Shown: piece after piece, positions 1-64,000 of the stretch
Layout: each line of letters begins with the position of its first letter
Numbering within the stretch: position 1 is the stretch's first letter
NCBI GenBank assembly: GCA_947488765.1
Contig: CANLAE010000001.1
Span: 62,001 to 126,000 of the forward strand
Origin: Chitinophagaceae bacterium
GTDB taxonomy: Bacteria > Bacteroidota > Bacteroidia > Chitinophagales > Chitinophagaceae
Direction of reading: 5' to 3'
DNA: 64,000 nucleotides
Made by a program: the position numbers and the translations under genes
The notes under the pieces: generated by a model
The model's input: the letters and a program-made list of their open reading frames with translations, nothing else
Database searches by the model: none
What the model was told of the DNA's origin: nothing

Positions 1-412
1 TGTATTACCTGAAACGATAGACAAAGATTTATTTCTAGTTTGCACAGGCACCGGCATTGCACCGTTCAGAAGCATGGTTCAATACATGCATCACAACAAT
101 ATTCCACATCAAAATATTCATTTAATTTTTGGTTGCCGAACTTTAGCAGATGGCTTATACATGAATGAACTCAGCGAATTATCCAAGCAACATTCAAACA
201 TTTTCTTTCATCCTGTTTTCTCAAGAGAAACTTCCGTTCCCGAAGGAATGCATACAGGCTATGTACATCACGTGTATGAATCACTAACAACTGAAAAACA
301 ACCCGCTTTATTTTATTTGTGTGGCTGGAAAAATATGGTGGATGAAGCAAGAGCAAGAATTGCTGCATTGGGCTACGATAAAAAAGATATTCATCTGGAA
401 TTGTATGGATAA
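1..412 (+). CDS. Ferredoxin-NADP reductase-like oxidoreductase, C-terminal part (5' end outside window)
   Basis: An open frame enters from the left edge (codons in phase with base 2) and ends at 412. Its first part reads CTGTGIAPFRSM, the pyridine-nucleotide-binding motif of the ferredoxin-NADP+ reductase family. It continues with an IFGCRT strand and a C-terminal FYLCGW motif followed by a helix and the tail LELYG, as in FNR/flavohemoglobin-type NAD(P)-binding domains. Only the NAD(P) half is present, about 136 codons; the FAD domain lies upstream. It converges with murA, 18 nt away. The family transfers electrons between NADPH and ferredoxin or flavodoxin; the physiological partner cannot be told from this fragment. 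Confidence 0.85.
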   Translation, partial: VLPETIDKDLFLVCTGTGIAPFRSMVQYMHHNNIPHQNIHLIFGCRTLADGLYMNELSELSKQHSNIFFHPVFSRETSVPEGMHTGYVHHVYESLTTEKQPALFYLCGWKNMVDEARARIAALGYDKKDIHLELYG

Positions 413-430
413 TGCCTTTTAAAAAATCAT

Positions 431-1735
431 TTACATTCTCCTGATTTCTGCTCCTAAATTTCTTAATCTTTCATCTATAAATTGATAGCCTCTGTCAATC
501 TGTTCAATGTTTTGAATAATACTTTTTCCTTCTGCACTCAACGCCGCTATCAACAATGCCTGACCGGCACGAATATCAGGACTGCTCATCGTAATTCCTT
601 TCAAAGAATTTTTTCTTGCCAAGCCTATAACGGTTGCCCTATGCGGATCACACAAAATAATTTGTGCACCCATATCAATTAATTTATCTACAAAAAACAA
701 CCTGCTTTCAAACATTTTTTGATGAATCAATACACTCCCTTTTGCTTGTGTAGCAACCACTAAAACAATACTCAGTAAGTCAGGTGTAAAGCCTGGCCAT
801 GGATGATCAGAAACAGTTAAAATACTTCCATCTAAAAATGTACTTACTTCATACATTTCTTGTGCAGGAATATAAATATCATCGCCAATTATTTCTAAGT
901 GAATACCGAGTTGTTGAAATTTTTCAGGAATAATTCCCAAATGTTGCACCCCTGCATTTTTAATTGTCAATTCACTTTGTGTCATAGCCGCAAGCCCAAT
1001 AAAACTGCCCACTTCAATCATATCGGGCAACATTTCATGTGTAGTTCCGTTCAATTTTTGAACGCCCGAAATCACCAACAAATTACTTCCAATTCCCGAA
1101 ATATTTGCACCCATTCTATTCAGCATTTTACATAGTTGCTGAATATACGGCTCACAAGCAGCATTGTATATTGTTGTAATGCCTTCTGCTAAAACTGCTG
1201 CCATCAAAATATTTGCAGTACCTGTTACACTTGGTTCGTCCAATAACATGTAGCAACCCTGCAATTGCCTTGTTGTAAACTTCGAACAACTGATTGCAGC
1301 ATCATACTCAAAAGTTGCACCCAATTTTTGTAACCCAATAATATGTGTATCTAGTCTTCGTCTGCCAATTTTATCTCCACCCGGTTTTGGTATGTATGCT
1401 TTCTTAAACCTCGCAAGCATCGGTCCTGCAAGCATTACACTGCCTCTCAGCTTTCCACCTTTTTTTCTGAAAGCAGCACTTGCCAAATAATTTGCATCTA
1501 CATTTTTTGCGGTAAAGTTGTAGGTATGTGCATTTATTTGATCAACCTGTACACCCATGTCGTGCAACAATTCAATCAATAAATTAACATCTAAAATATT
1601 AGGAATATTAGCAATTGTAACCGTTTCTTCTGTTAACAAAACAGCACTTAATACTTGTAATGCTTCATTCTTAGCACCTTGCGGTATAATGCTTCCACTC
1701 AGCTTTTTGCCCCCTATTACTTCAAAAGATTTCAT
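431..1735 (-). CDS. murA: UDP-N-acetylglucosamine 1-carboxyvinyltransferase
   Basis: MurA transfers enolpyruvate from PEP to UDP-GlcNAc, the first committed step of peptidoglycan synthesis, in the cytoplasm. The 434-residue product (from MKSFEVIGG) shows the EPSP-synthase-like fold throughout: KNEALQVLSA near the start, GSVMLAGPMLARF at about 99-110, and a C-terminal IEQIDRGYQFIDERL. The catalytic loop reads PGGDKIGRRR, so residue 121 is Asp where the usual enzyme has the fosfomycin-targeted Cys. I chose the start at 1735 rather than 1777 because the extra 14 residues lie in a T-rich stretch just after a terminator-like hairpin and are not conserved in the family. It lies downstream of the DUF4290 gene on the same strand; that pairing is, from memory, common in Bacteroidota. 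Confidence 0.96.
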   Translation of the reverse strand: MKSFEVIGGKKLSGSIIPQGAKNEALQVLSAVLLTEETVTIANIPNILDVNLLIELLHDMGVQVDQINAHTYNFTAKNVDANYLASAAFRKKGGKLRGSVMLAGPMLARFKKAYIPKPGGDKIGRRRLDTHIIGLQKLGATFEYDAAISCSKFTTRQLQGCYMLLDEPSVTGTANILMAAVLAEGITTIYNAACEPYIQQLCKMLNRMGANISGIGSNLLVISGVQKLNGTTHEMLPDMIEVGSFIGLAAMTQSELTIKNAGVQHLGIIPEKFQQLGIHLEIIGDDIYIPAQEMYEVSTFLDGSILTVSDHPWPGFTPDLLSIVLVVATQAKGSVLIHQKMFESRLFFVDKLIDMGAQIILCDPHRATVIGLARKNSLKGITMSSPDIRAGQALLIAALSAEGKSIIQNIEQIDRGYQFIDERLRNLGAEIRRM

Positions 1736-1782
1736 TGTTTTATTCGATTTTTTTATCAAAATATTGAAAACCATCAATGCTA

Positions 1783-1815
1783 TTAAAAATAAAAAGCACT
1801 GAAAAAATCAGTGCT
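1783..1815 (-). terminator. Hairpin terminator after the DUF4290 gene
   Basis: A perfect 8-bp stem (AGCACTGA / TCAGTGCT, loop AAAAA) at 1795-1815 is followed, reading the minus strand, by a T-rich run. It sits between the DUF4290 stop and murA, so murA probably depends on read-through or its own promoter. Confidence 0.7.
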
Positions 1816-1852
1816 AAATTATTGCGTTACCCAGCAAAGATTATTTTGCCAA

Positions 1853-2584
1853 TTAATACCTTTTTTTAAAATTTCTATTGTTGCTATTTCTGTTGTCCCT
1901 TTGTTGTCCGCCGCCACCACCACCGGGTCTGTTTCTGTTGTCTCTTTGTTGTCCGCCGCCACCACTCGGTCTGTTGTTATTTCTAGCACCAAAATTCTGA
2001 CGTCTTGCACCACCTCTTGGATATTCATCTCTTTCAAAATTTTGATTGCGATGTTTAATAAACGGTGTGTTACTAAATTCCAATTGTCCGCCTGTTATAT
2101 CATCCAGTTCAGCCCTGATGGTATCGTCATGTACCAGTTCTTTGTGCCAGTTGCTGTAAGAAAGTTTCATGTAATAGGCAATTGCATTGGCAAAGCCAAC
2201 TTTCTTTTCCGGATTTTCTTCCTTCAAAGCCTTATCAATTACCAATTCCAAATTTTTTCCAAGATGTGCATATTTGGGATAGCGTCTTGGATATTTCATT
2301 GTTTCACCCTTAGGCTTGTAGGTATCTTTTTGAGGAATCGGATAAGGACTATCCACATCTAAATTAAAATTGCTGATTACAAATAAATGATCCCACAGCA
2401 TGTGCCTGAAATCTTCCACATTTCTCAAATGCGGGTTTAAAAAACCCATCAATTCAATCACACTTTTTGCCTGAATATTTCTTTTTTCTCTATCCTCAAT
2501 CGTTAACAGATATTCCACCATTTTCTGAATATGTCTGCCATATTCTCGCATCTCCAAATAATTTCTAGAAGTATTATAATCCAT
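1853..2584 (-). CDS. DUF4290 family protein with Gly/Arg/Asn-rich tail
   Basis: The first ~175 residues match the Bacteroidota-specific DUF4290 family as I remember it (MDYNTSRNYLEMREYGR, then a helical domain with HLRNVEDFRHMLWDHLF). Function is unknown. The last ~50 residues are low complexity, rich in Arg, Gly, Gln and Asn, and contain an imperfect duplication of a GGGGQQRDNRN unit. This tail resembles RGG-type RNA-binding tails, but a role in RNA binding is inference only. A perfect -7 box ends four bases before the ATG, so the transcript is probably leaderless. murA follows on the same strand after a terminator-like hairpin. Confidence 0.85.
   Translation of the reverse strand: MDYNTSRNYLEMREYGRHIQKMVEYLLTIEDREKRNIQAKSVIELMGFLNPHLRNVEDFRHMLWDHLFVISNFNLDVDSPYPIPQKDTYKPKGETMKYPRRYPKYAHLGKNLELVIDKALKEENPEKKVGFANAIAYYMKLSYSNWHKELVHDDTIRAELDDITGGQLEFSNTPFIKHRNQNFERDEYPRGGARRQNFGARNNNRPSGGGGQQRDNRNRPGGGGGGQQRDNRNSNNRNFKKRY
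1888..1974 (-). repeat. Imperfect tandem repeat encoding the GGGGQQRDNRN units
   Basis: Two copies of a unit of 14-15 codons (RPSGGGGQQRDNRN and RPGGGGGGQQRDNRN) lie side by side in the 3' end of the DUF4290 gene. A shorter degenerate third copy (SNNRN) follows. The underlying DNA is also repeated, so the tail length may vary by slippage. Confidence 0.75.
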
Positions 2585-2588
2585 GTTA

Positions 2589-2596
2589 CAAATATA
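2589..2596 (-). promoter_or_regulatory. -7 promoter element of the DUF4290 gene
   Basis: The minus strand reads TATATTTG, a perfect match to the Bacteroidota -7 consensus TAnnTTTG, with only four bases before the ATG at 2584. I see no clear -33 TTTG. Confidence 0.6.
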
Positions 2597-2749
2597 AATG
2601 ATAATAAAGTTAATGCTATTTTTTTTGAATAATTTCCATTGCTTCGCCTATTTCAGTTTTTATCTCTTTTTCCTTGGTTGTATGACTATTACAGAAAGAA
2701 TTGAATATTTTTTGGGCAATCAGCTACAACGCTTTAATCATCTGCATTT

Positions 2750-2804
2750 GGGGCTTTTTGCAAGTAGTCCTCGCAAAGCTGTGGGCTACTTTGCTGCAAT
2801 CCCC
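2750..2804. repeat. Structured intergenic element (long hairpin), function unknown
   Basis: The gap 2585-2919 between the EamA and DUF4290 genes holds no convincing gene. In it, 2760-2794 can fold into an 11-bp stem with one bulged base and a 12-nt loop. It is framed by GGGG (2750-2753) and CCCC (2801-2804). It is more GC-rich than the surrounding DNA. An 89-codon frame crosses it but resembles no family I know. It may be an interspersed repeat or an RNA structure. Confidence 0.45.
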
Positions 2805-2919
2805 GTGCTTGTGTACTTTAGAACATTATTAAACATGTCTAGTGCTATTTTGGCCAGAATTCAATAAAATTATTTACACATGTTAGCCGGTGATACGAAC
2901 CACTTGAACCAATGAGTAT

Positions 2920-3843
2920 TTAATTTTCTCCCTCAACGGAATTTTTATTTTTCAGGTATTGTTTTTTAAAAGCGTTATTCACCAAATAAACACCCAATAA
3001 AGTAATCATCGTTCCTACAATAAAATTGATGGTTACTTTTTCATTCAACCAAATTGCACCAATTGAAATTGCAACAATCGGATTGATATAGGCGTACAAC
3101 GATGCAATTGCAGGGGGCAAATGTTTCATACTGTATATGAATGCAATAATTGCAAACACAGATCCGGCAAGCACCAAATAAAAAATAGACAACCAAGCTT
3201 GCATCGAAATTTCTGTAAGTGGAATAGTTTTCCCAGAAGCATAACTAATCACCGTCATCATTACCGAACCAAATAAGAGTTGCCAACCCATACCAAAATA
3301 TGCATTTACTTTAACCTTTTCTCTACCAATCATAATGGTGCTGAAACTCCATGAAAGCATTGCTATTACTGCAAGAAACAACCCAAACAGATATCCATCG
3401 GGATGTACTAAAAATGCATTTTCGTAAAATACAAAACAGATGCCTGCAATACCAGTTAAAATGCCAACAATCGTTAATGCATTGATGTTTTTATTGTTGA
3501 AGAAAAAATATTCAATCACCACAACACTCAATGGATACAAGGCGCCAATTACAGAAGCCAATCCGCTTGGGATATACATTAAACTCCAGGTACTTACGCC
3601 ATTGGCTAATACAAAAGTGAAAATAGATAATATAAAAAGCTGACGAAATTGTTTGAACGTTGGTATTTTTTCTTTTCTGATCAGAAAAAAAGTAATGAAA
3701 ATACAACCGCCAATAAACTGCCGAATTGCAGCCATTTCCAATGCGGGCATTTGCTTTACACCCAACTTCATGGCAACCCAGGTGGTCCCCCAAATAAGAG
3801 AAGTTGCCGTTAATGCTAGATATGCTTTTTGTTGGGTTTTCAT
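2920..3843 (-). CDS. EamA/DMT-family transporter
   Basis: A roughly 307-residue membrane protein with two EamA repeats, each about five hydrophobic helices (SLIWGTTWVAMKLG at the start of the first; MLSWSFSTIMIG opening the second; NPIVAISIGAIWLNE near the end, the typical EamA motif). The family exports metabolites such as amino acids or purine-related compounds; the substrate cannot be read from sequence. The start at 3843 (MKTQQKAYL) fits the family better than the upstream ATG at 3867. It is the last gene in a same-strand series comEC-purH-EamA with 37 nt between it and purH, so co-transcription is likely. Confidence 0.88.
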   Translation of the reverse strand: MKTQQKAYLALTATSLIWGTTWVAMKLGVKQMPALEMAAIRQFIGGCIFITFFLIRKEKIPTFKQFRQLFILSIFTFVLANGVSTWSLMYIPSGLASVIGALYPLSVVVIEYFFFNNKNINALTIVGILTGIAGICFVFYENAFLVHPDGYLFGLFLAVIAMLSWSFSTIMIGREKVKVNAYFGMGWQLLFGSVMMTVISYASGKTIPLTEISMQAWLSIFYLVLAGSVFAIIAFIYSMKHLPPAIASLYAYINPIVAISIGAIWLNEKVTINFIVGTMITLLGVYLVNNAFKKQYLKNKNSVEGEN

Positions 3844-3880
3844 TAATTCAATATCATATATCATCAATTAAAAAGACTCA

Positions 3881-5410
3881 TTAGTGCTTAAAATGCCTCA
3901 TTCCGGTAAGTACCATTGCCAAATTATTTTCTATACAATAAGCAATGCTGTCTTTGTCTCTGATACTTCCGCCGGGCTGTATAAATACTTCAATGCCTTC
4001 TGTATGGGCCATTGTAACACAATCACCAAAAGGAAAAAATGCATCGCTTGCCAATACTGCACCTTTTAAATCAAAACTAAATTGTTTTGATTTTTCAATC
4101 GATTGACGAAGTGCATCTACCCTGCTTGTTTGCCCACAACCTTTGCCAATTAATTGTTTATTTTTAACCAAAGCAATGGCATTACTTTTTAAATGCTTGC
4201 ACACAATATTGGCAAAAACTAAATCCTCTTTTTCTGCTGCCGAAGTTGGTCTTCCGCCTGCTTCTTGCCAATCGGTATAATTACCTTTATCTGCTTGTTG
4301 TACAAGTGTGCCATTGAGTAATGCACGTGATGGTGAATTTAATTCAACTGCTTTGGGTTGTAACTGCAATAAAATTCTGTTCTTTTTGGATTGAAGTATT
4401 TGCAGAGCATCTTCATCAAATGCAGGTGCAATCAATACTTCAAAGAATATTTCATTAATAGCTTCTGCTGTTGCAACGTCAATTGCAGCATTGGTTACCA
4501 ATACACCACCAAAAGCACTTTCCGGATCGCCGGCTAATGCTGCATCCCAGCCTTCTTTGACAGTATTTCTGCTTGCAATTCCGCATACATTGGTGTGTTT
4601 AATAATTGCAAATACAACTTCCTTTCCGGTTGATTGTTCATTAGAAAATTCACGAATCAATTGTACGGCAGCATCTACATCAACCAAATTATTATAAGAA
4701 AGTTCTTTACCATTTAACTGGTTGAATAATTTGGATAAATCGCCAAAAAATATTGCTTGCTGATGTGGATTTTCTCCGTAACGCAATATTTGTTTTGTAG
4801 AGGAAGTTTGAACCGCCGTATTATCTGGATTGAAATAATTATTAATAGCAATGTCATAATTCATCACCACCTGAAACGCTTTAGCAGCATAGCTTTTACG
4901 TTGATCTAAAGTGGTAGTTCCGTCTTGCGTATTCAATATTTCTTGTAATGTTACATAATCTTCTTTTGATGCAATTACCACCACATCTTTATAATTTTTT
5001 GCAGCAGCACGAATCATAGACGGTCCGCCTATATCTACTTTTTCTATAATTAATTTTTCATCTGAAGTGCTTTGCAATGTTTCTTCAAAAGGGTATAGAT
5101 CCACAATCACCAAATCAATTTCAGGGATTGCAAATTGTTGCATATCATCTAAATGTGCAGCATCATCTCTTTTACCCAAAATTCCACCAAACACAACAGG
5201 ATGAAGGGTTTTAACCCTACCACCTAATATAGAAGGATAAGAAGTTAGACTTTCAACTGGCACACAGGGAATATTGGCATTTTCTAAAAATGTTTGTGTG
5301 CCTCCTGTTGAATAAATAGTAACTCCTTGTTCGTGTAATTTTTTTGCCAAAGGCGTTAACCCATCTTTGTAAAAAACAGAAATAAGTGCAGATTGAATTT
5401 TTTTGTTCAT
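3881..5410 (-). CDS. purH: Bifunctional AICAR transformylase / IMP cyclohydrolase
   Basis: This 509-residue cytoplasmic enzyme carries out the last two steps of purine synthesis, AICAR to FAICAR to IMP. The N-terminal ~190 residues form the MGS-like IMP cyclohydrolase domain (GTQTFLENANIPC; GGRVKTLHPVVFGGIL; DLVIVDLYPFEETL). The remainder is the AICAR transformylase domain with RYGENPHQQA, AIIKHTNVCGIA and the C-terminal SDAFFPFGD...IQPGGSIRDKDSI. All expected motifs are present and the length is normal. It lies 26 nt after comEC on the same strand. Confidence 0.97.
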   Translation of the reverse strand: MNKKIQSALISVFYKDGLTPLAKKLHEQGVTIYSTGGTQTFLENANIPCVPVESLTSYPSILGGRVKTLHPVVFGGILGKRDDAAHLDDMQQFAIPEIDLVIVDLYPFEETLQSTSDEKLIIEKVDIGGPSMIRAAAKNYKDVVVIASKEDYVTLQEILNTQDGTTTLDQRKSYAAKAFQVVMNYDIAINNYFNPDNTAVQTSSTKQILRYGENPHQQAIFFGDLSKLFNQLNGKELSYNNLVDVDAAVQLIREFSNEQSTGKEVVFAIIKHTNVCGIASRNTVKEGWDAALAGDPESAFGGVLVTNAAIDVATAEAINEIFFEVLIAPAFDEDALQILQSKKNRILLQLQPKAVELNSPSRALLNGTLVQQADKGNYTDWQEAGGRPTSAAEKEDLVFANIVCKHLKSNAIALVKNKQLIGKGCGQTSRVDALRQSIEKSKQFSFDLKGAVLASDAFFPFGDCVTMAHTEGIEVFIQPGGSIRDKDSIAYCIENNLAMVLTGMRHFKH

Positions 5411-5436
5411 TGTATATTGTATTTATGCAAGCTTTG

Positions 5437-7527
5437 TCAGAGGTTCATTACAAACGCTCCTTTCGAAGCAGTTGAATGGTGGCGCAAATGTAGGCTGTCG
5501 GCATCTTTTTCCCAATAAGCAATTTTCCAAAATGGATTGGAAGAATCAAATACATACATCGAACAATCGAAGTATTGATAAAAGCGGTTTAAATAGATCT
5601 TAGGATTTTTAGTAAATACAATAGCATCGATTTTTATTTTTTGCTGTATTTCGGGCATTTGAAATGTGTCATCTACGATTAAAATCAGTTTATTCCCATT
5701 GCTGATAATATGATTGTTAAATGTGAAGTTTTTCAATGTATCTGCTTCATTTGTACGAAGTAAAATTCTAGACGGAGTGATATGAAAATTTCTCAAAAAG
5801 CCCTCTTCTTTTAAAACACTATCACCCAAAAATTTACAATCTCTTCCCTGAATCAGGTCTATTGCAGTATGATTGGAAACATTATACACCAGCATTTTTA
5901 CTTGGTTATTTTTTTCCAAAAAATCTATGCTTCTCAAAAACGTAAACAATAAAATACCAAATAAACCAATCATCATTCCATGATAAGATTTTTGTATCAA
6001 CCATTTGCTAATTCCTATGATGGCTACGAATAAAAATATTACTTGAAGAGTAGTGATTTGCAAGGCAGGCCAAACAGAAAAAGGCAAGGCATCTACACTG
6101 CCAATTACATAGTTCATTAATGCAACGCCTGCACCAACTGTCTTGCCAACAAATGCACCCACATATGGAATGTAGTATGTTACAAGCAACAACAATGCAT
6201 CATACAAAATGAACCCCGAAAATGGAACTGCAAAAATATTGGTGAACAAAAATAATGTTGGGAATTGATGAAAGTGATACAACACAATTGGAAGCGTTAA
6301 AATTTGTGCAGATAATGTAACTGCATTCAAACTCCAAAGCCCTTTCAGTAATTTATTTTTAAAATAAAACCAGTTGTTGATGTGCTTTTGAAAAACAACA
6401 ATACTTAATACAGCGCTGTATGATAATTGAAAACCAACATCCCACAAACTAAATGGGTTGACCAACAAAATCACAAAAGCAGATGCTGCCAAACTATTGT
6501 ACATATTGGTTCTCTTTCCCAAACTTTCACCAATCACAATAAAGGTAAACATCACTGCACTTCGCATAATAGAAGGTGCAGCGCCTGCAATAAAACTAAA
6601 GCCCCACAACACCAATAAAATGACAAGTGGTTTTATAATTTTAGTGATTTTAAATTTCAGGAATGGCTTAAACAAAAGCAGGAGCAACCCATAAATCATT
6701 CCCAAATGCAACCCACTAATTGCAATAATATGCACCACTCCAGTGTTGCTGTATTGTTGTACCAATTCTCTGTCTAAATCGTCTCTATACCCTATCAATA
6801 AAGCTTCTGCAACACTGAGCTCATTTTGGTCATGAATGTTATTTCGTAATATAGAAAGCACTTTTACTCTTGCCTTGATTAATATTTCATTGAACAAATT
6901 TTTATTGGATGTTGGTAACACCATAAAACTTTGATCATTTACAAAAGCCTGGTAAGAAATATTTTGAAAAGAACAATAACGGGCATAATCAAACCCTCCA
7001 GGATTACCTGCATTGGTAATAGGTTGCAGGTTTTTAACAAAAACAATTTGAGAGCCAAAATTTAATAATGGTTTGGTGGAATCTTTTTTAAAATACAACA
7101 AAACATCCCCTACAACGGGTTGCCATTTACCATCAATGTACAGAGCATCTGCCTTTGCGAATGCTTTGTATGATTTTTCCTTTACCACTAATGGTTCTTG
7201 TATAGTAAGCAAAACCGGAATATTAATTTGATATTGTTTGCCAATCCAATTTTGTTGGTGTTCAATATTTTTTTCAAAACCCAACAAACCACCGAGTGCA
7301 GTTAATAAAATTGTAAATCCAAATCCGCTTAACAAACTCCATGAAAATTTTTTTGCTGTCGTTTGTAAAATATAAATTATTAAAAAAAACACACCAATAA
7401 TTGCTAGTACAACAAATGGAAATATTGAAATATTAAAATGATACTGCAATAATATTCCTAATATCAAAGGCAGCAATAAACGAAGTGCAGGGATTGTATT
7501 TAATGTAGATTTTCCATATCGTAACAT
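5437..7527 (-). CDS. ComEC/Rec2-family competence membrane protein
   Basis: The protein (~696 residues from MLRYGKSTLN) has the ComEC architecture: two or three N-terminal membrane helices, a periplasmic DUF4131-like/OB region (residues ~100-200), then the competence domain with HIIAISGLHLGM and about eight further helices. In the family this forms the inner-membrane channel for single-stranded DNA uptake. The last ~150 residues sit where a metallo-beta-lactamase-like domain normally lies, but no HxHxDH motif is present. A near-consensus -7 box (TATATTTA, 7532-7539) ends four bases before the ATG. purH follows 26 nt downstream. Confidence 0.87.
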   Translation of the reverse strand: MLRYGKSTLNTIPALRLLLPLILGILLQYHFNISIFPFVVLAIIGVFFLIIYILQTTAKKFSWSLLSGFGFTILLTALGGLLGFEKNIEHQQNWIGKQYQINIPVLLTIQEPLVVKEKSYKAFAKADALYIDGKWQPVVGDVLLYFKKDSTKPLLNFGSQIVFVKNLQPITNAGNPGGFDYARYCSFQNISYQAFVNDQSFMVLPTSNKNLFNEILIKARVKVLSILRNNIHDQNELSVAEALLIGYRDDLDRELVQQYSNTGVVHIIAISGLHLGMIYGLLLLLFKPFLKFKITKIIKPLVILLVLWGFSFIAGAAPSIMRSAVMFTFIVIGESLGKRTNMYNSLAASAFVILLVNPFSLWDVGFQLSYSAVLSIVVFQKHINNWFYFKNKLLKGLWSLNAVTLSAQILTLPIVLYHFHQFPTLFLFTNIFAVPFSGFILYDALLLLVTYYIPYVGAFVGKTVGAGVALMNYVIGSVDALPFSVWPALQITTLQVIFLFVAIIGISKWLIQKSYHGMMIGLFGILLFTFLRSIDFLEKNNQVKMLVYNVSNHTAIDLIQGRDCKFLGDSVLKEEGFLRNFHITPSRILLRTNEADTLKNFTFNNHIISNGNKLILIVDDTFQMPEIQQKIKIDAIVFTKNPKIYLNRFYQYFDCSMYVFDSSNPFWKIAYWEKDADSLHLRHHSTASKGAFVMNL

Positions 7528-7542
7528 GGAGTAAATATATAA

Positions 7543-7573
7543 TAAAAACGTCATTCAAATAATAATTTGAATG
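7543..7573 (-). terminator. Hairpin terminator after the carB C-terminal half
   Basis: A perfect 9-bp inverted repeat (CATTCAAAT / ATTTGAATG, four-base loop, 7552-7573) lies just past the carB stop. On the minus strand it is followed by ACG and a run of five T. Confidence 0.6.
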
Positions 7574-7598
7574 CTTGTCAGAAATAAAAGTTAAATTA

Positions 7599-8792
7599 TT
7601 ATTTACTTAAATGCATACTTCTTTCTTTATACAAAGTTCTGAAGTATGGATCTCTTAAATCTTTGATGAAGCGGATAGCCTCACCGGTACTTTTCATTTC
7701 AGGTCCTAATTCTTTATTTACGCCTGGAAATTTGTTGAAACTGAAAACAGGTTCTTTGATAGCGTAACCTTCGAGTTTTTTCTCCATTGTAAACTCAGTT
7801 AGTTTTGCTGCACCCAACATTACTTTAGTAGCAATATTCAAATAAGGAATTTGATAGGCTTTGGCAATAAATGGGGTTGTTCTTGAAGCCCTTGGATTTG
7901 CTTCAATTACATAAACTTTATCTCCTTTTACAGCAAACTGAATATTAATCAACCCCTTTATATTCAAGGCTCTTGCAATTTTTTCACTGTAAAATTCCAT
8001 TGTTTCAACAATCAATGGTGTAAGGTTAAAAGCAGGTAAAACTGCGTTGCTATCTCCACTATGAATCCCAGCCGGCTCAATGTGCTCCATCACGCCCATT
8101 ACATGAAAATTTTCTCCATCAAAAATCGCATCTACCTCTGCTTCCTGGCAACGATCAAGAAAATGATCAATTAAAATTTTATTATCGGGAATATGTTTTA
8201 AAATACTGATGCAGGCTTTTTCTACTTCTTCATCATTAATTACAATTCGCATTCTCTGCCCACCCAATACATAACTCGGACGAACCAAAACAGGATATCC
8301 AACTTTATTGGCAACATCAATTGCTTCTTCAGCAGTATAAGCAGTTCCGTAATTCGGATAAGGAATATTGAGTTCTTTTAATAAATCGCTGAAACGACCT
8401 CTATCTTCAGCAATATCCATATTATCAAAACTTGTACCTATAATTTTTATACCTTTTTCATGTAACTTTTTGGAAAGTTTCAAGGCTGTTTGTCCGCCCA
8501 ATTGCACTATCACTCCTTCGGGTTTTTCTAATTCAATGATTTCCCACAAATGTTCCCAGTAAACGGGCTCAAAATATAATTTGTCAGCCATGTCAAAATC
8601 TGTACTCACTGTTTCAGGATTGCAATTCATCATGATTGCTTCATAGCCACATTCTTTGATTGCCAACAAGCCATGTACACAGCAATAGTCAAACTCAATT
8701 CCTTGACCTATTCTGTTAGGGCCACTGCCTAAAACAATTATTTTTTTCTTAGAAGTTGGGATGGATTCGTTTCCTTGTAATAACTTGCTCAT
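7599..8792 (-). CDS. carB: Carbamoyl-phosphate synthase large subunit, C-terminal synthetase half (split gene)
   Basis: The ~397-residue product matches only the second half of CarB, the domain that phosphorylates carbamate to carbamoyl phosphate. It opens with NESIPTSKKKIIVLGSGPNRIGQG at the point where full-length proteins begin their second synthetase unit. It contains the ATP-grasp motifs RPSYVLGGQ and EANPRASRTTPF. It ends with KSTGEAIRFIKDLRDPYFRTLY, so there is no C-terminal MGS-like allosteric domain. The first half lies 41.5 kb away on the other strand (50283-51929), and the two together would give about 945 residues. I chose ATG at 8792 over the TTG at 8810, because that TTG is part of a perfect -7 promoter box. 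Confidence 0.95.
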   Translation of the reverse strand: MSKLLQGNESIPTSKKKIIVLGSGPNRIGQGIEFDYCCVHGLLAIKECGYEAIMMNCNPETVSTDFDMADKLYFEPVYWEHLWEIIELEKPEGVIVQLGGQTALKLSKKLHEKGIKIIGTSFDNMDIAEDRGRFSDLLKELNIPYPNYGTAYTAEEAIDVANKVGYPVLVRPSYVLGGQRMRIVINDEEVEKACISILKHIPDNKILIDHFLDRCQEAEVDAIFDGENFHVMGVMEHIEPAGIHSGDSNAVLPAFNLTPLIVETMEFYSEKIARALNIKGLINIQFAVKGDKVYVIEANPRASRTTPFIAKAYQIPYLNIATKVMLGAAKLTEFTMEKKLEGYAIKEPVFSFNKFPGVNKELGPEMKSTGEAIRFIKDLRDPYFRTLYKERSMHLSK

Positions 8793-8807
8793 TGTAGAAG
8801 AATTGTG

Positions 8808-8815
8808 CAAATGTA
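8808..8815 (-). promoter_or_regulatory. -7 promoter element of the carB C-terminal half
   Basis: The minus strand reads TACATTTG (TAnnTTTG) 15 nt before ATG 8792. The 19-nt stretch ACCTTACATTTGCACAATT around it recurs exactly upstream of the carB N-terminal half at about 50098-50116. Confidence 0.65.
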
Positions 8816-8913
8816 AGGTTGCTAATTTTTTTTTACGGGCTTTTTTGAGATTACTTTAAAAATTAGTCTCTGAAAAAACAAAACATTATCCCTAAAACAA
8901 TAATCTTCTGGTT

Positions 8914-9498
8914 TTATCCTTTTTTCAATTGTTGAGCACTTGCTTCTAAGGCTTCATAAAATTCTTCGCCATATTTTCGGATTAAAGCATCTTTTAAAAA
9001 AATATAAACAGGTACTTTCAATTTTTTACCCAAACTACAAGCCGTAGCACAAAGGTCTTCACGGGGTTCATAATTTACATATTCCAAATCCGGATCCTGC
9101 TTGCTTTTGCTGATTTTAATGGGAAATAAATGGCAACTCAGTGGTTTTTTCCAACCGATTTTTCCGTCATTGTAGGCTTGTTCAAATCCACATTGTATTA
9201 CACCGCTTTTATCTTTATAGCCATATGCGCAAATTGCATTATTAACGATTGGTGTAACCCAGCCAAATTCTCTGTCAAAAGTAAATTTCCCTTGTTCTTC
9301 AATAGCATCAATCCCTTCTTGTGTCAGGTAAGGTTTTACGATGGCATAATATTTTTCAACTTCTAATTTTTCCCAGTTTTCAAGTGGAGCCCCGGCATCT
9401 CCATCTTCACAACAGCCTCCTTTGCATTGCGTAAGATCGCAAACAAATTGCTCTTCTAAAACTTCATCACTAATTAATTTGTTGTCAATTGCAATCAT
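8914..9498 (-). CDS. DUF3109 family cysteine-rich protein
   Basis: A ~194-residue soluble protein matching DUF3109, related to YkgJ-type metal-binding proteins. Near the start it has FVCDLTQCKGGCCEDGDAGAPL, later ICAYG, IQCGFEQA, LSCHLFPI and DLCATAC, a set of conserved Cys that probably binds a metal such as zinc or an Fe-S cluster (inference from family). Start at 9498 (MIAIDNKL) rather than 9555: a perfect -7 box TATATTTG lies at 9506-9513, seven bases before it, and the longer version would place coding sequence across that promoter. It lies upstream of the carB C-half, 121 nt apart, on the same strand. Confidence 0.85.
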   Translation of the reverse strand: MIAIDNKLISDEVLEEQFVCDLTQCKGGCCEDGDAGAPLENWEKLEVEKYYAIVKPYLTQEGIDAIEEQGKFTFDREFGWVTPIVNNAICAYGYKDKSGVIQCGFEQAYNDGKIGWKKPLSCHLFPIKISKSKQDPDLEYVNYEPREDLCATACSLGKKLKVPVYIFLKDALIRKYGEEFYEALEASAQQLKKG

Positions 9499-9505
9499 AG
9501 TGTAG

Positions 9506-9513
9506 CAAATATA
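9506..9513 (-). promoter_or_regulatory. -7 promoter element of the DUF3109 gene
   Basis: TATATTTG on the minus strand, a perfect TAnnTTTG match ending seven bases before the ATG at 9498. Confidence 0.6.
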
Positions 9514-9606
9514 AACCTTAGCAGCCCTCAAAAACATAAAAATTACTACCCTCATTTTTAAAAAAGGGGATATCCATTTTCCTTAACTTAGCAAAAAATA
9601 GAAATC

Positions 9607-9993
9607 ATGGATTCTACCATTTCTGCAGGCATCTCTATTCTTGTTGAAACTTTTTATCAACCGGAATACAGTCATCCTGTAAATCAGGAATTTATGTTTG
9701 CTTACAGAATTACCATTGAAAATTTCAACAATTTCACCATACAATTATTATCCAGACACTGGGATATAAAAGACAGCAATGGCGAATGGAGAGAAGTTGA
9801 CGGAGAAGGTGTAGTAGGTATTCAACCAATGATCGCCAACGGCAAACAATTTCAATATGTAAGCGGTTGTAATTTAAAAACAGAAATTGGACAAATGCGT
9901 GGTTATTATATTGTTGAAAATCAAAACACCAAAGAACAGTTTAAAGTTACCATTCCAACATTCAATTTGGTTGCTCCGCACAAAAACAATTAA
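9607..9993 (+). CDS. apaG: ApaG family protein
   Basis: The 128-residue product has the single FN3-like ApaG (DUF525) fold: VETFYQPEYSHPVNQEFMFAYRITIEN, then LLSRHWDIKDSNGEWREVDGEGVVGIQP and GYYIVE. The length is normal for ApaG. The family was linked genetically to Co2+/Mg2+ homeostasis and to ApaH in enterobacteria, but its biochemical role is unclear. It is monocistronic here, divergent from DUF3109 and convergent with gldB. A near-consensus -7 box (TAACTTAG) lies about 17 nt upstream of the ATG. Confidence 0.92.
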   Translation: MDSTISAGISILVETFYQPEYSHPVNQEFMFAYRITIENFNNFTIQLLSRHWDIKDSNGEWREVDGEGVVGIQPMIANGKQFQYVSGCNLKTEIGQMRGYYIVENQNTKEQFKVTIPTFNLVAPHKNN

Positions 9994-10003
9994 TCTGTTT
10001 TTA

Positions 10004-11038
10004 TCAGGGTTTATATTTTGCTTCTTCAAAAATTTCTTTGGCACTTTTATTTAATAGTTCTTGTAAGGTAACTGAACTATTCTTTTTGATCCATTTTTTT
10101 ACAATTTGCCAACCTACGAATTGTCCAATAAAACCAGGGCTTTCATCACCCAAAGCTTGTGTATTGGGGGCATCGTTTAAGTAGTCTTTTATCAAATTAA
10201 AATCATTGACAAACAGCAAATTATTCACTACAAAAAAGCTCCAGATATTGGCTTCATTTTTAAAACAACCATCTAATTGTTGTTGTGTATAGCCAGTAGT
10301 AATACTATCTGCAACATCGGGAACAAGGGCTTGTAAAATATACAATCTTTTCCCGGCTTCTATCATTTGTTGTATCAGAGGCTTACCAACACTTTTATCG
10401 GGATAAATATCATCAAGCAACACTTTCATTGCATCAGTGGTAATATACTTTTTATCAAACCTTCTGCTGATAAAATTGGGGTACATTTCCTGTATTGCCT
10501 GTTCTTTATAAATGCTAAAATCACTTCCTAAAAAAAGTTGTAATCCAATGCCAAGAATAGGTCCATCACGAAAAACCCCACTGCCTCCATTTTTTGTACT
10601 CAACATAAACATTGCATCCCAGGGACCAACATAAGTAACAAGTTGTGTTGGTAATTGATAATCAGGAAAATAATATTTCATCAGCTTCAATCCTTGCTTG
10701 ATTTCTTTTTCAATGGGTGTAACATCAGCATATAAAGATTGGCTTACAGTGTAAATATTTTTATAGGCATTGGTAAATAATTGTACGTTTTTCAATACAC
10801 TATCCGGCTGTGGATCACTAGCCAAAATATTTTGCAAAAAATCAACATAAAATTGTTGGTAATTTACATACAGTTGTTGCATTCCGGCATCTAAATGATT
10901 GCTATCCAAAGCAAAAAAATCTTGTTCAAATCTTTGTGTAGTCAGTTCAACCTTAATTTTTGAAACGTCCGGCGTTTTTTTAGAATTGCTACAAGCAACA
11001 AGTGAAAAAAAGATAAAAAGAGTAATGGTATATTTCAT
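10004..11038 (-). CDS. gldB: Gliding motility lipoprotein GldB
   Basis: A 344-residue lipoprotein with an N-terminal signal ending in the lipobox LVAC (Cys16). The body matches GldB-type proteins: QRFEQDFFALD near the start, then YFPDYQLPTQLVTYVG, GLQLFLGSDF, and ESPGFIGQFVGWQIVKKW near the C-terminus. GldB is needed for gliding in Flavobacterium johnsoniae; homologues also occur in non-gliding Bacteroidota, so gliding in this organism is not proven. It is predicted to be anchored in a cell-envelope membrane. It is convergent with apaG (10 nt apart) and divergent from nadE. Confidence 0.85.
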   Translation of the reverse strand: MKYTITLFIFFSLVACSNSKKTPDVSKIKVELTTQRFEQDFFALDSNHLDAGMQQLYVNYQQFYVDFLQNILASDPQPDSVLKNVQLFTNAYKNIYTVSQSLYADVTPIEKEIKQGLKLMKYYFPDYQLPTQLVTYVGPWDAMFMLSTKNGGSGVFRDGPILGIGLQLFLGSDFSIYKEQAIQEMYPNFISRRFDKKYITTDAMKVLLDDIYPDKSVGKPLIQQMIEAGKRLYILQALVPDVADSITTGYTQQQLDGCFKNEANIWSFFVVNNLLFVNDFNLIKDYLNDAPNTQALGDESPGFIGQFVGWQIVKKWIKKNSSVTLQELLNKSAKEIFEEAKYKP

Positions 11039-11177
11039 AATAGGTTTTTATTCGCAGTCCATTTACTTTCAACAATCCAATAAAAAAGTTGAATGCACGA
11101 AATAACATTAAAAAGATGAAATCAATTTGTTAAGATGAAATTTGTATGCTATCATTATAAATCATCAAATTTGTAGT

Positions 11178-12860
11178 ATGAAAATTTTCTTAGCCCAACA
11201 AAATTATCATATTGGAAATTTTGAAAGCAATACTGCAAAAATGATTGCAGCCATTGAATCTGCAAAATCGCAGGGTGGTGATTTAATTGTTTTCAGTGAG
11301 ATGAGTGTTTGCGGTTACCCTGCAAGAGATTTTGTAGAGTTTAAGGATTTTATAGATAAATGTTACGAAAGCATTGATATCATTAAACAATATGCCGATA
11401 CTATTGGCGTATTGATTGGTTCGCCGGCTCGTAACCCGATTGTTGAAGGCAAAGATTTATTCAATGCTGCATTTTTTTTATACGAAGGAGAAATAAAAGC
11501 TGAAGTACACAAAACATTATTACCAACCTACGATGTGTTTGATGAGTACAGGTACTTTGAACCGGCATACGACTGGCAAGTAATTCCATTCAAAGGAAAA
11601 AAATTAGCCGTAACTATTTGTGAAGACATTTGGAATTTGGGCGACAATCCTTTGTACCGTATTTGTCCAATGGATCAATTAATGCAACAAGCACCGGATA
11701 TGATGCTAAATCTTTCGGCAAGTCCTTTTGATTACACACATGATGAAGATCGAAAAGCAGTAATTAAAGCAAATGTTTTAAAATACAAACTCCCTTTATT
11801 TTATTGTAATGCAATAGGTAGCCAAACTGAAATTGTATTTGATGGAGGCAGTTTAATATTTGATAAAGATGCCAATTTGGTAAAAGCATTTCCATTATTT
11901 GAGGAAGCAATTGAAGGCGTAGAACTCAATGATGACGGTACTATCACCGCAGCAATTATAGAACCTGCAAGCAGAGTACCTGACAAAGAATTAACCCCGG
12001 CTGCATTGGAAGAAAATTTAAATATTGCACAAATACATGCTTCATTGATTTGTGGCATCAGAGATTATTTTGCAAAGATGAATTTTACAAAAGCCATTCT
12101 TGGGAGCAGTGGCGGAATTGACAGTGCAGTAGTATTGGTATTGGCTTGTGAAGCGTTAGGAGCAGAGAATGTACGGGCAATATTAATGCCATCGCCATAT
12201 AGCACATCGCATAGTGTTAATGATGCAGTAGCGCTGAGTGAAAATTTAAAAAACCCCTACGACATCATTAGAATCAACGATGTGTATGAATCATTTTTAT
12301 CAACGCTTCAGCCAATATTTAATGACTTACCTTTTTCTTTAGCGGAAGAAAATATACAAAGCAGAAGCAGGGGAAATTTATTAATGGCAATAGCCAATAA
12401 GTTTGGCTATATTCTTTTAAACACAAGCAATAAAAGTGAACTTGCAACAGGCTACGGAACTTTATACGGAGATATGGCGGGTGGGATTGGTGTGTTGGGT
12501 GATTGTTACAAATTACAAGTGTATGCATTGGCAAAATACATTAACAGAAACGAAGAAATTATTCCATCGCATATTATTACAAAGGCACCTAGTGCTGAAT
12601 TAAGACCCAATCAAAAAGATAGTGACAGTCTTCCCGATTATGAAATACTGGATAAAATTTTATACCAATACATTGAAAGAAGACAGGGGCCTGATGAAAT
12701 TAAAGCACAAGGTTTTGATGTTGCATTGGTTGACAGAACATTAAGAATGGTGAATAACAATGAATACAAACGCAATCAATTTTGTCCTATCATTCGGGTA
12801 AGTCCAAAAGCATTTGGAGTTGGCAGACGAGTGCCTATAGTAGGAAAATATTTGAGTTAA
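11178..12860 (+). CDS. nadE: Glutamine-dependent NAD+ synthase
   Basis: A ~560-residue two-domain enzyme that amidates nicotinic acid adenine dinucleotide to NAD+ with glutamine as nitrogen donor. The N-terminal nitrilase-type glutaminase has the triad Glu41 (FSEMSVCGYP), Lys112 (VHKTLLPTYDVFDEYR) and Cys148 (TICEDIW). The C-terminal synthetase has the pyrophosphatase loop LGSSGGIDSA and NTSNKSELATGYGTLYGDMAGG. The start at 11178 (MKIFLAQQNY) is the family start; an upstream ATG at 11142 would add 12 unconserved residues. The stop is 2 nt from the convergent universal stress gene. Confidence 0.96.
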   Translation: MKIFLAQQNYHIGNFESNTAKMIAAIESAKSQGGDLIVFSEMSVCGYPARDFVEFKDFIDKCYESIDIIKQYADTIGVLIGSPARNPIVEGKDLFNAAFFLYEGEIKAEVHKTLLPTYDVFDEYRYFEPAYDWQVIPFKGKKLAVTICEDIWNLGDNPLYRICPMDQLMQQAPDMMLNLSASPFDYTHDEDRKAVIKANVLKYKLPLFYCNAIGSQTEIVFDGGSLIFDKDANLVKAFPLFEEAIEGVELNDDGTITAAIIEPASRVPDKELTPAALEENLNIAQIHASLICGIRDYFAKMNFTKAILGSSGGIDSAVVLVLACEALGAENVRAILMPSPYSTSHSVNDAVALSENLKNPYDIIRINDVYESFLSTLQPIFNDLPFSLAEENIQSRSRGNLLMAIANKFGYILLNTSNKSELATGYGTLYGDMAGGIGVLGDCYKLQVYALAKYINRNEEIIPSHIITKAPSAELRPNQKDSDSLPDYEILDKILYQYIERRQGPDEIKAQGFDVALVDRTLRMVNNNEYKRNQFCPIIRVSPKAFGVGRRVPIVGKYLS

Positions 12861-12862
12861 AC

Positions 12863-13702
12863 TTATCGTTTATCGTGCACTAGCAATACAGGAATATAAC
12901 TGTGAAATACCATCATTTTGGTTTTACTTCTATGAAATATTTTATCGATGATTGTATGATGTTTGGGTATAATTAATAATAAATCGATGGCATTAGTTTC
13001 AACAAAATCATTTACTCCATCGATGAAATTATCGTTTTGTGTGTAATGGTATTGAGGGTCATAACCTTGAAATAAAGTATTCAGTGTAATACTTTCTGCA
13101 ACCTCTGCACCTACCAATTCTTTTTTTGTTTGTTGAACATACAATACATGCAAAGTAGCTTTTGTAGTATCTAGCACTGCTGTAATTAAATCAATTGGAG
13201 TTGTCTCATACACATCTCGATAATCGGATAGGAGTAAAATATTTTTTATTGGACTATATTTTACAAAAGGTGGCACAATAATAACAGGTAATTCTATATG
13301 CTTTGCTAAATGTAGGGTGTTACTTCCTATTAATGCCTCTTCGGTTGTATTGGAACCTGTAAGTCCCATTACAATTAAATCTGCTTTTTCTTTTTTAGCA
13401 GTTTCTGTAACCCCTATGATTACTGTATTGTAGCTATTTAAAATAGACAATGTAATGGAATTGTTACACAAAGGTTGTAGTTGATCTTTCAAATGCAATA
13501 AAGCAATCTCACTATCAGTTTTTAAATCATTTATATTGATTAAAAAAGGAACTGTCATACCATTATCAGTTGCAATTGGTAACTCATAAGCGTTATAAAC
13601 TATTATACTTGCGCCACCAATTTGTTTGGCAAATTCTATTGCATAAACAGCAGCATTGAAAGAAGTTGGAGAAAAATCAACCGGCACTAAAATAGTCTTC
13701 AT
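12863..13702 (-). CDS. Tandem universal stress protein (UspA family)
   Basis: The 279 residues contain two Usp domains. The first begins KTILVPVDFSPTSFNAAVYA and carries LIVMGLTGSN...LIGSNTLHLAKHIELPVIIVPP, close to the ATP-binding G-2x-G-9x-G(S/T) signature. The second (from about 150) begins IKNILLLSDYRD and ends HSYIPVLLVHDKR, with the nucleotide signature degraded. In this family the proteins act in the cytoplasm in stress survival; the exact role is unknown. A perfect 8-bp inverted repeat overlaps the start codon and may be an operator. Confidence 0.88.
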   Translation of the reverse strand: MKTILVPVDFSPTSFNAAVYAIEFAKQIGGASIIVYNAYELPIATDNGMTVPFLININDLKTDSEIALLHLKDQLQPLCNNSITLSILNSYNTVIIGVTETAKKEKADLIVMGLTGSNTTEEALIGSNTLHLAKHIELPVIIVPPFVKYSPIKNILLLSDYRDVYETTPIDLITAVLDTTKATLHVLYVQQTKKELVGAEVAESITLNTLFQGYDPQYHYTQNDNFIDGVNDFVETNAIDLLLIIPKHHTIIDKIFHRSKTKMMVFHSYIPVLLVHDKR

Positions 13703-13723
13703 GTTGTATGTTATTTACAACAT
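13701..13723. promoter_or_regulatory. Inverted repeat over the start of the universal stress gene
   Basis: ATGTTGTA (13701-13708) and TACAACAT (13716-13723) form a perfect 8-bp inverted repeat with a 7-nt spacer. It overlaps the start codon and would suit a dimeric repressor or an mRNA hairpin hiding the start. Confidence 0.4.
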
Positions 13724-13866
13724 AAATATCAAGTATATCACGTTGAAAAAACATGATGATACACAATCATTAAAATGATTATGATTATTGTACAATAAAG
13801 ACTCAATGTGGTAGCGAGTTTAGTTAGAGGAAAATTCTATCAATAAAAATTTAATTCGAGATTTTG

Positions 13867-14340
13867 TTAATTACAAGCTTTATCGGCACAACAACTGCTA
13901 GCAAAGGCTTCAGGCTTGGCTTTAAAGGCAAAACCCATTCCTAAAATATAGCCCATTGCTTCTTTTAATGCATCGTTACTTTTAAATCCGGGATTGGTGT
14001 TTATGTCTGCATGTACTTCCATATCAACTGAATGTTCAATAAATAAGTCGCACAATTCATAAGCAATTTCGATGCTTTTTGCTACTTCAACCAACATTCT
14101 TTCTTTAATGTGATATCGTTGAGTTGTTTTTTCATTGTGGATGTACATGAAGCCGCCACTGTGTTCTCTTAAAAAAACAATAACAGTAGCAAATTCAGTC
14201 TCGGCACCTTTTACTTGACTATCAGTGCCAATACAAACTTTTAAACGAGTACCTTTTGCAGTTTCTCGGATGATTGCTTCTTCCACTGCGTCCTTAATTG
14301 GTAATACAATGGATTCGCCGTTAAACTTTCTCCAACGCAT
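13867..14340 (-). CDS. YkuK-like (DUF458) RNase H-fold protein
   Basis: The 157-residue product matches the YkuK/DUF458 family, which has an RNase H-like fold: KVCIGTDSQVKGAETEFATVIVFLRE near residue 35, then HNEKTTQRYHIKERMLVEVAKSIEIAYEL, and the acidic VDMEVHADINTNPGFKSNDALKEAMGYILGMGFAFKAKPEAFASS. The conserved Asp in GTDSQ and the Asp in HADIN could bind metal. No activity is established for the family as far as I know. The C-terminus ends in a short Cys-rich tail (SSCCADKACN). Intergenic DNA on both sides is AT-rich with no other gene. Confidence 0.82.
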   Translation of the reverse strand: MRWRKFNGESIVLPIKDAVEEAIIRETAKGTRLKVCIGTDSQVKGAETEFATVIVFLREHSGGFMYIHNEKTTQRYHIKERMLVEVAKSIEIAYELCDLFIEHSVDMEVHADINTNPGFKSNDALKEAMGYILGMGFAFKAKPEAFASSCCADKACN

Positions 14341-14483
14341 AATTTTTAGGTTTCCCCAAGTTAAGCATTAAAACTAGTTTTATCGATTATTTAATTGTTA
14401 AGTGATTATTGATTGTGTATAAATTGTAAATCAAAACAATTTGTTTTAAAAAAATTGATTGATTATAAACTTTGATTTCTAAG

Positions 14484-14828
14484 TTATTTTTTTGGATTTA
14501 AAACCTCGAAATAGGTTACCCAAAAAATATTGTCCTTAAGTTCACCTTGGATTCTAGCTTTTTTTACAGCATTACAAAAACCATTTTTAGCATGTGCATC
14601 TCCATAATCATCAATATTTGTTCCCTTTATAAAATATGCACTATCATTATATTTTACAGCGAGTACACAGCCCTTACCTTTCATTTTAAACATACATGTT
14701 CCGCAAGCAGTTTCTAACTCATACACATTTTTATTTTTATCAAACTTTAATTGTTCGTTTGAATTCGCTTGGGAAGAAGCTGAATGAACAAATAGAAAAA
14801 CGGCAATAAATAATAAATATGTTTTCAA
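14484..14828 (-). CDS. DUF6370-like secreted protein
   Basis: A 114-residue protein with a clear N-terminal signal peptide (MKTYLLFIAVFLFVHSASSQA). The mature part has ACGTCMFKMKGKGCVLAVKYNDSAYFIKGTNIDDYGDAH, which I recall as the DUF6370 pattern, with four Cys including a CxxC. It is probably periplasmic; function unknown. The CxxC could bind a metal or form a disulfide. It stands alone between the YkuK-like gene and a divergent GNAT gene. Confidence 0.75.
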   Translation of the reverse strand: MKTYLLFIAVFLFVHSASSQANSNEQLKFDKNKNVYELETACGTCMFKMKGKGCVLAVKYNDSAYFIKGTNIDDYGDAHAKNGFCNAVKKARIQGELKDNIFWVTYFEVLNPKK

Positions 14829-14984
14829 TTGTGTAGATTTTATTTTTTCTTGTATCTTTCTGATAAAAATTTTATTTTATATTCGAAAACAAACTTAACA
14901 AAAATCATTTGATTGTTTGATGAAGATAATGATGATTTTGATTTTATTTGTCTACTTGAAATTCCTAACTAAATAATTGAATTT

Positions 14985-15521
14985 ATGAATCCTAATTTAC
15001 AACCCACCGATTTATTCAATGATTTTGTAAAGCTTGTTCCGCTGCAACAAAATGATTTTGATGCATTGTATGCAGTAGCTTCCGATCCATTGATTTGGGA
15101 ACAACATCCCAATCCGGATAGATATAAAAAAGAAGTTTTTGAAAACTATTTTAAAGGTGCAATGGAGTCTAGAGGCGCAATGCTGATAAAGAACAGCAAC
15201 ACCAATGAAATCATTGGCAGCAGCAGGTTTTATGATTTTGATGCTGAAAAAAATTGTATCAATATTGGGTATACATTTTTCGCTAGAAGTTGCTGGGGAA
15301 AGCCGTTTAACAGCCCTACAAAAAAGTTAATGATTGAATACATGTTACAGTTTGTAAATAATATCTACTTTCAGGTTGGTGCACAAAACTTTCGTTCACA
15401 AAAAGCAATGGAAAAATTAGGTGCACAAAATATAGGACAAGAAGAGGTTGCTTATTATGGTGAAGCAAGCAGACTGAATTATATTTATTTAATTACAAAA
15501 AGCACCTGGGAAATCCAATAA
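14985..15521 (+). CDS. GNAT family N-acetyltransferase (RimJ/RimL-like)
   Basis: The 178-residue product has the GNAT fold of the RimJ/RimL group: an N-terminal VKLVPLQQNDFDALYAVASDPLIWEQHPNPDRY, AMLIKNSNTNEIIGSSRFYDFD in the central strands, IGYTFFARSCWGKPFN in place of the more usual pyrophosphate loop, and the C-terminal NFRSQKAMEKLGAQNIGQE typical of the group. It would use acetyl-CoA; the acceptor is unknown. It converges with the DUF2306 gene, one base apart. Confidence 0.87.
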   Translation: MNPNLQPTDLFNDFVKLVPLQQNDFDALYAVASDPLIWEQHPNPDRYKKEVFENYFKGAMESRGAMLIKNSNTNEIIGSSRFYDFDAEKNCINIGYTFFARSCWGKPFNSPTKKLMIEYMLQFVNNIYFQVGAQNFRSQKAMEKLGAQNIGQEEVAYYGEASRLNYIYLITKSTWEIQ

Positions 15522-15522
15522 A

Positions 15523-16128
15523 TTAATACTCAATTCTTACAAACTTAGTATTCAATAAAAACAAAGCTGCAATTAAATTTGGTAACCAACACAACCAAGC
15601 CAAATAAGGATAAAAAACTTCAAATGGTAACCCGCTAGCAAAGCCAATTCCTAAACCCGTTCTCAATGTTACGGCAGCAAATGTTAGTGCAAAATTGATA
15701 AAAATCCATTTGAAATGATTTACTACATTTCCTTTTATAATAGAGCTGTAAGCCATCATTCCTGTTACAAACCATAATATAGCAAGGGTTCCAAAACCAT
15801 AATGAGATATAGTTCCTCCAAAGGAATAAAAGGACATATATAAACCACTAATAGAGCCAATTAAAACTGATACAAAATAGAATTTGCCTAATAAGCGATG
15901 TACTGTAGGTTTTTTTATTCTTAACGATTTTGTAAATTGAAAAGGACCTAATAGCAACGCAATCATAGAAGAAAAAATATGAGTATAAATGCCAATTGAA
16001 TGAGCCTGAAAATTTTTTTTCATAGCAGGATGAACTGCTATACCCAATTCCAAAAATCCATAAATGAACAATGCATATGCAGCAACAGAAATGGATAAAA
16101 TGAAGATGAGTGATTGCAGAAATTTCAT
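15523..16128 (-). CDS. DUF2306 family membrane protein
   Basis: A 201-residue integral membrane protein with about six hydrophobic helices and the DUF2306 motifs: FQAHSIGIYTHIFSSMIALLLGPFQF early, KPTVHRLLGKFYFVSVLIG in the middle, and HFKWIFINFALTFAAVTLRTGL later. Conserved His residues in helices suggest haem or metal contact, but function is unknown. It is divergent from the TonB receptor gene, with a 17-bp palindrome 12 nt upstream of its start. Confidence 0.8.
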   Translation of the reverse strand: MKFLQSLIFILSISVAAYALFIYGFLELGIAVHPAMKKNFQAHSIGIYTHIFSSMIALLLGPFQFTKSLRIKKPTVHRLLGKFYFVSVLIGSISGLYMSFYSFGGTISHYGFGTLAILWFVTGMMAYSSIIKGNVVNHFKWIFINFALTFAAVTLRTGLGIGFASGLPFEVFYPYLAWLCWLPNLIAALFLLNTKFVRIEY

Positions 16129-16139
16129 TTCACAATATA

Positions 16140-16156
16140 AATTTTACAGTAAAATT
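16140..16156. promoter_or_regulatory. 17-bp palindrome upstream of the DUF2306 gene
   Basis: AATTTTAC-A-GTAAAATT is a perfect dyad about one central base. It lies 12 nt upstream of the DUF2306 start, in the divergent spacer shared with the TonB receptor gene. It is a plausible operator but is made of AT-rich DNA, so chance is possible. Confidence 0.35.
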
Positions 16157-16288
16157 ATTTTTTATTGCACTACAATATTAAAACGAATTAGTGTTTATTT
16201 GAAATTGATTAGATTGATTTATTTTTTAAAAAAAATTCTTAAACAATTAATTAGTAAAATTGTTAACCATTACAAATCAAATTCAATC

Positions 16289-18727
16289 ATGTTTCGTATT
16301 AAAATTTTAGCCGTTTTAGTTTTATTCTTATCATTTTCAGTTTCTGCTCAAAATATGGGTAAGCTTAGCGGAACCCTTATCAATAAAGCATCTCAGCAAG
16401 TGTTATCAGGATTAACTGTTCAGGTTTCACCTGGGAATAATAAAACAATCTCTGATTCTTTGGGTAAATTCAGATTTACGCAACTAAAGCCGGGTTCTTA
16501 TAGTTTAACCATCTCCGGCGTAAATATTCAAACAAAAGTTTTGAATAATATCGCTGTTACAACAGGAAATGAAAATTATTTGCAAATAGAATTAGATGAT
16601 GCAATTAATCAATTAAAAAATGTTGTAGTTACTGGCAGAAAAAATTCAGCCAAAGCTGCAACATTAGAAAGTCCTTTAAGTATTCAACGCCTTACTACAG
16701 AAGACATCAGAGCCAATCCAGGTGGTTCTTTCGACATCAGCAGGGTTATTCAATCGCTTCCTGGTGTTGGTGGTGGTGCATCGGGTGGCACTTACCGAAA
16801 TGATATCATTATCAGAGGTGGTGCACCAAGTGAAAATGTTTTTTATTTAGACGGAATTGAAGTACCTATTATTAATCATTTTGGCACACAAGGCAGTGGT
16901 GGCGGACCAAAAGGAATTTTAAATGTGTTGATGATTGAAGATGTAAAATTAAGTTCATCTGCTTTTGATGCTAAATTTGACAACACACTGAGCAGCGTTT
17001 TTCAGTTCAAACAAAAAAATGGTAACCCCAATAAATTACAAGGAAATATCCGCATCAGCCTTACTGAATCCGCACTGACATTCGACGGACCATTATCTAA
17101 AAAAACAACCTTCATTGCTTCTGCAAGAAAGAGTTCACTGGGATTATTGGCAAAGGCACTCAACTTCTCTTTTCTTCCAAAATATACCGACTTTCAATTC
17201 AAAACTTCTACTCGCATTGATGACAAAACCACATTGACCATTTTAGGAATTGGTGCAATTGACAATTTTAGTTTTATCACTCCCGAAAAAATTACTCCTG
17301 AAAATCAATATGATTTAAACAGCAATCCATTTATTGATCAGTGGAGTTATACAGTAGGCGCTACCATCAAAAGATTGATACCAAATGGTTACTGGAATTT
17401 GAGTGTCAGCAGAAATGCATTAGATAATGTGCTTGATAAATATGAAAACAATCAAAACCCAACAGAAAGTACCCGCACCCTAAAAATCAACAGCAACGAA
17501 ACTGAAAATAAATTAAAATGGGATGTAACTAAAAATTTAAATAGCATCACTTTAAGTTATGGAGTAGTAACCCAATACATTCAATTTACCAATAACTTTT
17601 ATCAGTTATTTAGAAAAGGAATGGTTGATGCTTTAGGGCAACCTCTGGTTCCAATTGAGCTGAAAAGTAATACCAGCAGTAGTTTCATCAGATATGGCGG
17701 TTTTGTACAAGCAGGTACAAGATTGCTTAATGATAAATTATCTTTAAGTGGCGGACTTCGTGTTGATGCCAATAATTTAGACAATAGTGAACCAAATCCT
17801 TTGCAACAATTAAGTCCGAGAATCAGTGCGAGTGTTGCATTATCATCTCAAGTTAAATTCAATGCGAGCTATGGTATTTATTACCGTCTTCCAAGTTATA
17901 CGCAACTTAATTTTAGTAATGCAAGCAACAATCAAAGAACCAATTCCGGAAAATATATTCAAAGTACACACTACGTTGCAGGTTTTGAATATTTACCAAA
18001 AAATACCACTCGCTTTACGGTAGAAGGATTTTACAAATCATACAATAATTATCCTGTCAGCATCAATGATGGTATAAGCCTTGCAAATAAAGGAACAGAA
18101 TCAGGTGCTATAGGTAATGAACCGATTGTACAAACTGGAAAAGGAAGGGCTTATGGTTTTGAATTATTTGCACAACAAAAATTAACCGATAAATTATTTG
18201 GCGTATTTAGTTACACATTGTACTGGAGTGAATTTACCGGAATTAAAAATACGTATGCTCCTGCAAGTTGGGATAACAGACACCTTATCAGCATGACTGC
18301 AGGTTACAAGCTTCCTAAAAATTGGGAGATTGGATTGAAATTTCGTTACCAAGGTGGTGCCCCTTACACACCTTATGATGAAGCAACAAGCAGAAGAAAT
18401 TTTTTAACTAGTGGTACAGGAACTTTTGATTACCAAAAAATCAATACGCTTCAATTACAATCATTTAATTCGGGTGATTTAAGGGTTGATAAAAAATGGA
18501 ACAAGAAAAAAATTACTTACGATTTCTTTATTGATATCTCCAATTTTTATTCAGCAAAATCTGTGGGTGTTGATTCTTACACATTCAACCGAAATTTAGA
18601 TAACACAGCATTTATAACTTCAGATGGGCAACCAATTAAACCAGATGGAAGCAATGGAATACCCATGTATTTGATTAATGAACAAACAACTTTGTTGCCA
18701 ACAATTGGTTTGATTGTTGAGTTTTAA
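16289..18727 (+). CDS. TonB-dependent outer-membrane receptor
   Basis: An 812-residue outer-membrane protein from MFRIKILAV. It has a signal peptide ending at VSAQ, a carboxypeptidase-regulatory-like/CNA-B-type domain (~residues 24-110, KLSGTLINKASQQVLSGLTVQVSPG), then a TonB plug (about 130-250, SIQRLTTEDIRANPGGSFDISRVIQSLPGVGGG and IIIRGGAPSENVFYLDGIEVP), then a beta-barrel ending LLPTIGLIVEF with the terminal aromatic residue. No SusD partner lies next to it, so it is not an obvious glycan-utilisation locus; the substrate is unknown. The longer frame from 16064 is rejected because it lacks the signal peptide at its start and overlaps the DUF2306 gene. Confidence 0.92.
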   Translation: MFRIKILAVLVLFLSFSVSAQNMGKLSGTLINKASQQVLSGLTVQVSPGNNKTISDSLGKFRFTQLKPGSYSLTISGVNIQTKVLNNIAVTTGNENYLQIELDDAINQLKNVVVTGRKNSAKAATLESPLSIQRLTTEDIRANPGGSFDISRVIQSLPGVGGGASGGTYRNDIIIRGGAPSENVFYLDGIEVPIINHFGTQGSGGGPKGILNVLMIEDVKLSSSAFDAKFDNTLSSVFQFKQKNGNPNKLQGNIRISLTESALTFDGPLSKKTTFIASARKSSLGLLAKALNFSFLPKYTDFQFKTSTRIDDKTTLTILGIGAIDNFSFITPEKITPENQYDLNSNPFIDQWSYTVGATIKRLIPNGYWNLSVSRNALDNVLDKYENNQNPTESTRTLKINSNETENKLKWDVTKNLNSITLSYGVVTQYIQFTNNFYQLFRKGMVDALGQPLVPIELKSNTSSSFIRYGGFVQAGTRLLNDKLSLSGGLRVDANNLDNSEPNPLQQLSPRISASVALSSQVKFNASYGIYYRLPSYTQLNFSNASNNQRTNSGKYIQSTHYVAGFEYLPKNTTRFTVEGFYKSYNNYPVSINDGISLANKGTESGAIGNEPIVQTGKGRAYGFELFAQQKLTDKLFGVFSYTLYWSEFTGIKNTYAPASWDNRHLISMTAGYKLPKNWEIGLKFRYQGGAPYTPYDEATSRRNFLTSGTGTFDYQKINTLQLQSFNSGDLRVDKKWNKKKITYDFFIDISNFYSAKSVGVDSYTFNRNLDNTAFITSDGQPIKPDGSNGIPMYLINEQTTLLPTIGLIVEF

Positions 18728-18804
18728 TAGTTTGAATAATAGTTTTGATGATTGTTAAAATTATATTTTGATTAAGATTGGCTTTTTAAGCCCTTGCTAA
18801 AAAA

Positions 18805-18975
18805 GTGAATAAAATAATTGTAGAAACCAAAATCAACGCCCCTTTAGAAAAAGTATGGCAATGTTGGAGCCAACCTGAACACATTACAAAATGGAATTTC
18901 TCAAACGATAACTGGCATTGCCCTTCGGCAGAAAACAATTTGGTGGTTAGTCGAGAATTTCATTATACAATGGCA
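18805..18975 (+). pseudogene. Truncated SRPBCC (AHSA1-like) domain remnant
   Basis: From a GTG at 18805 the frame reads NKIIVETKINAPLEKVWQCW, then EHITKWNFSNDNWHCPSAENN, which is the N-terminal third of an activator-of-Hsp90-ATPase-like SRPBCC protein (normally ~135-160 residues). After about 55 residues the similarity stops where the sequence runs into the 3' end of the oppositely oriented GH3-family gene. The rest of the frame to 19071 is antisense to that gene. It is therefore a broken copy, probably non-functional, and marks an old deletion or rearrangement joint. Confidence 0.75.
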
Positions 18976-20477
18976 GACATTTGTTTAATTTCATCAATAA
19001 TATTTCTTTCATTACTAAGTCTTGGCACTTTGTGTTGCCCGCCCAACTTGCCTTTTAGTTTCAGCCATTGATTGAATGTTCCTTTTTGCATTGCATTAAT
19101 TACAGGCATACGCAAAGCAATATCTTTATATCTTTTGGCTTCATAATCGCTGTTCATATTTTTTAAAGCATCATCTAATTCATAGGTAAATTGAAGAAGA
19201 TTTTCGGGTGCTTTTTCAAATTCTATCAACCATTCATGCGCAGCATTACTATTATCACTGAAATAAATTGGCGCAGCTGTATAATCATTTACAACCGCTC
19301 CAGATTTTTCACTTGCAATGGCAATGGCTTTATCACTATTATCAACAATTAATTCCTCACCAAACGCATTGATGAAATGTTTGAGACGCCCGGTAACATT
19401 GACTTTAAAAGGGAATAATGAAGTAAAGGAAATCGTATCGCCTACCAGATAACGCCACAACCCACCATTGGTACTGATAACAATAGCATAGTTTTTTCCA
19501 ATTTCAACATCTTGTAACCCAATTGTTTGCGGGTCTTGTTTCCCATATTCTTCAATAGGCATAAACTCATAAAAAATACCATGTTCTAAAAAAAGTAACA
19601 TGCCTTCTTCATTCGGATTATTTTGCGCAGCAAAGAAACCTTCACTTGCATTATACATATTGAGGTAATGAATTGGCTTGCCTATTATTTTATTAAATTG
19701 TTCTTTATAAGGAGTAAAAGAAACGCCGCCATGTAAGTACAATTCAATATTGGGCCATACTTCCTGAATATTTTTTTTGCCAGTAATTTCTAAGATTCTT
19801 TTAAGCAAAACAAGCGTCCAAGTTGGCACTCCCGACATAGAAGTTACATCATCATATAGTGTTTGTTGGGCTATTGCTTCAATTTTTGTTTCCCACTCGT
19901 CCATTAAAGCAACTGTAAGATCTGGTGTACGAATCCAGTTTGCCCAAATGGGTGTATTTTGAAAAAGTACAGCACTAAGGTCGCCATACATTGCCTCTTC
20001 ATTGAGTGGATTTATCTGATGGCTTCCACCAATTAACAACCCTTTTCCGGTGAGTAAATCGCTTTCGGGGTTAAAATTGTAATACATGCTCAACACATCC
20101 TTACTTGCCTGAAAGTGATTGTAAGAAAGGCTTTCCTCAGTAATAGGGATAAACTTACTTTTATCATTTGTTGTGCCACTGCTTTTTGCAAACCATTTCA
20201 CTGGTGTATTCCATAATAGATTTTGTTCTCCCAACATTAATCTTTCTATGTAAGGTTTTAAATCTTCGTAAGTATGTATAGGAATTGCTTTTTTAAAATC
20301 ACGAACATTGAATAATTTGCTCATGCCGTATTTGCGACCAATTTCAGTGTATTGACCAAAACTTACCAATTCTTGCAATACCTCACGCTGTGCCTCAATA
20401 GGATTTTGTATCCATTGCTCTATTCGCCAATAACGAATACGTGCCAATCTTGATATTGCAGGGCTGAGCAGCTTCAT
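18963..20477 (-). CDS. GH3 auxin-responsive-promoter family protein (acyl-amido synthetase-like)
   Basis: The ~504-residue product matches the GH3 family of adenylate-forming enzymes. Seen are FAKSSGTTNDKSKFIPIT (the ATP/AMP phosphate motif, about residue 90), LYLHGGVSFTPYKEQF, YNASEGFFAAQN, and GGLWRYLVGDTISFTSLFPFKVNVTGRLKHFINAFGEELIVDN. Plant members conjugate amino acids to acyl hormones; the bacterial substrate is unknown, so an acyl-adenylating role is inference. ATG at 20477 is preferred to TTG at 20492, which lies in a -7-like box (TTAATTTG). The last codons overlap the truncated SRPBCC remnant on the other strand. Confidence 0.88.
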   Translation of the reverse strand: MKLLSPAISRLARIRYWRIEQWIQNPIEAQREVLQELVSFGQYTEIGRKYGMSKLFNVRDFKKAIPIHTYEDLKPYIERLMLGEQNLLWNTPVKWFAKSSGTTNDKSKFIPITEESLSYNHFQASKDVLSMYYNFNPESDLLTGKGLLIGGSHQINPLNEEAMYGDLSAVLFQNTPIWANWIRTPDLTVALMDEWETKIEAIAQQTLYDDVTSMSGVPTWTLVLLKRILEITGKKNIQEVWPNIELYLHGGVSFTPYKEQFNKIIGKPIHYLNMYNASEGFFAAQNNPNEEGMLLFLEHGIFYEFMPIEEYGKQDPQTIGLQDVEIGKNYAIVISTNGGLWRYLVGDTISFTSLFPFKVNVTGRLKHFINAFGEELIVDNSDKAIAIASEKSGAVVNDYTAAPIYFSDNSNAAHEWLIEFEKAPENLLQFTYELDDALKNMNSDYEAKRYKDIALRMPVINAMQKGTFNQWLKLKGKLGGQHKVPRLSNERNIIDEIKQMSAIV

Positions 20478-20563
20478 AGGAGATAACAGCAAATTAAGAA
20501 ATGAAATTGAAACAAAGAAATTACTTCAAATTTAGTTTTGAAACCACTCAAACAAAAAATTAA

Positions 20564-21388
20564 TTATTGATTCAAATCAATATTGTCTAATTTTTCAACC
20601 ATTGGCATATTATCTGATTTACCCATTTCAATAATCCAGTCTTTTCTTTTTAATTCAAAGTTTGTACCCAAGTAAAGGCGTTTTACTTGTTCATTTGCAG
20701 CAAGTTCTTCAGAAGTACCATGTTGAAAAATTTTTCCATCAATTAATAAATATGCCCTATCGCAAATAGACAGTGTTTCATTTACATTATGGTCTGTAAT
20801 AAGTATCCCTATATTTTTATATTTTAATCGTGCTACTACGCTTTGAATGTCTTCAACAGCAATAGGGTCAACCCCTGCAAAGGGTTCATCCAATAAAATA
20901 AATTTAGGATCAACCGCCAATGCGCGGGCTATTTCCGTTCGCCTTCTTTCGCCACCACTAAGGCTATCACCATTGTTTTTGCGTACATGGTGTAAATTAA
21001 ATTCATCTAATAAACTTTCTAATTTCTTTTCACGCTCAGCTTTGGATAAATTGGTCATTTCCAATACCGCCATAATATTATCTTCTACAGATAATTTTCT
21101 GAATACACTTGCTTCCTGTGGTAAATATCCAATACCCATTTGAGCACGCTTGTACATAGGTAACTTTGTAATATTCACATCATTCAAAAAAACATCTCCT
21201 TCATCAGGTTTTATTAATCCCACAACCATGTAAAATGAAGTTGTTTTTCCTGCACCATTGGGACCCAATAATCCTACAATTTCACCCTGACTTACATTAA
21301 TGCTGACCTGATTTACAACCGTACGGTTTTTGTAAGTCTTTATAAGGTCTTTGGTATGTATTGTTAAATTCAAAGTTGTTGTTTTCAC
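20564..21388 (-). CDS. lptB: LPS export ABC transporter ATP-binding protein
   Basis: The 274-residue ATPase of the LptB2FG lipopolysaccharide exporter, at the inner membrane. Walker A is GPNGAGKTT (42-50), with Q-loop YLPQEASVF (the LptB-type sequence), signature SLSGGERRR, Walker [20 protein letters not shown], and H-loop ITDHN. The family normally ends near residue 240; about 30 extra C-terminal residues ([21 protein letters not shown]...) are, as I recall, also seen in relatives. The start at 21388 puts ~12 residues before the ABC domain. It is 86 nt upstream of the GH3-family gene and divergent from metF. Confidence 0.93.
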
Positions 21389-21490
21389 AAAAATATAGAA
21401 TAAAGAAATGCCGGTTAATAAAGTATTTTTACTTAACAGATGTTTGTGTAATAGCTTGCTTGTGTATATTGCATTAATTTATAGGAAAGT

Positions 21491-22444
21491 ATGAAAGTAA
21501 CTGAACATATTAATCAAGCAAAAGACACCTTAGTTTCTTTTGAAATTTTACCCCCACTTAAAGGCAAAAGTATTCAATCAATTTTTGAACATTTGGATCC
21601 TTTAATGGCTTTCAATCCAAGTTGGATTAATGTTACCTACCATCGCAGTGAAAGCATGTTTAAGAAAAAATCAGATGGTACTTTTGATAAAGTAGAAGTT
21701 CGTAAAAGACCCGGTACTGTTGGTATTTGTGCTGCAATAATGAACCATTATAAAATTGATACCGTTCCTCATTTTATTTGTGGTGGCTTTACCAAACGTG
21801 AATGTGAAGATGCATTGATAGATCTTAATTTTTTGGGTATTGACAATGTTTTGGTATTGAGAGGTGATGCAGAAAAAAACGAACCAAGTTTTATTCCCGA
21901 TAAAGATGGACATGCGTATGCAATTGATTTGCAAAAACAAGTAGTTCATTTAAACAATGGATTATATTTAGACGAAGACATTCAAAATGGAGGAAAAACA
22001 AATTTTTGTATTGGCACAGCCGGATATCCTGAAAAACATTTTGAAGCACCGAATCTTGAAATTGATTTGCAACGCTTAAAAGATAAAGTTGATGCCGGTG
22101 CAGATTATGTAATGACACAAATGTTTTTTGACAACCAAAAGTTTTTTGATTTTGTAAAAGCTTGCAGAGATATGGGTATTAATGTTCCAATAATCCCGGG
22201 ACTTAAACCAATAACCAACAAAAAACAATTAACAGTTTTACCTAGAATTTTTCATGTAGATATACCTACCGATTTATCGAATGCTATTATGAAATGCAAA
22301 ACGGATTCAGAAGTGGAACAAGTTGGGACAGAATGGTTGCTACAACAAAGTAGAGAGTTGAAAGCCTTTGGTGTTCCGGTGTTACATTATTACACATTGG
22401 GCAAGCCTAAAGTAATTTATAATGTAGTAAAGGAGTTAGTATAA
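21491..22444 (+). CDS. metF: 5,10-methylenetetrahydrofolate reductase
   Basis: A 317-residue TIM-barrel flavoenzyme that reduces methylene-THF to 5-methyl-THF for methionine synthesis. Motifs are VSFEILPPLKGKSI at the start, PSWINVTYHRSE, IDTVPHFICGGFTKRE, DNVLVLRGDAE (the FAD-binding and catalytic region), GTAGYPEKHFEAPN, DYVMTQMFFDNQKFFDFV, and PIIPGLKPITNKKQL. The length is normal. It is transcribed alone, convergent with the SurA-like gene. A short 28-codon frame overlaps its start by ATGA, but I do not regard that as a gene. Confidence 0.96.
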   Translation: MKVTEHINQAKDTLVSFEILPPLKGKSIQSIFEHLDPLMAFNPSWINVTYHRSESMFKKKSDGTFDKVEVRKRPGTVGICAAIMNHYKIDTVPHFICGGFTKRECEDALIDLNFLGIDNVLVLRGDAEKNEPSFIPDKDGHAYAIDLQKQVVHLNNGLYLDEDIQNGGKTNFCIGTAGYPEKHFEAPNLEIDLQRLKDKVDAGADYVMTQMFFDNQKFFDFVKACRDMGINVPIIPGLKPITNKKQLTVLPRIFHVDIPTDLSNAIMKCKTDSEVEQVGTEWLLQQSRELKAFGVPVLHYYTLGKPKVIYNVVKELV

Positions 22445-22459
22445 TCACCCAATTCCTTA

Positions 22460-22478
22460 CTTTCATTTTTTCTGAAAG
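22460..22478. terminator. Small bidirectional hairpin between metF and the SurA-like gene
   Basis: CTTTCA (22460-22465) and TGAAAG (22473-22478) form a perfect 6-bp stem with a T-rich loop between two convergent stops. The stem is short and AT-rich, so it is a weak candidate. Confidence 0.4.
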
Positions 22479-22481
22479 GCT

Positions 22482-24413
22482 TTATTTTACAGTACTCCAA
22501 ACAGCTGCATTCACTTTTACGGGATATTTCTTTTTCAATTCAGCAATCCATTTTTGTTCTAATACTTGCTGATAATCATTGATTACCAAACCTCTTGCAT
22601 CATCGAAGGTTCTTACATGGGGTTGTGTGTGAACGGCAGTTACGTAAATAAACGTGTAAGCCTCGTCATTATTGATTTTTTCGGGAATTGAAATAAATCC
22701 TATACGGGATTCAACTTTTTGTTTAATAGGTAATTGATTGTTTTCGTAGCGGCTGCTATCTGTTGATATTGCTGTGCCATAACTGCTCACAATTTCTCTC
22801 CACTGGCGAACATTATTTTTTAATTTAACGGCTACTTCATCTGCAATATTTTTGGTTGTTGCAGTAACAATAATAGCACTTAAACCAGGAGCCCATATGT
22901 ATTTTTGCTGATGTGTTGTATAAAAATTTCTAAGCCCGGCTGAGTCTTCACTTGCTTTTGTCCAAACATATTTATCCATTGCACCGAATAATAAATTAGC
23001 TTCATCAAATTCGTTGCATTGCTGTTGTAAGCCAGTATTAAATTCAATTAAATGATCATGATAATATTCACCACAAACAATTTTTTCATACTCTCTCAAT
23101 AAAGGAATAGTGCTGTAATTTGAAAGCGGGTTACTACTTTGTTTGATTGCTTTTACAAATTTTGACCAGTCGCCCGCAGTTATTTTTTGTTTGGTAAATG
23201 AGAATAAAACAGTTGAAGGCGTCACTTTTTTAAATTCATTTAAAGACATGCCTTTAATAGCACTGTCTGTAAATATTAAAAATTCCTGTTCATCAAAAAC
23301 GGCTGTTTTGAAATTGCACAAACTCATCCATTTTTTAGTAAGACTTTTCTTGGCTATTGTTAACCGATCTGCTTTTTCTACTTGTTGTTTGATTAATGCA
23401 GCAGTCATAGGTTCAGAGAAATCTTTACTTACAGGAGTTACTTCCAAAAGCTTTACAATATGGTATCCGTATGGGGTAACAAAGGGTTTGCTGATATCTC
23501 CAATATGCTGCATGCCAAAAACTTTTTCTTCAAAATCAGTATCAAATTGCCCTACTGAAATCTCAGGCAATATGCCAAAGTTATTTAGTGAAGCCCTGTC
23601 TGTACTGTATTCGGATACTAGTTTTCCAAAGTCAATACCACGATTAATTTTATTATAAACAGTGTCAGCAATTACTGCAAAATTTTTCTTGCTTTCTTCT
23701 GTTGCGCCTGGTGGAACTGTGATTAATATCTGTGCAATTTTTCTTTTTCCTGCGGCGGGTCTTTCAGAAATATTTTTAAAAACATGATAGCCTAAATTAC
23801 TTTTAAATGGTGCTGAATATTCACCCGGTTTTAATTTGTATGCTTCATTTTCAAATTCGTAAGGCAAAGTAAAAACTGTGACATAGCCTAGCTTCCCTTT
23901 GTTTTGTTTGGTACTTTCATCATTAGAAAATGCAATGCTTATTTCACCAAAATCTTTCCCCGATTTCAAAGTTTCATAAGCTTTTGTAATTTGCTGGTTT
24001 GCCTGATTTGCATCAGTTCCGGGTTTTACCTCGACAAAAATTTGTTGCAACTGAATATCTTTTTGGCTTCTGTTGAAAGCCTCTTTTATCAGTGCATCTA
24101 TATTGGCTTCTTCATTAATGAAATTATCTGTTATTTGTTTTCTGAAATTGTTGCTTTCGTATTTAAAAGAAGGCTGTTCATTCAGCTTTTCGTTATAAGC
24201 AGCTTGAACTTTTAATTTATAGTTGATGTATAAATCCAGATATTCTTTCAAAGCCTTTTTATTGTTGTGTTCATCAACAGTTGGATTTTTATAATAGGCT
24301 TTTAAAAACTCACTTTTATTTACTGATTTATTGCCGTAGGTAAATAAAGTTTGGCTGAATAATAAATGTGAACTACTTACCAATGTTGTAAGTAGCAATA
24401 GTTTTTTTATCAT
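22482..24413 (-). CDS. SurA-like periplasmic peptidyl-prolyl isomerase
   Basis: A 643-residue exported foldase. It has an N-terminal signal (to about residue 20), a SurA-N-like helical region (FLKAYYKNPTVDEHNNKKALKEYLDLYINYKLKVQAAYNE), two parvulin/PpiC rotamase domains at about 115-215 (IQLQQIFVEVKPGTDAN...GKLGYVTVFTLPYEFENEAYKLKPGEYSAPFKSNLGYHVF) and 225-330 (KIAQILITVPPGA...PFVTPYGYHIVKLLE), then a long C-terminal part containing a degraded third rotamase-like segment. Likely substrates are outer-membrane proteins passing through the periplasm. It starts 3 nt after the TlpA-like gene stop, so the two form an operon. Confidence 0.88.
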   Translation of the reverse strand: MIKKLLLLTTLVSSSHLLFSQTLFTYGNKSVNKSEFLKAYYKNPTVDEHNNKKALKEYLDLYINYKLKVQAAYNEKLNEQPSFKYESNNFRKQITDNFINEEANIDALIKEAFNRSQKDIQLQQIFVEVKPGTDANQANQQITKAYETLKSGKDFGEISIAFSNDESTKQNKGKLGYVTVFTLPYEFENEAYKLKPGEYSAPFKSNLGYHVFKNISERPAAGKRKIAQILITVPPGATEESKKNFAVIADTVYNKINRGIDFGKLVSEYSTDRASLNNFGILPEISVGQFDTDFEEKVFGMQHIGDISKPFVTPYGYHIVKLLEVTPVSKDFSEPMTAALIKQQVEKADRLTIAKKSLTKKWMSLCNFKTAVFDEQEFLIFTDSAIKGMSLNEFKKVTPSTVLFSFTKQKITAGDWSKFVKAIKQSSNPLSNYSTIPLLREYEKIVCGEYYHDHLIEFNTGLQQQCNEFDEANLLFGAMDKYVWTKASEDSAGLRNFYTTHQQKYIWAPGLSAIIVTATTKNIADEVAVKLKNNVRQWREIVSSYGTAISTDSSRYENNQLPIKQKVESRIGFISIPEKINNDEAYTFIYVTAVHTQPHVRTFDDARGLVINDYQQVLEQKWIAELKKKYPVKVNAAVWSTVK

Positions 24414-24416
24414 AAA

Positions 24417-25937
24417 TTATTTAGTTGTCTGTGATTTTAGTTTCGCTGCAATCATATCATCAAATTGCTCAAGACTTAATTGTTTGGCGATGATTCTTTT
24501 TTTATCATCTAATAAATAAACGGTAGGCGTAATTCTTGCATCAAACAATTGTCTGAAACCCGCTTGGTTACTTTTCATTTCAGCATCTCTTGCTTCTTTG
24601 GTTTGATACACATGTGTCCATTCGTATAGTTTTTTTTCATTGATAAAACTTTTCCAATCGTTGACTGCATCATCATATATATAAACTGCATAAACTTTTA
24701 AACCCAATGCTTTCCATTTGGCCTGATAAAAAGAATCTATTTTAGGTAATTGTTCTTTACAATGTCCGCAATGCGGGTCCCAAAAAACAATCAATGTAAA
24801 CTTTGCATCTACATCATACATTGGTTTTGCTTTGCCCAAAGTATCCGTTAAAGTAAGTATTGGAGAAGGCTCACCAATTTGATTTGCCATTAAACTATAA
24901 GCTCTGTCGAAAATCATTTTTCTGGAGGCTGGGTTTAAGAAAGTAGTATCTCCTTTGCTATAAAATTCATTGAACAAATACAAGAATACTTTATCCTGAC
25001 CCATATATTCAGGGTTCACATATTTGTTGGTAAACTTGGTCAGTAAATATGGATATATTTCTCTTCCCGTTCTTGCAGAAAGCAACATGAACTTCACTTC
25101 TTTGATAATGGAATCCGGTTCGGGACTTACATAGTATTTAAAATATTCATCAACCTTTGGTTCAAAAAATGGTGTTCGCAATAATCTGTCGTCAAAGAAA
25201 TTTACATCATTCCAAAAATTATCTTTTATAAAACGGTAGGGATATGCAGAATCTGGTTTTCCTTTAACAATCGGTATTGCAGGTGCTTTAGGGCGTTGCA
25301 TTACGGTAAACAACATTCCCAATAATGAGTTAGGATATTTTTGGATAAAATTATCAATATAGTCTTGTCTTTCTGTATCAATTGCTGCAATTTCAGATTT
25401 GATTTTATTACTGTCACTTGCATTTTTTGCAGATGATAAACTCATTTCAAGATTGTATCGTTGTCTGCCTTTTACTGCGCTGATTGCAGAATAAGACTTG
25501 AATAAATCATTATCCGGTGATCCAATAATTTGTACTTTTTCTTTTTGTGCCGAATCGCCAACAATAGAAAAATGTTGTGCATCATCCATCAACAATTCAA
25601 ATTGTATGGTGTATTGTGGTGATACAACAAAGTATATTCCACCAGTAAGTTTTGCTTCACTCTTAAAAGTGCCTTTGCTGTTGCCATCTAAATAAGCACT
25701 GTCGGCAAGTGTTTTGCCTTTGCCATAATAACTTCCTAGATAAATCCAGCAATTTTTAAATGGCGTAAGCGTAATGTTGATATTTCTTCCGGTTGTTTTT
25801 AAAACAGGAACAGCGGTTGTTTTTTTTTCTGCTGCAACAACATTTTTTTTAGGTGCAACAGCTATTTTTTTTGTTTGGCTGTGAGCAGAAATAACTGAAG
25901 CAAATAACAACGGAGCAAGTAAAAATTTATACATCAT
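24417..25937 (-). CDS. TlpA-like thioredoxin-domain protein with DUF4369/DUF5106-type N-terminus
   Basis: A 506-residue exported protein. It has a signal peptide (to ~20), a Lys/Ala/Val-rich linker, a beta-rich DUF4369-like domain (~45-150: NINITLTPFKNCWIYLGSYYGKGKTLADS), a helical DUF5106-like middle, and a C-terminal thioredoxin domain with WDPHCGHCKEQLP, i.e. a CGHC active site, and the cis-Pro TPTVYLLDD. It is probably a periplasmic disulfide reductase. It is the first gene of an operon with the SurA-like foldase, consistent with envelope protein folding. M1 or M2 could be the start. Confidence 0.85.
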   Translation of the reverse strand: MMYKFLLAPLLFASVISAHSQTKKIAVAPKKNVVAAEKKTTAVPVLKTTGRNINITLTPFKNCWIYLGSYYGKGKTLADSAYLDGNSKGTFKSEAKLTGGIYFVVSPQYTIQFELLMDDAQHFSIVGDSAQKEKVQIIGSPDNDLFKSYSAISAVKGRQRYNLEMSLSSAKNASDSNKIKSEIAAIDTERQDYIDNFIQKYPNSLLGMLFTVMQRPKAPAIPIVKGKPDSAYPYRFIKDNFWNDVNFFDDRLLRTPFFEPKVDEYFKYYVSPEPDSIIKEVKFMLLSARTGREIYPYLLTKFTNKYVNPEYMGQDKVFLYLFNEFYSKGDTTFLNPASRKMIFDRAYSLMANQIGEPSPILTLTDTLGKAKPMYDVDAKFTLIVFWDPHCGHCKEQLPKIDSFYQAKWKALGLKVYAVYIYDDAVNDWKSFINEKKLYEWTHVYQTKEARDAEMKSNQAGFRQLFDARITPTVYLLDDKKRIIAKQLSLEQFDDMIAAKLKSQTTK

Positions 25938-25967
25938 AAAGTACGAAAATTAAAAACGTAAATTTAA

Positions 25968-26000
25968 GCAAATGAACAATAGTGCCCGTTAATCATTTGC
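25968..26000. promoter_or_regulatory. 8-bp inverted repeat between the TlpA-like gene and rlmD
   Basis: GCAAATGA (25968-25975) and TCATTTGC (25993-26000) are perfect complements separated by 17 nt, in the divergent spacer. No T-run follows, so an operator is more likely than a terminator. The spacer is otherwise unremarkable. Confidence 0.3.
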
Positions 26001-26049
26001 AAAACATTGTTAAGTAATATTTGGGAGGATAATGTCAAATCAGGATAGG

Positions 26050-26081
26050 TTTGTTATCCATTATTTTCATAACTACATTTG
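26050..26081 (+). promoter_or_regulatory. rlmD promoter (-33 TTTG, -7 TACATTTG)
   Basis: TTTG at 26050-26053 and TACATTTG at 26074-26081, 20 nt apart, fit the Bacteroidota consensus exactly. The box ends five bases before the GTG start at 26087, so the mRNA is predicted to be leaderless. Confidence 0.75.
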
Positions 26082-26086
26082 CTTCA

Positions 26087-27511
26087 GTGAAAAAGAAAAA
26101 ACAACCCATCATATTACAAGATATTGTAGTAGAAGATTATGCAGCCGAAGGGAAATCTTTGGCTAAAGTAAATGGCAAAGTAATTTTTATTGAAAGAGCA
26201 GTTCCTGGTGATATTGTTGACATACAACTCACCAAAAATAAAAAAGACTGGGCAGAAGCATATCCCATTCATTTTAAGAAATATGCAGAACTCCGTACGA
26301 CTCCTTTTTGTGAACACTTTGGAATTTGCGGTGGTTGTCAATGGCAAATGTTGCCCTATGCTCAACAACTGATATACAAACAAAAACAAGTAGCTGACAA
26401 TTTAAGCAGAATTGGCAAAGTACTATTACCGGAAATGTTGCCAATTATTGGTGCCGAAGAAACGGAATATTATAGAAATAAAGTAGAATACACTTTTGCA
26501 ACCAAACGTTTTGTTCCTACTCAAGAATTTAATCAATTGAAAAGTGAAGGACTTCCCGTTATCAATGAAGGAAACTATGCCGGATTTCATGCCAAAGGAA
26601 TGTTTGACAAAGTAGTTGAAATTAACCAATGTCATTTGCAGGAAGAACCAAGCAATGCACTTAGAAAGGCAGTTGTAGCTTTTTGTAAAGACAATAACGT
26701 AGCAATGTATGACGTAAAAAATCATACAGGATGGTTACGCAATATGATGGTGCGAATAGCCACAACCGGTGAATGGATGGCAAATATTGTAGTGGGATTT
26801 GATGACCAAAAACTGATTAAGCAATTAATGGAATTTGTATTAGAAAAATTTCCAACTATTACAACATTGTTATACACCATCAACTTAAAACTCAACGATA
26901 GTATTTACGATTTAGAGCCTGTTGCATATTTTGGCAAAGGTTATATTTTAGAAAAACTGGAAGGCTATACATTTATTATCAGTCCAAAATCATTCTTTCA
27001 AACCAATACCAAACAAGCAGAAAAATTATACAGTGTAACCAGAGATTTTGCCGAGCTAAATGGCACGCAAACAGTGTATGATTTGTATTGTGGAACAGGA
27101 AGCATTGGTATTTTTGTAAGTGACAAAGCCAAAAAAATTATTGGAGTAGAAACGGTGCCCGAAGCAATTGAAGATGCCAAAAAAAATGCTGCATTGAACA
27201 ACATTCAACATACTTCCTTTTTTGCAGGAGATGTAATTAAAATTTGTGATGATCAGTTTTTTGCTGAAAACGGTAAGCCTGATGTTGTTATAACCGATCC
27301 TCCTCGTGCAGGCATGCATGAAAAATTAGTTCAAAAATTATTGGAAGTTGAAGCTCCATTAATTGTTTATGTAAGTTGCAACCCTTCAACACAGGCAAGA
27401 GATTTAGCCTTGCTAGATGCCAAATATGTAATTACCAAAATCAGACCTGTTGATATGTTTCCGCATACGCACCACATTGAAAATGTTGTACAATTGAGAC
27501 TAAGAAGTTGA
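26087..27511 (+). CDS. rlmD: 23S rRNA (uracil-5-)-methyltransferase, RlmD/RumA family
   Basis: A ~474-residue SAM-dependent enzyme that makes 5-methyluridine in 23S rRNA. The N-terminal TRAM domain is ILQDIVVEDYAAEGKSLAKVNGKVIFIERAVPGDIVD. Then comes the Fe-S cluster motif CEHFGICGGCQWQ with the fourth Cys in NQCHLQ. The SAM motif is VYDLYCGTGSIG, followed by DPPRAGMH and the catalytic VYVSCNPSTQARDL. The start is placed at GTG 26087, because the longer frame from 26051 runs through the promoter. The nucleotide target is inferred from homology; RlmC/TrmA-type activity cannot be excluded. Confidence 0.92.
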   Translation: MKKKKQPIILQDIVVEDYAAEGKSLAKVNGKVIFIERAVPGDIVDIQLTKNKKDWAEAYPIHFKKYAELRTTPFCEHFGICGGCQWQMLPYAQQLIYKQKQVADNLSRIGKVLLPEMLPIIGAEETEYYRNKVEYTFATKRFVPTQEFNQLKSEGLPVINEGNYAGFHAKGMFDKVVEINQCHLQEEPSNALRKAVVAFCKDNNVAMYDVKNHTGWLRNMMVRIATTGEWMANIVVGFDDQKLIKQLMEFVLEKFPTITTLLYTINLKLNDSIYDLEPVAYFGKGYILEKLEGYTFIISPKSFFQTNTKQAEKLYSVTRDFAELNGTQTVYDLYCGTGSIGIFVSDKAKKIIGVETVPEAIEDAKKNAALNNIQHTSFFAGDVIKICDDQFFAENGKPDVVITDPPRAGMHEKLVQKLLEVEAPLIVYVSCNPSTQARDLALLDAKYVITKIRPVDMFPHTHHIENVVQLRLRS

Positions 27512-27597
27512 TATAAACACAACCTTTTATTAGTAATCGGAGTTTATTTATTAATTTGCTCACAGAAAATAATATCATTACCTGAATCATCATTAAC

Positions 27598-28296
27598 ATG
27601 ACAGAATTTAGACCAACCCGATTTGAAATATTACCTACAGTTATTAAAAATTTACTCATCATTAATGGGTTGGTTTTTCTAGCTCAAATTACCATAGGCA
27701 AGCAAATAAACCTGGAAGATATTTTTGCATTACATACCTGGCAAAGCGATTTGTTTAAGCCATGGCAGTTCTTTACACACATGTTTATGCACGGAAATTT
27801 TTACCATATTCTGGGTAACATGTTTGCGCTTTGGATGTTTGGAAGCATACTGGAAAATGTATGGGGACCACAGCGTTTTCTTACATTTTATATTGTATGT
27901 GGTTTGGGTGCTGCATTATGCCACATGGGTGTTTTGTATTACGAAATGCAGCAAACGATTCGTCTTTTTAACGGACTGAGTTTTGAGCAACAACAAATGT
28001 ATCGTGATGGCTTGTTGAATAAAGTAAACGAGGCCACACTTGGTGCAAGTGGCGCTGTATTTGGCTGTTTGGCTGCATTTGGTTATTTATTTCCCAATAC
28101 ATACATCTACGTTTATTATTTAATTCCATTAAAAGCAAAATGGTTTGTAATGATTTATGCTGGTATTGAATTAACACAAGCGATACAAAATTCTGCTGGA
28201 GATAACGTAGCACATGTGGCACATTTGGGCGGTGCATTGGTTGGTATTATTCTGGTTTATTTCTGGAATAAAAACAACAAGAAAACATTTTATTAA
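27598..28296 (+). CDS. Rhomboid family intramembrane serine protease
   Basis: A 232-residue membrane protein of six or so helices. It has the complete rhomboid catalytic set: FMHGNFYHILGNMFALWMFG in TM2, nucleophile Ser151 in LGASGAVFGC, and the catalytic His209 in VAHVAHLGGALVG. It would cleave transmembrane substrates in the inner membrane. It is the first of four closely spaced genes (10, 5 and 18 nt gaps); the next is a degenerate rhomboid and the last two are membrane-anchored EEP-fold proteins. Confidence 0.93.
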   Translation: MTEFRPTRFEILPTVIKNLLIINGLVFLAQITIGKQINLEDIFALHTWQSDLFKPWQFFTHMFMHGNFYHILGNMFALWMFGSILENVWGPQRFLTFYIVCGLGAALCHMGVLYYEMQQTIRLFNGLSFEQQQMYRDGLLNKVNEATLGASGAVFGCLAAFGYLFPNTYIYVYYLIPLKAKWFVMIYAGIELTQAIQNSAGDNVAHVAHLGGALVGIILVYFWNKNNKKTFY

Positions 28297-28306
28297 TTGA
28301 AAAATT

Positions 28307-29236
28307 ATGAGTTACAATTCTTCCAATACTTACAAAAGACCATTATTAGGCGCAACCAACAATAGTTTAATAACTTTAATTGCAATCAATGCTGTTGTAT
28401 TTATTCTTTTAAATTTTTTACGGATTACTTATGCATTGGCATACGATACCAATCCTACTGCTGAAATTTTTTTTACTAAAGAAATATTAGACTGGTTTGT
28501 ATTACCCGCTGATTTTGGAAAATTGGCAACAAGACCATGGACTATCATTACTTATATGTTTTCAACGTATAGCGTTTGGATGCTAATCAGCAACATGCTT
28601 TGGTTATGGGCTTTCGGTTATATTTTGCAAGACCTTGCCGGCAATAAAAAAATATTACCGGTTTATTTGTACGGAGGATTTGTTGGTGCCTTGGTTTTCA
28701 TTGGCAGCATTCATTTAATTCCATATTTACACAAACCTGAACTTCTTAATTCATCATTTATTGGAGGCGGTGCTGCAGTAATGGCTATAGCTGTTGCAAC
28801 ATCCACACTAGCGCCGGACTACAGAATCTTTCCATTTATTAACGGAGGAATTCCTTTGTGGATTGTTACTGTAATTTTTGTGGCGATAGATTTTGCAAGT
28901 GTTTCAGGAAATAATGGAGCAATCGCTTTGGCACATTTATCAGGGGGTGCTATTGGATATGTATTTATGAAACAATCAGCCAAAGGAAATGATTGGGGCG
29001 AATGGATGTATTCATTTGCCGCTTGGCTGAATGATTTATTTCATCCAGAAAAGAAAATAAAATCGAAAAAGGAACAACATTTTTATAAAACAGATAAACC
29101 TCCTTTTACCAAAAAACAAAACTTCACGCAACAAAAATTAGATGCAATTTTAGATAAAATAAATACGAAAGGTTATGATATGCTTACTACAGAAGAAAAA
29201 GAATTTTTAAATAATGTAAGCAAAGAAGAAATTTAG
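28307..29236 (+). CDS. Catalytically degenerate rhomboid-like membrane protein
   Basis: A 309-residue membrane protein aligned over its full core with rhomboids. The nucleophile motif is FIGGGAAVMA, so the catalytic Ser is replaced by Gly (residue ~155). The TM2 HGxxxH motif is also lost (STYSVWMLISNMLW), while His210 in ALAHLSGGAIG remains. A cytosolic C-terminal extension of ~85 residues is basic and ends in a helix (QQKLDAILDKINTKGYDMLTTEEKEFLNNVSKEE), a pattern also seen at the end of some bacterial rhomboids. It is likely a pseudoprotease that binds membrane proteins or partners the active rhomboid 10 nt upstream; that is inference. Confidence 0.85.
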   Translation: MSYNSSNTYKRPLLGATNNSLITLIAINAVVFILLNFLRITYALAYDTNPTAEIFFTKEILDWFVLPADFGKLATRPWTIITYMFSTYSVWMLISNMLWLWAFGYILQDLAGNKKILPVYLYGGFVGALVFIGSIHLIPYLHKPELLNSSFIGGGAAVMAIAVATSTLAPDYRIFPFINGGIPLWIVTVIFVAIDFASVSGNNGAIALAHLSGGAIGYVFMKQSAKGNDWGEWMYSFAAWLNDLFHPEKKIKSKKEQHFYKTDKPPFTKKQNFTQQKLDAILDKINTKGYDMLTTEEKEFLNNVSKEEI

Positions 29237-29241
29237 CTGTT

Positions 29242-30372
29242 ATGGCTGTTTATCAAAATAAAACAAAACAACTATTTTTTTTCTTAGGAAATATTTATAC
29301 TGTATTGTATAGCTTATCTTGTTTAACTCCTTTTGTTCATCCAAAATATTTTTACGGGTTTACATTTCTGGCTTTATTGTTTCCATTTTTATTTGCCGGA
29401 ATGTTATTGTGGCTGTTGATTGTTTTTATTTTCTTCCGAAATAGAATCTGGCTCTATGTATTACTATTGTTTTTGGGCTATAAAAATATTTTTTCTGTTT
29501 TTTCTTTTCATTCAAAACAACCATTTTCAGAAGTTAAACAAAACGGTACAATTCGTTTGCTTTCATGGAATGTAAAAGATTTTACAGATTCACAAATAAA
29601 TTCTGATACACCCGGAAATCCAAGAAGGGCAATCATCAACTTCATTAAAAATTCCAATGCAGATATTGTTTGTATTCAGGATTATAGCGAATTTAAAGGC
29701 CCTGCTTTTTATTCTTCAATAACAGACATTAAAAAGGCGGGAAATTTTAGCTATCATATATTCAGTATTGATAGTGAAACCAAGTACCCTTATGCATTAC
29801 ATCAATACGGCACAACAATATTTTCTAAGTTTCCAATTGTTCATTCGGGTATTATAAACTATCATCCAATTAATATACAGGAATCATTGGCTTTTGCTGA
29901 TTTAGTAATTGGTGATGATACAGTTAGGATTTTTAATACACATCTTCAATCAATGTATCTCAATTTTGATTATTTAAAAGAGGGGCTTGATGGTGTCGGA
30001 GAAATTGAAATTCCTTTTTTAAAAATACATACAAAAGCTCATGAAAGAATCAGGCATTACGATTTAAAGCATGCAAATCAGGCTGTATTTATTAAGTCTG
30101 TGATGGACTCAACAAAAATTCCTTTTATTTTTTGTGCAGATTTAAATAGTACCCCATCAAGTTATGTATACCATACTTTACAAAAGGGATTAACCGATGC
30201 TTTTGTTTCCAAAGGTTATGGATTTGGTCAAACCTATCAAAATATTTCACCAATTCTAAGAATCGATGTAGTACTTATGAGTAAATCTTTAAACCCTATT
30301 CAATATACTTCCCCACAATTACATTGCTCCGATCATTTTCCAATTGTTACAGACATTCAATTGAAGCAGTAA
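29242..30372 (+). CDS. Membrane-anchored endonuclease/exonuclease/phosphatase (EEP) family protein 1
   Basis: The 376 residues comprise two or three N-terminal helices (to about 90) and an EEP (DNase I/AP endonuclease-like) domain: RLLSWNVKDFTDSQ, DIVCIQDYSEFKG, IFNTHLQSM, FIFCADLNSTPSS, and SDHFPIVTDIQL. The metal-binding Glu of the usual LQE motif is Asp here (IQD). Known EEP substrates range from nucleic acids to phosphoinositides and sphingolipids; membrane anchoring here suggests a lipid or periplasmic phosphate ester, which is inference. It starts 5 nt after the pseudo-rhomboid and precedes a paralogue. Confidence 0.85.
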   Translation: MAVYQNKTKQLFFFLGNIYTVLYSLSCLTPFVHPKYFYGFTFLALLFPFLFAGMLLWLLIVFIFFRNRIWLYVLLLFLGYKNIFSVFSFHSKQPFSEVKQNGTIRLLSWNVKDFTDSQINSDTPGNPRRAIINFIKNSNADIVCIQDYSEFKGPAFYSSITDIKKAGNFSYHIFSIDSETKYPYALHQYGTTIFSKFPIVHSGIINYHPINIQESLAFADLVIGDDTVRIFNTHLQSMYLNFDYLKEGLDGVGEIEIPFLKIHTKAHERIRHYDLKHANQAVFIKSVMDSTKIPFIFCADLNSTPSSYVYHTLQKGLTDAFVSKGYGFGQTYQNISPILRIDVVLMSKSLNPIQYTSPQLHCSDHFPIVTDIQLKQ

Positions 30373-30390
30373 TTTTATTACATTTATATC

Positions 30391-31515
30391 ATGGGAAAAC
30401 CAATTATCAGACGTGCCTTTAAAACTGTAATGCTTGTTGTAAATGCAATCATCATTCTGTTTTATTTATTGGCTTGTTTGTCTGCTTATCTCAACCCAAG
30501 CAATTGGTGGATAATCAGTTTGATTGGTTTAACATTCCCCTATTTGGTAATCACACTTTTTTTACTTGCAATCTTTTGGCTCATTGCAAAGCCTAAGCTG
30601 GCTTGGGTTTCATTGATAGTACTTTTAGTGGGTTGGAAACAATTTTCGGTATACTTTGCAACAAAAAGTACACCGCTTTTCAGTATGTCTAAATCAAATC
30701 ACAGCATCAGAATTGTTAATTGGAATGTACAAAGCTTTAATGGATTAACTAGTAGTAAATCTGCTAAAAAATTAATTCGTACCGACATTGAAAATTCTAT
30801 CAATACTTACCAGCCTGATGTTGTTTGTTTACAAGAATTTAATACATCAGGGAATAATAGTGATGCATCAGATAACATTGCATTATTCTCAAAAAATTAT
30901 CCCTATCATTTTTTTTCAGAAGATTATCAGAGAGTGAAAGGAAAGTATAAAAGTGGTTGTATTATTTTTTCTAAAATTCCAATTATTGCAACAGGTAAAA
31001 TAAAATTTCCGGTGGCAGAAAGTTTAATTTATGCAGATATTTTAAAGGACTCGGACACTATCAGGATTTATACCACACATCTTCAATCATTCAAATTTAA
31101 AAAAGAAGATTATGATGGAATTGATAATCTAGGAAACACCAATGATGAAGCGATTATAGCATCAAAAAATATTGTCAAAAAAATGAAGCTGGCTTTTACC
31201 CGCCGAAGCAAACAAGTTGAGCTTGTAAAAGAAAGTATCAATCAATCCCCCTATCCAAATATTCTTTGCGGTGATTTTAATGATGTGCCTTACAGCTATA
31301 CTTATTTTATGCTAAAAGAAAACAGGAAAGATGCATTTTTAGAAAAACAATTTGGCATTGGCAAAACCTTTATAGGCTTGGCTTACAGCCTGCGGATAGA
31401 TTATATTTTACCCGATAATCATTTTAACGTTCAGCAATTTGATTTGATAGATGAAAACCTGAGTGATCATTTGATGCTTGTATCTGATATAGAATTAATT
31501 TCAACCAATAAATAA
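30391..31515 (+). CDS. Membrane-anchored EEP family protein 2 (paralogue)
   Basis: A 374-residue paralogue of the upstream gene with the same layout: N-terminal helices (to about 95), then an EEP domain with RIVNWNVQSFNG, DVVCLQEFNTSG (the LQE Glu intact), IYTTHLQSFKF, ILCGDFNDVPYS and SDHLMLVSDIEL. All catalytic positions look normal, so this copy is the better candidate for an active phosphodiesterase or phosphatase. It is the last gene of the rhomboid-EEP operon, 18 nt after EEP 1. Confidence 0.86.
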   Translation: MGKPIIRRAFKTVMLVVNAIIILFYLLACLSAYLNPSNWWIISLIGLTFPYLVITLFLLAIFWLIAKPKLAWVSLIVLLVGWKQFSVYFATKSTPLFSMSKSNHSIRIVNWNVQSFNGLTSSKSAKKLIRTDIENSINTYQPDVVCLQEFNTSGNNSDASDNIALFSKNYPYHFFSEDYQRVKGKYKSGCIIFSKIPIIATGKIKFPVAESLIYADILKDSDTIRIYTTHLQSFKFKKEDYDGIDNLGNTNDEAIIASKNIVKKMKLAFTRRSKQVELVKESINQSPYPNILCGDFNDVPYSYTYFMLKENRKDAFLEKQFGIGKTFIGLAYSLRIDYILPDNHFNVQQFDLIDENLSDHLMLVSDIELISTNK

Positions 31516-31539
31516 ATTTTTTCAAAATAACAGGTTGCT

Positions 31540-31547
31540 TATCTTCG
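31540..31547 (+). promoter_or_regulatory. -7-like promoter element of the Cys leader peptide
   Basis: TATCTTCG matches TAnnTTTG at seven of eight positions and ends six bases before the leader ATG at 31554. No clear -33 TTTG at standard distance. Confidence 0.45.
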
Positions 31548-31553
31548 ATACTG

Positions 31554-31595
31554 ATGAAAAACTACATTACATATCAATATAATTGCTGTTGTTGA
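31554..31595 (+). CDS. Candidate cysteine leader peptide upstream of cysS
   Basis: ATG at 31554 opens a 13-codon frame, MKNYITYQYNCCC, ending with three consecutive Cys codons (TGC TGT TGT) and a TGA. It lies 72 nt upstream of cysteinyl-tRNA synthetase on the same strand. Cys is rare, and three in a row just before the stop, upstream of the gene that charges tRNA-Cys, strongly suggests ribosome-stalling control. A GCTG...CAGC stem overlaps the Cys codons, and a hairpin with a T6 tract follows at 31615-31635. Function is inferred from this arrangement only. Confidence 0.65.
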   Translation: MKNYITYQYNCCC

Positions 31596-31614
31596 TTCAG
31601 CTATGTTCTACTTT

Positions 31615-31635
31615 TGCTACCAATGGGCATTTTTT
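31615..31635 (+). terminator. Candidate attenuator hairpin before cysS
   Basis: TGC...GCA plus an inner CC/GG (bulged stem of five base pairs, 31615-31629) is followed directly by six T. It is weak as a terminator but lies between the Cys leader and cysS, where an attenuator is expected. Confidence 0.35.
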
Positions 31636-31667
31636 AGTTTTCATTTTTTATTTCAAATTTTTCAATC

Positions 31668-33167
31668 ATGTCACTCAAATTTTATAATTCATTAACTAGA
31701 ACAAAAGAAGATTTTATTCCATTAACTGCAGGTCATGTGGGTATGTATGTTTGTGGACCAACAGTAAGTGGGGAAAGCCATTTAGGACATGCAAGACCAT
31801 ATATTACATTTGATGTTATTCATCGTTATTTTTTATATCTAGGTTACAAAGTTCGTTACGTTCGCAACATTACCGATGCCGGACATTTTGAAGAAGAAGG
31901 AAGACAAGCCGAAGATAAAATTAGCTCAAAAGCTTTACTAGAAAGATTAGAACCTATGGAGTTGGTTCAAAAATATACCAATCTTTTTCATTGGGCAATG
32001 AATGAATTTAATACAATTCCACCAAGCATAGAACCCACTGCTACCGGGCATATTGTAGAACAAATTGTAATGATTGAAAAAATTATTGCAGATGGATATG
32101 CTTATGAAATAAATGGCTCTGTGTATTTTGACGTAAACAAATACAACGACGATTTTACACCAAAAGGTTTGCCTTATGGTATGCTTAGTGGAAGAAATCT
32201 GGAAGATCAGTTGGATACAACAAGAACATTAGATAACCAAGATGAAAAAAGAAACAAAGCAGATTTTGCTTTATGGAAAAATGCACCACCCGAACACATC
32301 ATGCGCTGGAAAAGCCCATGGGGAGAGGGTTTCCCGGGTTGGCATATAGAATGTAGTGCAATGGCAACAAAATATTTGGGCGGAAAATTTGATATTCATG
32401 GCGGCGGTATGGACTTACAATTTCCTCATCACGAGTGTGAAATTGCACAAAGTGCTGTATGCAATCATACTGCACCGGCTAATTATTGGCTGCACAATAA
32501 TATGATTACAATTGATGGTAGAAAAATGGGGAAGAGCTATAATAACGTTATTAAATTAACGGAGTTGTTCAGCGGAAACCATCCAATTTTAGAACAGCCA
32601 TATCATCCAATGACAATTCGATTTTTCATTCTTCAATCACACTACAGAAGTACATTGGATTTTAGTAATGAAGCATTGCAAGGAAGTGAAAAAGCATTGA
32701 AAAGATTATGGGAAGCATATGAAAATCTACAAAAATTAGAAACAGGAAATTGGCATGCAACTGATATTGAATTGAATGAAAAAGTAAATGCTTTAGTTGC
32801 AGATTTTGGTGCTTTTATGGATGATGATTTCAGCACTGCAAGAGTGATTGCAAACATGTTTGAAATTGCTCCAATAATCAACTCTTTAAAACACAAACAA
32901 ATACCTGTTGAAAGTATCAGCAGTGAAACAATTACTTTGCTACAACAACAATTTAAAGTGTATTTGGAAGATATTTTTGGATTGAAAATTCAACAGGAAA
33001 GCAGCAATAAGCTAGAAGGTGTTTTACAAGTATTGATTGATTTGAGAAGTAAAGCAAAAACAAATAAAGACTTTCTTACTAGTGATACTATTCGTAAAGA
33101 ATTACTCAGCTTAGGCATTCAGTTGAAGGATGAAAAAGATGGCAGTGTGAGTTACAGTTTTATTTAG
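31668..33167 (+). CDS. cysS: Cysteinyl-tRNA synthetase
   Basis: A 499-residue class I aminoacyl-tRNA synthetase that charges tRNA-Cys. It has the zinc-site Cys29 in YVCGPTV, the signature HLGH (38-41, variant of HIGH), RNITDAGH, WHIECSAMA and FDIHGGGMDLQFPHHECEIAQ around the active-site zinc, and KMGKS (variant of KMSKS) in GRKMGKSYNN. Length is normal. A Cys-Cys-Cys leader peptide lies upstream; a perfect -7 box (TACTTTTG, 31609-31616) could provide a second, leader-independent promoter. The last 8 nt overlap the convergent glutathione peroxidase gene. Confidence 0.97.
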   Translation: MSLKFYNSLTRTKEDFIPLTAGHVGMYVCGPTVSGESHLGHARPYITFDVIHRYFLYLGYKVRYVRNITDAGHFEEEGRQAEDKISSKALLERLEPMELVQKYTNLFHWAMNEFNTIPPSIEPTATGHIVEQIVMIEKIIADGYAYEINGSVYFDVNKYNDDFTPKGLPYGMLSGRNLEDQLDTTRTLDNQDEKRNKADFALWKNAPPEHIMRWKSPWGEGFPGWHIECSAMATKYLGGKFDIHGGGMDLQFPHHECEIAQSAVCNHTAPANYWLHNNMITIDGRKMGKSYNNVIKLTELFSGNHPILEQPYHPMTIRFFILQSHYRSTLDFSNEALQGSEKALKRLWEAYENLQKLETGNWHATDIELNEKVNALVADFGAFMDDDFSTARVIANMFEIAPIINSLKHKQIPVESISSETITLLQQQFKVYLEDIFGLKIQQESSNKLEGVLQVLIDLRSKAKTNKDFLTSDTIRKELLSLGIQLKDEKDGSVSYSFI

Positions 33168-33834
33168 TTAAAGCAGCCAAAACTTCTTTATCCAAAGGGG
33201 AAGTGCTTGTTGCAAATACATGTGTCAACACCCCATTTTCATTCACTAAAAATTTGGTGAAATTCCATTTAGGTGGTGTATTATTCCATCCATTTAAATT
33301 ACTGTTCGTTAGCCATTTGAATACATCGTTTTGTGTATCATTTTTTATTACAATACTTTTTTGCATGATTGGAAAACTAACACCATAGTTGATTTTACAG
33401 AACTGTGCTATATCAGCATCTGTACCTTTTTCCTGTTGCTTAAAATCATTGGCAGGAAACGCAAGGATTATAAGCTTGTCTTTATGTTGTTGATATAACT
33501 TCTCTAATTCAGCATACTGAGCCGTAAAGCCACAATCGCTTGCAGTATTAACAAATAAAATTTTTTTGCCTTTGTATTGTTCCAATTGAAAACGTTTTCC
33601 CGAATTATCTGTAACAGTTAATGAGAAAAAAGATTGTGATGGCGATGTATTATTTACATTTTCCAATACTGCATATTTCTTATTTGCAAGATGGCTGCCC
33701 CACATTATTACAGCATAGAAATTTTTTAAAATGGATTGCTTTAAAGTCATGTTTTTTTGTTTTAAAAAGACCAATGCAATTGCTAGAATAAGACTAGTAA
33801 CAATTGCTTTTTTAATCCATTTGTTTTTTAGCAT
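33160..33834 (-). CDS. Membrane-anchored glutathione peroxidase-like protein
   Basis: A 224-residue protein with an N-terminal hydrophobic helix (~8-24) followed by a GPx fold. The peroxidatic Cys101 is in NTASDCGFTAQYAELEKLY, the second motif ILAFPANDFKQQE is the usual LAFPxNQF with Asp for Gln, and WNFTKFLVN is complete. The active site uses Cys, not selenocysteine. In bacteria these enzymes mostly use thioredoxin. The anchor puts the enzyme at the periplasmic face or outer face of the inner membrane, unlike the usual cytoplasmic form. It is the last gene of a same-strand series. Confidence 0.88.
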   Translation of the reverse strand: MLKNKWIKKAIVTSLILAIALVFLKQKNMTLKQSILKNFYAVIMWGSHLANKKYAVLENVNNTSPSQSFFSLTVTDNSGKRFQLEQYKGKKILFVNTASDCGFTAQYAELEKLYQQHKDKLIILAFPANDFKQQEKGTDADIAQFCKINYGVSFPIMQKSIVIKNDTQNDVFKWLTNSNLNGWNNTPPKWNFTKFLVNENGVLTHVFATSTSPLDKEVLAALTK

Positions 33835-33873
33835 AACGCTGTATTCGTTGGTACTTAAAATGTAAAAAAGTTA

Positions 33874-35229
33874 TTATCGCAACAACAGTTTTATCCACTT
33901 TAATTTATTTTTAAAAGGGGGATATTTTATTGCAGGATCTAACCAAGTTGGTGTTTTCATTACCGGCTTGGCATGCGTAAATGTATAAAAACTTTGCTTG
34001 CCATGATAACTGCCAATGCCACTGTTTCCAATGCCTCCGAAGTGTAAGTTGTCATTTGCAAAATGATACACCGTATTATTTACACAACCTCCGCCAAAAG
34101 GAATTGTTTGCAACCAGTCCTCTTCTTTTTTTATTGAAGAAGTAAAAACATAAAATGATAAAGGATTGGGATTCTTATTAACCAATTCAACTGCTTCGGC
34201 TTTTGTTTTGAAGGTAAAAACCGGTAAAACAGGACCAAAAATTTCTTCGGTCATAATAGTACTATTGACATTGACATTGTCTAAAATAGTAGGTTCGATA
34301 AATAAATTTTCTTTGTCGTATTTGCCACCATACACAATAGTTCCCTGTTGTAAATAACTTAACAATGTATCAAATCTTTTTGCATTAATGATTCTTCCGT
34401 AGTCTTCACTTGTCACAGCTTCCTTTGTATAAAATGATGCAATGCTTTCTTTTAAAAACTGTAAAAACTGATCTTTCACCGATGCATGAATCAATAAATA
34501 ATCAGGTGCAATACATGTTTGACCTGCGTTTAAAAATTTACCAATGGCAATTCTGTTCGCAGCAACTTTAAGATTGGCATCAGCTTCAATAACACAAGGA
34601 CTTTTACCGCCAAGTTCCAATGTTACAGGCACCAAATCCTTTGCAGCCAATTGATACACGGCTTTACCTACCGCAATACTACCCGTGAAAAAAATATGAT
34701 CAAACCTAAACTCATGCATCAATTGTGGTACAACAACTGCACCATCACCTGTTACCATTCGTATATAATTTGTATCAAAAATTTCATGAATAATTTTTTC
34801 TGTAATTGCAGTTGTAGCCGGCGTGTATTCACTTGGTTTTAATACCACACAATTGCCTCCTGCAATAGCACCTACCAATGGTGTAAACAATAATTGAAAA
34901 GGATAATTCCACGGGGAAATAATAAATACAACTCCCAATGGGTCATAATACATTTTACTGGTGCTTGGCAAATTCATTAAATTGGTAGCAACCGATTTTG
35001 GCTGCATCCATTTTTTTAAATCTTTCAGCATCAAACGAATTTCGGTTAAAACCATACCTGTTTCTGTAGTGTAAGCTTCGGCTTTGCTTTTGCCCAAATC
35101 CTGATGCAATGCTTCACTAATTTCAGATTCATATTTTTTGATGGTGCTTTGTAAAAGCAACAATTGTTGTTTTCTGAATTCATAACTTTTGGTAGCACCT
35201 GAGTTGAAATAATTTTTGATGGCTTGCAT
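33874..35229 (-). CDS. Aldehyde dehydrogenase family protein
   Basis: A 451-residue NAD(P)-dependent enzyme of the class-3-like ALDH group (shorter than the usual ~490, typical of fatty-aldehyde dehydrogenases). Seen are IISPWNYPFQL, KPSEYTP, FFTGSIAVGKAVYQLAA, catalytic Glu205 in LELGGKSPC, catalytic Cys239 in NAGQTCIAPDY, and FGPVLPVFTF. A C-terminal hydrophobic/basic tail is like that of membrane-associated class-3 enzymes. A -7-like box (TAACTTCG, 35235-35242) ends five bases before the ATG. Confidence 0.92.
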   Translation of the reverse strand: MQAIKNYFNSGATKSYEFRKQQLLLLQSTIKKYESEISEALHQDLGKSKAEAYTTETGMVLTEIRLMLKDLKKWMQPKSVATNLMNLPSTSKMYYDPLGVVFIISPWNYPFQLLFTPLVGAIAGGNCVVLKPSEYTPATTAITEKIIHEIFDTNYIRMVTGDGAVVVPQLMHEFRFDHIFFTGSIAVGKAVYQLAAKDLVPVTLELGGKSPCVIEADANLKVAANRIAIGKFLNAGQTCIAPDYLLIHASVKDQFLQFLKESIASFYTKEAVTSEDYGRIINAKRFDTLLSYLQQGTIVYGGKYDKENLFIEPTILDNVNVNSTIMTEEIFGPVLPVFTFKTKAEAVELVNKNPNPLSFYVFTSSIKKEEDWLQTIPFGGGCVNNTVYHFANDNLHFGGIGNSGIGSYHGKQSFYTFTHAKPVMKTPTWLDPAIKYPPFKNKLKWIKLLLR

Positions 35230-35285
35230 AATTTCGAAGTTAGTATTGAATTATACTTTATAATTAATTATTTTAGAAAAAATCA

Positions 35286-37136
35286 TTACATCAAACTTCC
35301 AGCACACAAGCACCACCAATCTATATTATTGCTTGCATGTGCCGAAATTGCTTGCGAAGGTCGAGTTAAAATTTCTTTTTTTAAGATGCCATTAGCGACC
35401 AGTTTTTGTTTAGCTACTTGCGTAAACGCTACTGTTTCGGGGTGTTGTGCCCATTGTGCTTGTGGTGGCTCAAAACCAATTTTATCCTTTCGCCAAACAA
35501 TCGATGAAGGCAATACATTGTTCATGCACAATCGTAACAAATGTTTGGTAAATCCATTTTGTATTTTCAATGATGATGGTAATGAGAAAATAAATGTTAC
35601 CAATTCATGACTTAAAAATGGTAGCCTTACTTCTCTTCCATGAGCCATACTATTTCTATCTGCATAACGCAATAAATCTTCCAAGCCCAATTGCATGGTA
35701 TCAAAATATAAAATGTCGTTCAGCTTTTCTACAGTGGGTTTATAGATTGTTTTTTTATTGGAAAAAGCTTCAATAAAATCTCGTTTCAACCATGGATTAT
35801 GTTGTTGCTGTTGCCAAACATTTTTTTCTAATTGCTTGCTTGATAAAGCCGGCAATATTGCAGCTGCATAATTTTTAATTCCCCACGTAACATTTATTCC
35901 ATGTTGTTTGGTATGATGTATTTCTGAACGAAGTGTTGTAAACTTTTTTTCAGCAATTAATTGTTGCCAGTACCAATGATAATATTTTGTATAACCCGCC
36001 AATGTTTCATCTGCTCCTTGTCCATCTAATAAAACCATTACCCCGTGCTGCTTTGCCAATTCGTACACTTTATATTGAGCATAAATACTACTTGATTGAA
36101 ACGGCTCTTCCTGATGGTACAACAACTTCTCAAAATCATCTATAAAATCAACTGCAGTTGGAGTAGTTGTATAATTTTCAACACTAAATTTTGCTGCTAC
36201 TTCATGAATGTATTTACTTTCATCTTTTTCAAAACCAGGGAATGTAGCAGAGAAAGTTTTTAGTTTAGAGTTTGAATTATTCAGTTTTGAAATAATCGCT
36301 ACAATGCTTGAACTGTCTAATCCTCCACTCAGCGAAGTGCCAACCGATACATCGCTTCTCAATCTTCTACTGACAGATTGTTGCAATAGTTCACCAAACT
36401 TTTCCTGTATTTCATGAATCTTGGTTATAGCTGTTTTTGATTCTTTATCAATATCCCAATACCGTTCTACATTGAGTTGTTTTGTAGTGGGTAAATAATA
36501 TAAATATGATGCTGCCGGCAACTTTGAAATGTTGTTGTAAAATGTAGTTGCCCCGGAAGTAGGATTACTTACAAATCCATGAGATACATAATTTATTAGT
36601 TGTGTGTTATTGATGGACTTGTCAATACCATTTGCCCATAAGGCTTTTATTTCACTGGCAAAAACAAATTGTTCATTATCGATGAAATAATAAAATGGTT
36701 TTTCACCAAAACGGTCTCTTGCTGCAAACAATTGTTGTGTTTGATTGTCCCAGATGGCAAATGCAAACATGCCGTCAAAGTATTGTAAACATTGATATTT
36801 GTAGCAATCGTATGCTGCAAGAATTACTTCAGTATCAGATGCGGATTTAAATTTGTATCCTTTTTGTTGCAAGGTCAATTTAAGCTCTAAGTAATTATAA
36901 ATTTCACCATTATACGTAATAGTGTAACGACCTAAATAATGCATAGGTTGTGCTGCATTATTGCTTAAATCAATTACAGATAATCTTCTGTGAGCGAAAC
37001 CAACTTGTTGTTGTTCATTGATGAAAAAGCCTTCACCATCCGGACCACGATGCTGCAATGCGTTTGCCATCAGTTGCAACTTTTGTTGTTGCACTAAGGA
37101 CGAGTTATTGGAAACAATGCCTGCAATACCGCACAT
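35286..37136 (-). CDS. asnB: Asparagine synthase (glutamine-hydrolysing)
   Basis: A 616-residue two-domain enzyme. The N-terminal class II glutaminase begins MCGIAGIVS with the nucleophile Cys2, and has HRRLSVIDLS, YNGEIYNY and SDTEVILAAYD. The C-terminal synthetase has the pyrophosphatase loop SLSGGLDSSS and LDGQGADETLAGY. Asn synthesis from Asp, Gln and ATP is the family reaction. The context of a glycosyltransferase and a polysaccharide deacetylase upstream also suits asparagine-synthase-like amidotransferases of polysaccharide loci (WbpS/exosortase type), so free Asn may not be the only product. Confidence 0.92.
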   Translation of the reverse strand: MCGIAGIVSNNSSLVQQQKLQLMANALQHRGPDGEGFFINEQQQVGFAHRRLSVIDLSNNAAQPMHYLGRYTITYNGEIYNYLELKLTLQQKGYKFKSASDTEVILAAYDCYKYQCLQYFDGMFAFAIWDNQTQQLFAARDRFGEKPFYYFIDNEQFVFASEIKALWANGIDKSINNTQLINYVSHGFVSNPTSGATTFYNNISKLPAASYLYYLPTTKQLNVERYWDIDKESKTAITKIHEIQEKFGELLQQSVSRRLRSDVSVGTSLSGGLDSSSIVAIISKLNNSNSKLKTFSATFPGFEKDESKYIHEVAAKFSVENYTTTPTAVDFIDDFEKLLYHQEEPFQSSSIYAQYKVYELAKQHGVMVLLDGQGADETLAGYTKYYHWYWQQLIAEKKFTTLRSEIHHTKQHGINVTWGIKNYAAAILPALSSKQLEKNVWQQQQHNPWLKRDFIEAFSNKKTIYKPTVEKLNDILYFDTMQLGLEDLLRYADRNSMAHGREVRLPFLSHELVTFIFSLPSSLKIQNGFTKHLLRLCMNNVLPSSIVWRKDKIGFEPPQAQWAQHPETVAFTQVAKQKLVANGILKKEILTRPSQAISAHASNNIDWWCLCAGSLM

Positions 37137-37183
37137 GATTTTAGTTTAGGATTTTAAAAAGGAAGAAGTACATTCTATCTGCC

Positions 37184-37747
37184 TTACAAACTAATTGGCA
37201 ATGTTGCTTTTACATCATCCCACAACATCAGCAAATTAGCTCCAGTTTTTGTTTCTTCGAAATACAATGTCAACGCTTCAATAGTTTCAGTATTTTTTTC
37301 AATAGAAATATCTGTTCGCAATAAATCTTTTTTACTATCGTAAATAAAACTACCCCATGCAAAATTATCTTTGTTTAAAATGATGGTCCATTTGTTTACC
37401 TGAGGGATACAGAATATTGTATATCTCCCCTTAGGAACAACCTTACCTGTAATTTTTACATTTTTAAAAAATTCAATTTCAGTTGCTTCATTGGCACCCA
37501 TACGCCACACTTCATTATACTTGATGATTCCATCAAAAATAATACGATTGCTTTTTTGCGGGCGACCATAAATGATTCTTGCAGTTAATGAAACATCTTT
37601 CATTTTCCCATTCATTTTTAATAATGGAAAATCTTTTGGCCAATAGCTCATATCCATTGGGCTTTTGTCTAATTCAGTTGGCTTTTGTTGTGCAATAATT
37701 ATAGTGGTAAATAAAATGGCGCAGGAAAACAAAATGGTTTTTTTCAT
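37184..37747 (-). CDS. DUF2911 family secreted protein
   Basis: A 187-residue protein with a signal peptide (MKKTILFSCAILFTTIIIAQQ). The mature part has the DUF2911 motifs: VSLTARIIYGRPQKSNRIIFDG, YNEVWRMGANEATEIEFFKNVKITGKVVPKGRYTIFCIPQVNKWTIILNKD. The family is common in Bacteroidota and of unknown function. It lies between the alpha/beta hydrolase and asnB on the same strand, with 32 and 47 nt gaps. Confidence 0.9.
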   Translation of the reverse strand: MKKTILFSCAILFTTIIIAQQKPTELDKSPMDMSYWPKDFPLLKMNGKMKDVSLTARIIYGRPQKSNRIIFDGIIKYNEVWRMGANEATEIEFFKNVKITGKVVPKGRYTIFCIPQVNKWTIILNKDNFAWGSFIYDSKKDLLRTDISIEKNTETIEALTLYFEETKTGANLLMLWDDVKATLPISL

Positions 37748-37779
37748 ATTATGATTTATGTATGCGAATATAATCCGTG

Positions 37780-38709
37780 TTAATGTTTATTAATAAAATT
37801 TACAATTGATTTTGCAAAATCCTGATTCAATGGCAATGAAGATTCGGTATAAGTTTTTCTGTTTTTATCTGCACAATCAGCAGTTGTACTTTTTAAGGTA
37901 TGTGTCATAAAATCAATCAACTTTATTTCACTTTTAGCATTGGCCTCATGAAGTTGTGTTGCTTGTTCTGTTTTTACTTGTACATCACATGTTCCCTGAA
38001 TGATAAGTACAGGAATAGTCAACTTTTTTATTTCTAGTGACGGATTGTATTGCAACCAGGAAATCATGTAGGGTTGCACACTTGGCCTGAACAAACTGTA
38101 TAAATATTTTGGAACGCTATCAACTAATTTTTTTTGATGAAGTTGTTCCATAATGGTTTTCACTTCTTCTCTTATTTTTTCGGGTTGTGTTTTTACTTGT
38201 TCATTGATAATTACATCTATTGATTGTGCAGCACCACTAATAGAAATATAACCTGCCGCATGAACGCTTTGTGCTGCAACCATTCCGATTAGTGAACCCT
38301 CGCTATGACCTGCAAAATATATTTTTTTATAGCCGAGGCTATCTTTCGCAAAATTGTAAATAGTAACGGCATCGCTGATGAAATCTTCAAACGTCATTTT
38401 GCTTTCATCCAAAACCAATAATTTGCTTTTTGCAATGCCTCTTTTATCGTAACGAATACTTGCAATGTTCGCTTTGTTTAAAGTATCAGCGATTAGTTGA
38501 TATGTATTACATTTTACTCCCAATGGGTTATTGCCATTTCTGTCTGTTGGTCCGGAACCTGCAATGATGATTACTAATTTTTTTGATTTTTCAGGCTGAT
38601 TGAAAGTGCCTTCAATATTGCCACCATTGATTGCGATAGCTATATTTCTTTTTTGTGCATTTATGAAAAGCGAAGTTGCTAATAGTAAAATGCAAAACAG
38701 TTTTTTCAT
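37780..38709 (-). CDS. Secreted alpha/beta hydrolase
   Basis: A 309-residue protein with a signal peptide (to about 18). It has the alpha/beta-hydrolase fold: LVIIIAGSGPTDRNGNN (oxyanion region), RYDKRGIAKSK, the nucleophile elbow FAGHSEGSLIG, the acid strand VLIIQGTCDVQVK, and a C-terminal MTHTLK with the His. It is similar to acyl-CoA thioester/dienelactone-type hydrolases with the SGPTDRNGN motif; the substrate is unknown. It is 7 nt downstream of the deacetylase gene. Confidence 0.88.
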   Translation of the reverse strand: MKKLFCILLLATSLFINAQKRNIAIAINGGNIEGTFNQPEKSKKLVIIIAGSGPTDRNGNNPLGVKCNTYQLIADTLNKANIASIRYDKRGIAKSKLLVLDESKMTFEDFISDAVTIYNFAKDSLGYKKIYFAGHSEGSLIGMVAAQSVHAAGYISISGAAQSIDVIINEQVKTQPEKIREEVKTIMEQLHQKKLVDSVPKYLYSLFRPSVQPYMISWLQYNPSLEIKKLTIPVLIIQGTCDVQVKTEQATQLHEANAKSEIKLIDFMTHTLKSTTADCADKNRKTYTESSLPLNQDFAKSIVNFINKH

Positions 38710-38716
38710 AAACCAA

Positions 38717-39484
38717 TTAATTATTTGAAAGAAAATTTTCGATAGTTGTAAATGTTGCTTCTTGTTTTAAATCTGTAATTAAACGATGTAACCTTTCTTG
38801 CAAACCTATTCCACACAAACGTTTTACATAATTGGGCAAATTATAATGATTGATTTCAGTAAATTCCCATGGATGAAAATACAAACAGATATAGCCATCT
38901 TTTCTCAATGTTTGCAAAGCTAATTTTTTAAACAAACTGTAAGGATAATTTTTAAATCCCAACCAAAACAAAGGCAATCGCAAATTCGGAGAAACACTTG
39001 CCGGCAAACGAATCATGCCTTCGTCCATATATTTTGTACGGGGCAAATGAAAGTTGTTGTACCTGCCCGGCAACCATGTTGGATTAATAGACGAATCGTA
39101 CGTGTAGCCTGCTTTTATTACCTCTTCCATGGCTACGTAACGCATACGAGGCATGCGCAGACCTGTTACTTTTTTCCCTGAAATTTTTTCTAAAGTAATT
39201 TTCGATTGCAACAAATCTTCATTCTTAAAAGCAGAATGATAAAAAGTATGAGAAGCTATTTCATGATGCTTGCCAAGTTGTTGTATTGCTTCAGGAAAAT
39301 ACAATGCAAAATTTGCAGTAGTAAATAAGGTAGTTGCAATTTGATGTTCCTGTAAAATTGGCAACAATGCATCTAGACCTTCTTTACCTTTTTGCATTTG
39401 TTCATTTGCATCAATATTAAAATTATATTCTAATGGAATATCAAACTCTTCTACATCAAAACTCATCAGCACCAATGGGTTCAT
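38717..39484 (-). CDS. Polysaccharide deacetylase family protein
   Basis: A 255-residue NodB-fold protein. The metal and catalytic motifs are MSFDVEEFDIP (Asp) and IASHTFYHSAF (HxxxH), with GLRMPRMRY (motif 3), and a conserved LYFHPWEF at the C-terminal side (motif 5, His). It has no signal peptide, so it probably acts in the cytoplasm or is of the PuuE/DRGGP group (DUF3473-type, as in exopolysaccharide systems). Its ATG overlaps the upstream glycosyltransferase stop by 4 nt, a strong sign of translational coupling. Confidence 0.88.
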   Translation of the reverse strand: MNPLVLMSFDVEEFDIPLEYNFNIDANEQMQKGKEGLDALLPILQEHQIATTLFTTANFALYFPEAIQQLGKHHEIASHTFYHSAFKNEDLLQSKITLEKISGKKVTGLRMPRMRYVAMEEVIKAGYTYDSSINPTWLPGRYNNFHLPRTKYMDEGMIRLPASVSPNLRLPLFWLGFKNYPYSLFKKLALQTLRKDGYICLYFHPWEFTEINHYNLPNYVKRLCGIGLQERLHRLITDLKQEATFTTIENFLSNN

Positions 39485-40407
39485 GATAGATTACTTTCTT
39501 TAATGACGTAATGTGGTCTCTGTTTGCTTTGTATAAATAATTTGCCAAGATACATTCCAATAATTCCCAAAATCATTAATTGCAAACCACCAAAAAAGGC
39601 AATCGTTACAATTACAGAAGCCCATCCATTAATGGTATGTCCAAAATACATGCTGTACAACACATAAGGAATGTACAATAATGATAACAGTGAAAAAGTA
39701 AAGCCCAGATAAATAGCAATGCTCAAGGGTTTTATACTGAATGATGTAATGCCTCTCAATGCAAGCTGCATCATTTTTTTATAGGTGTATTTGCTTTCTC
39801 CATATTTACGTTCTGCCGGCTCGTATTCAATTCCCACTTGTGTAAAGCCAATCCATTTTACTAGGCCTCGCCAAAACAAATCCATTTCGCTGAAAGTTCT
39901 GCAAATATCAACCACACGTTTATCCATTAATCTAAAATCTGCTGTGCCTGCTTCGAGTTCTATATCGCTCAATCGGTTCATCAGTCCATAAAACATATTA
40001 CTTGTTTTACGTTTCATCATTGGTATTTCCTGATGGTCTTTTCTTATCGTATAAACAATATCATTACCAGCTTCCCAATGTTTAATTAATTCGGGTAATA
40101 ATGTTGGCGGATGTTGCAAATCGCCATCCATGGTAATTACTGCATCTGCGTTGCTTGTATCTAATCCAGCTTTTAATGCATTTTGATGTCCAAAGTTTCT
40201 CGATAAAGAAATATAAAAAATATTGTTGCGTTGTTGTGCTTCTTCTTTCAACACATCTTTAGTACCGTCGTTGCTGCCATCATCAACAAACGTAATGGAG
40301 TATTGATAAGGCAATGCATCCATTTCGGTACACAGTTGATTTATGATCAACGGTACATTTCCTTTTTCATTACAAACAGGAATAACAATGGCAATTTTTT
40401 TATTCAT
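39481..40407 (-). CDS. Glycosyltransferase family 2, DPM1/GtrB-like
   Basis: A 308-residue GT-A enzyme: IAIVIPVCNEKGNVPLIINQL at the start, FVDDGSNDGT, and the DxD-type DGDLQHPPTLLP. Then comes the C-terminal motif GLVKWIGFTQVGIEYEPAERKYGESKY, and two transmembrane helices. This is the pattern of dolichyl/undecaprenyl-phosphate sugar transferases (GtrB, DPM1-like), which load a sugar on a lipid carrier at the inner membrane. It leads a same-strand series with the deacetylase and may supply a modified glycan; the sugar is unknown. A perfect 11-bp inverted repeat lies upstream. Confidence 0.93.
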   Translation of the reverse strand: MNKKIAIVIPVCNEKGNVPLIINQLCTEMDALPYQYSITFVDDGSNDGTKDVLKEEAQQRNNIFYISLSRNFGHQNALKAGLDTSNADAVITMDGDLQHPPTLLPELIKHWEAGNDIVYTIRKDHQEIPMMKRKTSNMFYGLMNRLSDIELEAGTADFRLMDKRVVDICRTFSEMDLFWRGLVKWIGFTQVGIEYEPAERKYGESKYTYKKMMQLALRGITSFSIKPLSIAIYLGFTFSLLSLLYIPYVLYSMYFGHTINGWASVIVTIAFFGGLQLMILGIIGMYLGKLFIQSKQRPHYVIKESNLS

Positions 40408-40451
40408 ATCGGAACTTACCTGTTTTTATTTGTTGACGGTATTTTGATAGT

Positions 40452-40487
40452 AACTATTGTATAAAGACAAACACAAATACAATAGTT
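40452..40487. promoter_or_regulatory. Perfect 11-bp inverted repeat upstream of the glycosyltransferase
   Basis: AACTATTGTAT (40452-40462) and ATACAATAGTT (40477-40487) are exact complements separated by 14 nt, in the divergent spacer 40408-40631. No T-tract follows. It could be an operator or an mRNA hairpin in the 5' UTR of the minus-strand gene. Confidence 0.5.
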
Positions 40488-40563
40488 TAAGCGAAAATAG
40501 AACAATTCGCCGCTTATAAATACGATATAGCGAAGGTTTAATTTTTTGGTGCGTTAAAAAAAT

Positions 40564-40571
40564 TACATTTG
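40564..40571 (+). promoter_or_regulatory. -7 promoter element of the deoxyhypusine-synthase-like gene
   Basis: TACATTTG is a perfect match to TAnnTTTG, inside TTACATTTGCAC which is also found at both carB promoters. The start codon is 60 nt downstream, giving a 5' UTR of about 55 nt. Confidence 0.6.
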
Positions 40572-40631
40572 CACCCGAAAAGTTTTTATCCCTTAAAAAC
40601 CAAATTTTAACGAATACCAATACCAATTATT

Positions 40632-41606
40632 ATGATTAAAGGACCTGTATCACAGTTTATCGAACATCATTATCGTCATTTCAATGCTGCGGCATTGGTA
40701 GATGCAGCGAAAGGTTATGAAACACATTTATTAGATGGCGGGAAAATGATGGTAACCCTTGCAGGTGCTATGAGTACAGCAGAATTGGGTATTTCATTTG
40801 CCGAAATGATTCGTCAGGGTAAAGTAGATATCATCAGTTGTACAGGTGCTAACTTAGAAGAAGATGTGATGAACTTAGTAGCACATACACATTATAAACG
40901 TGTGCCTAATTACCGTGATTTAACGCCACAAGACGAGTGGGATTTGTTAGAAAATCATTACAACCGTGTTACAGATACTTGTATTCCCGAAGAAGAGGCA
41001 TTCAGAAGATTACAAAAGCATTTGGTACAACAATGGAAAGATGCTGAAGCAAATGGAGAAAGATATTTTCCGCATGAATTTTTGTACAAAACAGTTTTAA
41101 GCGGCGATTTGAAACAGTATTATGAAATTGATCCTAAAAACAGCTGGATTGTAGCTGCTGCCGAAAAAAATATTCCAATTGTAGTGCCGGGTTGGGAAGA
41201 CAGCACAACGGGCAACATTTTTGCGAGTTATGTAATTAAAGGCGAATTGAAAGCAAGCACCGTAAAAAGTGGTATTGAATACATGGTATGGCTAACTGAA
41301 TGGTATAGAGCAAACAGTAGCGGAAAAGGTGTTGGATTTTTTCAGATTGGCGGTGGTATAGCCGGAGATTTTCCCATTTGCGTTGTGCCAATGATGTACC
41401 AGGATTTAGAGTGGCATGATGTGCCGTTTTGGAGTTATTTCTGTCAAATAAGCGACAGCACTACTTCTTACGGTTCTTATTCGGGTGCAGTGCCTAATGA
41501 AAAAATTACTTGGGGCAAATTAGATATTGCTACACCCAAGTTTATTGTAGAAAGTGATGCTACGATTGTTGCACCATTGATTTTTGCATGGATTTTGGGT
41601 TGGTAA
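40632..41606 (+). CDS. Deoxyhypusine-synthase-like protein (candidate polyamine synthase)
   Basis: A 324-residue homologue of deoxyhypusine synthase: VTLAGAMSTAELGISFAEMIRQGKVDIISCTGANLEED near the start, VGFFQIGGGIAGDFPICV, and the catalytic Lys in ITWGKLDI (residue ~296, equivalent to Lys329 of the human enzyme). Bacteria lack eIF5A, so the usual substrate is absent; characterised bacterial relatives make homospermidine or other polyamines using NAD+ and spermidine or putrescine/agmatine. That role is inference here. No other polyamine gene is adjacent. It has its own promoter and is followed by a hairpin. Confidence 0.9.
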   Translation: MIKGPVSQFIEHHYRHFNAAALVDAAKGYETHLLDGGKMMVTLAGAMSTAELGISFAEMIRQGKVDIISCTGANLEEDVMNLVAHTHYKRVPNYRDLTPQDEWDLLENHYNRVTDTCIPEEEAFRRLQKHLVQQWKDAEANGERYFPHEFLYKTVLSGDLKQYYEIDPKNSWIVAAAEKNIPIVVPGWEDSTTGNIFASYVIKGELKASTVKSGIEYMVWLTEWYRANSSGKGVGFFQIGGGIAGDFPICVVPMMYQDLEWHDVPFWSYFCQISDSTTSYGSYSGAVPNEKITWGKLDIATPKFIVESDATIVAPLIFAWILGW

Positions 41607-41613
41607 TTTTTTG

Positions 41614-41638
41614 TTACATTGAGCTTGTCGAAATGTAA
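41614..41638 (+). repeat. Hairpin with TTGAGCTTGTCGAA core
   Basis: TTACATT (41614-41620) and AATGTAA (41632-41638) pair around GAGCTTGTCGA. I recall this core from intergenic hairpins of many Bacteroidota genomes, often with variable stem sequences, suggesting an interspersed repeat. It directly follows the deoxyhypusine-synthase-like gene and might end its transcript, though no T-run follows. Confidence 0.5.
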
Positions 41639-41701
41639 TTGATGATTTTGCCAGTTGTAAAAATTAACATACAGAAAATTTTTTTTAGACCCAACATCTG
41701 C

Positions 41702-41709
41702 TAATTTTG
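41702..41709 (+). promoter_or_regulatory. -7 promoter element of the lipocalin-like gene
   Basis: TAATTTTG matches TAnnTTTG perfectly, 17 nt before the ATG at 41727. Confidence 0.5.
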
Positions 41710-41726
41710 AATTATAAAAATAAATT

Positions 41727-42218
41727 ATGAAAAAAATCTTGCTTTCTTTAGTATTAATGGTTGCAGTATTTGCAACGAATGCACAAACAAAAGTTTCTAA
41801 AACTACCATAGTTGGAAAATGGAGTTTAGCTGCAATGGATATTGATGGTATGTTATTTTATGATATTGACAAAGATTCATTGTCTTTAGGTTCAGCTATT
41901 ATGACGCAATTGGCTGCAGCAGGGCAAGACAGCGCAGGTGCTGTTGATATGATGAAAGGACAATTGGGTGCAGTAAAAGAGTTGGGTTTTGAGTTTTTAG
42001 CTGATGGCACATTTAAAGCAAATGGCGGACCACAAGGCTCAGAAGGTGGAACATACTCTATTGATGAAGCTACCGAAACTATCACTATGACCAACAAAAA
42101 ATCAGGCGACAAAAAAGAAATTGTTACTTCTTTTAAAGATGGGAAATTAGTGTTCAATATTCCTGCAGAAGGACCGGGTCCTAAGCAAGTATTGTACTTA
42201 AAAGTTTCAAAAGATTAA
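41727..42218 (+). CDS. Lipocalin-like secreted protein
   Basis: A 163-residue protein with a signal peptide (MKKILLSLVLMVAVFATNAQT). The mature part starts with the lipocalin-like motif TTIVGKWSLAAMD and continues with beta strands (LGFEFLADGTFKANGG; GGTYSIDEATETITMTNKK; KEIVTSFKDGKLVFNIP), as in the Bacteroidota lipocalin-like families. It is probably periplasmic or outer-membrane-associated; ligand unknown. The central stretch (about 50-80) is Ala/Gly/Asp-rich and not part of the barrel. A strong bidirectional terminator follows. Confidence 0.8.
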   Translation: MKKILLSLVLMVAVFATNAQTKVSKTTIVGKWSLAAMDIDGMLFYDIDKDSLSLGSAIMTQLAAAGQDSAGAVDMMKGQLGAVKELGFEFLADGTFKANGGPQGSEGGTYSIDEATETITMTNKKSGDKKEIVTSFKDGKLVFNIPAEGPGPKQVLYLKVSKD

Positions 42219-42233
42219 TACAAACTTATAGAT

Positions 42234-42273
42234 AAAAAAAGCCCAACTGATTCAATCGGTTGGGCTTTTTTTT
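42234..42273. terminator. Strong bidirectional intrinsic terminator
   Basis: A7-GCCCAAC and GTTGGGC-T8 (42234-42273) form a GC-rich stem with A- and T-runs on either side. It serves both the lipocalin-like gene and the convergent acyl-CoA ligase gene. Confidence 0.9.
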
Positions 42274-42293
42274 AGGGGAGATTTATTTCACAA

Positions 42294-44087
42294 TTAGCTA
42301 TACATTTTTTCAATGACGTCTTTCAGTTTATCCATCACTACTTTTCTTTTTACGCTAAGCTTTGGTGTCATTTCTCCTGTTTCAACTGTCCATTCGTTGG
42401 GTAATAATTCAATTTTTTTCACCTGCTCTACATGATTGAACAATTGATTGAATTCTGTAACAATTGTATTAAACAATTCCAACACTTTGGGTTCTTGTAT
42501 GGCAGCGGTGTTGGTGGTAAATGGTATGCCTTGTGTTTTCATCCAATCTTTTAGCGTAGCAAAAGAAGGCACAATTAATGCGGCTACAAATTTTTTATCG
42601 GCGCCTACAACAATTACTTGCTCAATAAAAGCACTTTCTTTTAATTTGTTTTCTATAGGTTGCGGGGCAACATATTTTCCGCCACTTGTTTTAAACAATT
42701 CTTTTTTGCGGTCGGTAATTTTCAAATATTTATTGTCTACCCAAATGCCAATATCGCCGGTGTGTAACCAGCCGTCTTTCAACACTTCAGCTGTTAAATC
42801 GGGGCGTTTGTAATAGCCATCCATTACGGTTGGTCCTTTTACCAAAATCTCTCCATCTTCAGCAAGCTTTACTTCAAGCCCGTTCATTGGTGGTCCTACG
42901 GTACCGTATTTGCTGCCGCCTTTTTCTCTTCTGTTAACAGAAATAACTGGGCTGTTTTCTGTTGGTCCGTATCCTTCGTACACAGGGATTCCTGCGCCAT
43001 TAAAAATGCGTAATAGTTTTTCCTGACAAGCTGCACCACCGGTAATGATAAAGTTGATGTGACCGCCCAATCCTTCTTTCCACTTTACAAAAACCAATTT
43101 TCGGGCAATTGCCAATTGAAGATTATAGAAGAAACCACCATCTACCAAATTATCATATTTTTCAGCTAGTGCTACACTCCAGAAAAATAATTTTCTTTTA
43201 ATCCCGGTGAGTTCATTGCCTTTCAGCATGATTTTTTCATATACTTTTTCCAACAATCGAGGCACGGTGCTAAAACCATCGGGTTGTACTTCTTTTAAAT
43301 TATCGGCAATTGTCTCCATGCTTTCGGCGTAATAAATACTGATGCCGCTGTACATATAAATGTAGCTTGCTACTTTTTCAAAAATGTGGTTCAGTGGCAA
43401 GAAACTCAACACTTTACTTTGCGGATTGTCTGCAAAAGGAAAACTTGCTTTGGCAAGAAATACACAGCTTACAATATTGGTATGGCTTAATACCACTCCT
43501 TTCGGAACGCCTGTTGTGCCTGATGTGTAGATGATGGTAGCGGTGTGTGATGTAGGAATTCCTTTTTTTATTTCGGCTACTTTTTCTAAAGAAGCAGCAT
43601 CTGCGAGTTCAATTACTTTGGTGTAATGATCGGCATTTTCTACTTCATCAAACGTATAAATATTTTGAAGAGACGGAACATTTTTTTTGATGTTGTTTAC
43701 TTTTTCATACAAAGTAGCATCACCAGTAAATATGTATTTAACTTGTGCATCATTTAAAATAAATTCCAGTTCCAAAGGATTTGTGGTTGGATAAATAGGT
43801 ACAAATACTGCACCTAATTGCTGAACAGCAAAATCGGCAAACAACCACTCGGGGCGGTTGGCACTGATGATGGCAACTTTATCACTGCCTTCTGCTGTAC
43901 AATCGTTGCAACGAACCCCCAATTTATAAAGTCCTGCAGATAATTTATTTACGGTATCTGCTACTTCGGTTGTACTATGGTGTTGCCAAATGCCTTTCAC
44001 TTTTGCATTCAACATATCACTTTTTGGAAATTTGTCCAGTTGATATTCCAACACATCAAACAATCTGAAATTTGGATAGTCTGCCAT
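42294..44087 (-). CDS. Long-chain fatty-acid-CoA ligase (AMP-forming)
   Basis: The 597-residue product has the adenylate-forming enzyme motifs: ATIIYTSGTTGVPKGVVLSH (P-loop, cut here to its core), FLPLNHIFEK, GGAACQEKLL, YEGYGPTENSPVIS, GWLHTGDIG and the hinge KITDRKKELFKTSGGKYVAPQPIE. This is the FAA1/FadD15-like long-chain group, slightly short of 600 residues. It activates fatty acids to acyl-CoA for degradation or lipid synthesis, at the inner membrane face. It stands alone, between the terminator and the Nfu gene. Confidence 0.93.
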   Translation of the reverse strand: MADYPNFRLFDVLEYQLDKFPKSDMLNAKVKGIWQHHSTTEVADTVNKLSAGLYKLGVRCNDCTAEGSDKVAIISANRPEWLFADFAVQQLGAVFVPIYPTTNPLELEFILNDAQVKYIFTGDATLYEKVNNIKKNVPSLQNIYTFDEVENADHYTKVIELADAASLEKVAEIKKGIPTSHTATIIYTSGTTGVPKGVVLSHTNIVSCVFLAKASFPFADNPQSKVLSFLPLNHIFEKVASYIYMYSGISIYYAESMETIADNLKEVQPDGFSTVPRLLEKVYEKIMLKGNELTGIKRKLFFWSVALAEKYDNLVDGGFFYNLQLAIARKLVFVKWKEGLGGHINFIITGGAACQEKLLRIFNGAGIPVYEGYGPTENSPVISVNRREKGGSKYGTVGPPMNGLEVKLAEDGEILVKGPTVMDGYYKRPDLTAEVLKDGWLHTGDIGIWVDNKYLKITDRKKELFKTSGGKYVAPQPIENKLKESAFIEQVIVVGADKKFVAALIVPSFATLKDWMKTQGIPFTTNTAAIQEPKVLELFNTIVTEFNQLFNHVEQVKKIELLPNEWTVETGEMTPKLSVKRKVVMDKLKDVIEKMYS

Positions 44088-44363
44088 ACGATTTAAATTA
44101 AAATGATACTACAAATACAGTAAAACTTGATTGTCTATCATCCTTTTGTGTATTGGGATGTGGTATAAACAAGCAAATTCGTGTTACAAAATAAACAATT
44201 ACAACCAAATAAAAATCTTTTGGTGTTAACCAATTTATTTTGGAAATGCTAATATACAAAGCGTTGCAGCAAGATTTAAGTTTCGATAAACGAAAAAGCA
44301 AATAAAACTTGCCCTGTAAACTGAAGCAATTGTTTACTTTCGTGTACAATTAAATGTACGATC

Positions 44364-44963
44364 ATGATTAAAACCGGCAATCCAATTATTAGTATTTATA
44401 CTGAAATGACTCCCAATCCGGAGACAATGAAGTTTGTTGCGAATAAATTATTGTATCCCGGCAAGAGTATAGATTTTGCAGATGAAAGCTATGCACAACC
44501 TTCGCCTTTGGCAAAAGAATTGTTTAGTTTTCCATTTATCAAAAGTGTGTTTATTGCAAGCAATTTTATTACGCTTACAAAAACTGCTGATACCGATGAC
44601 TGGCAGGATGTGATACCAACTATTAAACAGTTTTTAAAAGATTATTTAGAAAACAATGGTGTTGTTGTAAATGACGAAGAGGTTGCTAAAATAAAGCAAG
44701 AAGCCACCAATATTGTAAGTGCAGATGATGATGATATTGTAAAACGTGTGAAAGAATTATTGGAAAATTATGTAAAGCCTGCTGTTGAAATGGATGGCGG
44801 TGCAATACAATTTAAAAGCTATCATGAAGGCACTGTAAACCTGGTGTTACAGGGAAGTTGCAGTGGTTGTCCGAGTAGCATGATTACTTTAAAAGCAGGA
44901 ATCGAAGGAATGATGAAGCGTATGATTCCAGAAGTAAAGGAAGTAGTAGCTGAGGCTGAGTAA
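44364..44963 (+). CDS. Nfu/NifU-like iron-sulfur cluster scaffold protein
   Basis: The 199 residues comprise an N-terminal Nfu-N (Scaffold protein Nfu/NifU N-terminal) domain (YTEMTPNPETMKFVANK...PLAKELFSFPFIKSVFIASNFITLTK) and a C-terminal NifU domain (VKRVKELLENYVKPAVEMDGGAIQF...GSCSGCPSSMITLKAGIEGMMKRMIPEV) with the cluster-binding CxxC. It carries Fe-S clusters to apoproteins in the cytoplasm. It has its own -7-like box (TACTTTCG, 44335-44342). The 276 nt between it and the acyl-CoA ligase gene hold no other gene. Confidence 0.93.
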   Translation: MIKTGNPIISIYTEMTPNPETMKFVANKLLYPGKSIDFADESYAQPSPLAKELFSFPFIKSVFIASNFITLTKTADTDDWQDVIPTIKQFLKDYLENNGVVVNDEEVAKIKQEATNIVSADDDDIVKRVKELLENYVKPAVEMDGGAIQFKSYHEGTVNLVLQGSCSGCPSSMITLKAGIEGMMKRMIPEVKEVVAEAE

Positions 44964-45064
44964 TATTTGAACGATATGCTGATGATTGTTTTGGTAGCTA
45001 AGGATTTAACGATACTTTAATTTTATTTTTTGTTTGTGTTGAATTTTAATTAATAACACTTCTG

Positions 45065-45097
45065 TACTTTCATTCTTGTAAACCTGCAACATGCAGG
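45065..45097 (+). promoter_or_regulatory. -7-like box and 5' hairpin before the YN-rich protein gene
   Basis: TACTTTCA (45065-45072, seven of eight -7 positions) is followed by a perfect 6-bp hairpin CCTGCA-ACA-TGCAGG (45083-45097). The hairpin would be near the 5' end of the transcript and may protect it. Confidence 0.4.
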
Positions 45098-45122
45098 AAT
45101 CATTCACCAAAAACTAAAAAAG

Positions 45123-45494
45123 ATGAAATACTTTTTACTATTCTTTTTTACCACAGCGATTTATACAGCAAATGCACAATCACAATTAGTGCCGGATCAA
45201 AATCCAAATTACATTGTAAGCCAACATCATTACACAAGAATTTTAGACTCTTTGCAAATTACAATGAATACTACTGTTCAGGATACCTATAAAGCATACG
45301 ATTGGTATGAGGCTAAGTTGGAAAAAAAACAAAACAGAATTAATACCCGTTATCAGGCAAGATTGATAAGAGCCGAAAACAGTAATTATAATTACAACTA
45401 TGGTTATAATTACAACAACAATTGGGGTTGGGGTTACCAACGCTTTTTTCCTTCAATAGCATACAGAACAGGCAATTGGTGGTTTAGATGGTAG
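45123..45494 (+). CDS. Small exported protein with Tyr/Asn-rich C-terminus
   Basis: A 123-residue protein I do not recognise. It has a signal peptide (MKYFLLFFFTTAIYTANAQSQ), a helical middle with many charged residues, then a low-complexity stretch rich in Tyr, Asn, Gly and Trp (NYNYNYGYNYNNNWGWG). It ends in SIAYRTGNWWFRW. It is probably periplasmic or surface-exposed. It leads a three-gene same-strand group with the LpoB-like and COG3014 lipoproteins (87 nt before the first). Confidence 0.7.
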   Translation: MKYFLLFFFTTAIYTANAQSQLVPDQNPNYIVSQHHYTRILDSLQITMNTTVQDTYKAYDWYEAKLEKKQNRINTRYQARLIRAENSNYNYNYGYNYNNNWGWGYQRFFPSIAYRTGNWWFRW

Positions 45495-45581
45495 AAAAAT
45501 TATTTCTGTTATTTAACCCAATGCATCTTTTCAATTTCAAGTTTTATACTACAAAAAAACACATCACCAAAACATAACCAA

Positions 45582-46163
45582 ATGAAAAAAATCAGCATTC
45601 TTTTTCTTGGATTTACTTTAGTACTTGCATCTTGCAGCAATCGTAAAGTATCCCGTATTGATCCTTCTGAAACGCCTGATATCAGTGGCAGCTGGAATAA
45701 TACAGACAGCAGATTAACTGCAGAAGAAATGATTAAACAATCATTGTCTGAAAAATGGTTATCCAATCATTTGATGGAAAAAAGCAAAAAGCCTGTGGTA
45801 ATTGTAGGAATGGTAACCAACAAAAGTCACGAACACATTGAAGCGGAAACTTTTATGAATGATTTGGAAAGAAGTTTTATTATGACAGATAAAGTTGGAT
45901 TGGTACAAAGCGGTAAAAAGCGAGACCAAATGCGTGCTGAAAAAGCAGATATGCAAACCAATGCATCTGTAAGCACGATGAAAAAATTTGGATTGGAAAA
46001 AGGTGCTGATTATATTTTACAAGGAAGCATCAACTCTATTGTAGATGCCTACAAGAAAAAGAAAACAGTTACTTATCAAATCAATTTAGAGTTGACCAAT
46101 ATTGAAACCAATGAAGTGGTTTGGATTGGCGAAAAGAAAATTGCTAAGCTCGTTAAGAATTAA
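45582..46163 (+). CDS. LpoB-like penicillin-binding protein activator lipoprotein
   Basis: A 193-residue lipoprotein with lipobox LASC (Cys18). The fold matches the LpoB/YcfM family: ISGSWNNTDSRLTAEEMIKQSLSEKWL, PVVIVGMVTNKSHEHIEAETFMNDLERSFI, ADYILQGSINSIVD, and INLELTNIETNEVVWIGEKKI. In E. coli LpoB activates PBP1b from the outer membrane. In Bacteroidota this pairs with a COG3014-type lipoprotein, as here (13 nt downstream). The function is inferred from family and neighbour. Confidence 0.88.
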   Translation: MKKISILFLGFTLVLASCSNRKVSRIDPSETPDISGSWNNTDSRLTAEEMIKQSLSEKWLSNHLMEKSKKPVVIVGMVTNKSHEHIEAETFMNDLERSFIMTDKVGLVQSGKKRDQMRAEKADMQTNASVSTMKKFGLEKGADYILQGSINSIVDAYKKKKTVTYQINLELTNIETNEVVWIGEKKIAKLVKN

Positions 46164-46176
46164 TTTAAGCTGAACA

Positions 46177-47625
46177 ATGCGCATAAAAAATTACAGCAAA
46201 CAGGCATTTATAGTAGGGCTATTGATGCCTGTTTTGTTGTGTAGTTGTGCTAGCTATAATACCAGGGTTGCCGATTATTATAGTAGCTTACAAAATGGAC
46301 AATATGCAAAAGCCTTGCATTTGTTGGAAAAAAACAAGCTGCTGAAAAAAGAAAGAAATAAGCTGCTTTATCTTCTTGAAAAAGGAAACCTCTTTCATTT
46401 AATGCAATCATACGATAGCAGTAATGTATGCTTTAATACGGCAGATTATTTTATAGAAACAACTCGAAAATCTTTGGGAGATGTAAGCAAAAGCTATCTC
46501 TTAAATCCCATGATGCAAACCTATTTGGGCGAAAGTTTTGAAAGGCTGTTGATTCATTATTACAAAAGTTTGAATTATTTGGCATTGAATAAAACAGATG
46601 ATGCAATAGTTGAAGCAAGAAGAATAACACTCTCTAACAACGCATTGTCTGACCAACAAACGAATAAAAAAAAATACAATAAAGATGCGTTTGCAACAAA
46701 CCTACAAGGCATGTTGTATGAACTGAATGGCGATATTAATAATGCATTTATTGCCTACAGAAATGCAGCTGATATTTATTTAGCGAATGGCAACAGTTAC
46801 TATGGAGTAGCAATGCCAAATCAATTAAAACAAGATGTATTAAGAACGGCAAGCCAAATGGGTTTTGACAATGAAGTACAACGATATGAGCGATTGCTGA
46901 ATACCACATTAAATAGTACAAAAACAGATGGCGGTTCATTAATTGTATTCGTTGAAAAAGGAACAGCACCTGTAAAGAAGGAACAAAACTTTACACTTAC
47001 ACAAAACAAAAATGGTATTAATGGGTATTATTATTTTGACGAATTTGGTAATCAGGTAAATGTGCCCTTTGATTATGGATATTATTCATTGAGCCACCGT
47101 AACAACAATGCCTTACAGGATTTTAGAATATTCAGAATAGCAATTCCTTATTATGAACTTACATATACCAATAAAATGGCGGTTGGTATTATGGTTCAAC
47201 AAAAAACATACACAACAGAAACAGCACAGGATTTTAATACATTGGCTGTTAAGGTTTTAAAAGAAAGGTTCTTGACAGAAATGGCAAATGCAATTGCAAG
47301 GCAAATGACAAAACGATTAACAGAATATGCTGCGCAAAAAGGCACTGAGTCTGCTTCAAAAAGTAATAGTAAAGAAACAGATGATAAGAAAAAGGAACGC
47401 AAAGCAAAATCAGATGGTGAAATAGCTGGATTGGTAATGAACTTAATTAACAATGCTACCGAAAAAGCCGATACCCGCAACTGGCAAAGCTTACCGGCTT
47501 ATATAGACTACATCAGAATCCCATTACAAAAGGGAGAGAACCAAATTTCAATATTAGGTAATGCACCACAAAGTTTTACTGTTAATGGAAATGGTAGCTT
47601 GCAAATAATGAGCATCAAAAAATAA
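46177..47625 (+). CDS. COG3014 family lipoprotein
   Basis: A 482-residue lipoprotein with a lipobox-like LLCSC (Cys24). It is helical with TPR-like spacing in the first half (YSSLQNGQYAKALHLLEKN; YYKSLNYLALNKTDDAIVEARRI; LYELNGDINNAFIAYRNAADIYLA), then a beta-rich second half. A Lys/Glu/Ser-rich linker (about 400-430) precedes the C-terminal part. This is the COG3014 pattern, usually next to LpoB-like genes. Function unknown; a link to peptidoglycan synthase activation is inferred from context. Confidence 0.82.
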   Translation: MRIKNYSKQAFIVGLLMPVLLCSCASYNTRVADYYSSLQNGQYAKALHLLEKNKLLKKERNKLLYLLEKGNLFHLMQSYDSSNVCFNTADYFIETTRKSLGDVSKSYLLNPMMQTYLGESFERLLIHYYKSLNYLALNKTDDAIVEARRITLSNNALSDQQTNKKKYNKDAFATNLQGMLYELNGDINNAFIAYRNAADIYLANGNSYYGVAMPNQLKQDVLRTASQMGFDNEVQRYERLLNTTLNSTKTDGGSLIVFVEKGTAPVKKEQNFTLTQNKNGINGYYYFDEFGNQVNVPFDYGYYSLSHRNNNALQDFRIFRIAIPYYELTYTNKMAVGIMVQQKTYTTETAQDFNTLAVKVLKERFLTEMANAIARQMTKRLTEYAAQKGTESASKSNSKETDDKKKERKAKSDGEIAGLVMNLINNATEKADTRNWQSLPAYIDYIRIPLQKGENQISILGNAPQSFTVNGNGSLQIMSIKK

Positions 47626-47652
47626 AGTTCAAAAATATTTTATTGTTCAGGC

Positions 47653-48120
47653 TTACTTCATTTTCCATGCTTCTATAATTTCTTCGGCGTGTTGTTTACT
47701 TTTTGGCTTGTGAAATATTTTTTGGATAACCCCTTTTTCATCAATCACAAAAGTGGTACGCAATAAGCCCATGTATTTTTTTCCGTACATCTGCTTTTCG
47801 CCCCAAACCCCATATTTTTCAATGATTCCATTTTTTATATCTGCAATTAAAGTAAAAGGCAAATTATGTTTTGTCTGAAATTTTTTGTGCTTAGTTTCAT
47901 CATCCGGACTTACACCAACAACGGTAAATCCTTCTTTTTGCAAAAGGGCATAATTGTCTCTCAAATTACAAGCTTGTACGGTACAAGTCGGTGTATCATC
48001 TTGCGGATAAAAATAAAGAACCACTTTCTGACCTTTAAAATCGTCAAGAGAAATTGTTTTTCCTAATTCATTTTTTCCTTTAAATGCTGGGGCTTTCATG
48101 CCTTCTATTAATATTGCCAT
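47653..48120 (-). CDS. bcp: Thioredoxin-dependent peroxiredoxin (Bcp/PrxQ)
   Basis: A 155-residue peroxiredoxin of the Bcp/PrxQ type. Peroxidatic Cys46 and resolving Cys51 lie in DDTPTCTVQACNLRD. Further motifs are VVGVSPDDETKHKKFQ and LLRTTFVIDEKG. It reduces H2O2 and organic peroxides with thioredoxin in the cytoplasm. It is 4 nt downstream of the M23 peptidase gene, so the two are probably co-transcribed. It converges with the COG3014 gene. Confidence 0.96.
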   Translation of the reverse strand: MAILIEGMKAPAFKGKNELGKTISLDDFKGQKVVLYFYPQDDTPTCTVQACNLRDNYALLQKEGFTVVGVSPDDETKHKKFQTKHNLPFTLIADIKNGIIEKYGVWGEKQMYGKKYMGLLRTTFVIDEKGVIQKIFHKPKSKQHAEEIIEAWKMK

Positions 48121-48124
48121 TGTA

Positions 48125-49999
48125 TTATTTTTTTGATGTCTTTTTTCTTTTAATCGCTTTACTTTTCTTGTGGTTTGATTTTACAATTGGTAAGCCTTTT
48201 GTAAACTCAAATTGTTGTTCACTTATGTTGCCACATTCATCTGCAGCTGAAATTTTTAATTCATGTTTTCCCAATGCACAATTTTCATCAAAAGTGTACA
48301 TAAAGTAACTATTTTTTCTGCTAAACATCAACCATTTGCCATCTAACGCTGCACTGAATTTTTTGATGCTGCTGCTGTTATCCGTTACTTTCAAAATTAT
48401 TTGCTGCTCGTTGTTAAACAACATTTTTTGAGGAAAGTTCACTGGTGTAATTGTTGGAGGAATTGTATCTATAACAACTTCAACATCTCCAAATGCATCT
48501 AATGTTGTGTTTGCAACAATTATTAAATTTGGGTTTCCATTAATTTTTTCAATAGAATTTTCTTTTGTAATGACAACTTTTTTGGTTTGTCCGCCAATTG
48601 GATTTTTTACTTTCACCAATAATTTATTTTCATATTTCAACGCAATCGAATCCAATGGAATGCTGATGTAGTAAGGATCTTCGACAGGTATTTGATAATC
48701 GCCAATGTGCAATAAATTGGATGCATAAGGAAACCCATTTCTTATTTCTTGTGTAATTGCAATCAATGCTGTATCAAATAAAGTTGTTGATTGTTCGTTG
48801 CTCCAGACTTTTACATTGGCAATACTTGCATCAGAATTTATATCAGGATAATTAGTATTGAAATATTTTTTTATTGCGTATGGAATTTTAGCATCTGTTT
48901 TTTCTTTGTCTAAATCAGGTTGGTATTGAATGGAACAATGGATATTAGAATTATTTCCGGCAACATCTTTTACATCAATTGATATAGTATGAATGAGTGT
49001 ATCTTTTAGTTCAATGAAAAGGGGATTGGTTATGGGCTTGTTTTTTTGCAAGAGTTCATCATACAAAATATTGTTACCAATTTTTGCAATATGCTGAATG
49101 CCTTTTTGATTATGAATTAAAAAAGGATAATCAATAGAACCATTGATATAGCTGCTTTTGTTGGTATTGATGGTATTGAATTCAAATCCGTTATTAATAA
49201 TGCCATCTACAAATACCGAGGCACTATAAATGCCATAATAATTAGGAGAAATATCTGTTTTGTCATCGGCATTGATACCGAAACTAAATTTATTGCTCCC
49301 AATTTTTACTACAGAATCAAAAGTAATAAAATCATTACCTTCTTTGTGCAAAGCAATTACATGGTTGTCTGTAAAATAAGTGCTGTATCTTCTGTCGTAC
49401 CAATACAAGCCTTTGATTCTTGGTGGTGTATGATCGGCAACATTTAAGCCAAATAAAAGCGGATTAATATTTCTTGTGGCATTACCAATATCTTCTCGAA
49501 TTTCAAAATGCAAATGTGGTCCTTGACTACCGCCTGTATTGCCACTCAAAGCAATGAATTGACCTTTATTTACCTGAAATTGATTGGGTAAAAACGTGAT
49601 GTCTTGTTCCCACTTTTCCGTTTGATATTGTTTGATTTTTACAAAATGATTCAGGGTGTCATAAAAATTATTCAAATGCCCATAAACACTCGTATATCCA
49701 TTGTTATGGGTAATATATATTGCTTTACCGTAACCATAATGTTCTATTTTAATTCTGCTGATATAACCAGCTGCCGCCGCATATACGGGAAGGTTTTCTT
49801 TTTGTTGCGTTCTCAAATCAAGCCCCATGTGAAAATGGTCTTTTCGTAAATGACCAAAATTTCCGGATAATTGAATAGGAATACCCAAAGGGTTACTGAA
49901 AAAATTTTGTGGATAGGATTGATTGGATAAAGATTGGGCCTGCGCAAAAGCAATACCTACACAATAAAAAAGCACATAAAACAATACCAACTTACGCAT
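48125..49999 (-). CDS. M23 family metallopeptidase with large C-terminal region
   Basis: A ~624-residue exported protein with a signal peptide (to AQAQ). The LytM/M23 domain (about 45-190) has HMGLD (His57, Asp61) and GPHLHFEIRE (HxH), the complete zinc site. This domain normally cuts peptidoglycan cross-links, which would be periplasmic. The ~400-residue C-terminal region is beta-rich with Ig-like features (DNSSSIKKFSAALDGKWLM). The start is 49999 (MRKLVLFY); the TTG at 50005 lies in the perfect -7 box TACATTTG that ends only three bases before the ATG. Confidence 0.88.
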   Translation of the reverse strand: MRKLVLFYVLFYCVGIAFAQAQSLSNQSYPQNFFSNPLGIPIQLSGNFGHLRKDHFHMGLDLRTQQKENLPVYAAAAGYISRIKIEHYGYGKAIYITHNNGYTSVYGHLNNFYDTLNHFVKIKQYQTEKWEQDITFLPNQFQVNKGQFIALSGNTGGSQGPHLHFEIREDIGNATRNINPLLFGLNVADHTPPRIKGLYWYDRRYSTYFTDNHVIALHKEGNDFITFDSVVKIGSNKFSFGINADDKTDISPNYYGIYSASVFVDGIINNGFEFNTINTNKSSYINGSIDYPFLIHNQKGIQHIAKIGNNILYDELLQKNKPITNPLFIELKDTLIHTISIDVKDVAGNNSNIHCSIQYQPDLDKEKTDAKIPYAIKKYFNTNYPDINSDASIANVKVWSNEQSTTLFDTALIAITQEIRNGFPYASNLLHIGDYQIPVEDPYYISIPLDSIALKYENKLLVKVKNPIGGQTKKVVITKENSIEKINGNPNLIIVANTTLDAFGDVEVVIDTIPPTITPVNFPQKMLFNNEQQIILKVTDNSSSIKKFSAALDGKWLMFSRKNSYFMYTFDENCALGKHELKISAADECGNISEQQFEFTKGLPIVKSNHKKSKAIKRKKTSKK

Positions 50000-50002
50000 A
50001 AT

Positions 50003-50010
50003 CAAATGTA
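50003..50010 (-). promoter_or_regulatory. -7 promoter element of the M23 peptidase gene
   Basis: TACATTTG on the minus strand (perfect TAnnTTTG), ending three bases before the ATG at 49999; predicts a leaderless mRNA. Confidence 0.65.
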
Positions 50011-50100
50011 CTAAACGAATTTTGTTGTTTTAATGATATTATTTTTTAAATTTTTGATGCTGATTGCTAAATAAAATCTATTTCAAAAGTGAACAGACCT

Positions 50101-50108
50101 TACATTTG
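50101..50108 (+). promoter_or_regulatory. -7 promoter element of the carB N-terminal half
   Basis: TACATTTG (perfect) lies in ACCTTACATTTGCACAATT, identical over 19 nt to the carB C-half promoter. The start codon is 174 nt downstream, so there is a long 5' UTR. It contains GTTGAAGGGGTGCGA (50130-50144) and a near copy at 50221-50234. Confidence 0.6.
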
Positions 50109-50282
50109 CACAATTTGTTTTTTTAGAAAGTTGAAGGGGTGCGAGGAGTTGAAAAGGTTAAAAGAGTCTAGTCTAATAGTTTAGTATAGTTTAAACTTCC
50201 TTGCTTTATAAAGAGATACAGTTGAAGGGTGCGACGCAACGGAAGCAAAATAGAAATTCTACAGTTGATTAAAAACAATATT

Positions 50283-51929
50283 ATGCCTAAAGACAATTCA
50301 ATAAAATCGGTTTTAATTGTAGGTTCTGGACCCATCATTATTGGTCAGGCCTGTGAGTTTGATTACAGTGGTTCTCAAGCGGCTAGAAGTTTGCGTGAAG
50401 AGGGTATTAAAGTGTATTTAATCAATAGCAATCCTGCTACGATTATGACCGATCCAATGATGGCAGATAAAGTGTATTTATTGCCATTAAACGTAGAAAG
50501 TATTGAGCAAATTTTGCAGGAAAATCAAATTGATGCGGTATTGCCAACAATGGGCGGACAAACTGCGTTGAACCTTTGCAAAGAGGCTGATGAAATGGGC
50601 ATTTGGGAGAAATACAATTGTAGAATGATTGGTGTGGATGTTGCTGCAATTAATACTGCCGAGGATAGAGATTTGTTTAGACAATTGATGGTGAAAATTG
50701 GTATTCAAGTTGCGCCAAGCCATGTTGCCAACAGCTTTTTAGAAGGTAAAGAATATGCACAACAAATTGGGTTTCCTTTGGTAATTCGTTCATCATTTAC
50801 ATTGGGCGGAAGCGGTGGCGGATTTGTACATGACAAAAGCGAATTGGATGAAGCTTTGAAACGCGGATTGGAAGCAAGCCCGATACATGAGGTGTTGGTA
50901 GAAAAAGCAGTTTTGGGTTGGAAAGAATTTGAACTTGAATTATTGCGTGATCAAAATGATAATGTTGTAATTATTTGTACAGTAGAAAATTTAGACCCAA
51001 TGGGAGTTCATACTGGTGATAGTATTACCGTTGCACCGGCTATGACGTTGAGTGACACTGCATTTCAAGATATGCGCAATAAAGCAATTTTGATGATGCG
51101 CAGCTTAGGAAATTTTTCCGGTGGTTGTAATGTGCAATTTGCATTAAACCCTGAAACAGAAGAATTGATTGCGGTAGAAATTAATCCTAGGGTTAGTCGT
51201 TCATCTGCATTGGCAAGTAAGGCTACAGGATATCCGATTGCAAAAATTGCTGCAAAGCTGGCAATTGGCTATAGTTTGGATGAATTGAAAAATCAAATTA
51301 CACAAACTACTTCTGCTTATTTTGAACCTGCATTAGATTATGTAATTGTAAAAGTTCCTCGTTGGAATTTTGATAAGTTTAAAGGGGCGAATGACACATT
51401 GGGCTTACAAATGAAAAGCGTTGGAGAAGTAATGGCTATTGGAAGAAGCTTTACTGAAGCGATACAAAAGGCTTGTCAGAGTTTGGAAAACAACGCCGTA
51501 GGACTTGGATATTATGGCAAAAGTTTGATGAAGAGTGAGGAGATTTTAGAATACATTAAGGTTCCGAAGTGGGATAGAATATTTAGAATTAAAGATGCTT
51601 TAATGCAAGGCGTTACTGTAAAAACTATTGCACAAGCAACCGGAATAGACAGATGGTTTTTGTACCAAATTCAAAAAATATGCACCATTGAAAAAGAATT
51701 AGGTAAATGCTTTTTAGAAACCTTGCCTGATGAATTAATGAAAGAAGCAAAACGCAATGGATTTGGTGATGAGCAAATAGCAAAAATATTAAGCGGCGAT
51801 TGTACCGAAGATGAAGTATATGAAAAACGTAAAGCAGCAGGTATTACAAGGGTTTATAAAATGGTAGATACTTGTGCTGCTGAATTTGAAGCAAAGACAC
51901 CTTATTTTTATAGTACGTTTGAGGGGTAA
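50283..51929 (+). CDS. carB: Carbamoyl-phosphate synthase large subunit, N-terminal half (split gene)
   Basis: The 548 residues cover the carboxyphosphate synthetase unit and the oligomerisation domain of CarB: VLIVGSGPIIIGQACEFDYSG, TMGGQTALNLC, IRSSFTLGGSGGG, VEINPRVSRSSALASKATG, then LGLQMKSVGEVMAIGRSFTEAIQKA and RIFRIKDALMQG. It stops after DTCAAEFEAKTPYFYSTFEG, exactly where full-length CarB continues into its second synthetase unit. A strong terminator follows, so this is a complete transcription unit. The rest of the protein is at 7599-8792 on the other strand. ATG 50283 is preferred to the GTG at 50229 because MPKDNSIKSVLIVG is the family start. Confidence 0.95.
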   Translation: MPKDNSIKSVLIVGSGPIIIGQACEFDYSGSQAARSLREEGIKVYLINSNPATIMTDPMMADKVYLLPLNVESIEQILQENQIDAVLPTMGGQTALNLCKEADEMGIWEKYNCRMIGVDVAAINTAEDRDLFRQLMVKIGIQVAPSHVANSFLEGKEYAQQIGFPLVIRSSFTLGGSGGGFVHDKSELDEALKRGLEASPIHEVLVEKAVLGWKEFELELLRDQNDNVVIICTVENLDPMGVHTGDSITVAPAMTLSDTAFQDMRNKAILMMRSLGNFSGGCNVQFALNPETEELIAVEINPRVSRSSALASKATGYPIAKIAAKLAIGYSLDELKNQITQTTSAYFEPALDYVIVKVPRWNFDKFKGANDTLGLQMKSVGEVMAIGRSFTEAIQKACQSLENNAVGLGYYGKSLMKSEEILEYIKVPKWDRIFRIKDALMQGVTVKTIAQATGIDRWFLYQIQKICTIEKELGKCFLETLPDELMKEAKRNGFGDEQIAKILSGDCTEDEVYEKRKAAGITRVYKMVDTCAAEFEAKTPYFYSTFEG

Positions 51930-51953
51930 AATATTTTTATTTAACGAATTAAC

Positions 51954-51987
51954 AAAAGGGCAGAAAGATTTTTCTTTTTGCCCTTTT
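51954..51987 (+). terminator. Intrinsic terminator of the carB N-terminal half
   Basis: AAAAGGGCA (51954-51962) and TGCCCTTTT (51979-51987) form a perfect 9-bp stem ending in a T-run, 24 nt after the stop. The rest of the spacer to 52110 holds no gene. Confidence 0.85.
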
Positions 51988-52110
51988 GTATTAAATAAGA
52001 TTATTGATGATTTTTTTTCAGTGACTAGCACAGATCATGCTCTTTTTGTGTCAGTGCATTTTTGCGCTAGAAGAACAAACTACGCTTTTTTCTCGTAATT
52101 TTTTATTCCG

Positions 52111-52911
52111 CTATTTCATCAGCAAATCATTAAACGCAGCTTCATCGCCGTTAAATATATTAAAGTCAACCTTTGCATGAATACCATTAACCCTACCCTG
52201 ATCGCTGTGTTGCCAAAATAAAAATGGGCGGTTTATGCGGGGCCTTTCTGTTGCAAAATAATGCGCCACCCATAAAGGATAACCATCAAACAAATTACCT
52301 AAGTAAGTTTTATAAAAAGATGCACTGCTATATATAATAGGCTTTACATGATAGGCTTGTTCCAATACCTGCAAGCATTCCTGTAATTCTTTTCTCATGG
52401 TATTAGGAGGGGTGCCATACAATTCTTCTACATCTACAACGGGTGGCAAATCGCCTTTTTGTAATTGCGCAATTTTGATAAAATGATTGGCTTGTTCCTT
52501 ACCATTTTTGGAAGCAATAAAATAATGATATGCACCAATAGGAAAGCCAATTTCCTTTGTTTTAATTCTGTTGCGCTGGTATTGTTTGTCCGTTTTATCT
52601 AACCCCTGGGTTGCTTTTAAAAATGCAAAGCGTAATCGTACATTATTTACCTGCATTGCTTGTACGGCGGGCCAATGAATATTCTCCTGATAAAAACTAA
52701 CATCAATGCCATGAATGGCGTAACTGGCGGGTATTACAATGCCAAAACTATTGTATTTCGCTTCCATTGGATTGGTCTTTTGAACATAAATAGAATAAAG
52801 AATAAATGCGTTAATCAATCCAACGATAACAATGGCAACAACCCATATCCATTTCTTGTTTTTGCTTTTATTTTTGCTTCGGCTTTTGCTTTTTTTAGCT
52901 TGTTTTTTCAT
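52111..52911 (-). CDS. GH25 family lysozyme-like protein, membrane-anchored
   Basis: A 266-residue protein: a very basic N-terminal ~20 residues (Lys/Ser/Arg), one transmembrane helix (~21-43), then a GH25 domain with GIDVSFYQENIHWPAV (catalytic-site Asp), FAFLKATQG, PIGAYHYF, PPVVDVEE (catalytic Asp-Glu) and FLFWQHSDQGRVNGI...VDFNIFNG. GH25 enzymes cleave the glycan strand of peptidoglycan. The N-terminal in-out topology would place the enzyme in the periplasm. It converges with the carB N-terminal half. Confidence 0.92.
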   Translation of the reverse strand: MKKQAKKSKSRSKNKSKNKKWIWVVAIVIVGLINAFILYSIYVQKTNPMEAKYNSFGIVIPASYAIHGIDVSFYQENIHWPAVQAMQVNNVRLRFAFLKATQGLDKTDKQYQRNRIKTKEIGFPIGAYHYFIASKNGKEQANHFIKIAQLQKGDLPPVVDVEELYGTPPNTMRKELQECLQVLEQAYHVKPIIYSSASFYKTYLGNLFDGYPLWVAHYFATERPRINRPFLFWQHSDQGRVNGIHAKVDFNIFNGDEAAFNDLLMK

Positions 52912-53060
52912 GAATGTGCTGCACTAAGAATAAAATGTTTGACTAAAGTATTACATACAAATGATAAGATAGTTTTAGAATATTGTCATTCGTTTTTGGC
53001 AATGCAAAGTACTCAAATATTAAGACGATTTTTGTAATGTAGTTATTCATAAAAAAAATC

Positions 53061-53090
53061 TTGCAAATTTTATAAACAATACTACTTTTA
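53061..53090 (+). promoter_or_regulatory. Promoter of the arginine leader peptide and operon
   Basis: TTG (53061-53063), a 19-nt spacer and TACTTTTA (53083-53090, seven of eight -7 positions). The box ends nine bases before the leader ATG at 53100. Confidence 0.5.
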
Positions 53091-53099
53091 CGTTTCAAA

Positions 53100-53162
53100 A
53101 TGGAAAAGAATCAATTATATAAAACGCATTCTTATTTGCAACTGCTGCGACGTGGTTGCTGA
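53100..53162 (+). CDS. Candidate arginine leader peptide (ends LLRRGC)
   Basis: ATG at 53100 opens a 20-codon frame that ends in Leu-Leu-Arg-Arg-Gly-Cys and TGA. The Arg codons are CGA CGT; CGA looks uncommon in this AT-rich genome, where AGA dominates. It begins right after a promoter and sits at the head of the arginine operon (GNAT-argG-argC-argD). A hairpin overlaps its stop codon. The arrangement is that of an attenuation leader sensing charged tRNA-Arg (or a nascent-chain sensor); this is inference, as only two Arg codons are present. The terminal Gly-Cys could also matter. Confidence 0.55.
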   Translation: MEKNQLYKTHSYLQLLRRGC

Positions 53163-53194
53163 TAGGACGAGCAGTTGGCAATTGCCCCTATCAG
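53159..53194 (+). promoter_or_regulatory. Hairpin overlapping the leader stop codon
   Basis: CTGATAGG (53159-53166) pairs perfectly with CCTATCAG (53187-53194). The 20-nt loop holds a small GGC/GCC stem. The stem begins in the last leader codon and includes the stop, so ribosome position decides whether it can form. No T-run follows, so it is not a classical terminator. The gene start is 64 nt downstream. Confidence 0.55.
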
Positions 53195-53257
53195 TGAAAT
53201 TCTCCCACAACATTTTAGCAATGCCAATTTTTCATTCTTTATTTAATTATTCAACCC

Positions 53258-53944
53258 TTGGAAATCAACAATATTATTATTCGTGTGGCTACAACCCTTG
53301 ATACGCACTACGCCAAACGCATTACCGACGAAATGGAAGCAAGTGCCAAAGCAAGGGGAACCGGTATTGCTAAAAGAACACCCGAATATGTTGCTACCAA
53401 AATATTAGAAGACAAAGCAGTGATTGCCGTTACTAATACCGGACAATGGGTGGGCTTTTGTTATATTGAAGCCTGGCAACATGGTGCTTTTGTTGCAAAC
53501 AGCGGTTTAATTGTTGCTCCCGAATATAGAAAAAGCGGTATCGCCAAATTGATTAAGAAAAAAATATTTGAACTGAGCAGGGAAAAATATCCGAACAGTA
53601 AAATATTTGGACTGACAACGGGATTAGCTGTCATGAAAATCAACAGCGAACTGGGTTACGAGCCGGTAACTTACAGTGAATTAACCAACGATGAAGAGTT
53701 TTGGGCAGGTTGTAAAAGCTGCGTGAACTATGATATTTTGATGAGCAAGGAAAGAAAAAATTGTATGTGTACGGCAATGTTATTTGATCCCGCAGATCAT
53801 TACGAACCAAAAGAAACAAAAGCATATTTTGAAAAGAAACGAAAAGTGTTTGAAAGATTACAACGGCTGAAAGAAAAAAACTTTTTGAAACGTTTCATTA
53901 AAAAAGAAGATGGCAAAGGCGTTATAAAAAGAAAATCTTTGTAA
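53258..53944 (+). CDS. GNAT-family acyltransferase of the arginine operon (candidate N-acylglutamate synthase)
   Basis: A 228-residue GNAT protein starting at TTG 53258; homology reaches the first residues (IIIRVATTLDTHYAKRITDEMEASAKARGTGIAKRT), and the next ATG is too far in. The acetyl-CoA loop region is SGLIVAPEYRKSGIAKLIKKKIF, followed by LTTGLAVMKINSELGYEPV. The C-terminal half has Cys residues (CKSCVNYD, KNCMCTAMLFDP) and a basic tail. As first gene of the operon before argG and argC, it probably makes N-acetyl- or N-succinylglutamate, a step for which a separate argA/argJ is not seen here. Confidence 0.8.
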   Translation: MEINNIIIRVATTLDTHYAKRITDEMEASAKARGTGIAKRTPEYVATKILEDKAVIAVTNTGQWVGFCYIEAWQHGAFVANSGLIVAPEYRKSGIAKLIKKKIFELSREKYPNSKIFGLTTGLAVMKINSELGYEPVTYSELTNDEEFWAGCKSCVNYDILMSKERKNCMCTAMLFDPADHYEPKETKAYFEKKRKVFERLQRLKEKNFLKRFIKKEDGKGVIKRKSL

Positions 53945-53965
53945 ATATATTTTTATTGAAACATA

Positions 53966-54082
53966 CAGCTGAATTGAAACCTGCGTTAGGGATTGTAATG
54001 GAAAGCCCGTATGGCTGCATCGGCCAACGGACTTGGAATGAAAAGCCCGACCCCGCACCACGTGGGAACGCCCAAACAATTG
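53966..54082 (+). repeat. GC-rich structured element in the arginine operon
   Basis: This ~117-nt stretch between the GNAT gene and argG is clearly more GC-rich than its surroundings. It has two copies of AAAGCCCG (about 54002 and 54041), and short stems such as GGC/GCC and CCAA/TTGG. It ends with a CCACGTGG palindrome and GGGAACGCCC. I recall similar sequence with the start CCTGCGTTAGGGATTGTAA from other Chitinophagaceae genomes as an interspersed element, but cannot confirm this here. It has no open frame of note. Confidence 0.55.
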
Positions 54083-54118
54083 TTGACTAAAAAAATTGGT
54101 AAGTATAAATTTATTTAG

Positions 54119-55321
54119 ATGAGTAAAAAAGTTGTCTTAGGATTTTCAGGCGGATTGGATACGAGTTTTTGTGTAAAATATTTGTCGGAAGACATGGGTT
54201 ATGAAGTGCATAGTATTGTGGTAAATACAGGTGGATTTTCTGATGAAGAATTAGTACAAATTGAAGCACATGCCTACAAGTTGGGGGTGCAATCGCATAC
54301 TGCCGTAAATGCTGTAAAGCCATACTACGACAGCATTTTGAAGTATTTGGTTTTTGGAAATGTACTGAAAAATAATATGTATCCACTAAGCGTAAGTGCC
54401 GAAAGATTGGCGCAGGCTTTACACATTGCAGCACATGTAAAAAAGCTGGAAGCCAATGCTGTTGCGCATGGCAGCACAGGTGCAGGAAATGATCAGGTAC
54501 GATTTGATATGGTGTTTCATATTGAAATTCCGGGAGTAGAAATTATAACACCAATTCGTGATTTGCAATTGAGTAGAGAAGCGGAGATTGAGTATTTGAA
54601 AGGTAAAAATGTAGACATGAATTTTGAGAAGTCTGCCTATTCTATCAACAAAGGATTGTGGGGTACAAGTGTTGGCGGGAAAGAAACATTGAGTAGCAAA
54701 GGCGTTTTACCGGAAGCGGCATGGCCTACACAAATTACAAAGCATGGCGAAGAAGAAGTAACCTTATATTTTGAAAAAGGAGAGTTGAAAAAAGTGAATA
54801 GTGTTGCGTTCAATCATCCAACGGAAGCGATACAATATTTACAATCAATTGCCGGCGCTTATGCAATAGGAAGGGATATACACGTTGGCGATACAATTAT
54901 TGGCATTAAAGGAAGAGTAGGATTTGAAGCTGCTGCGCCAATGGTCATTATTAAAGCACACCATGCATTAGAGAAACATGTATTAACCAAATGGCAATTG
55001 CAGTGGAAAGATACATTGTCACAGTTTTATGGCAACTGGCTGCATGAAGGACAAATATTGGATCCTGTGATGAGAGATATTGAAGCATACTTGCAACAAA
55101 GCCAGCAAAATGTAACCGGCGAAGTGTTTGTTCAATTACAACCATACCGATTTCAGATTTTAGGAATTGCAAGTGTGCATGATTTGATGAGTGCCAAATT
55201 TGGAAAATATGGCGAAATGAATACAGGATTTACAGGAGCGGATGTAAGAGGCTTCAGTAAACTTTTTGGTAATCAAACTTCCATTTATCATCAGGTAAAT
55301 AAAACAACACATGAAGATTAA
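54119..55321 (+). CDS. argG: Argininosuccinate synthase
   Basis: A 400-residue enzyme that joins citrulline and aspartate with ATP to give argininosuccinate. The N-terminal ATP-pyrophosphatase loop is GFSGGLDTS (8-16), followed by HGSTGAGNDQVRFD and ITPIRDLQLSREAEIEYL. The C-terminal part has YSINKGLWGTSVGGKET and VYDLM-like ASVHDLMSAKFGKYGE. Its last 11 nt overlap the start of argC, indicating translational coupling. The 174-nt gap to the GNAT gene holds the GC-rich element. Confidence 0.96.
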   Translation: MSKKVVLGFSGGLDTSFCVKYLSEDMGYEVHSIVVNTGGFSDEELVQIEAHAYKLGVQSHTAVNAVKPYYDSILKYLVFGNVLKNNMYPLSVSAERLAQALHIAAHVKKLEANAVAHGSTGAGNDQVRFDMVFHIEIPGVEIITPIRDLQLSREAEIEYLKGKNVDMNFEKSAYSINKGLWGTSVGGKETLSSKGVLPEAAWPTQITKHGEEEVTLYFEKGELKKVNSVAFNHPTEAIQYLQSIAGAYAIGRDIHVGDTIIGIKGRVGFEAAAPMVIIKAHHALEKHVLTKWQLQWKDTLSQFYGNWLHEGQILDPVMRDIEAYLQQSQQNVTGEVFVQLQPYRFQILGIASVHDLMSAKFGKYGEMNTGFTGADVRGFSKLFGNQTSIYHQVNKTTHED

Positions 55322-56288
55322 AGCCGGAATTATTGGTGCTGCAGGATATACAGGCGGAGAATTGATTCGAATATTGATCAATCATCCAAATGTTGCTATT
55401 GCATTTGCACAAAGCAAGAGCAATGCAGGAAAATATTGTTATGAAGTTCATGGCGATTTAATTGGAAGTACAGAATTGGTTTTTGCGGCACAACACCACT
55501 TTGATATTGATGTAATTTTTTTGTGTGCCGGACATGGTGAGGGGAAAAAATTTGTAACAGAAAATGATATTCCGGCCCATGTGAAAGTAATTGATATTGG
55601 CAATGATTTTAGATTACAAGCTGATGCACATTGCAATGGAAGAACATTTATTTATGGCTTACCGGAAATAAACAGGACGCAAATTAAAACTGCCAACAGT
55701 ATTGCCAATCCGGGTTGTTTTGCAACGGCTATTCAACTGGGTTTACTGCCTTTGGCAAAAGCAGGATTATTGCAGGAAGTATATACCACGGGCATAACAG
55801 GAAGCACAGGTGCGGGACAAAGCTTAAGTGCCACTTCACATTTTAGTTGGAGAGCAAATAATATACAGGCTTATAAAACATTGTCGCACCAACACTTGGG
55901 AGAAATTGGTGAGACTTTATTGCAATTGCAACACAATAAAAATATTGCGGTGAATTTTGTTCCCTGGAGGGGCGATTTCACCAGGGGTATTTTTGTAAGC
56001 TCAACAGTAGATTGTGATTTATCTGCTGAAGCATTGAATGAAATGTACACATCGTTTTATGCCGAATATTTTTTTACAATGGTTAGCAAACTCCCTATTC
56101 ATTTAAAGCAAGTTGTTAACACCAATAAGTGTGTGATACAATTGGGAAAAGTTGGCAACAAACTAGTAATACATTCTGCGATAGATAATTTATTGAAAGG
56201 TGCATCGGGACAAGCAGTTCAGAATATGAATTTGATGTTTGGGCTGGAGGAGTCTGCGGGACTTAATTTGAAAGCGGTGGGGTTTTGA
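55311..56288 (+). CDS. argC: N-acetyl-gamma-glutamyl-phosphate reductase
   Basis: A 325-residue enzyme for the NADPH-dependent reduction of N-acyl-glutamyl phosphate. The Rossmann start is KAGIIGAAGYTGGELIRIL. The catalytic Cys136 is in NPGCFATAIQLGLLPL; next come GITGSTGAGQSLS, and the His-containing TLSHQHLGEIGETL. The tail QAVQNMNLMFGLEESAGL is typical. The start overlaps the end of argG by 11 nt. In Bacteroides the succinyl pathway is used; which acyl group is used here cannot be told. Confidence 0.96.
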   Translation: MKIKAGIIGAAGYTGGELIRILINHPNVAIAFAQSKSNAGKYCYEVHGDLIGSTELVFAAQHHFDIDVIFLCAGHGEGKKFVTENDIPAHVKVIDIGNDFRLQADAHCNGRTFIYGLPEINRTQIKTANSIANPGCFATAIQLGLLPLAKAGLLQEVYTTGITGSTGAGQSLSATSHFSWRANNIQAYKTLSHQHLGEIGETLLQLQHNKNIAVNFVPWRGDFTRGIFVSSTVDCDLSAEALNEMYTSFYAEYFFTMVSKLPIHLKQVVNTNKCVIQLGKVGNKLVIHSAIDNLLKGASGQAVQNMNLMFGLEESAGLNLKAVGF

Positions 56289-56290
56289 GT

Positions 56291-56720
56291 GGTAAGTATT
56301 AAGTTATAAATATGCAGAATTATAAGGACTTAAAAGTATGGGAGAAATCACATTCATTTACTTTACAAGTTTATGCTGCTACGAAAGATTTTCCTAAAGA
56401 AGAAATGTATAGTTTGACCAATCAAATTCGGAGATCTGCATCTTCAATTGCGGCGAATATTGCCGAAGGTTGTGGTAAAAAAAGTAATCTTGAATTTGCA
56501 CATTTCTTGAATATAGCTTTGGGGTCGGCAAACGAATCTGAATATTTTTTATTGTTATCAAAAGATTTAAAATATTTATCTGAAGAAAATTATGTTGCAT
56601 TGTTTTTGTTGATCAATGAAATAAAAGCAATGCTGATAAAACTTATCAATAAAGTAAGACCTTGAACTAGTATTTTAAACTTACACCCTATAACCAACAA
56701 CCTATAACTTATAACTTACC
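56291..56720. repeat. Inverted repeats flanking the four-helix-bundle gene
   Basis: GGTAAGTATTAAGTTAT (56291-56307) and ATAACTTATAACTTACC (56704-56720) are inverted copies matching at 15 of 17 positions. They begin just after the argC stop and end 18 nt before argD, bracketing the S23-like gene. The right side also has tandem CCTATAAC-like repeats (56687-56712). This looks like the boundaries of an inserted cassette. Confidence 0.5.
56312..56665 (+). CDS. Four-helix bundle protein (S23/23S rRNA intervening-sequence family)
   Basis: A 117-residue all-helical protein: YKDLKVWEKSHSFTLQVYAATKDFPKEEMYSLTNQIRRSASSIAANIAEGCGKKSNLEFAHFLNIALGSANESEYFLLLSKDL. This is the S23-like family first seen in intervening sequences of 23S rRNA genes; its fold is also that of Avd proteins of diversity-generating retroelements. 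Function unknown. It separates argC from argD, is unrelated to arginine synthesis, and is framed by inverted repeats, so it is likely a later insertion. Confidence 0.9.
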   Translation: MQNYKDLKVWEKSHSFTLQVYAATKDFPKEEMYSLTNQIRRSASSIAANIAEGCGKKSNLEFAHFLNIALGSANESEYFLLLSKDLKYLSEENYVALFLLINEIKAMLIKLINKVRP

Positions 56721-56738
56721 GCCTACAACTTCTCAACC

Positions 56739-57881
56739 ATGAAACTATTCGACGTATATCCATTGAACAACATTACTATTACAAAAGCAAGTGGCAGTTA
56801 TGTTTGGGACGACAATCAAGTGAAATATTTAGACATGTATGGGGGTCATGCTGTGATAAGTATTGGTCATACACATCCGCATTGGGTAAAAAGTATTGAA
56901 GAACAATTACATGAAATTGCATTTTATTCTAACTCTGTAATTATTCCGATACAACAACAATTGGCAGATACATTGGGAAGGGTAAGTGGAAAAGATACCT
57001 ATCAATTATTTTTATGCAATAGTGGTGCAGAAGCCAATGAAAATGCGTTGAAGCTTGCAAGTTTTCACAATGGCAAAAAGAAAATTGTTGCTTTTAGCAA
57101 ATCATTTCATGGTCGTACTTCTTTGGCTGTTGCAGCAACGGATAATAAAAATATTGTTGCGCCGGTAAATGAAACAGACAATATTATTTTTCTTCCTTTT
57201 AACGATGAAAATGCTTTGCAACAATGCTTTGAGCAATATGGTAATGAAATTACTGCCATAATTATTGAAGGCATTCAGGGAGTTGGTGGTATTAATGTTG
57301 CCAATAACTCTTTCTTACAGCTGATCAGAAATTTGTGTGATACATACAATGCTGTGTATATTGCAGATAGCGTACAATGTGGTTATTGCCGCAGCGGCAA
57401 GTTTTTTGCACATGATTATGCTGGTGTAAATGCTGATATTTATTCAATGGCAAAAGGTATGGGTAATGGTTTTCCGATTGGTGGTATTTTAATTGCTCCA
57501 CACTTACAAGCAAAGCATGGAATGTTGGGTACTACTTTTGGTGGCAACCACTTGGCATGTGCGGCAGCACTCGCTGTTTTGGAAGTAATTGAAACGGAAA
57601 AACTCATGCACAATGCAAACGAATTGGGAGCGTATTTAATGGAGCAATTGATTGCAATTGAAGGGCTTCAAAATATTCGTGGCAGAGGATTGATGATTGG
57701 TTTTGATTTGAGTGATGAACTGAAAGATTTAAAAAAACAATTATTATTTGGACAAAACATTTTTACTGGCGAAGCCAAACCAAATGTAATTCGTTTGTTA
57801 CCATCACTCGCCATTACTAAAATGCAAATTGATGAGTTTTTGGAAGGATTAAAAAATGCAATTAAGGTAATTCAGGGATAA
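56739..57881 (+). CDS. argD: Acetyl/succinylornithine aminotransferase
   Basis: A 380-residue class III PLP aminotransferase. Motifs: MYGGHAVISIGHTHP, FLCNSGAEANENALKLA, SKSFHGRTSLA, IADSVQCGYCRSGKFF (Asp210 binds the PLP ring nitrogen; Ser takes the place of the usual Glu in DEVQ), Lys239 in SMAKGMGNGFPIGG, and TTFGGNHLACAAALAVLE. It converts N-acyl-glutamate semialdehyde to N-acylornithine. It is the last gene of the cluster here; argF, argB and argH are not present, and the ars operon converges 23 nt downstream. Confidence 0.92.
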   Translation: MKLFDVYPLNNITITKASGSYVWDDNQVKYLDMYGGHAVISIGHTHPHWVKSIEEQLHEIAFYSNSVIIPIQQQLADTLGRVSGKDTYQLFLCNSGAEANENALKLASFHNGKKKIVAFSKSFHGRTSLAVAATDNKNIVAPVNETDNIIFLPFNDENALQQCFEQYGNEITAIIIEGIQGVGGINVANNSFLQLIRNLCDTYNAVYIADSVQCGYCRSGKFFAHDYAGVNADIYSMAKGMGNGFPIGGILIAPHLQAKHGMLGTTFGGNHLACAAALAVLEVIETEKLMHNANELGAYLMEQLIAIEGLQNIRGRGLMIGFDLSDELKDLKKQLLFGQNIFTGEAKPNVIRLLPSLAITKMQIDEFLEGLKNAIKVIQG

Positions 57882-57904
57882 GCTTTTGAACAGAGCAGCA
57901 TTTT

Positions 57905-58297
57905 TTAGAGATGCATTAACAACTGCTGTACCTGATGTTTTATATAATCTCTTACTTCATTAAAAGCTGTAGGTTCCATGTTTTTGGGATCAGGAATACG
58001 CCAATCTACAAATTTTTTTGCCGGCATCCAGGGACAAGCATCACCACAACCCATTGTTACTACTACATCAAATGGAGCAAAGGTTTTTACCTCTTCTAAA
58101 CTTTTACTGTCATGTGTGCTCAGATCATAGCCAAGTTCTTTCATTGCTGCAATTGCTTTTGGATTTACAATTCCACTTGGTTTGCTTCCTGCACTATAAG
58201 CTTCAATATTTTCACCGCCTAATATTGTTGCAAATGCCTGACTCATTTGACTTCTATTGCTATTTTCAATACAAACAAAAAGTAATTTCTTTTTCAT
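57905..58297 (-). CDS. arsC: Arsenate reductase, thioredoxin-coupled low-MW phosphatase type
   Basis: A 130-residue protein with the PTP-like loop CIENSNRS (Cys9-x5-Arg15) and the redox pair in TMGCGDACPWMP, as in S. aureus-type ArsC. It reduces arsenate to arsenite in the cytoplasm with thioredoxin. Last gene of the ars operon, 12 nt after acr3. The length and DWRIPDPKNMEP motif are normal. Confidence 0.92.
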   Translation of the reverse strand: MKKKLLFVCIENSNRSQMSQAFATILGGENIEAYSAGSKPSGIVNPKAIAAMKELGYDLSTHDSKSLEEVKTFAPFDVVVTMGCGDACPWMPAKKFVDWRIPDPKNMEPTAFNEVRDYIKHQVQQLLMHL

Positions 58298-58309
58298 GAT
58301 TTTAAAAAA

Positions 58310-59380
58310 TTAAGATTGATTTAAAAAGTATTTTTTTCTGAACCAAAAAGCAAGATTTACTAATGCAATTAATGCAGGCACTTCTACCAAAGGTCCAATT
58401 ACGCCTGCAAAAGCCTCACCGCTATTGATTCCAAATACACCAATTGCCACTGCAATCGCCAATTCAAAATTGTTGCCTGTTGCAGTAAATGCAATGGAAG
58501 TAGCACGTGAATAATCTGCGCCAAAATATTTGCCTAAGAAAAAACTAATAACAAACATAATTGTAAAATAAATAACCAAAGGAATGGCAATAAGCACCAC
58601 ATCTTTTGGAATTTGAACAATCAATTCTCCTTTCAAACTGAACATTACCAATATTGTAAATAACAATGCGATTAAAGTAATTGGGGAAATGAAAGGAACA
58701 TATTTTTTTTGAAACCATTCCTCACCTTTCCATTTTATCAATGCATATCTGCTAATAATGCCTGCTGCAAATGGGATACCTAAATAGATGCCAACTGTTT
58801 TTGCAATTGATGCAATTGTAATATTTACAGCCAACCCTTTTAAACCAAAAATTGGAGGTAAAACTGTTATAAAAACGTAAGCATAAACGCTAAAAAAGAA
58901 TACTTGAAAAATACTGTTCAATGCAATTAATCCTGCTGCATATTCTCTATTGCCTTCTGCCAAGTCGTTCCAAACAACTACCATTGCAATACAACGAGCA
59001 AGACCAATCAAAATCAAGCCTATCATGTATTCGGGATAAGATTGCAAAAAAATAATGGCTAATAAAAACATTAATATTGGACCAACAATCCAATTTAAAA
59101 AAAGCGATATGCCCAAGACTTTTGTGTTTTGAAATACTTTTCCCATTTGCTCATACTTAACTTTTGCTAATGGCGGATACATCATTAAGATTAATCCAAT
59201 TGCTAAAGGAATATTGGTTGTTCCCGAAGAGATTGAATTAATAAATAAGGATGACTTAGGATAAAAATAACCAATACCAACGCCTATAGCCATTGCTAAA
59301 AATATCCATAGCGTTAAATACCGATCTAAGAAACTTAATTGCTTTCTGTTGGTTGTTGGTGTGCAGTTATTGGCAGACAT
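58310..59380 (-). CDS. ACR3-family arsenite efflux transporter
   Basis: A 356-residue inner-membrane protein of ten helices: [25 protein letters not shown] at the start, the conserved Cys in [37 protein letters not shown], and the conserved Glu in [20 protein letters not shown]. These are the arsenite-binding Cys and Glu of ACR3. It exports As(III) made by ArsC. It lies between arsM (18 nt) and arsC (12 nt) in one operon. Confidence 0.95.
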
Positions 59381-59398
59381 AGTTGAATTTAATTTTTT

Positions 59399-60250
59399 TT
59401 AGCAACAGCCACCACCAGGGGTGCAAATTGTGTTTTTTTCAACCAACGGCTTTTCAGCAAATACAGTGATACTATATATTCCTGTATCGCCTTGTTTAAA
59501 ATGATTGAGTTCTTCAGTGCTCAAATAATTATTTAAAATATCATCAGGAATTACAATAGGTTTTTCTTTTTGAATTACAACATTGATAAAGCCATTTGCA
59601 TGTATTAATTCGATATAAACTTCTTTTTGTATTGCGCCACTAATGCATCCGGCATACATTTCTGCATCTTTTCGTAATGCTTCCGGAAGGTTACCAACCA
59701 ATACAACATCAGAAATACTAAAGTGACCTCCAGGTTTTAATATCCGAAAAATTTCTTTCATTACCCCATTTTTATTAGGCACAAGATTCAATACACAATT
59801 ACTTACAACTACGTCTGCAATATTTGAGGTTAATGGCATTTTTTCTATATCTCCTTGTCTGAATTCTACATTATTTAATCCCCTCACTTCTGCATTGTAT
59901 CTTGCTTTCTCAATCATTGCCGGTGTGAAATCTATTCCAATTACCTTACCTATATTGCCGGTTTCAGCCCTTGCTATAAATGCATCATTGCCAGCTCCAC
60001 TTCCCAAATCCACCACAACATCTCCTTGTTTTATTTTAGCAAATTGTGTTGGTAAGCCACATCCCAGACCCAAGTCTGCATCGGGGTTATAGCCTTGAAG
60101 CGAAGTATAATCATCGCTCATAATGTTGTATACTTCTGTGCTACATCCCCCTGCACCACAACAAGATGATTGATTGATCGCTTTATCTTGTAATGCAATT
60201 TCACTGTATTTATCTTGTACTATTTTTTTTAATTCTATTTCTGTAGGCAT
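59399..60250 (-). CDS. arsM: Arsenite S-adenosylmethionine methyltransferase
   Basis: A 283-residue SAM-dependent methyltransferase. The SAM motif is VVVDLGSGAGNDAF, with IGIDFTPAMI and the As(III)-binding Cys64 (LGLGCGLP), Cys152 (VVSNCVLNL) and Cys202 (YAGCISG), the complete set of ArsM. Extra Cys clusters lie near the N-terminus (SSCCGAGGC) and at the end (CTPGGGCC), possibly extra arsenic-binding sites. It methylates arsenite to mono- and dimethyl forms. Second gene of the ars operon, 36 nt after arsR. Confidence 0.95.
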   Translation of the reverse strand: MPTEIELKKIVQDKYSEIALQDKAINQSSCCGAGGCSTEVYNIMSDDYTSLQGYNPDADLGLGCGLPTQFAKIKQGDVVVDLGSGAGNDAFIARAETGNIGKVIGIDFTPAMIEKARYNAEVRGLNNVEFRQGDIEKMPLTSNIADVVVSNCVLNLVPNKNGVMKEIFRILKPGGHFSISDVVLVGNLPEALRKDAEMYAGCISGAIQKEVYIELIHANGFINVVIQKEKPIVIPDDILNNYLSTEELNHFKQGDTGIYSITVFAEKPLVEKNTICTPGGGCC

Positions 60251-60286
60251 CGTTTTATTTTTAAAAGTTAGAAAACAATCAATTTA

Positions 60287-60622
60287 TTAACAACATTTTT
60301 GTTCACGCTTTTCATTTAAGTTACAAAATAAAAAATTGAGATTTACTTGTAATTTTTCAACGGCTTTCCAATTAATACAATAGCAACTTTTTGTGCCTTG
60401 TATGTTTCCTTTAATAAAACCTGCATCTTTTAATGCCTTTAAATGTTGGCTTACAGTTGCCTGAGCCAAAGGCAATACCTCTACAATTTCACCACAAACA
60501 CATTCATTACGATTGGCTAATATTTTTAAGATTGCAATTCGTGCAGGATGTGAAATTGCTTTTGCAAACGCAGCTAAATCTTGTTCTTTTTTACTAAATG
60601 ATTCTGTTTTGTGTATTGCCAT
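60287..60622 (-). CDS. arsR: ArsR-family metalloregulatory repressor
   Basis: A 111-residue winged-helix repressor: ISHPARIAILKILANRNECVCGEIVEVLPLAQATVSQHLKALKDAGFIKG. The arsenite-binding pair is Cys41-x-Cys43 (ECVCGEI, in place of ELCVCDL); further Cys occur at SCYCINW and in the C-terminal EQKCC. It is expected to repress the operon until As(III) binds. First gene of the operon; a 15-bp inverted repeat lies 41 nt upstream of the start. Confidence 0.92.
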   Translation of the reverse strand: MAIHKTESFSKKEQDLAAFAKAISHPARIAILKILANRNECVCGEIVEVLPLAQATVSQHLKALKDAGFIKGNIQGTKSCYCINWKAVEKLQVNLNFLFCNLNEKREQKCC

Positions 60623-60662
60623 TTATTTATCGTATTTATACAATGATGTAAAAGTAAAAAAA

Positions 60663-60700
60663 ATACTTTAATAATCGCATTTTTACGATTATTAAAGTAT
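60663..60700. promoter_or_regulatory. Likely ArsR operator, perfect 15-bp inverted repeat
   Basis: ATACTTTAATAATCG (60663-60677) and CGATTATTAAAGTAT (60686-60700) are exact complements with an 8-nt spacer. Its inner TAATCG-N8-CGATTA part resembles the imperfect dyads bound by ArsR proteins. It lies just upstream of a -7-like TACTTTTA on the minus strand. It could also serve as a terminator for the AIM24 gene only if transcribed that far. Confidence 0.7.
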
Positions 60701-60733
60701 CATTAATTTGTTAATTTTTAAAAAATGGACTGC

Positions 60734-61528
60734 TTATTTCCAGCCATCACCATCGAGCATATTACCCAAACCGCCTAAAACACTTCCTTCTTCTTTGCGT
60801 TGGTAAGTGCCATACGCTAATATTCTTCCTGCTAATCTGCTGATTGGTAAACTTTGTATCCAAACTTTCCCGGGTCCTCTTAAGGTTGCAAAAAACAATC
60901 CTTCGCCACCAAATAAAGTATTTTTAATTCCTCCTACAAACTGAATGTCATAATCCACTCCGGCAGTAAATCCTACAATACATCCGGTATCAATTTTAAG
61001 TAATTCTCCTGCTTGTAAAACACGTTCTTGTACATGTCCGCCAGCATGCAAAAAAGCCAACCCATCGCCTTCCAGCTTTTCCATAATAAATCCTTCACCG
61101 CCAAACAATCCGGTTCCTAGTTTTTTCTGAAATTCAATGCCAATGCTCACACCTTTTGCTGCGCATAAAAATGCATCTTTCTGACAAATTACCCTTCCTC
61201 CAAGTTGCAGTAAATCCAGTGGAATAATTTTACCAGGATAAGGTGATGCAAAACTGATTCTCTTTTTGTTTTGACCAACATTGGTAAAAGCTGTCATGAA
61301 TAAATTTTCTCCTACCAACATTCTTTTTCCTGCATTGAAAAGTTTATTCATAAACCCTCCTTGTTGCTGACTTCCATCGCCAAACAAAGTTTCCATTTGA
61401 ATGCCATCATCCATCATCATAAATGCACCAGGCTCTGCAACGGCTGTTTCATTAGGATCTAATTCTACTTCTACATATTGCATTTCTTCACCAAAAATTC
61501 GGTAGTCTATTTCATGGTTGTTTATCAT
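60734..61528 (-). CDS. AIM24/TIGR00266 family protein
   Basis: A ~264-residue beta-rich protein matching the AIM24/TIGR00266 family: [81 protein letters not shown], and [28 protein letters not shown]. Function unknown; the mitochondrial relative affects inner-membrane organisation. The start at 61528 ([13 protein letters not shown]) is the family start; the upstream ATG adds 11 residues. It reads toward the ars operon, whose operator lies between. Confidence 0.88.
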
Positions 61529-61628
61529 ATAATTTGTTTTTGTTTTAAAATAATGGGTCAAAATTAAACGAGTTCAAACCAAATTCATTATTTGAATTAT
61601 TTAAACGGAAAATTATAAGGATAGCAGT

Positions 61629-61662
61629 AAAAAAGCCGCTACAAAAATTGTAACGGCTTTTA
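61629..61662 (-). terminator. Terminator of the RND pump gene
   Basis: An imperfect hairpin, AAAAGCCG-C-TACAA...TTGTA-A-CGGCTTTT, with T-runs, lies 26 nt past the pump stop on the minus strand. Confidence 0.8.
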
Positions 61663-61687
61663 AAAATTGCAATTAAAATATTATGCT

Positions 61688-64000
61688 TTAGGATTTTATA
61701 GGCTTTAATTGTCCCATCCAAACTTTCTTACCCTGTAAGGCTCTCACGCTAAATAATATGCCTACTGTGATGAAGAAAAATGGTCCCGTAAATCCAAGTA
61801 ATGCCACAAATTTCGTTCCATAGAATTTAATCATTGGTCTTCTTAAACGTTCACTTAATATGTACATACTTGGCACCATGATCAGTGTTAAGAAGAATGA
61901 GAAAATTAATCCGAAAATAATTGTCCAGCTTAAAGGACCCCAGAATACAACACTGTCTCCGCCAAAGAAAAGATGTGGATTTAAATGTTGGAATAAAGAA
62001 ACAAAATCAATATTCAAACCAACAGCAAGTGGAAACAAACCCAACATTGTAGCCAATGCAGTAAGCATTACAGGAATGATACGAATTTTACCTGCTTCAA
62101 TAGCTGCATGTTTTGTTTTATAGCCTCTTGCTCTTAATTCATCTGTAAATTCTATTAATAAAATTCCATTCTTAATTACAATTCCTGCAAGACCAATAAT
62201 ACCAACGCCAAGCATTATGGTAGCAACGGTCATACCAGTTACTGCATACCCAATGAAAACTCCAATAATGCTGAAGAAAATTTCTGTTAATACAATAAAT
62301 GGTTTACTCAATCCATTAAACTGTAAAACCAAAATCAAGAAAATAATGAGCAAAGCTGAAACCAATGAAGTAACTAAAAATATCCCTGTTTCTTTTTCTT
62401 GCTCACCTTGTCCGGTTTGTTTAATACTTACATCAGCAGGTATTTTTATTTTGGTTTTAAACACCTCAATTAACTTAGTAATTTCTTTATTTGCAGGTCC
62501 GGCTAAAGAAGCTTCTGTAACATTAGATTGTATTTGAATGGTACGTTTTACATTCTTTCTTTTTACTGCTCCCGAAGTATTTGTATAATCTACTGTTGCT
62601 ACTGCATTTAATGGCACTTGCTTGATAGAGTTGTTGCTAAAATCTCTATATGTAATCCGCATGTTCATCAAATCGGTAATATTATTTCTTTGTAAATCGG
62701 CATAACGAATTTGAATTTTATATTCCTCTTCGCCATCTTTTAATTTACTTGCTTCTTTACCAAAAACAGCATTACGAATTTCCATTCCCACTTGTGCGGT
62801 ACTCAAACCTTCATGCATTACTTTTTCTCTGTCAATTAAAATAGATATTTCAGGATTATTCAAATCAATATCCATTTTCAACCCTTCCACACCAAAAATT
62901 CTATTGGTATCTAAATGGTTTTGAAGTGCATAAGCAACTTTAGAAATTTCATCAAAGTTATCTCCGGTAATTTCAATGTTAACCGGCGGATCTGTTGGTG
63001 GGCCAGCATCTTCCTGTGCAACTTGAATATTTGCTCCCGGAATGCCCGTCATCTGTTTTCTGATTTCTTCCATAAAAGGCATTGTAGTTTTGCCTTCACG
63101 ATTTTCAAACTCTACAAAACTTACTTGTATTCTTCCAAGATTACTTTGTGTACTTCTGTTATTGTCTCTTGGGTTATTGGCACTCACCGCAACATTGGTA
63201 ATAATACTTTCTACAATACCGCCCGGTTTTGTAGGCAATTCATTGGCTAAGATTTTCTGCACACATTTTTCTAAAATAGACGTTACAGAATCCGTGGTAG
63301 CAATTTTTGTACCTACTGGCATTTTGATATATACATAAATAAAACTTGGATCACCACTAGGGAAGAAAGTACTTTTATTTCCTCTTGCAATTAATAAGAT
63401 TAAAGAAATTGGAAATAAAATAAACAACGCAATCAATGCTTTCATTGGACGTTTGCCTACTAAAATCCATTTCAATAATGTCTCATAACGATTCATTAAT
63501 TTAGGCAAGGCTTTTTCCTGAAAGAAGTGTATAATATCTCTCAACACATACCTTTCTAAAATGGCTACCAATGGCATAAAAATTAAAAAATTTCCTGTTC
63601 CATGCCATCCTGCAATATTGAATATGATGCCAAGCAATAAACACAACCAAAACCAATTTGCTTTGAAAATTTGATTCTTCGGTTTTTCAAATGCTCGTCC
63701 CTCGGGCTTCATGAAACTTACTGCAAAAACTGGGTTGATTATAAAGGCAACAATAAGCGAAGCCGCTAAAGTTAAAATCAACATCGTAGGCAAGTAAATC
63801 ATAAACTTACCAATCAATCCTTTCCATAATAACAACGGAAAGAAAGGAGCCAATGTAGTTAATGTTCCGGCTAATACAGGTATAAACACTTCGCCTGCAG
63901 CTTCTTTTGCAGCTCGTTCAATTTTTACCCTTCCATTATTGTAAATACGATGTGTGTTTTCTATTACCACAATGGCATCATCTACAATAATTCCTAAGCC
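61688..64000 (-). CDS. RND-family efflux pump inner-membrane subunit (5' end outside window)
   Basis: The 771 visible codons cover the C-terminal two thirds of an AcrB/HAE1-like pump; the frame stays open to the right edge, with GLGIIVDDAIVVIENTHRIY upstream of the first internal ATG (63970). That motif holds the proton-relay Asp-Asp of TM4. Further seen are the periplasmic porter domains (GNKSTFFPSGDPSFIYVYIKMP; GPPTDPPVNIEITGD), and C-terminal helices with GIIGLAGIVIKNGILLIEF and AGKIRIIPVMLTALATMLGLFPLA. A large hydrophobic insertion (~100-160) differs from AcrB. Likely exports lipophilic compounds in partnership with an MFP and TolC-like protein; substrate unknown. Confidence 0.9.
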   Translation of the reverse strand, partial: GLGIIVDDAIVVIENTHRIYNNGRVKIERAAKEAAGEVFIPVLAGTLTTLAPFFPLLLWKGLIGKFMIYLPTMLILTLAASLIVAFIINPVFAVSFMKPEGRAFEKPKNQIFKANWFWLCLLLGIIFNIAGWHGTGNFLIFMPLVAILERYVLRDIIHFFQEKALPKLMNRYETLLKWILVGKRPMKALIALFILFPISLILLIARGNKSTFFPSGDPSFIYVYIKMPVGTKIATTDSVTSILEKCVQKILANELPTKPGGIVESIITNVAVSANNPRDNNRSTQSNLGRIQVSFVEFENREGKTTMPFMEEIRKQMTGIPGANIQVAQEDAGPPTDPPVNIEITGDNFDEISKVAYALQNHLDTNRIFGVEGLKMDIDLNNPEISILIDREKVMHEGLSTAQVGMEIRNAVFGKEASKLKDGEEEYKIQIRYADLQRNNITDLMNMRITYRDFSNNSIKQVPLNAVATVDYTNTSGAVKRKNVKRTIQIQSNVTEASLAGPANKEITKLIEVFKTKIKIPADVSIKQTGQGEQEKETGIFLVTSLVSALLIIFLILVLQFNGLSKPFIVLTEIFFSIIGVFIGYAVTGMTVATIMLGVGIIGLAGIVIKNGILLIEFTDELRARGYKTKHAAIEAGKIRIIPVMLTALATMLGLFPLAVGLNIDFVSLFQHLNPHLFFGGDSVVFWGPLSWTIIFGLIFSFFLTLIMVPSMYILSERLRRPMIKFYGTKFVALLGFTGPFFFITVGILFSVRALQGKKVWMGQLKPIKS

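Follow-up and report, generated by a model that had tools for sequence, protein, structure and literature searches.

An old split of carB between its synthetase halves in Chitinophagaceae

Two half-genes at the locus

In the window (the whole stretch of DNA analysed, 64,000 nucleotides), carB is present as two intact half-genes, broken at the linker between the synthetase halves, and the genome has no full-length copy. Both open reading frames (ORFs) carry the expected domains (Table 1), in agreement with a preliminary description of carB as two complete half-genes. The N-half product (codons 50283-51926) ends in TPYFYSTFEG*, which includes the ending YFYSTFEG read previously, and the C-half product (codons 8792-7602, minus strand) begins with MSKLLQGNESIPTSKKK. 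Pfam searches placed CPSase_L_D1, CPSase_L_D2 and the oligomerisation domain D3 on the N half, and CPSase_L_D1 and D2 on the C half, whose 397-aa product gave no MGS match. Over almost their whole length the two halves align to E. coli CarB, the N half covering residues 1-548 and the C half 556-920; therefore nothing conserved is missing at the junction, where almost no loss had been supposed.

A full-length carB elsewhere, named in the preliminary description as evidence that would speak against its reading, was not found by searching each half against the whole genome. Each half matched only itself, the other half (a 33% paralogue) and one distant relative at 22-28%, and a search with both halves revealed no third carB. 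As in a two-chain large subunit of carbamoyl phosphate synthetase (CPS), each synthetase half has its own ORF and a full-length large-subunit gene is absent. The separate glutaminase gene, carA, is single-copy in 29 of 30 genomes and lies on another contig in this one. Against the curated whole-CarB model TIGR01369 (cut-off 1027), the N half scored 816 bits and the C half 504 bits, so that neither passes; against NF003671 (cut-off 599), the N half passes with 844 bits and the C half fails with 562 bits. Model-based annotation may thus read the halves as truncated carB.

Likely promoters of one type precede both halves, with a box that we take to be the Bacteroidota TAnnTTTG promoter element. 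The N half would keep the old carB promoter, and the C half would be driven by a promoter like it, some 15 nt 5' of its start. A promoter and a terminator had been ascribed to each half: the promoters stand as likely, but at neither half did a simple scan detect an intrinsic terminator. The ComEC gene begins 44 nt after the C half on the same strand, and the two may be co-transcribed.

Table 1. Features of the split carB locus, in window positions
Feature	Position	Strand	Description
ComEC/competence gene	5437..7554	-	follows some fused carB in relatives; retained by C half
carB C half	7599..8792	-	second synthetase (carbamoyl phosphate) half, 397 aa, without MGS allosteric domain
likely C-half promoter	8801..8815	-	same-type TACATTTGCACAATT, 15 nt from box to start codon
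DUF3109 gene	8914..9555	-	new upstream neighbour of C half
M23 peptidase gene	48125..50005	-	precedes many fused carB in relatives; retained by N half
likely N-half promoter	50101..50115	+	-7 box TACATTTG, initiator CACAATT
carB N half	50283..51929	+	first synthetase (carboxyphosphate/carbamate) half and oligomerisation domain, 548 aa
possible hairpin 3' of N half	51952..51989	+	ACAAAAGGGC ... GCCCTTTTGT, long loop, seen by eye; missed by terminator scan
GH25 gene	52111..52911	-	new downstream neighbour of N half

Spread and surroundings of the split

A separate N half was found in all ten genomes of the window's genus, and a C half in nine of them. Across the family, 394 genomes were searched, and carB states were read by hand from the best 150 of the 394, a set leaning towards relatives of the window, and from up to five further genomes for each genus absent from that set. 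The 247 genomes read, in which a split was scored when the N half ended in its own ORF, comprised 120 split, 111 fused and 16 without an assigned state (contig ends, fragments, frame breaks, no match, or one distant CarB). By hand count, the state could be read in 97 genera: 40 have a split member, 59 a fused one and two (g20 and g116) both. The split is thus old, with about four in ten of the family's sampled genera having it, and occurrence in many genera is what had been proposed as the mark of an old split.

Eighty genomes, three of them with a fused CarB, were searched for the C half. It was found as a separate gene in 70 of the other 77, including two cut by contig ends; of the remaining seven, one gave fragments only and six drafts, each with a separate N half, gave no C half (G109, G158, G177, G178, G235 and G266). 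No N half was found (E<=1e-57) in G263, a single contig, or in G072, both of which have a C half, nor was one found in G250, which gave C fragments only. Such genomes, with one half missing, count against the two-chain reading proposed below. Among 140 genomes sampled from the class outside the family, four gave no match and a few only fragments, and no complete N half ended alone away from a contig end. Distances between halves range from adjacency to megabases, and of 25 distant pairs on one contig, 15 are on the same strand and 10 on opposite strands.

The preliminary description explained the locus by one recent inversion, one of whose breakpoints fell within carB. Flipping 8811-51929 does align the halves, and restores the order M23 peptidase - carB - ComEC present in some fused relatives, e.g. 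G203 (L224) and L123. However, any opposite-strand pair is one inversion from adjacency, and this geometry therefore carries little weight. Set against the presence of the split throughout the genus and in 40 genera, and against the mixed orientation of distant pairs, the inversion is already refuted as a recent event and scarcely credible as the origin of the split in this genome.

According to the flanks, the linker was cut cleanly: N halves tend to keep the upstream flank of fused carB, and C halves the downstream one. M23 peptidase or peroxiredoxin genes lie upstream of the N half in 43 of 77 loci and downstream in none. Families trailing fused carB, which were chosen after inspection of fused loci and are partly broad, one being found also upstream of N loci, lie behind the C half in 26 of 62 loci and before it in one; such a 'downstream' family lies upstream at 10 of the 77 N loci and behind the N half at two. 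These counts cover flanks of 1.5 to 10 kb, with the named loci L086-L165 omitted except L124.

In G005, a separate draft of a close relative, the N half is 98% identical and the neighbours at both breakpoints are the same, except that G005 has one more gene, about 1.7 kb long, after its N half. Its C-half contig continues for about 27 kb past the match to window position 18974, where the window lacks that DNA, and window positions 18974-28492 were not found in the fetched parts of G005. The middle of the 41.5-kb stretch is therefore unstable even relative to this genome.

Both halves are under strong purifying selection, dN/dS relative to G005 being 0.020 for the N half and 0.012 for the C half, and 0.009-0.035 across split comparisons with unsaturated dS. 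With selection not relaxed and frames unbroken, the halves do not look like pseudogenes or silent duplicates. That the locus is a misassembly, or that the halves are decaying copies of a complete gene, has a negligible probability: no supporting evidence was found, the breakpoint neighbours recur in the separate draft, single-contig genomes of other genera are also split (e.g. G026, G086, G171, G245 and G333), as befits the earlier view that this was no assembly join, and decaying duplicates are at odds with the purifying selection and the absence of a full-length copy.

Breakage at the linker and the genes within it

The linker of fused carB is 2 aa long in 30 of 31 genes at more distant named loci and 2 to 18 aa among 55 genes of the family, and split N halves stop 0-1 residue past position 547 in 64 of 74 cases. 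The linker thus appears to be a tolerant spot, and fission seems to have recurred at this same place between the catalytic halves. An AU test, with groups named after the tree was seen, rejected all split genes as one clade (p 1.6e-78). The trees were gene trees, using 126 of 171 extracted pairs, with 69 in the tests; the searches missed better trees, with held-together trees exceeding the ones found by as much as 17.5 log units, and what the first trees show as two clades, A and B, may be one. For these reasons, the count of fissions is uncertain.

A single ancestral fission, undone several times in the family by re-fusion, would be compatible with trees that give no direction and with fused members having linkers of up to 18 aa. 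It is nonetheless improbable, since outgroups are fused, to judge from the class sample, both flanks are still joined at fused loci, which is unlikely after dispersal, and the inserted genes differ between lineages: some have an ORF6N gene in the break, others a carbamoyltransferase cassette lying between the halves.

An alternative route, tandem duplication of carB with complementary loss, would leave the N half in one copy and the promoter plus C half in the other, and would account for a carB-type promoter common to both. The motif TANNTTTGCRCAAT precedes 46 of 77 N halves, 27 of 61 C halves and 24 of 57 fused carB; it has 127 matches in 2.0 Mb of fetched loci (centred on carB and partly overlapping), of which, on visual inspection, only about four lie away from a carB start. 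The identical 16-mer TTACATTTGCACAATT occurs exactly twice in the window's genome, once per half, and a one-mismatch copy elsewhere sits within a coding region. However, close-lying halves are separated by other genes without recognisable carB remnants, and the motif also precedes carA in G125 and G199 (2 of 27 carA starts read), so that it can be a shared regulatory promoter. Moreover, promoter likeness between N and C halves is barely higher within genomes than between them (16.3 versus 15.9 of 21; 21 selected pairs, permutation p 0.048). Duplication is on balance unlikely. Concerted evolution of the two promoters was dropped as an idea, the same difference being too weak.

On the preferred reading, that of an old gene fission, a single carB in the ancestor of this part of Chitinophagaceae would have broken after the oligomerisation domain and ahead of the second synthetase half, through a rearrangement or through DNA inserted exactly at the linker. 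The same linker would have broken again elsewhere in the family, with different genes filling the gap, and the 41.5-kb spacing and opposite strands in the window would be one outcome of later reshuffling.

The nested gene of g105, tested in G347, encodes a NodU/CmcH-type carbamoyltransferase (PF02543, PF16861) homologous to those of g27, L124 and g116. The cassette encodes a GDSL lipase, the carbamoyltransferase and an SxtJ-like membrane protein, and in g116 it now adjoins the C half. Here a member of this known family is nested in carB, an arrangement of which no report appeared among the papers listed in a literature search, and the inserted enzyme would consume the product of the synthetase. 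Tentatively, and at somewhat below even odds, the linker could be a recurrent landing site that cassettes entered independently in g105, g27, L124 and g116, lineages of the window type being later, dispersed stages. The halves of the carbamoyl phosphate producer would then be the first and last genes of an operon with a consumer in the middle, and window-like lineages would keep the enzyme as unlinked subunits. Spread of the cassette via homologous arms was rejected, as sliding protein identity gave no clear carB mosaic around the junction; carB itself therefore looks vertically inherited.

A probable two-chain synthetase

The 22 catalytic and tunnel positions compared over both halves, presumably the functional ones according to E. 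coli work, were identical in 60 of 60 split pairs, and the window pair has the catalytic and tunnel residues of both halves. Judged from sequence, a functional two-chain CarB derived from an old gene fission is the probable reading, to which we assign a probability of about 0.88. The two chains would join CarA, encoded elsewhere, as one synthetase, and the carbamate tunnel would form where the N and C chains meet, as in the Aquifex enzyme after reconstitution. The channel crossing the break is this carbamate tunnel between the synthetase halves, and not the ammonia tunnel previously supposed to span the two chains.

It is very improbable that the halves act separately, each, for instance, forming a small synthetase that is a homodimer. 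In Methanobrevibacter smithii, a single-half synthetase of 41 kDa does work as a dimer (PMC6022934), but here each half keeps its half-specific sequence, and almost every split genome searched for N and C halves has the two together. According to the same paper (PMC6022934), the CPS of Aquifex aeolicus (CPS.A, CPS.B and GLN) resembles the two-chain CarB proposed here in having one chain per synthetase half and a separate glutaminase gene. In contrast to Aquifex, the Bacteroidota family has fused and split genes side by side, and the break can be traced by synteny. Aquifex CPS.B presumably carries an MGS domain, which the C half lacks here. Methanogens likewise encode the large subunit in two genes, carB1 and carB2, although in Methanocaldococcus the break seems to be placed elsewhere, to judge from the lengths of the subunits.

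Fused CarB of Chitinophaga, Niabella, Pedobacter and other Bacteroidota, mostly ORFs of about 940-1000 aa without an MGS domain, has the same domains and sequence as the split halves, in one gene with a linker of 2-18 aa instead of two genes. Within the family, the flanks of fused genes often match those of the split halves, and the promoter motif is shared by 24 of 57. A two-chain synthetase is itself known (Aquifex type); a literature search found no report of split carB in Bacteroidota, where the preliminary description knew of none.

The family offers a natural fission series of a large channelling enzyme, from fused genes with short or long linkers through interrupted to dispersed ones, in which it can be tested how two chains keep the carbamate tunnel tight and how the expression of unlinked halves is balanced. 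The nested carbamoyltransferase suggests that carbamoyl phosphate supply may be tied to a carbamoylation pathway.

One CarB encoded by two genes

In the window, two complete open reading frames, here termed the N half and the C half, jointly constitute one CarB (Table); in alignment they cover residues 1–548 and 556–920 of E. coli CarB, respectively. That both half-genes are complete, as stated in a preliminary description, was upheld, and a full-length copy was sought genome-wide without success: in the window's own genome (2.5 Mb, 37 contigs, completeness rated 100%) no other carB was found, each half matching itself, the other half (33%) and one distant relative. The ORFs of fused (single-gene) carB in the family Chitinophagaceae encode about 940–1010 aa and stop too early to accommodate the MGS domain found in E. 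coli CarB; the exception is a distant CarB (53%) of 1104 aa in G121. An arginine cluster (GNAT, argG, argC and argD, assigned by eye) lies just downstream of the N half, at 53258–57881, and is collinear in G005, the separate draft of a near relative.

Table. Features at split carB loci (window positions unless an L number, denoting a fetched locus, is given)
Feature	Position	Strand	Remarks
carB N half	50283-51929	+	548 aa; Pfam D1, D2, oligomerisation domain D3
carB C half	7599-8792	-	397 aa; second D1 + D2; stops ahead of the MGS domain's place
M23 peptidase	48125-50005		flank kept by window N half
ComEC	5437-7554		flank kept by window C half
Carbamoyltransferase (NodU/CmcH type)	L173:4285-7900, L171, L172, L318, L319, L166, L124:3344-6816, L181, L317		between the carB halves, or beside the C half in g116; accompanied by a GDSL lipase and mostly by an SxtJ-like small protein

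Frequent neighbours of fused carB in relatives are an M23 peptidase or peroxiredoxin upstream (28/57) and ComEC or a few other families downstream (21/57). The upstream families were found upstream of 43 of the 77 N halves and downstream of none. The downstream families followed 26 of the 62 C halves and preceded one, with the caveat that one of them, the response regulators, is broad, and that members of the set lie upstream of 10 and behind 2 of the 77 N loci. This sharing out of the old flanks shows that a normal carB was broken in its linker and that the two halves divided its neighbourhood between them.

The preliminary description attributed the split to a single recent inversion of 8811–51929, which would have left the halves 41.5 kb apart. 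This geometry carries little weight as evidence of inversion: among 25 distant pairs sharing one contig, 15 were on the same strand and 10 on opposite strands. The halves are adjacent in G019, 0.5–0.8 kb apart in G113 and G189, and 2.9–7.2 kb apart in G359, G035 and five genomes of genus g105; all ten pairs within 12 kb lie on one strand with the N half first, and the coordinates of far-apart halves differ by up to 3.4 Mb. In G005 (87–91% nucleotide identity), window positions 1–18974 match one contig and 28492–64000 another; past 18974 the first contig runs on for about 27 kb absent from the window there, and 18974–28492 had no match in the fetched parts of these two contigs. The comparison shows that the middle is altered and does not demonstrate a different orientation.

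Distribution and repeated origin of the split

Split large subunits of carbamoyl phosphate synthetase are already known in Aquifex and in methanogens. No report of a split carB in Bacteroidota was found in the literature searched, in which the gene name is a poor query and subscription journals are thinly covered. In the window's genus the N half is an ORF of its own in 10/10 genomes and the C half is separate in 9/10, the exception being an 80% complete draft (G004). Among 394 genomes searched in the family, 247 states were read by hand, in a sample leaning towards the window's close relatives in the rows from the main search: 120 were split, 111 fused and 16 undetermined. By hand count, 40 genera have a split member, 59 a fused member and 2 both. 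Split carB occurs in Hydrotalea flava (G173) and Arachidicoccus ginsenosidivorans (G333), and in three named Sediminibacterium MAGs (L088, L093, L107) the N half is a gene of its own; carB is fused in Chitinophaga (L118), Niabella drilacis (L130) and a Ferruginibacter MAG (L116). A class-wide sample of 144 genomes, 140 outside the family (4 without a match, a few with fragments only), held no complete N half ending alone away from a contig end. An order-wide sample comprised 143 genomes, 113 of them from outside the family; 14 gave no match, and one lone N half turned up beyond the family, in G422, a congener of which (G433) has fused carB. Within the order, all nine sampled members of family f12, among them G046, G420 and G431, lacked an N-half match at E ≤ 1e-120; they may use another enzyme or none.

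Several genomes depart from these patterns. G319 carries a split pair plus a second, fused CarB (L205, G319:C3) 66–70% identical, and G101 has one C half but two N halves, each of the latter on its own contig (L272, L273, L274). At E ≤ 1e-57 no N half was found in G263, a single-contig genome, or in G072, both of which have a C half, or in G250 (C fragments). An apparent frame change, either an error or real, breaks the C half in L125 (Niabella hibiscisoli) and the N half in L285 (G028).

Parsimony on two carB trees gave 11 state changes, well-supported branches forcing at least eight and at least six. Tree topology (AU) tests rejected a single clade of all split genes (p 1.6e-78), the upper group with genus g27 and L124 (p 0.0037), g27 with L124 and g105 (p 0.021), and the lower five lineages together (p 0.0015). 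Not rejected were genus g11 with the split g20, and one clade of g105, the window's split clade (A) and the Arachidicoccus split clade (B), which scored a log-likelihood 17.5 above the first tree. Because the groups were named once the tree had been seen, and because better scores were reached than in the first, non-exhaustive tree searches, several fissions can safely be stated and any exact count is soft. Clades A and B share new neighbours, f6 or f25 (RecO by eye) behind the N half and f26 before the C half; no fused locus has these families in those places, f26 following the fused gene in L117. For the window, a single fission at the base of A and B is the simplest reading.

Genes in the gap and promoters

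The gap holds an ORF6N gene in genus g104 (G113, G189), a small gene unlike ORF6N in G422, and a methyltransferase-like gene (by eye) plus two others in G359. In g27 (G035) and in g105 (G413, G319, G347, G114 and G286; not G371) the gap contains a GDSL lipase together with a carbamoyltransferase, joined in g105 by an SxtJ-like small protein scoring just below the Pfam cut-off. In L124 a carbamoyltransferase and this small protein occur alongside a weak GDSL match; in genus g116 (G199, G293) a carbamoyltransferase and the small protein directly precede the C half, and in G199 a lipase lies behind the N half. Ten genomes have a carbamoyltransferase that shares 63% identity or more with the one in G347; it lies at the carB halves in six and away from carB in four (G203, G011 and G343, with fused carB, and G086, split). 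The only one in the window's genome is distant (45%) and on another contig.

The motif TANNTTTGCRCAAT, chosen after being seen at both halves, lies upstream of 46/77 N halves, 24/57 fused genes and 27/61 C halves, and its near-confinement to carB starts was judged in 2.0 Mb of carB-centred loci. The letters after it are TT(A/G)T at 42/46 N halves and 24/24 fused genes and mixed at C halves, where the box stands 14–17 nt before the start codon in 26/27. There are two copies of the 16-mer TTACATTTGCACAATT in the genome, one at each carB half. Either the carB promoter was copied to the C half, or both promoters are maintained by common regulation. Where the motif is present, as in the window at 50101–50118, the likely transcription start reads AATTT(G/A)T in 42/46 N halves and 24/24 fused genes; its T run resembles that of E. 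coli carAB P1, for which UTP-dependent slippage is described (PMC6245113).

Two chains as one proposed enzyme

Whether carB is fused or split, 29 of 30 genomes have one carA gene each, and none of the 30 has carA and a carB half less than 60 kb apart on one contig; there is therefore no operon tie between carB and carA. Between the window's genome and G005, dN/dS is 0.020 for the N half and 0.012 for the C half. Twenty-two positions that we take, from E. coli work, to be catalytic or to belong to the tunnel are identical in 60/60 split pairs; the 66 fused rows that cover them show the same residues throughout, two fused rows being gapped at two of the positions. In human CPS1, the two synthetase domains contribute evenly to the carbamate tunnel (PMC4655335); the tunnel could therefore form across two chains. 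From Aquifex CPS.A and CPS.B the full enzyme was reconstituted (PMC6022934), and we infer that the window's two chains likewise assemble.
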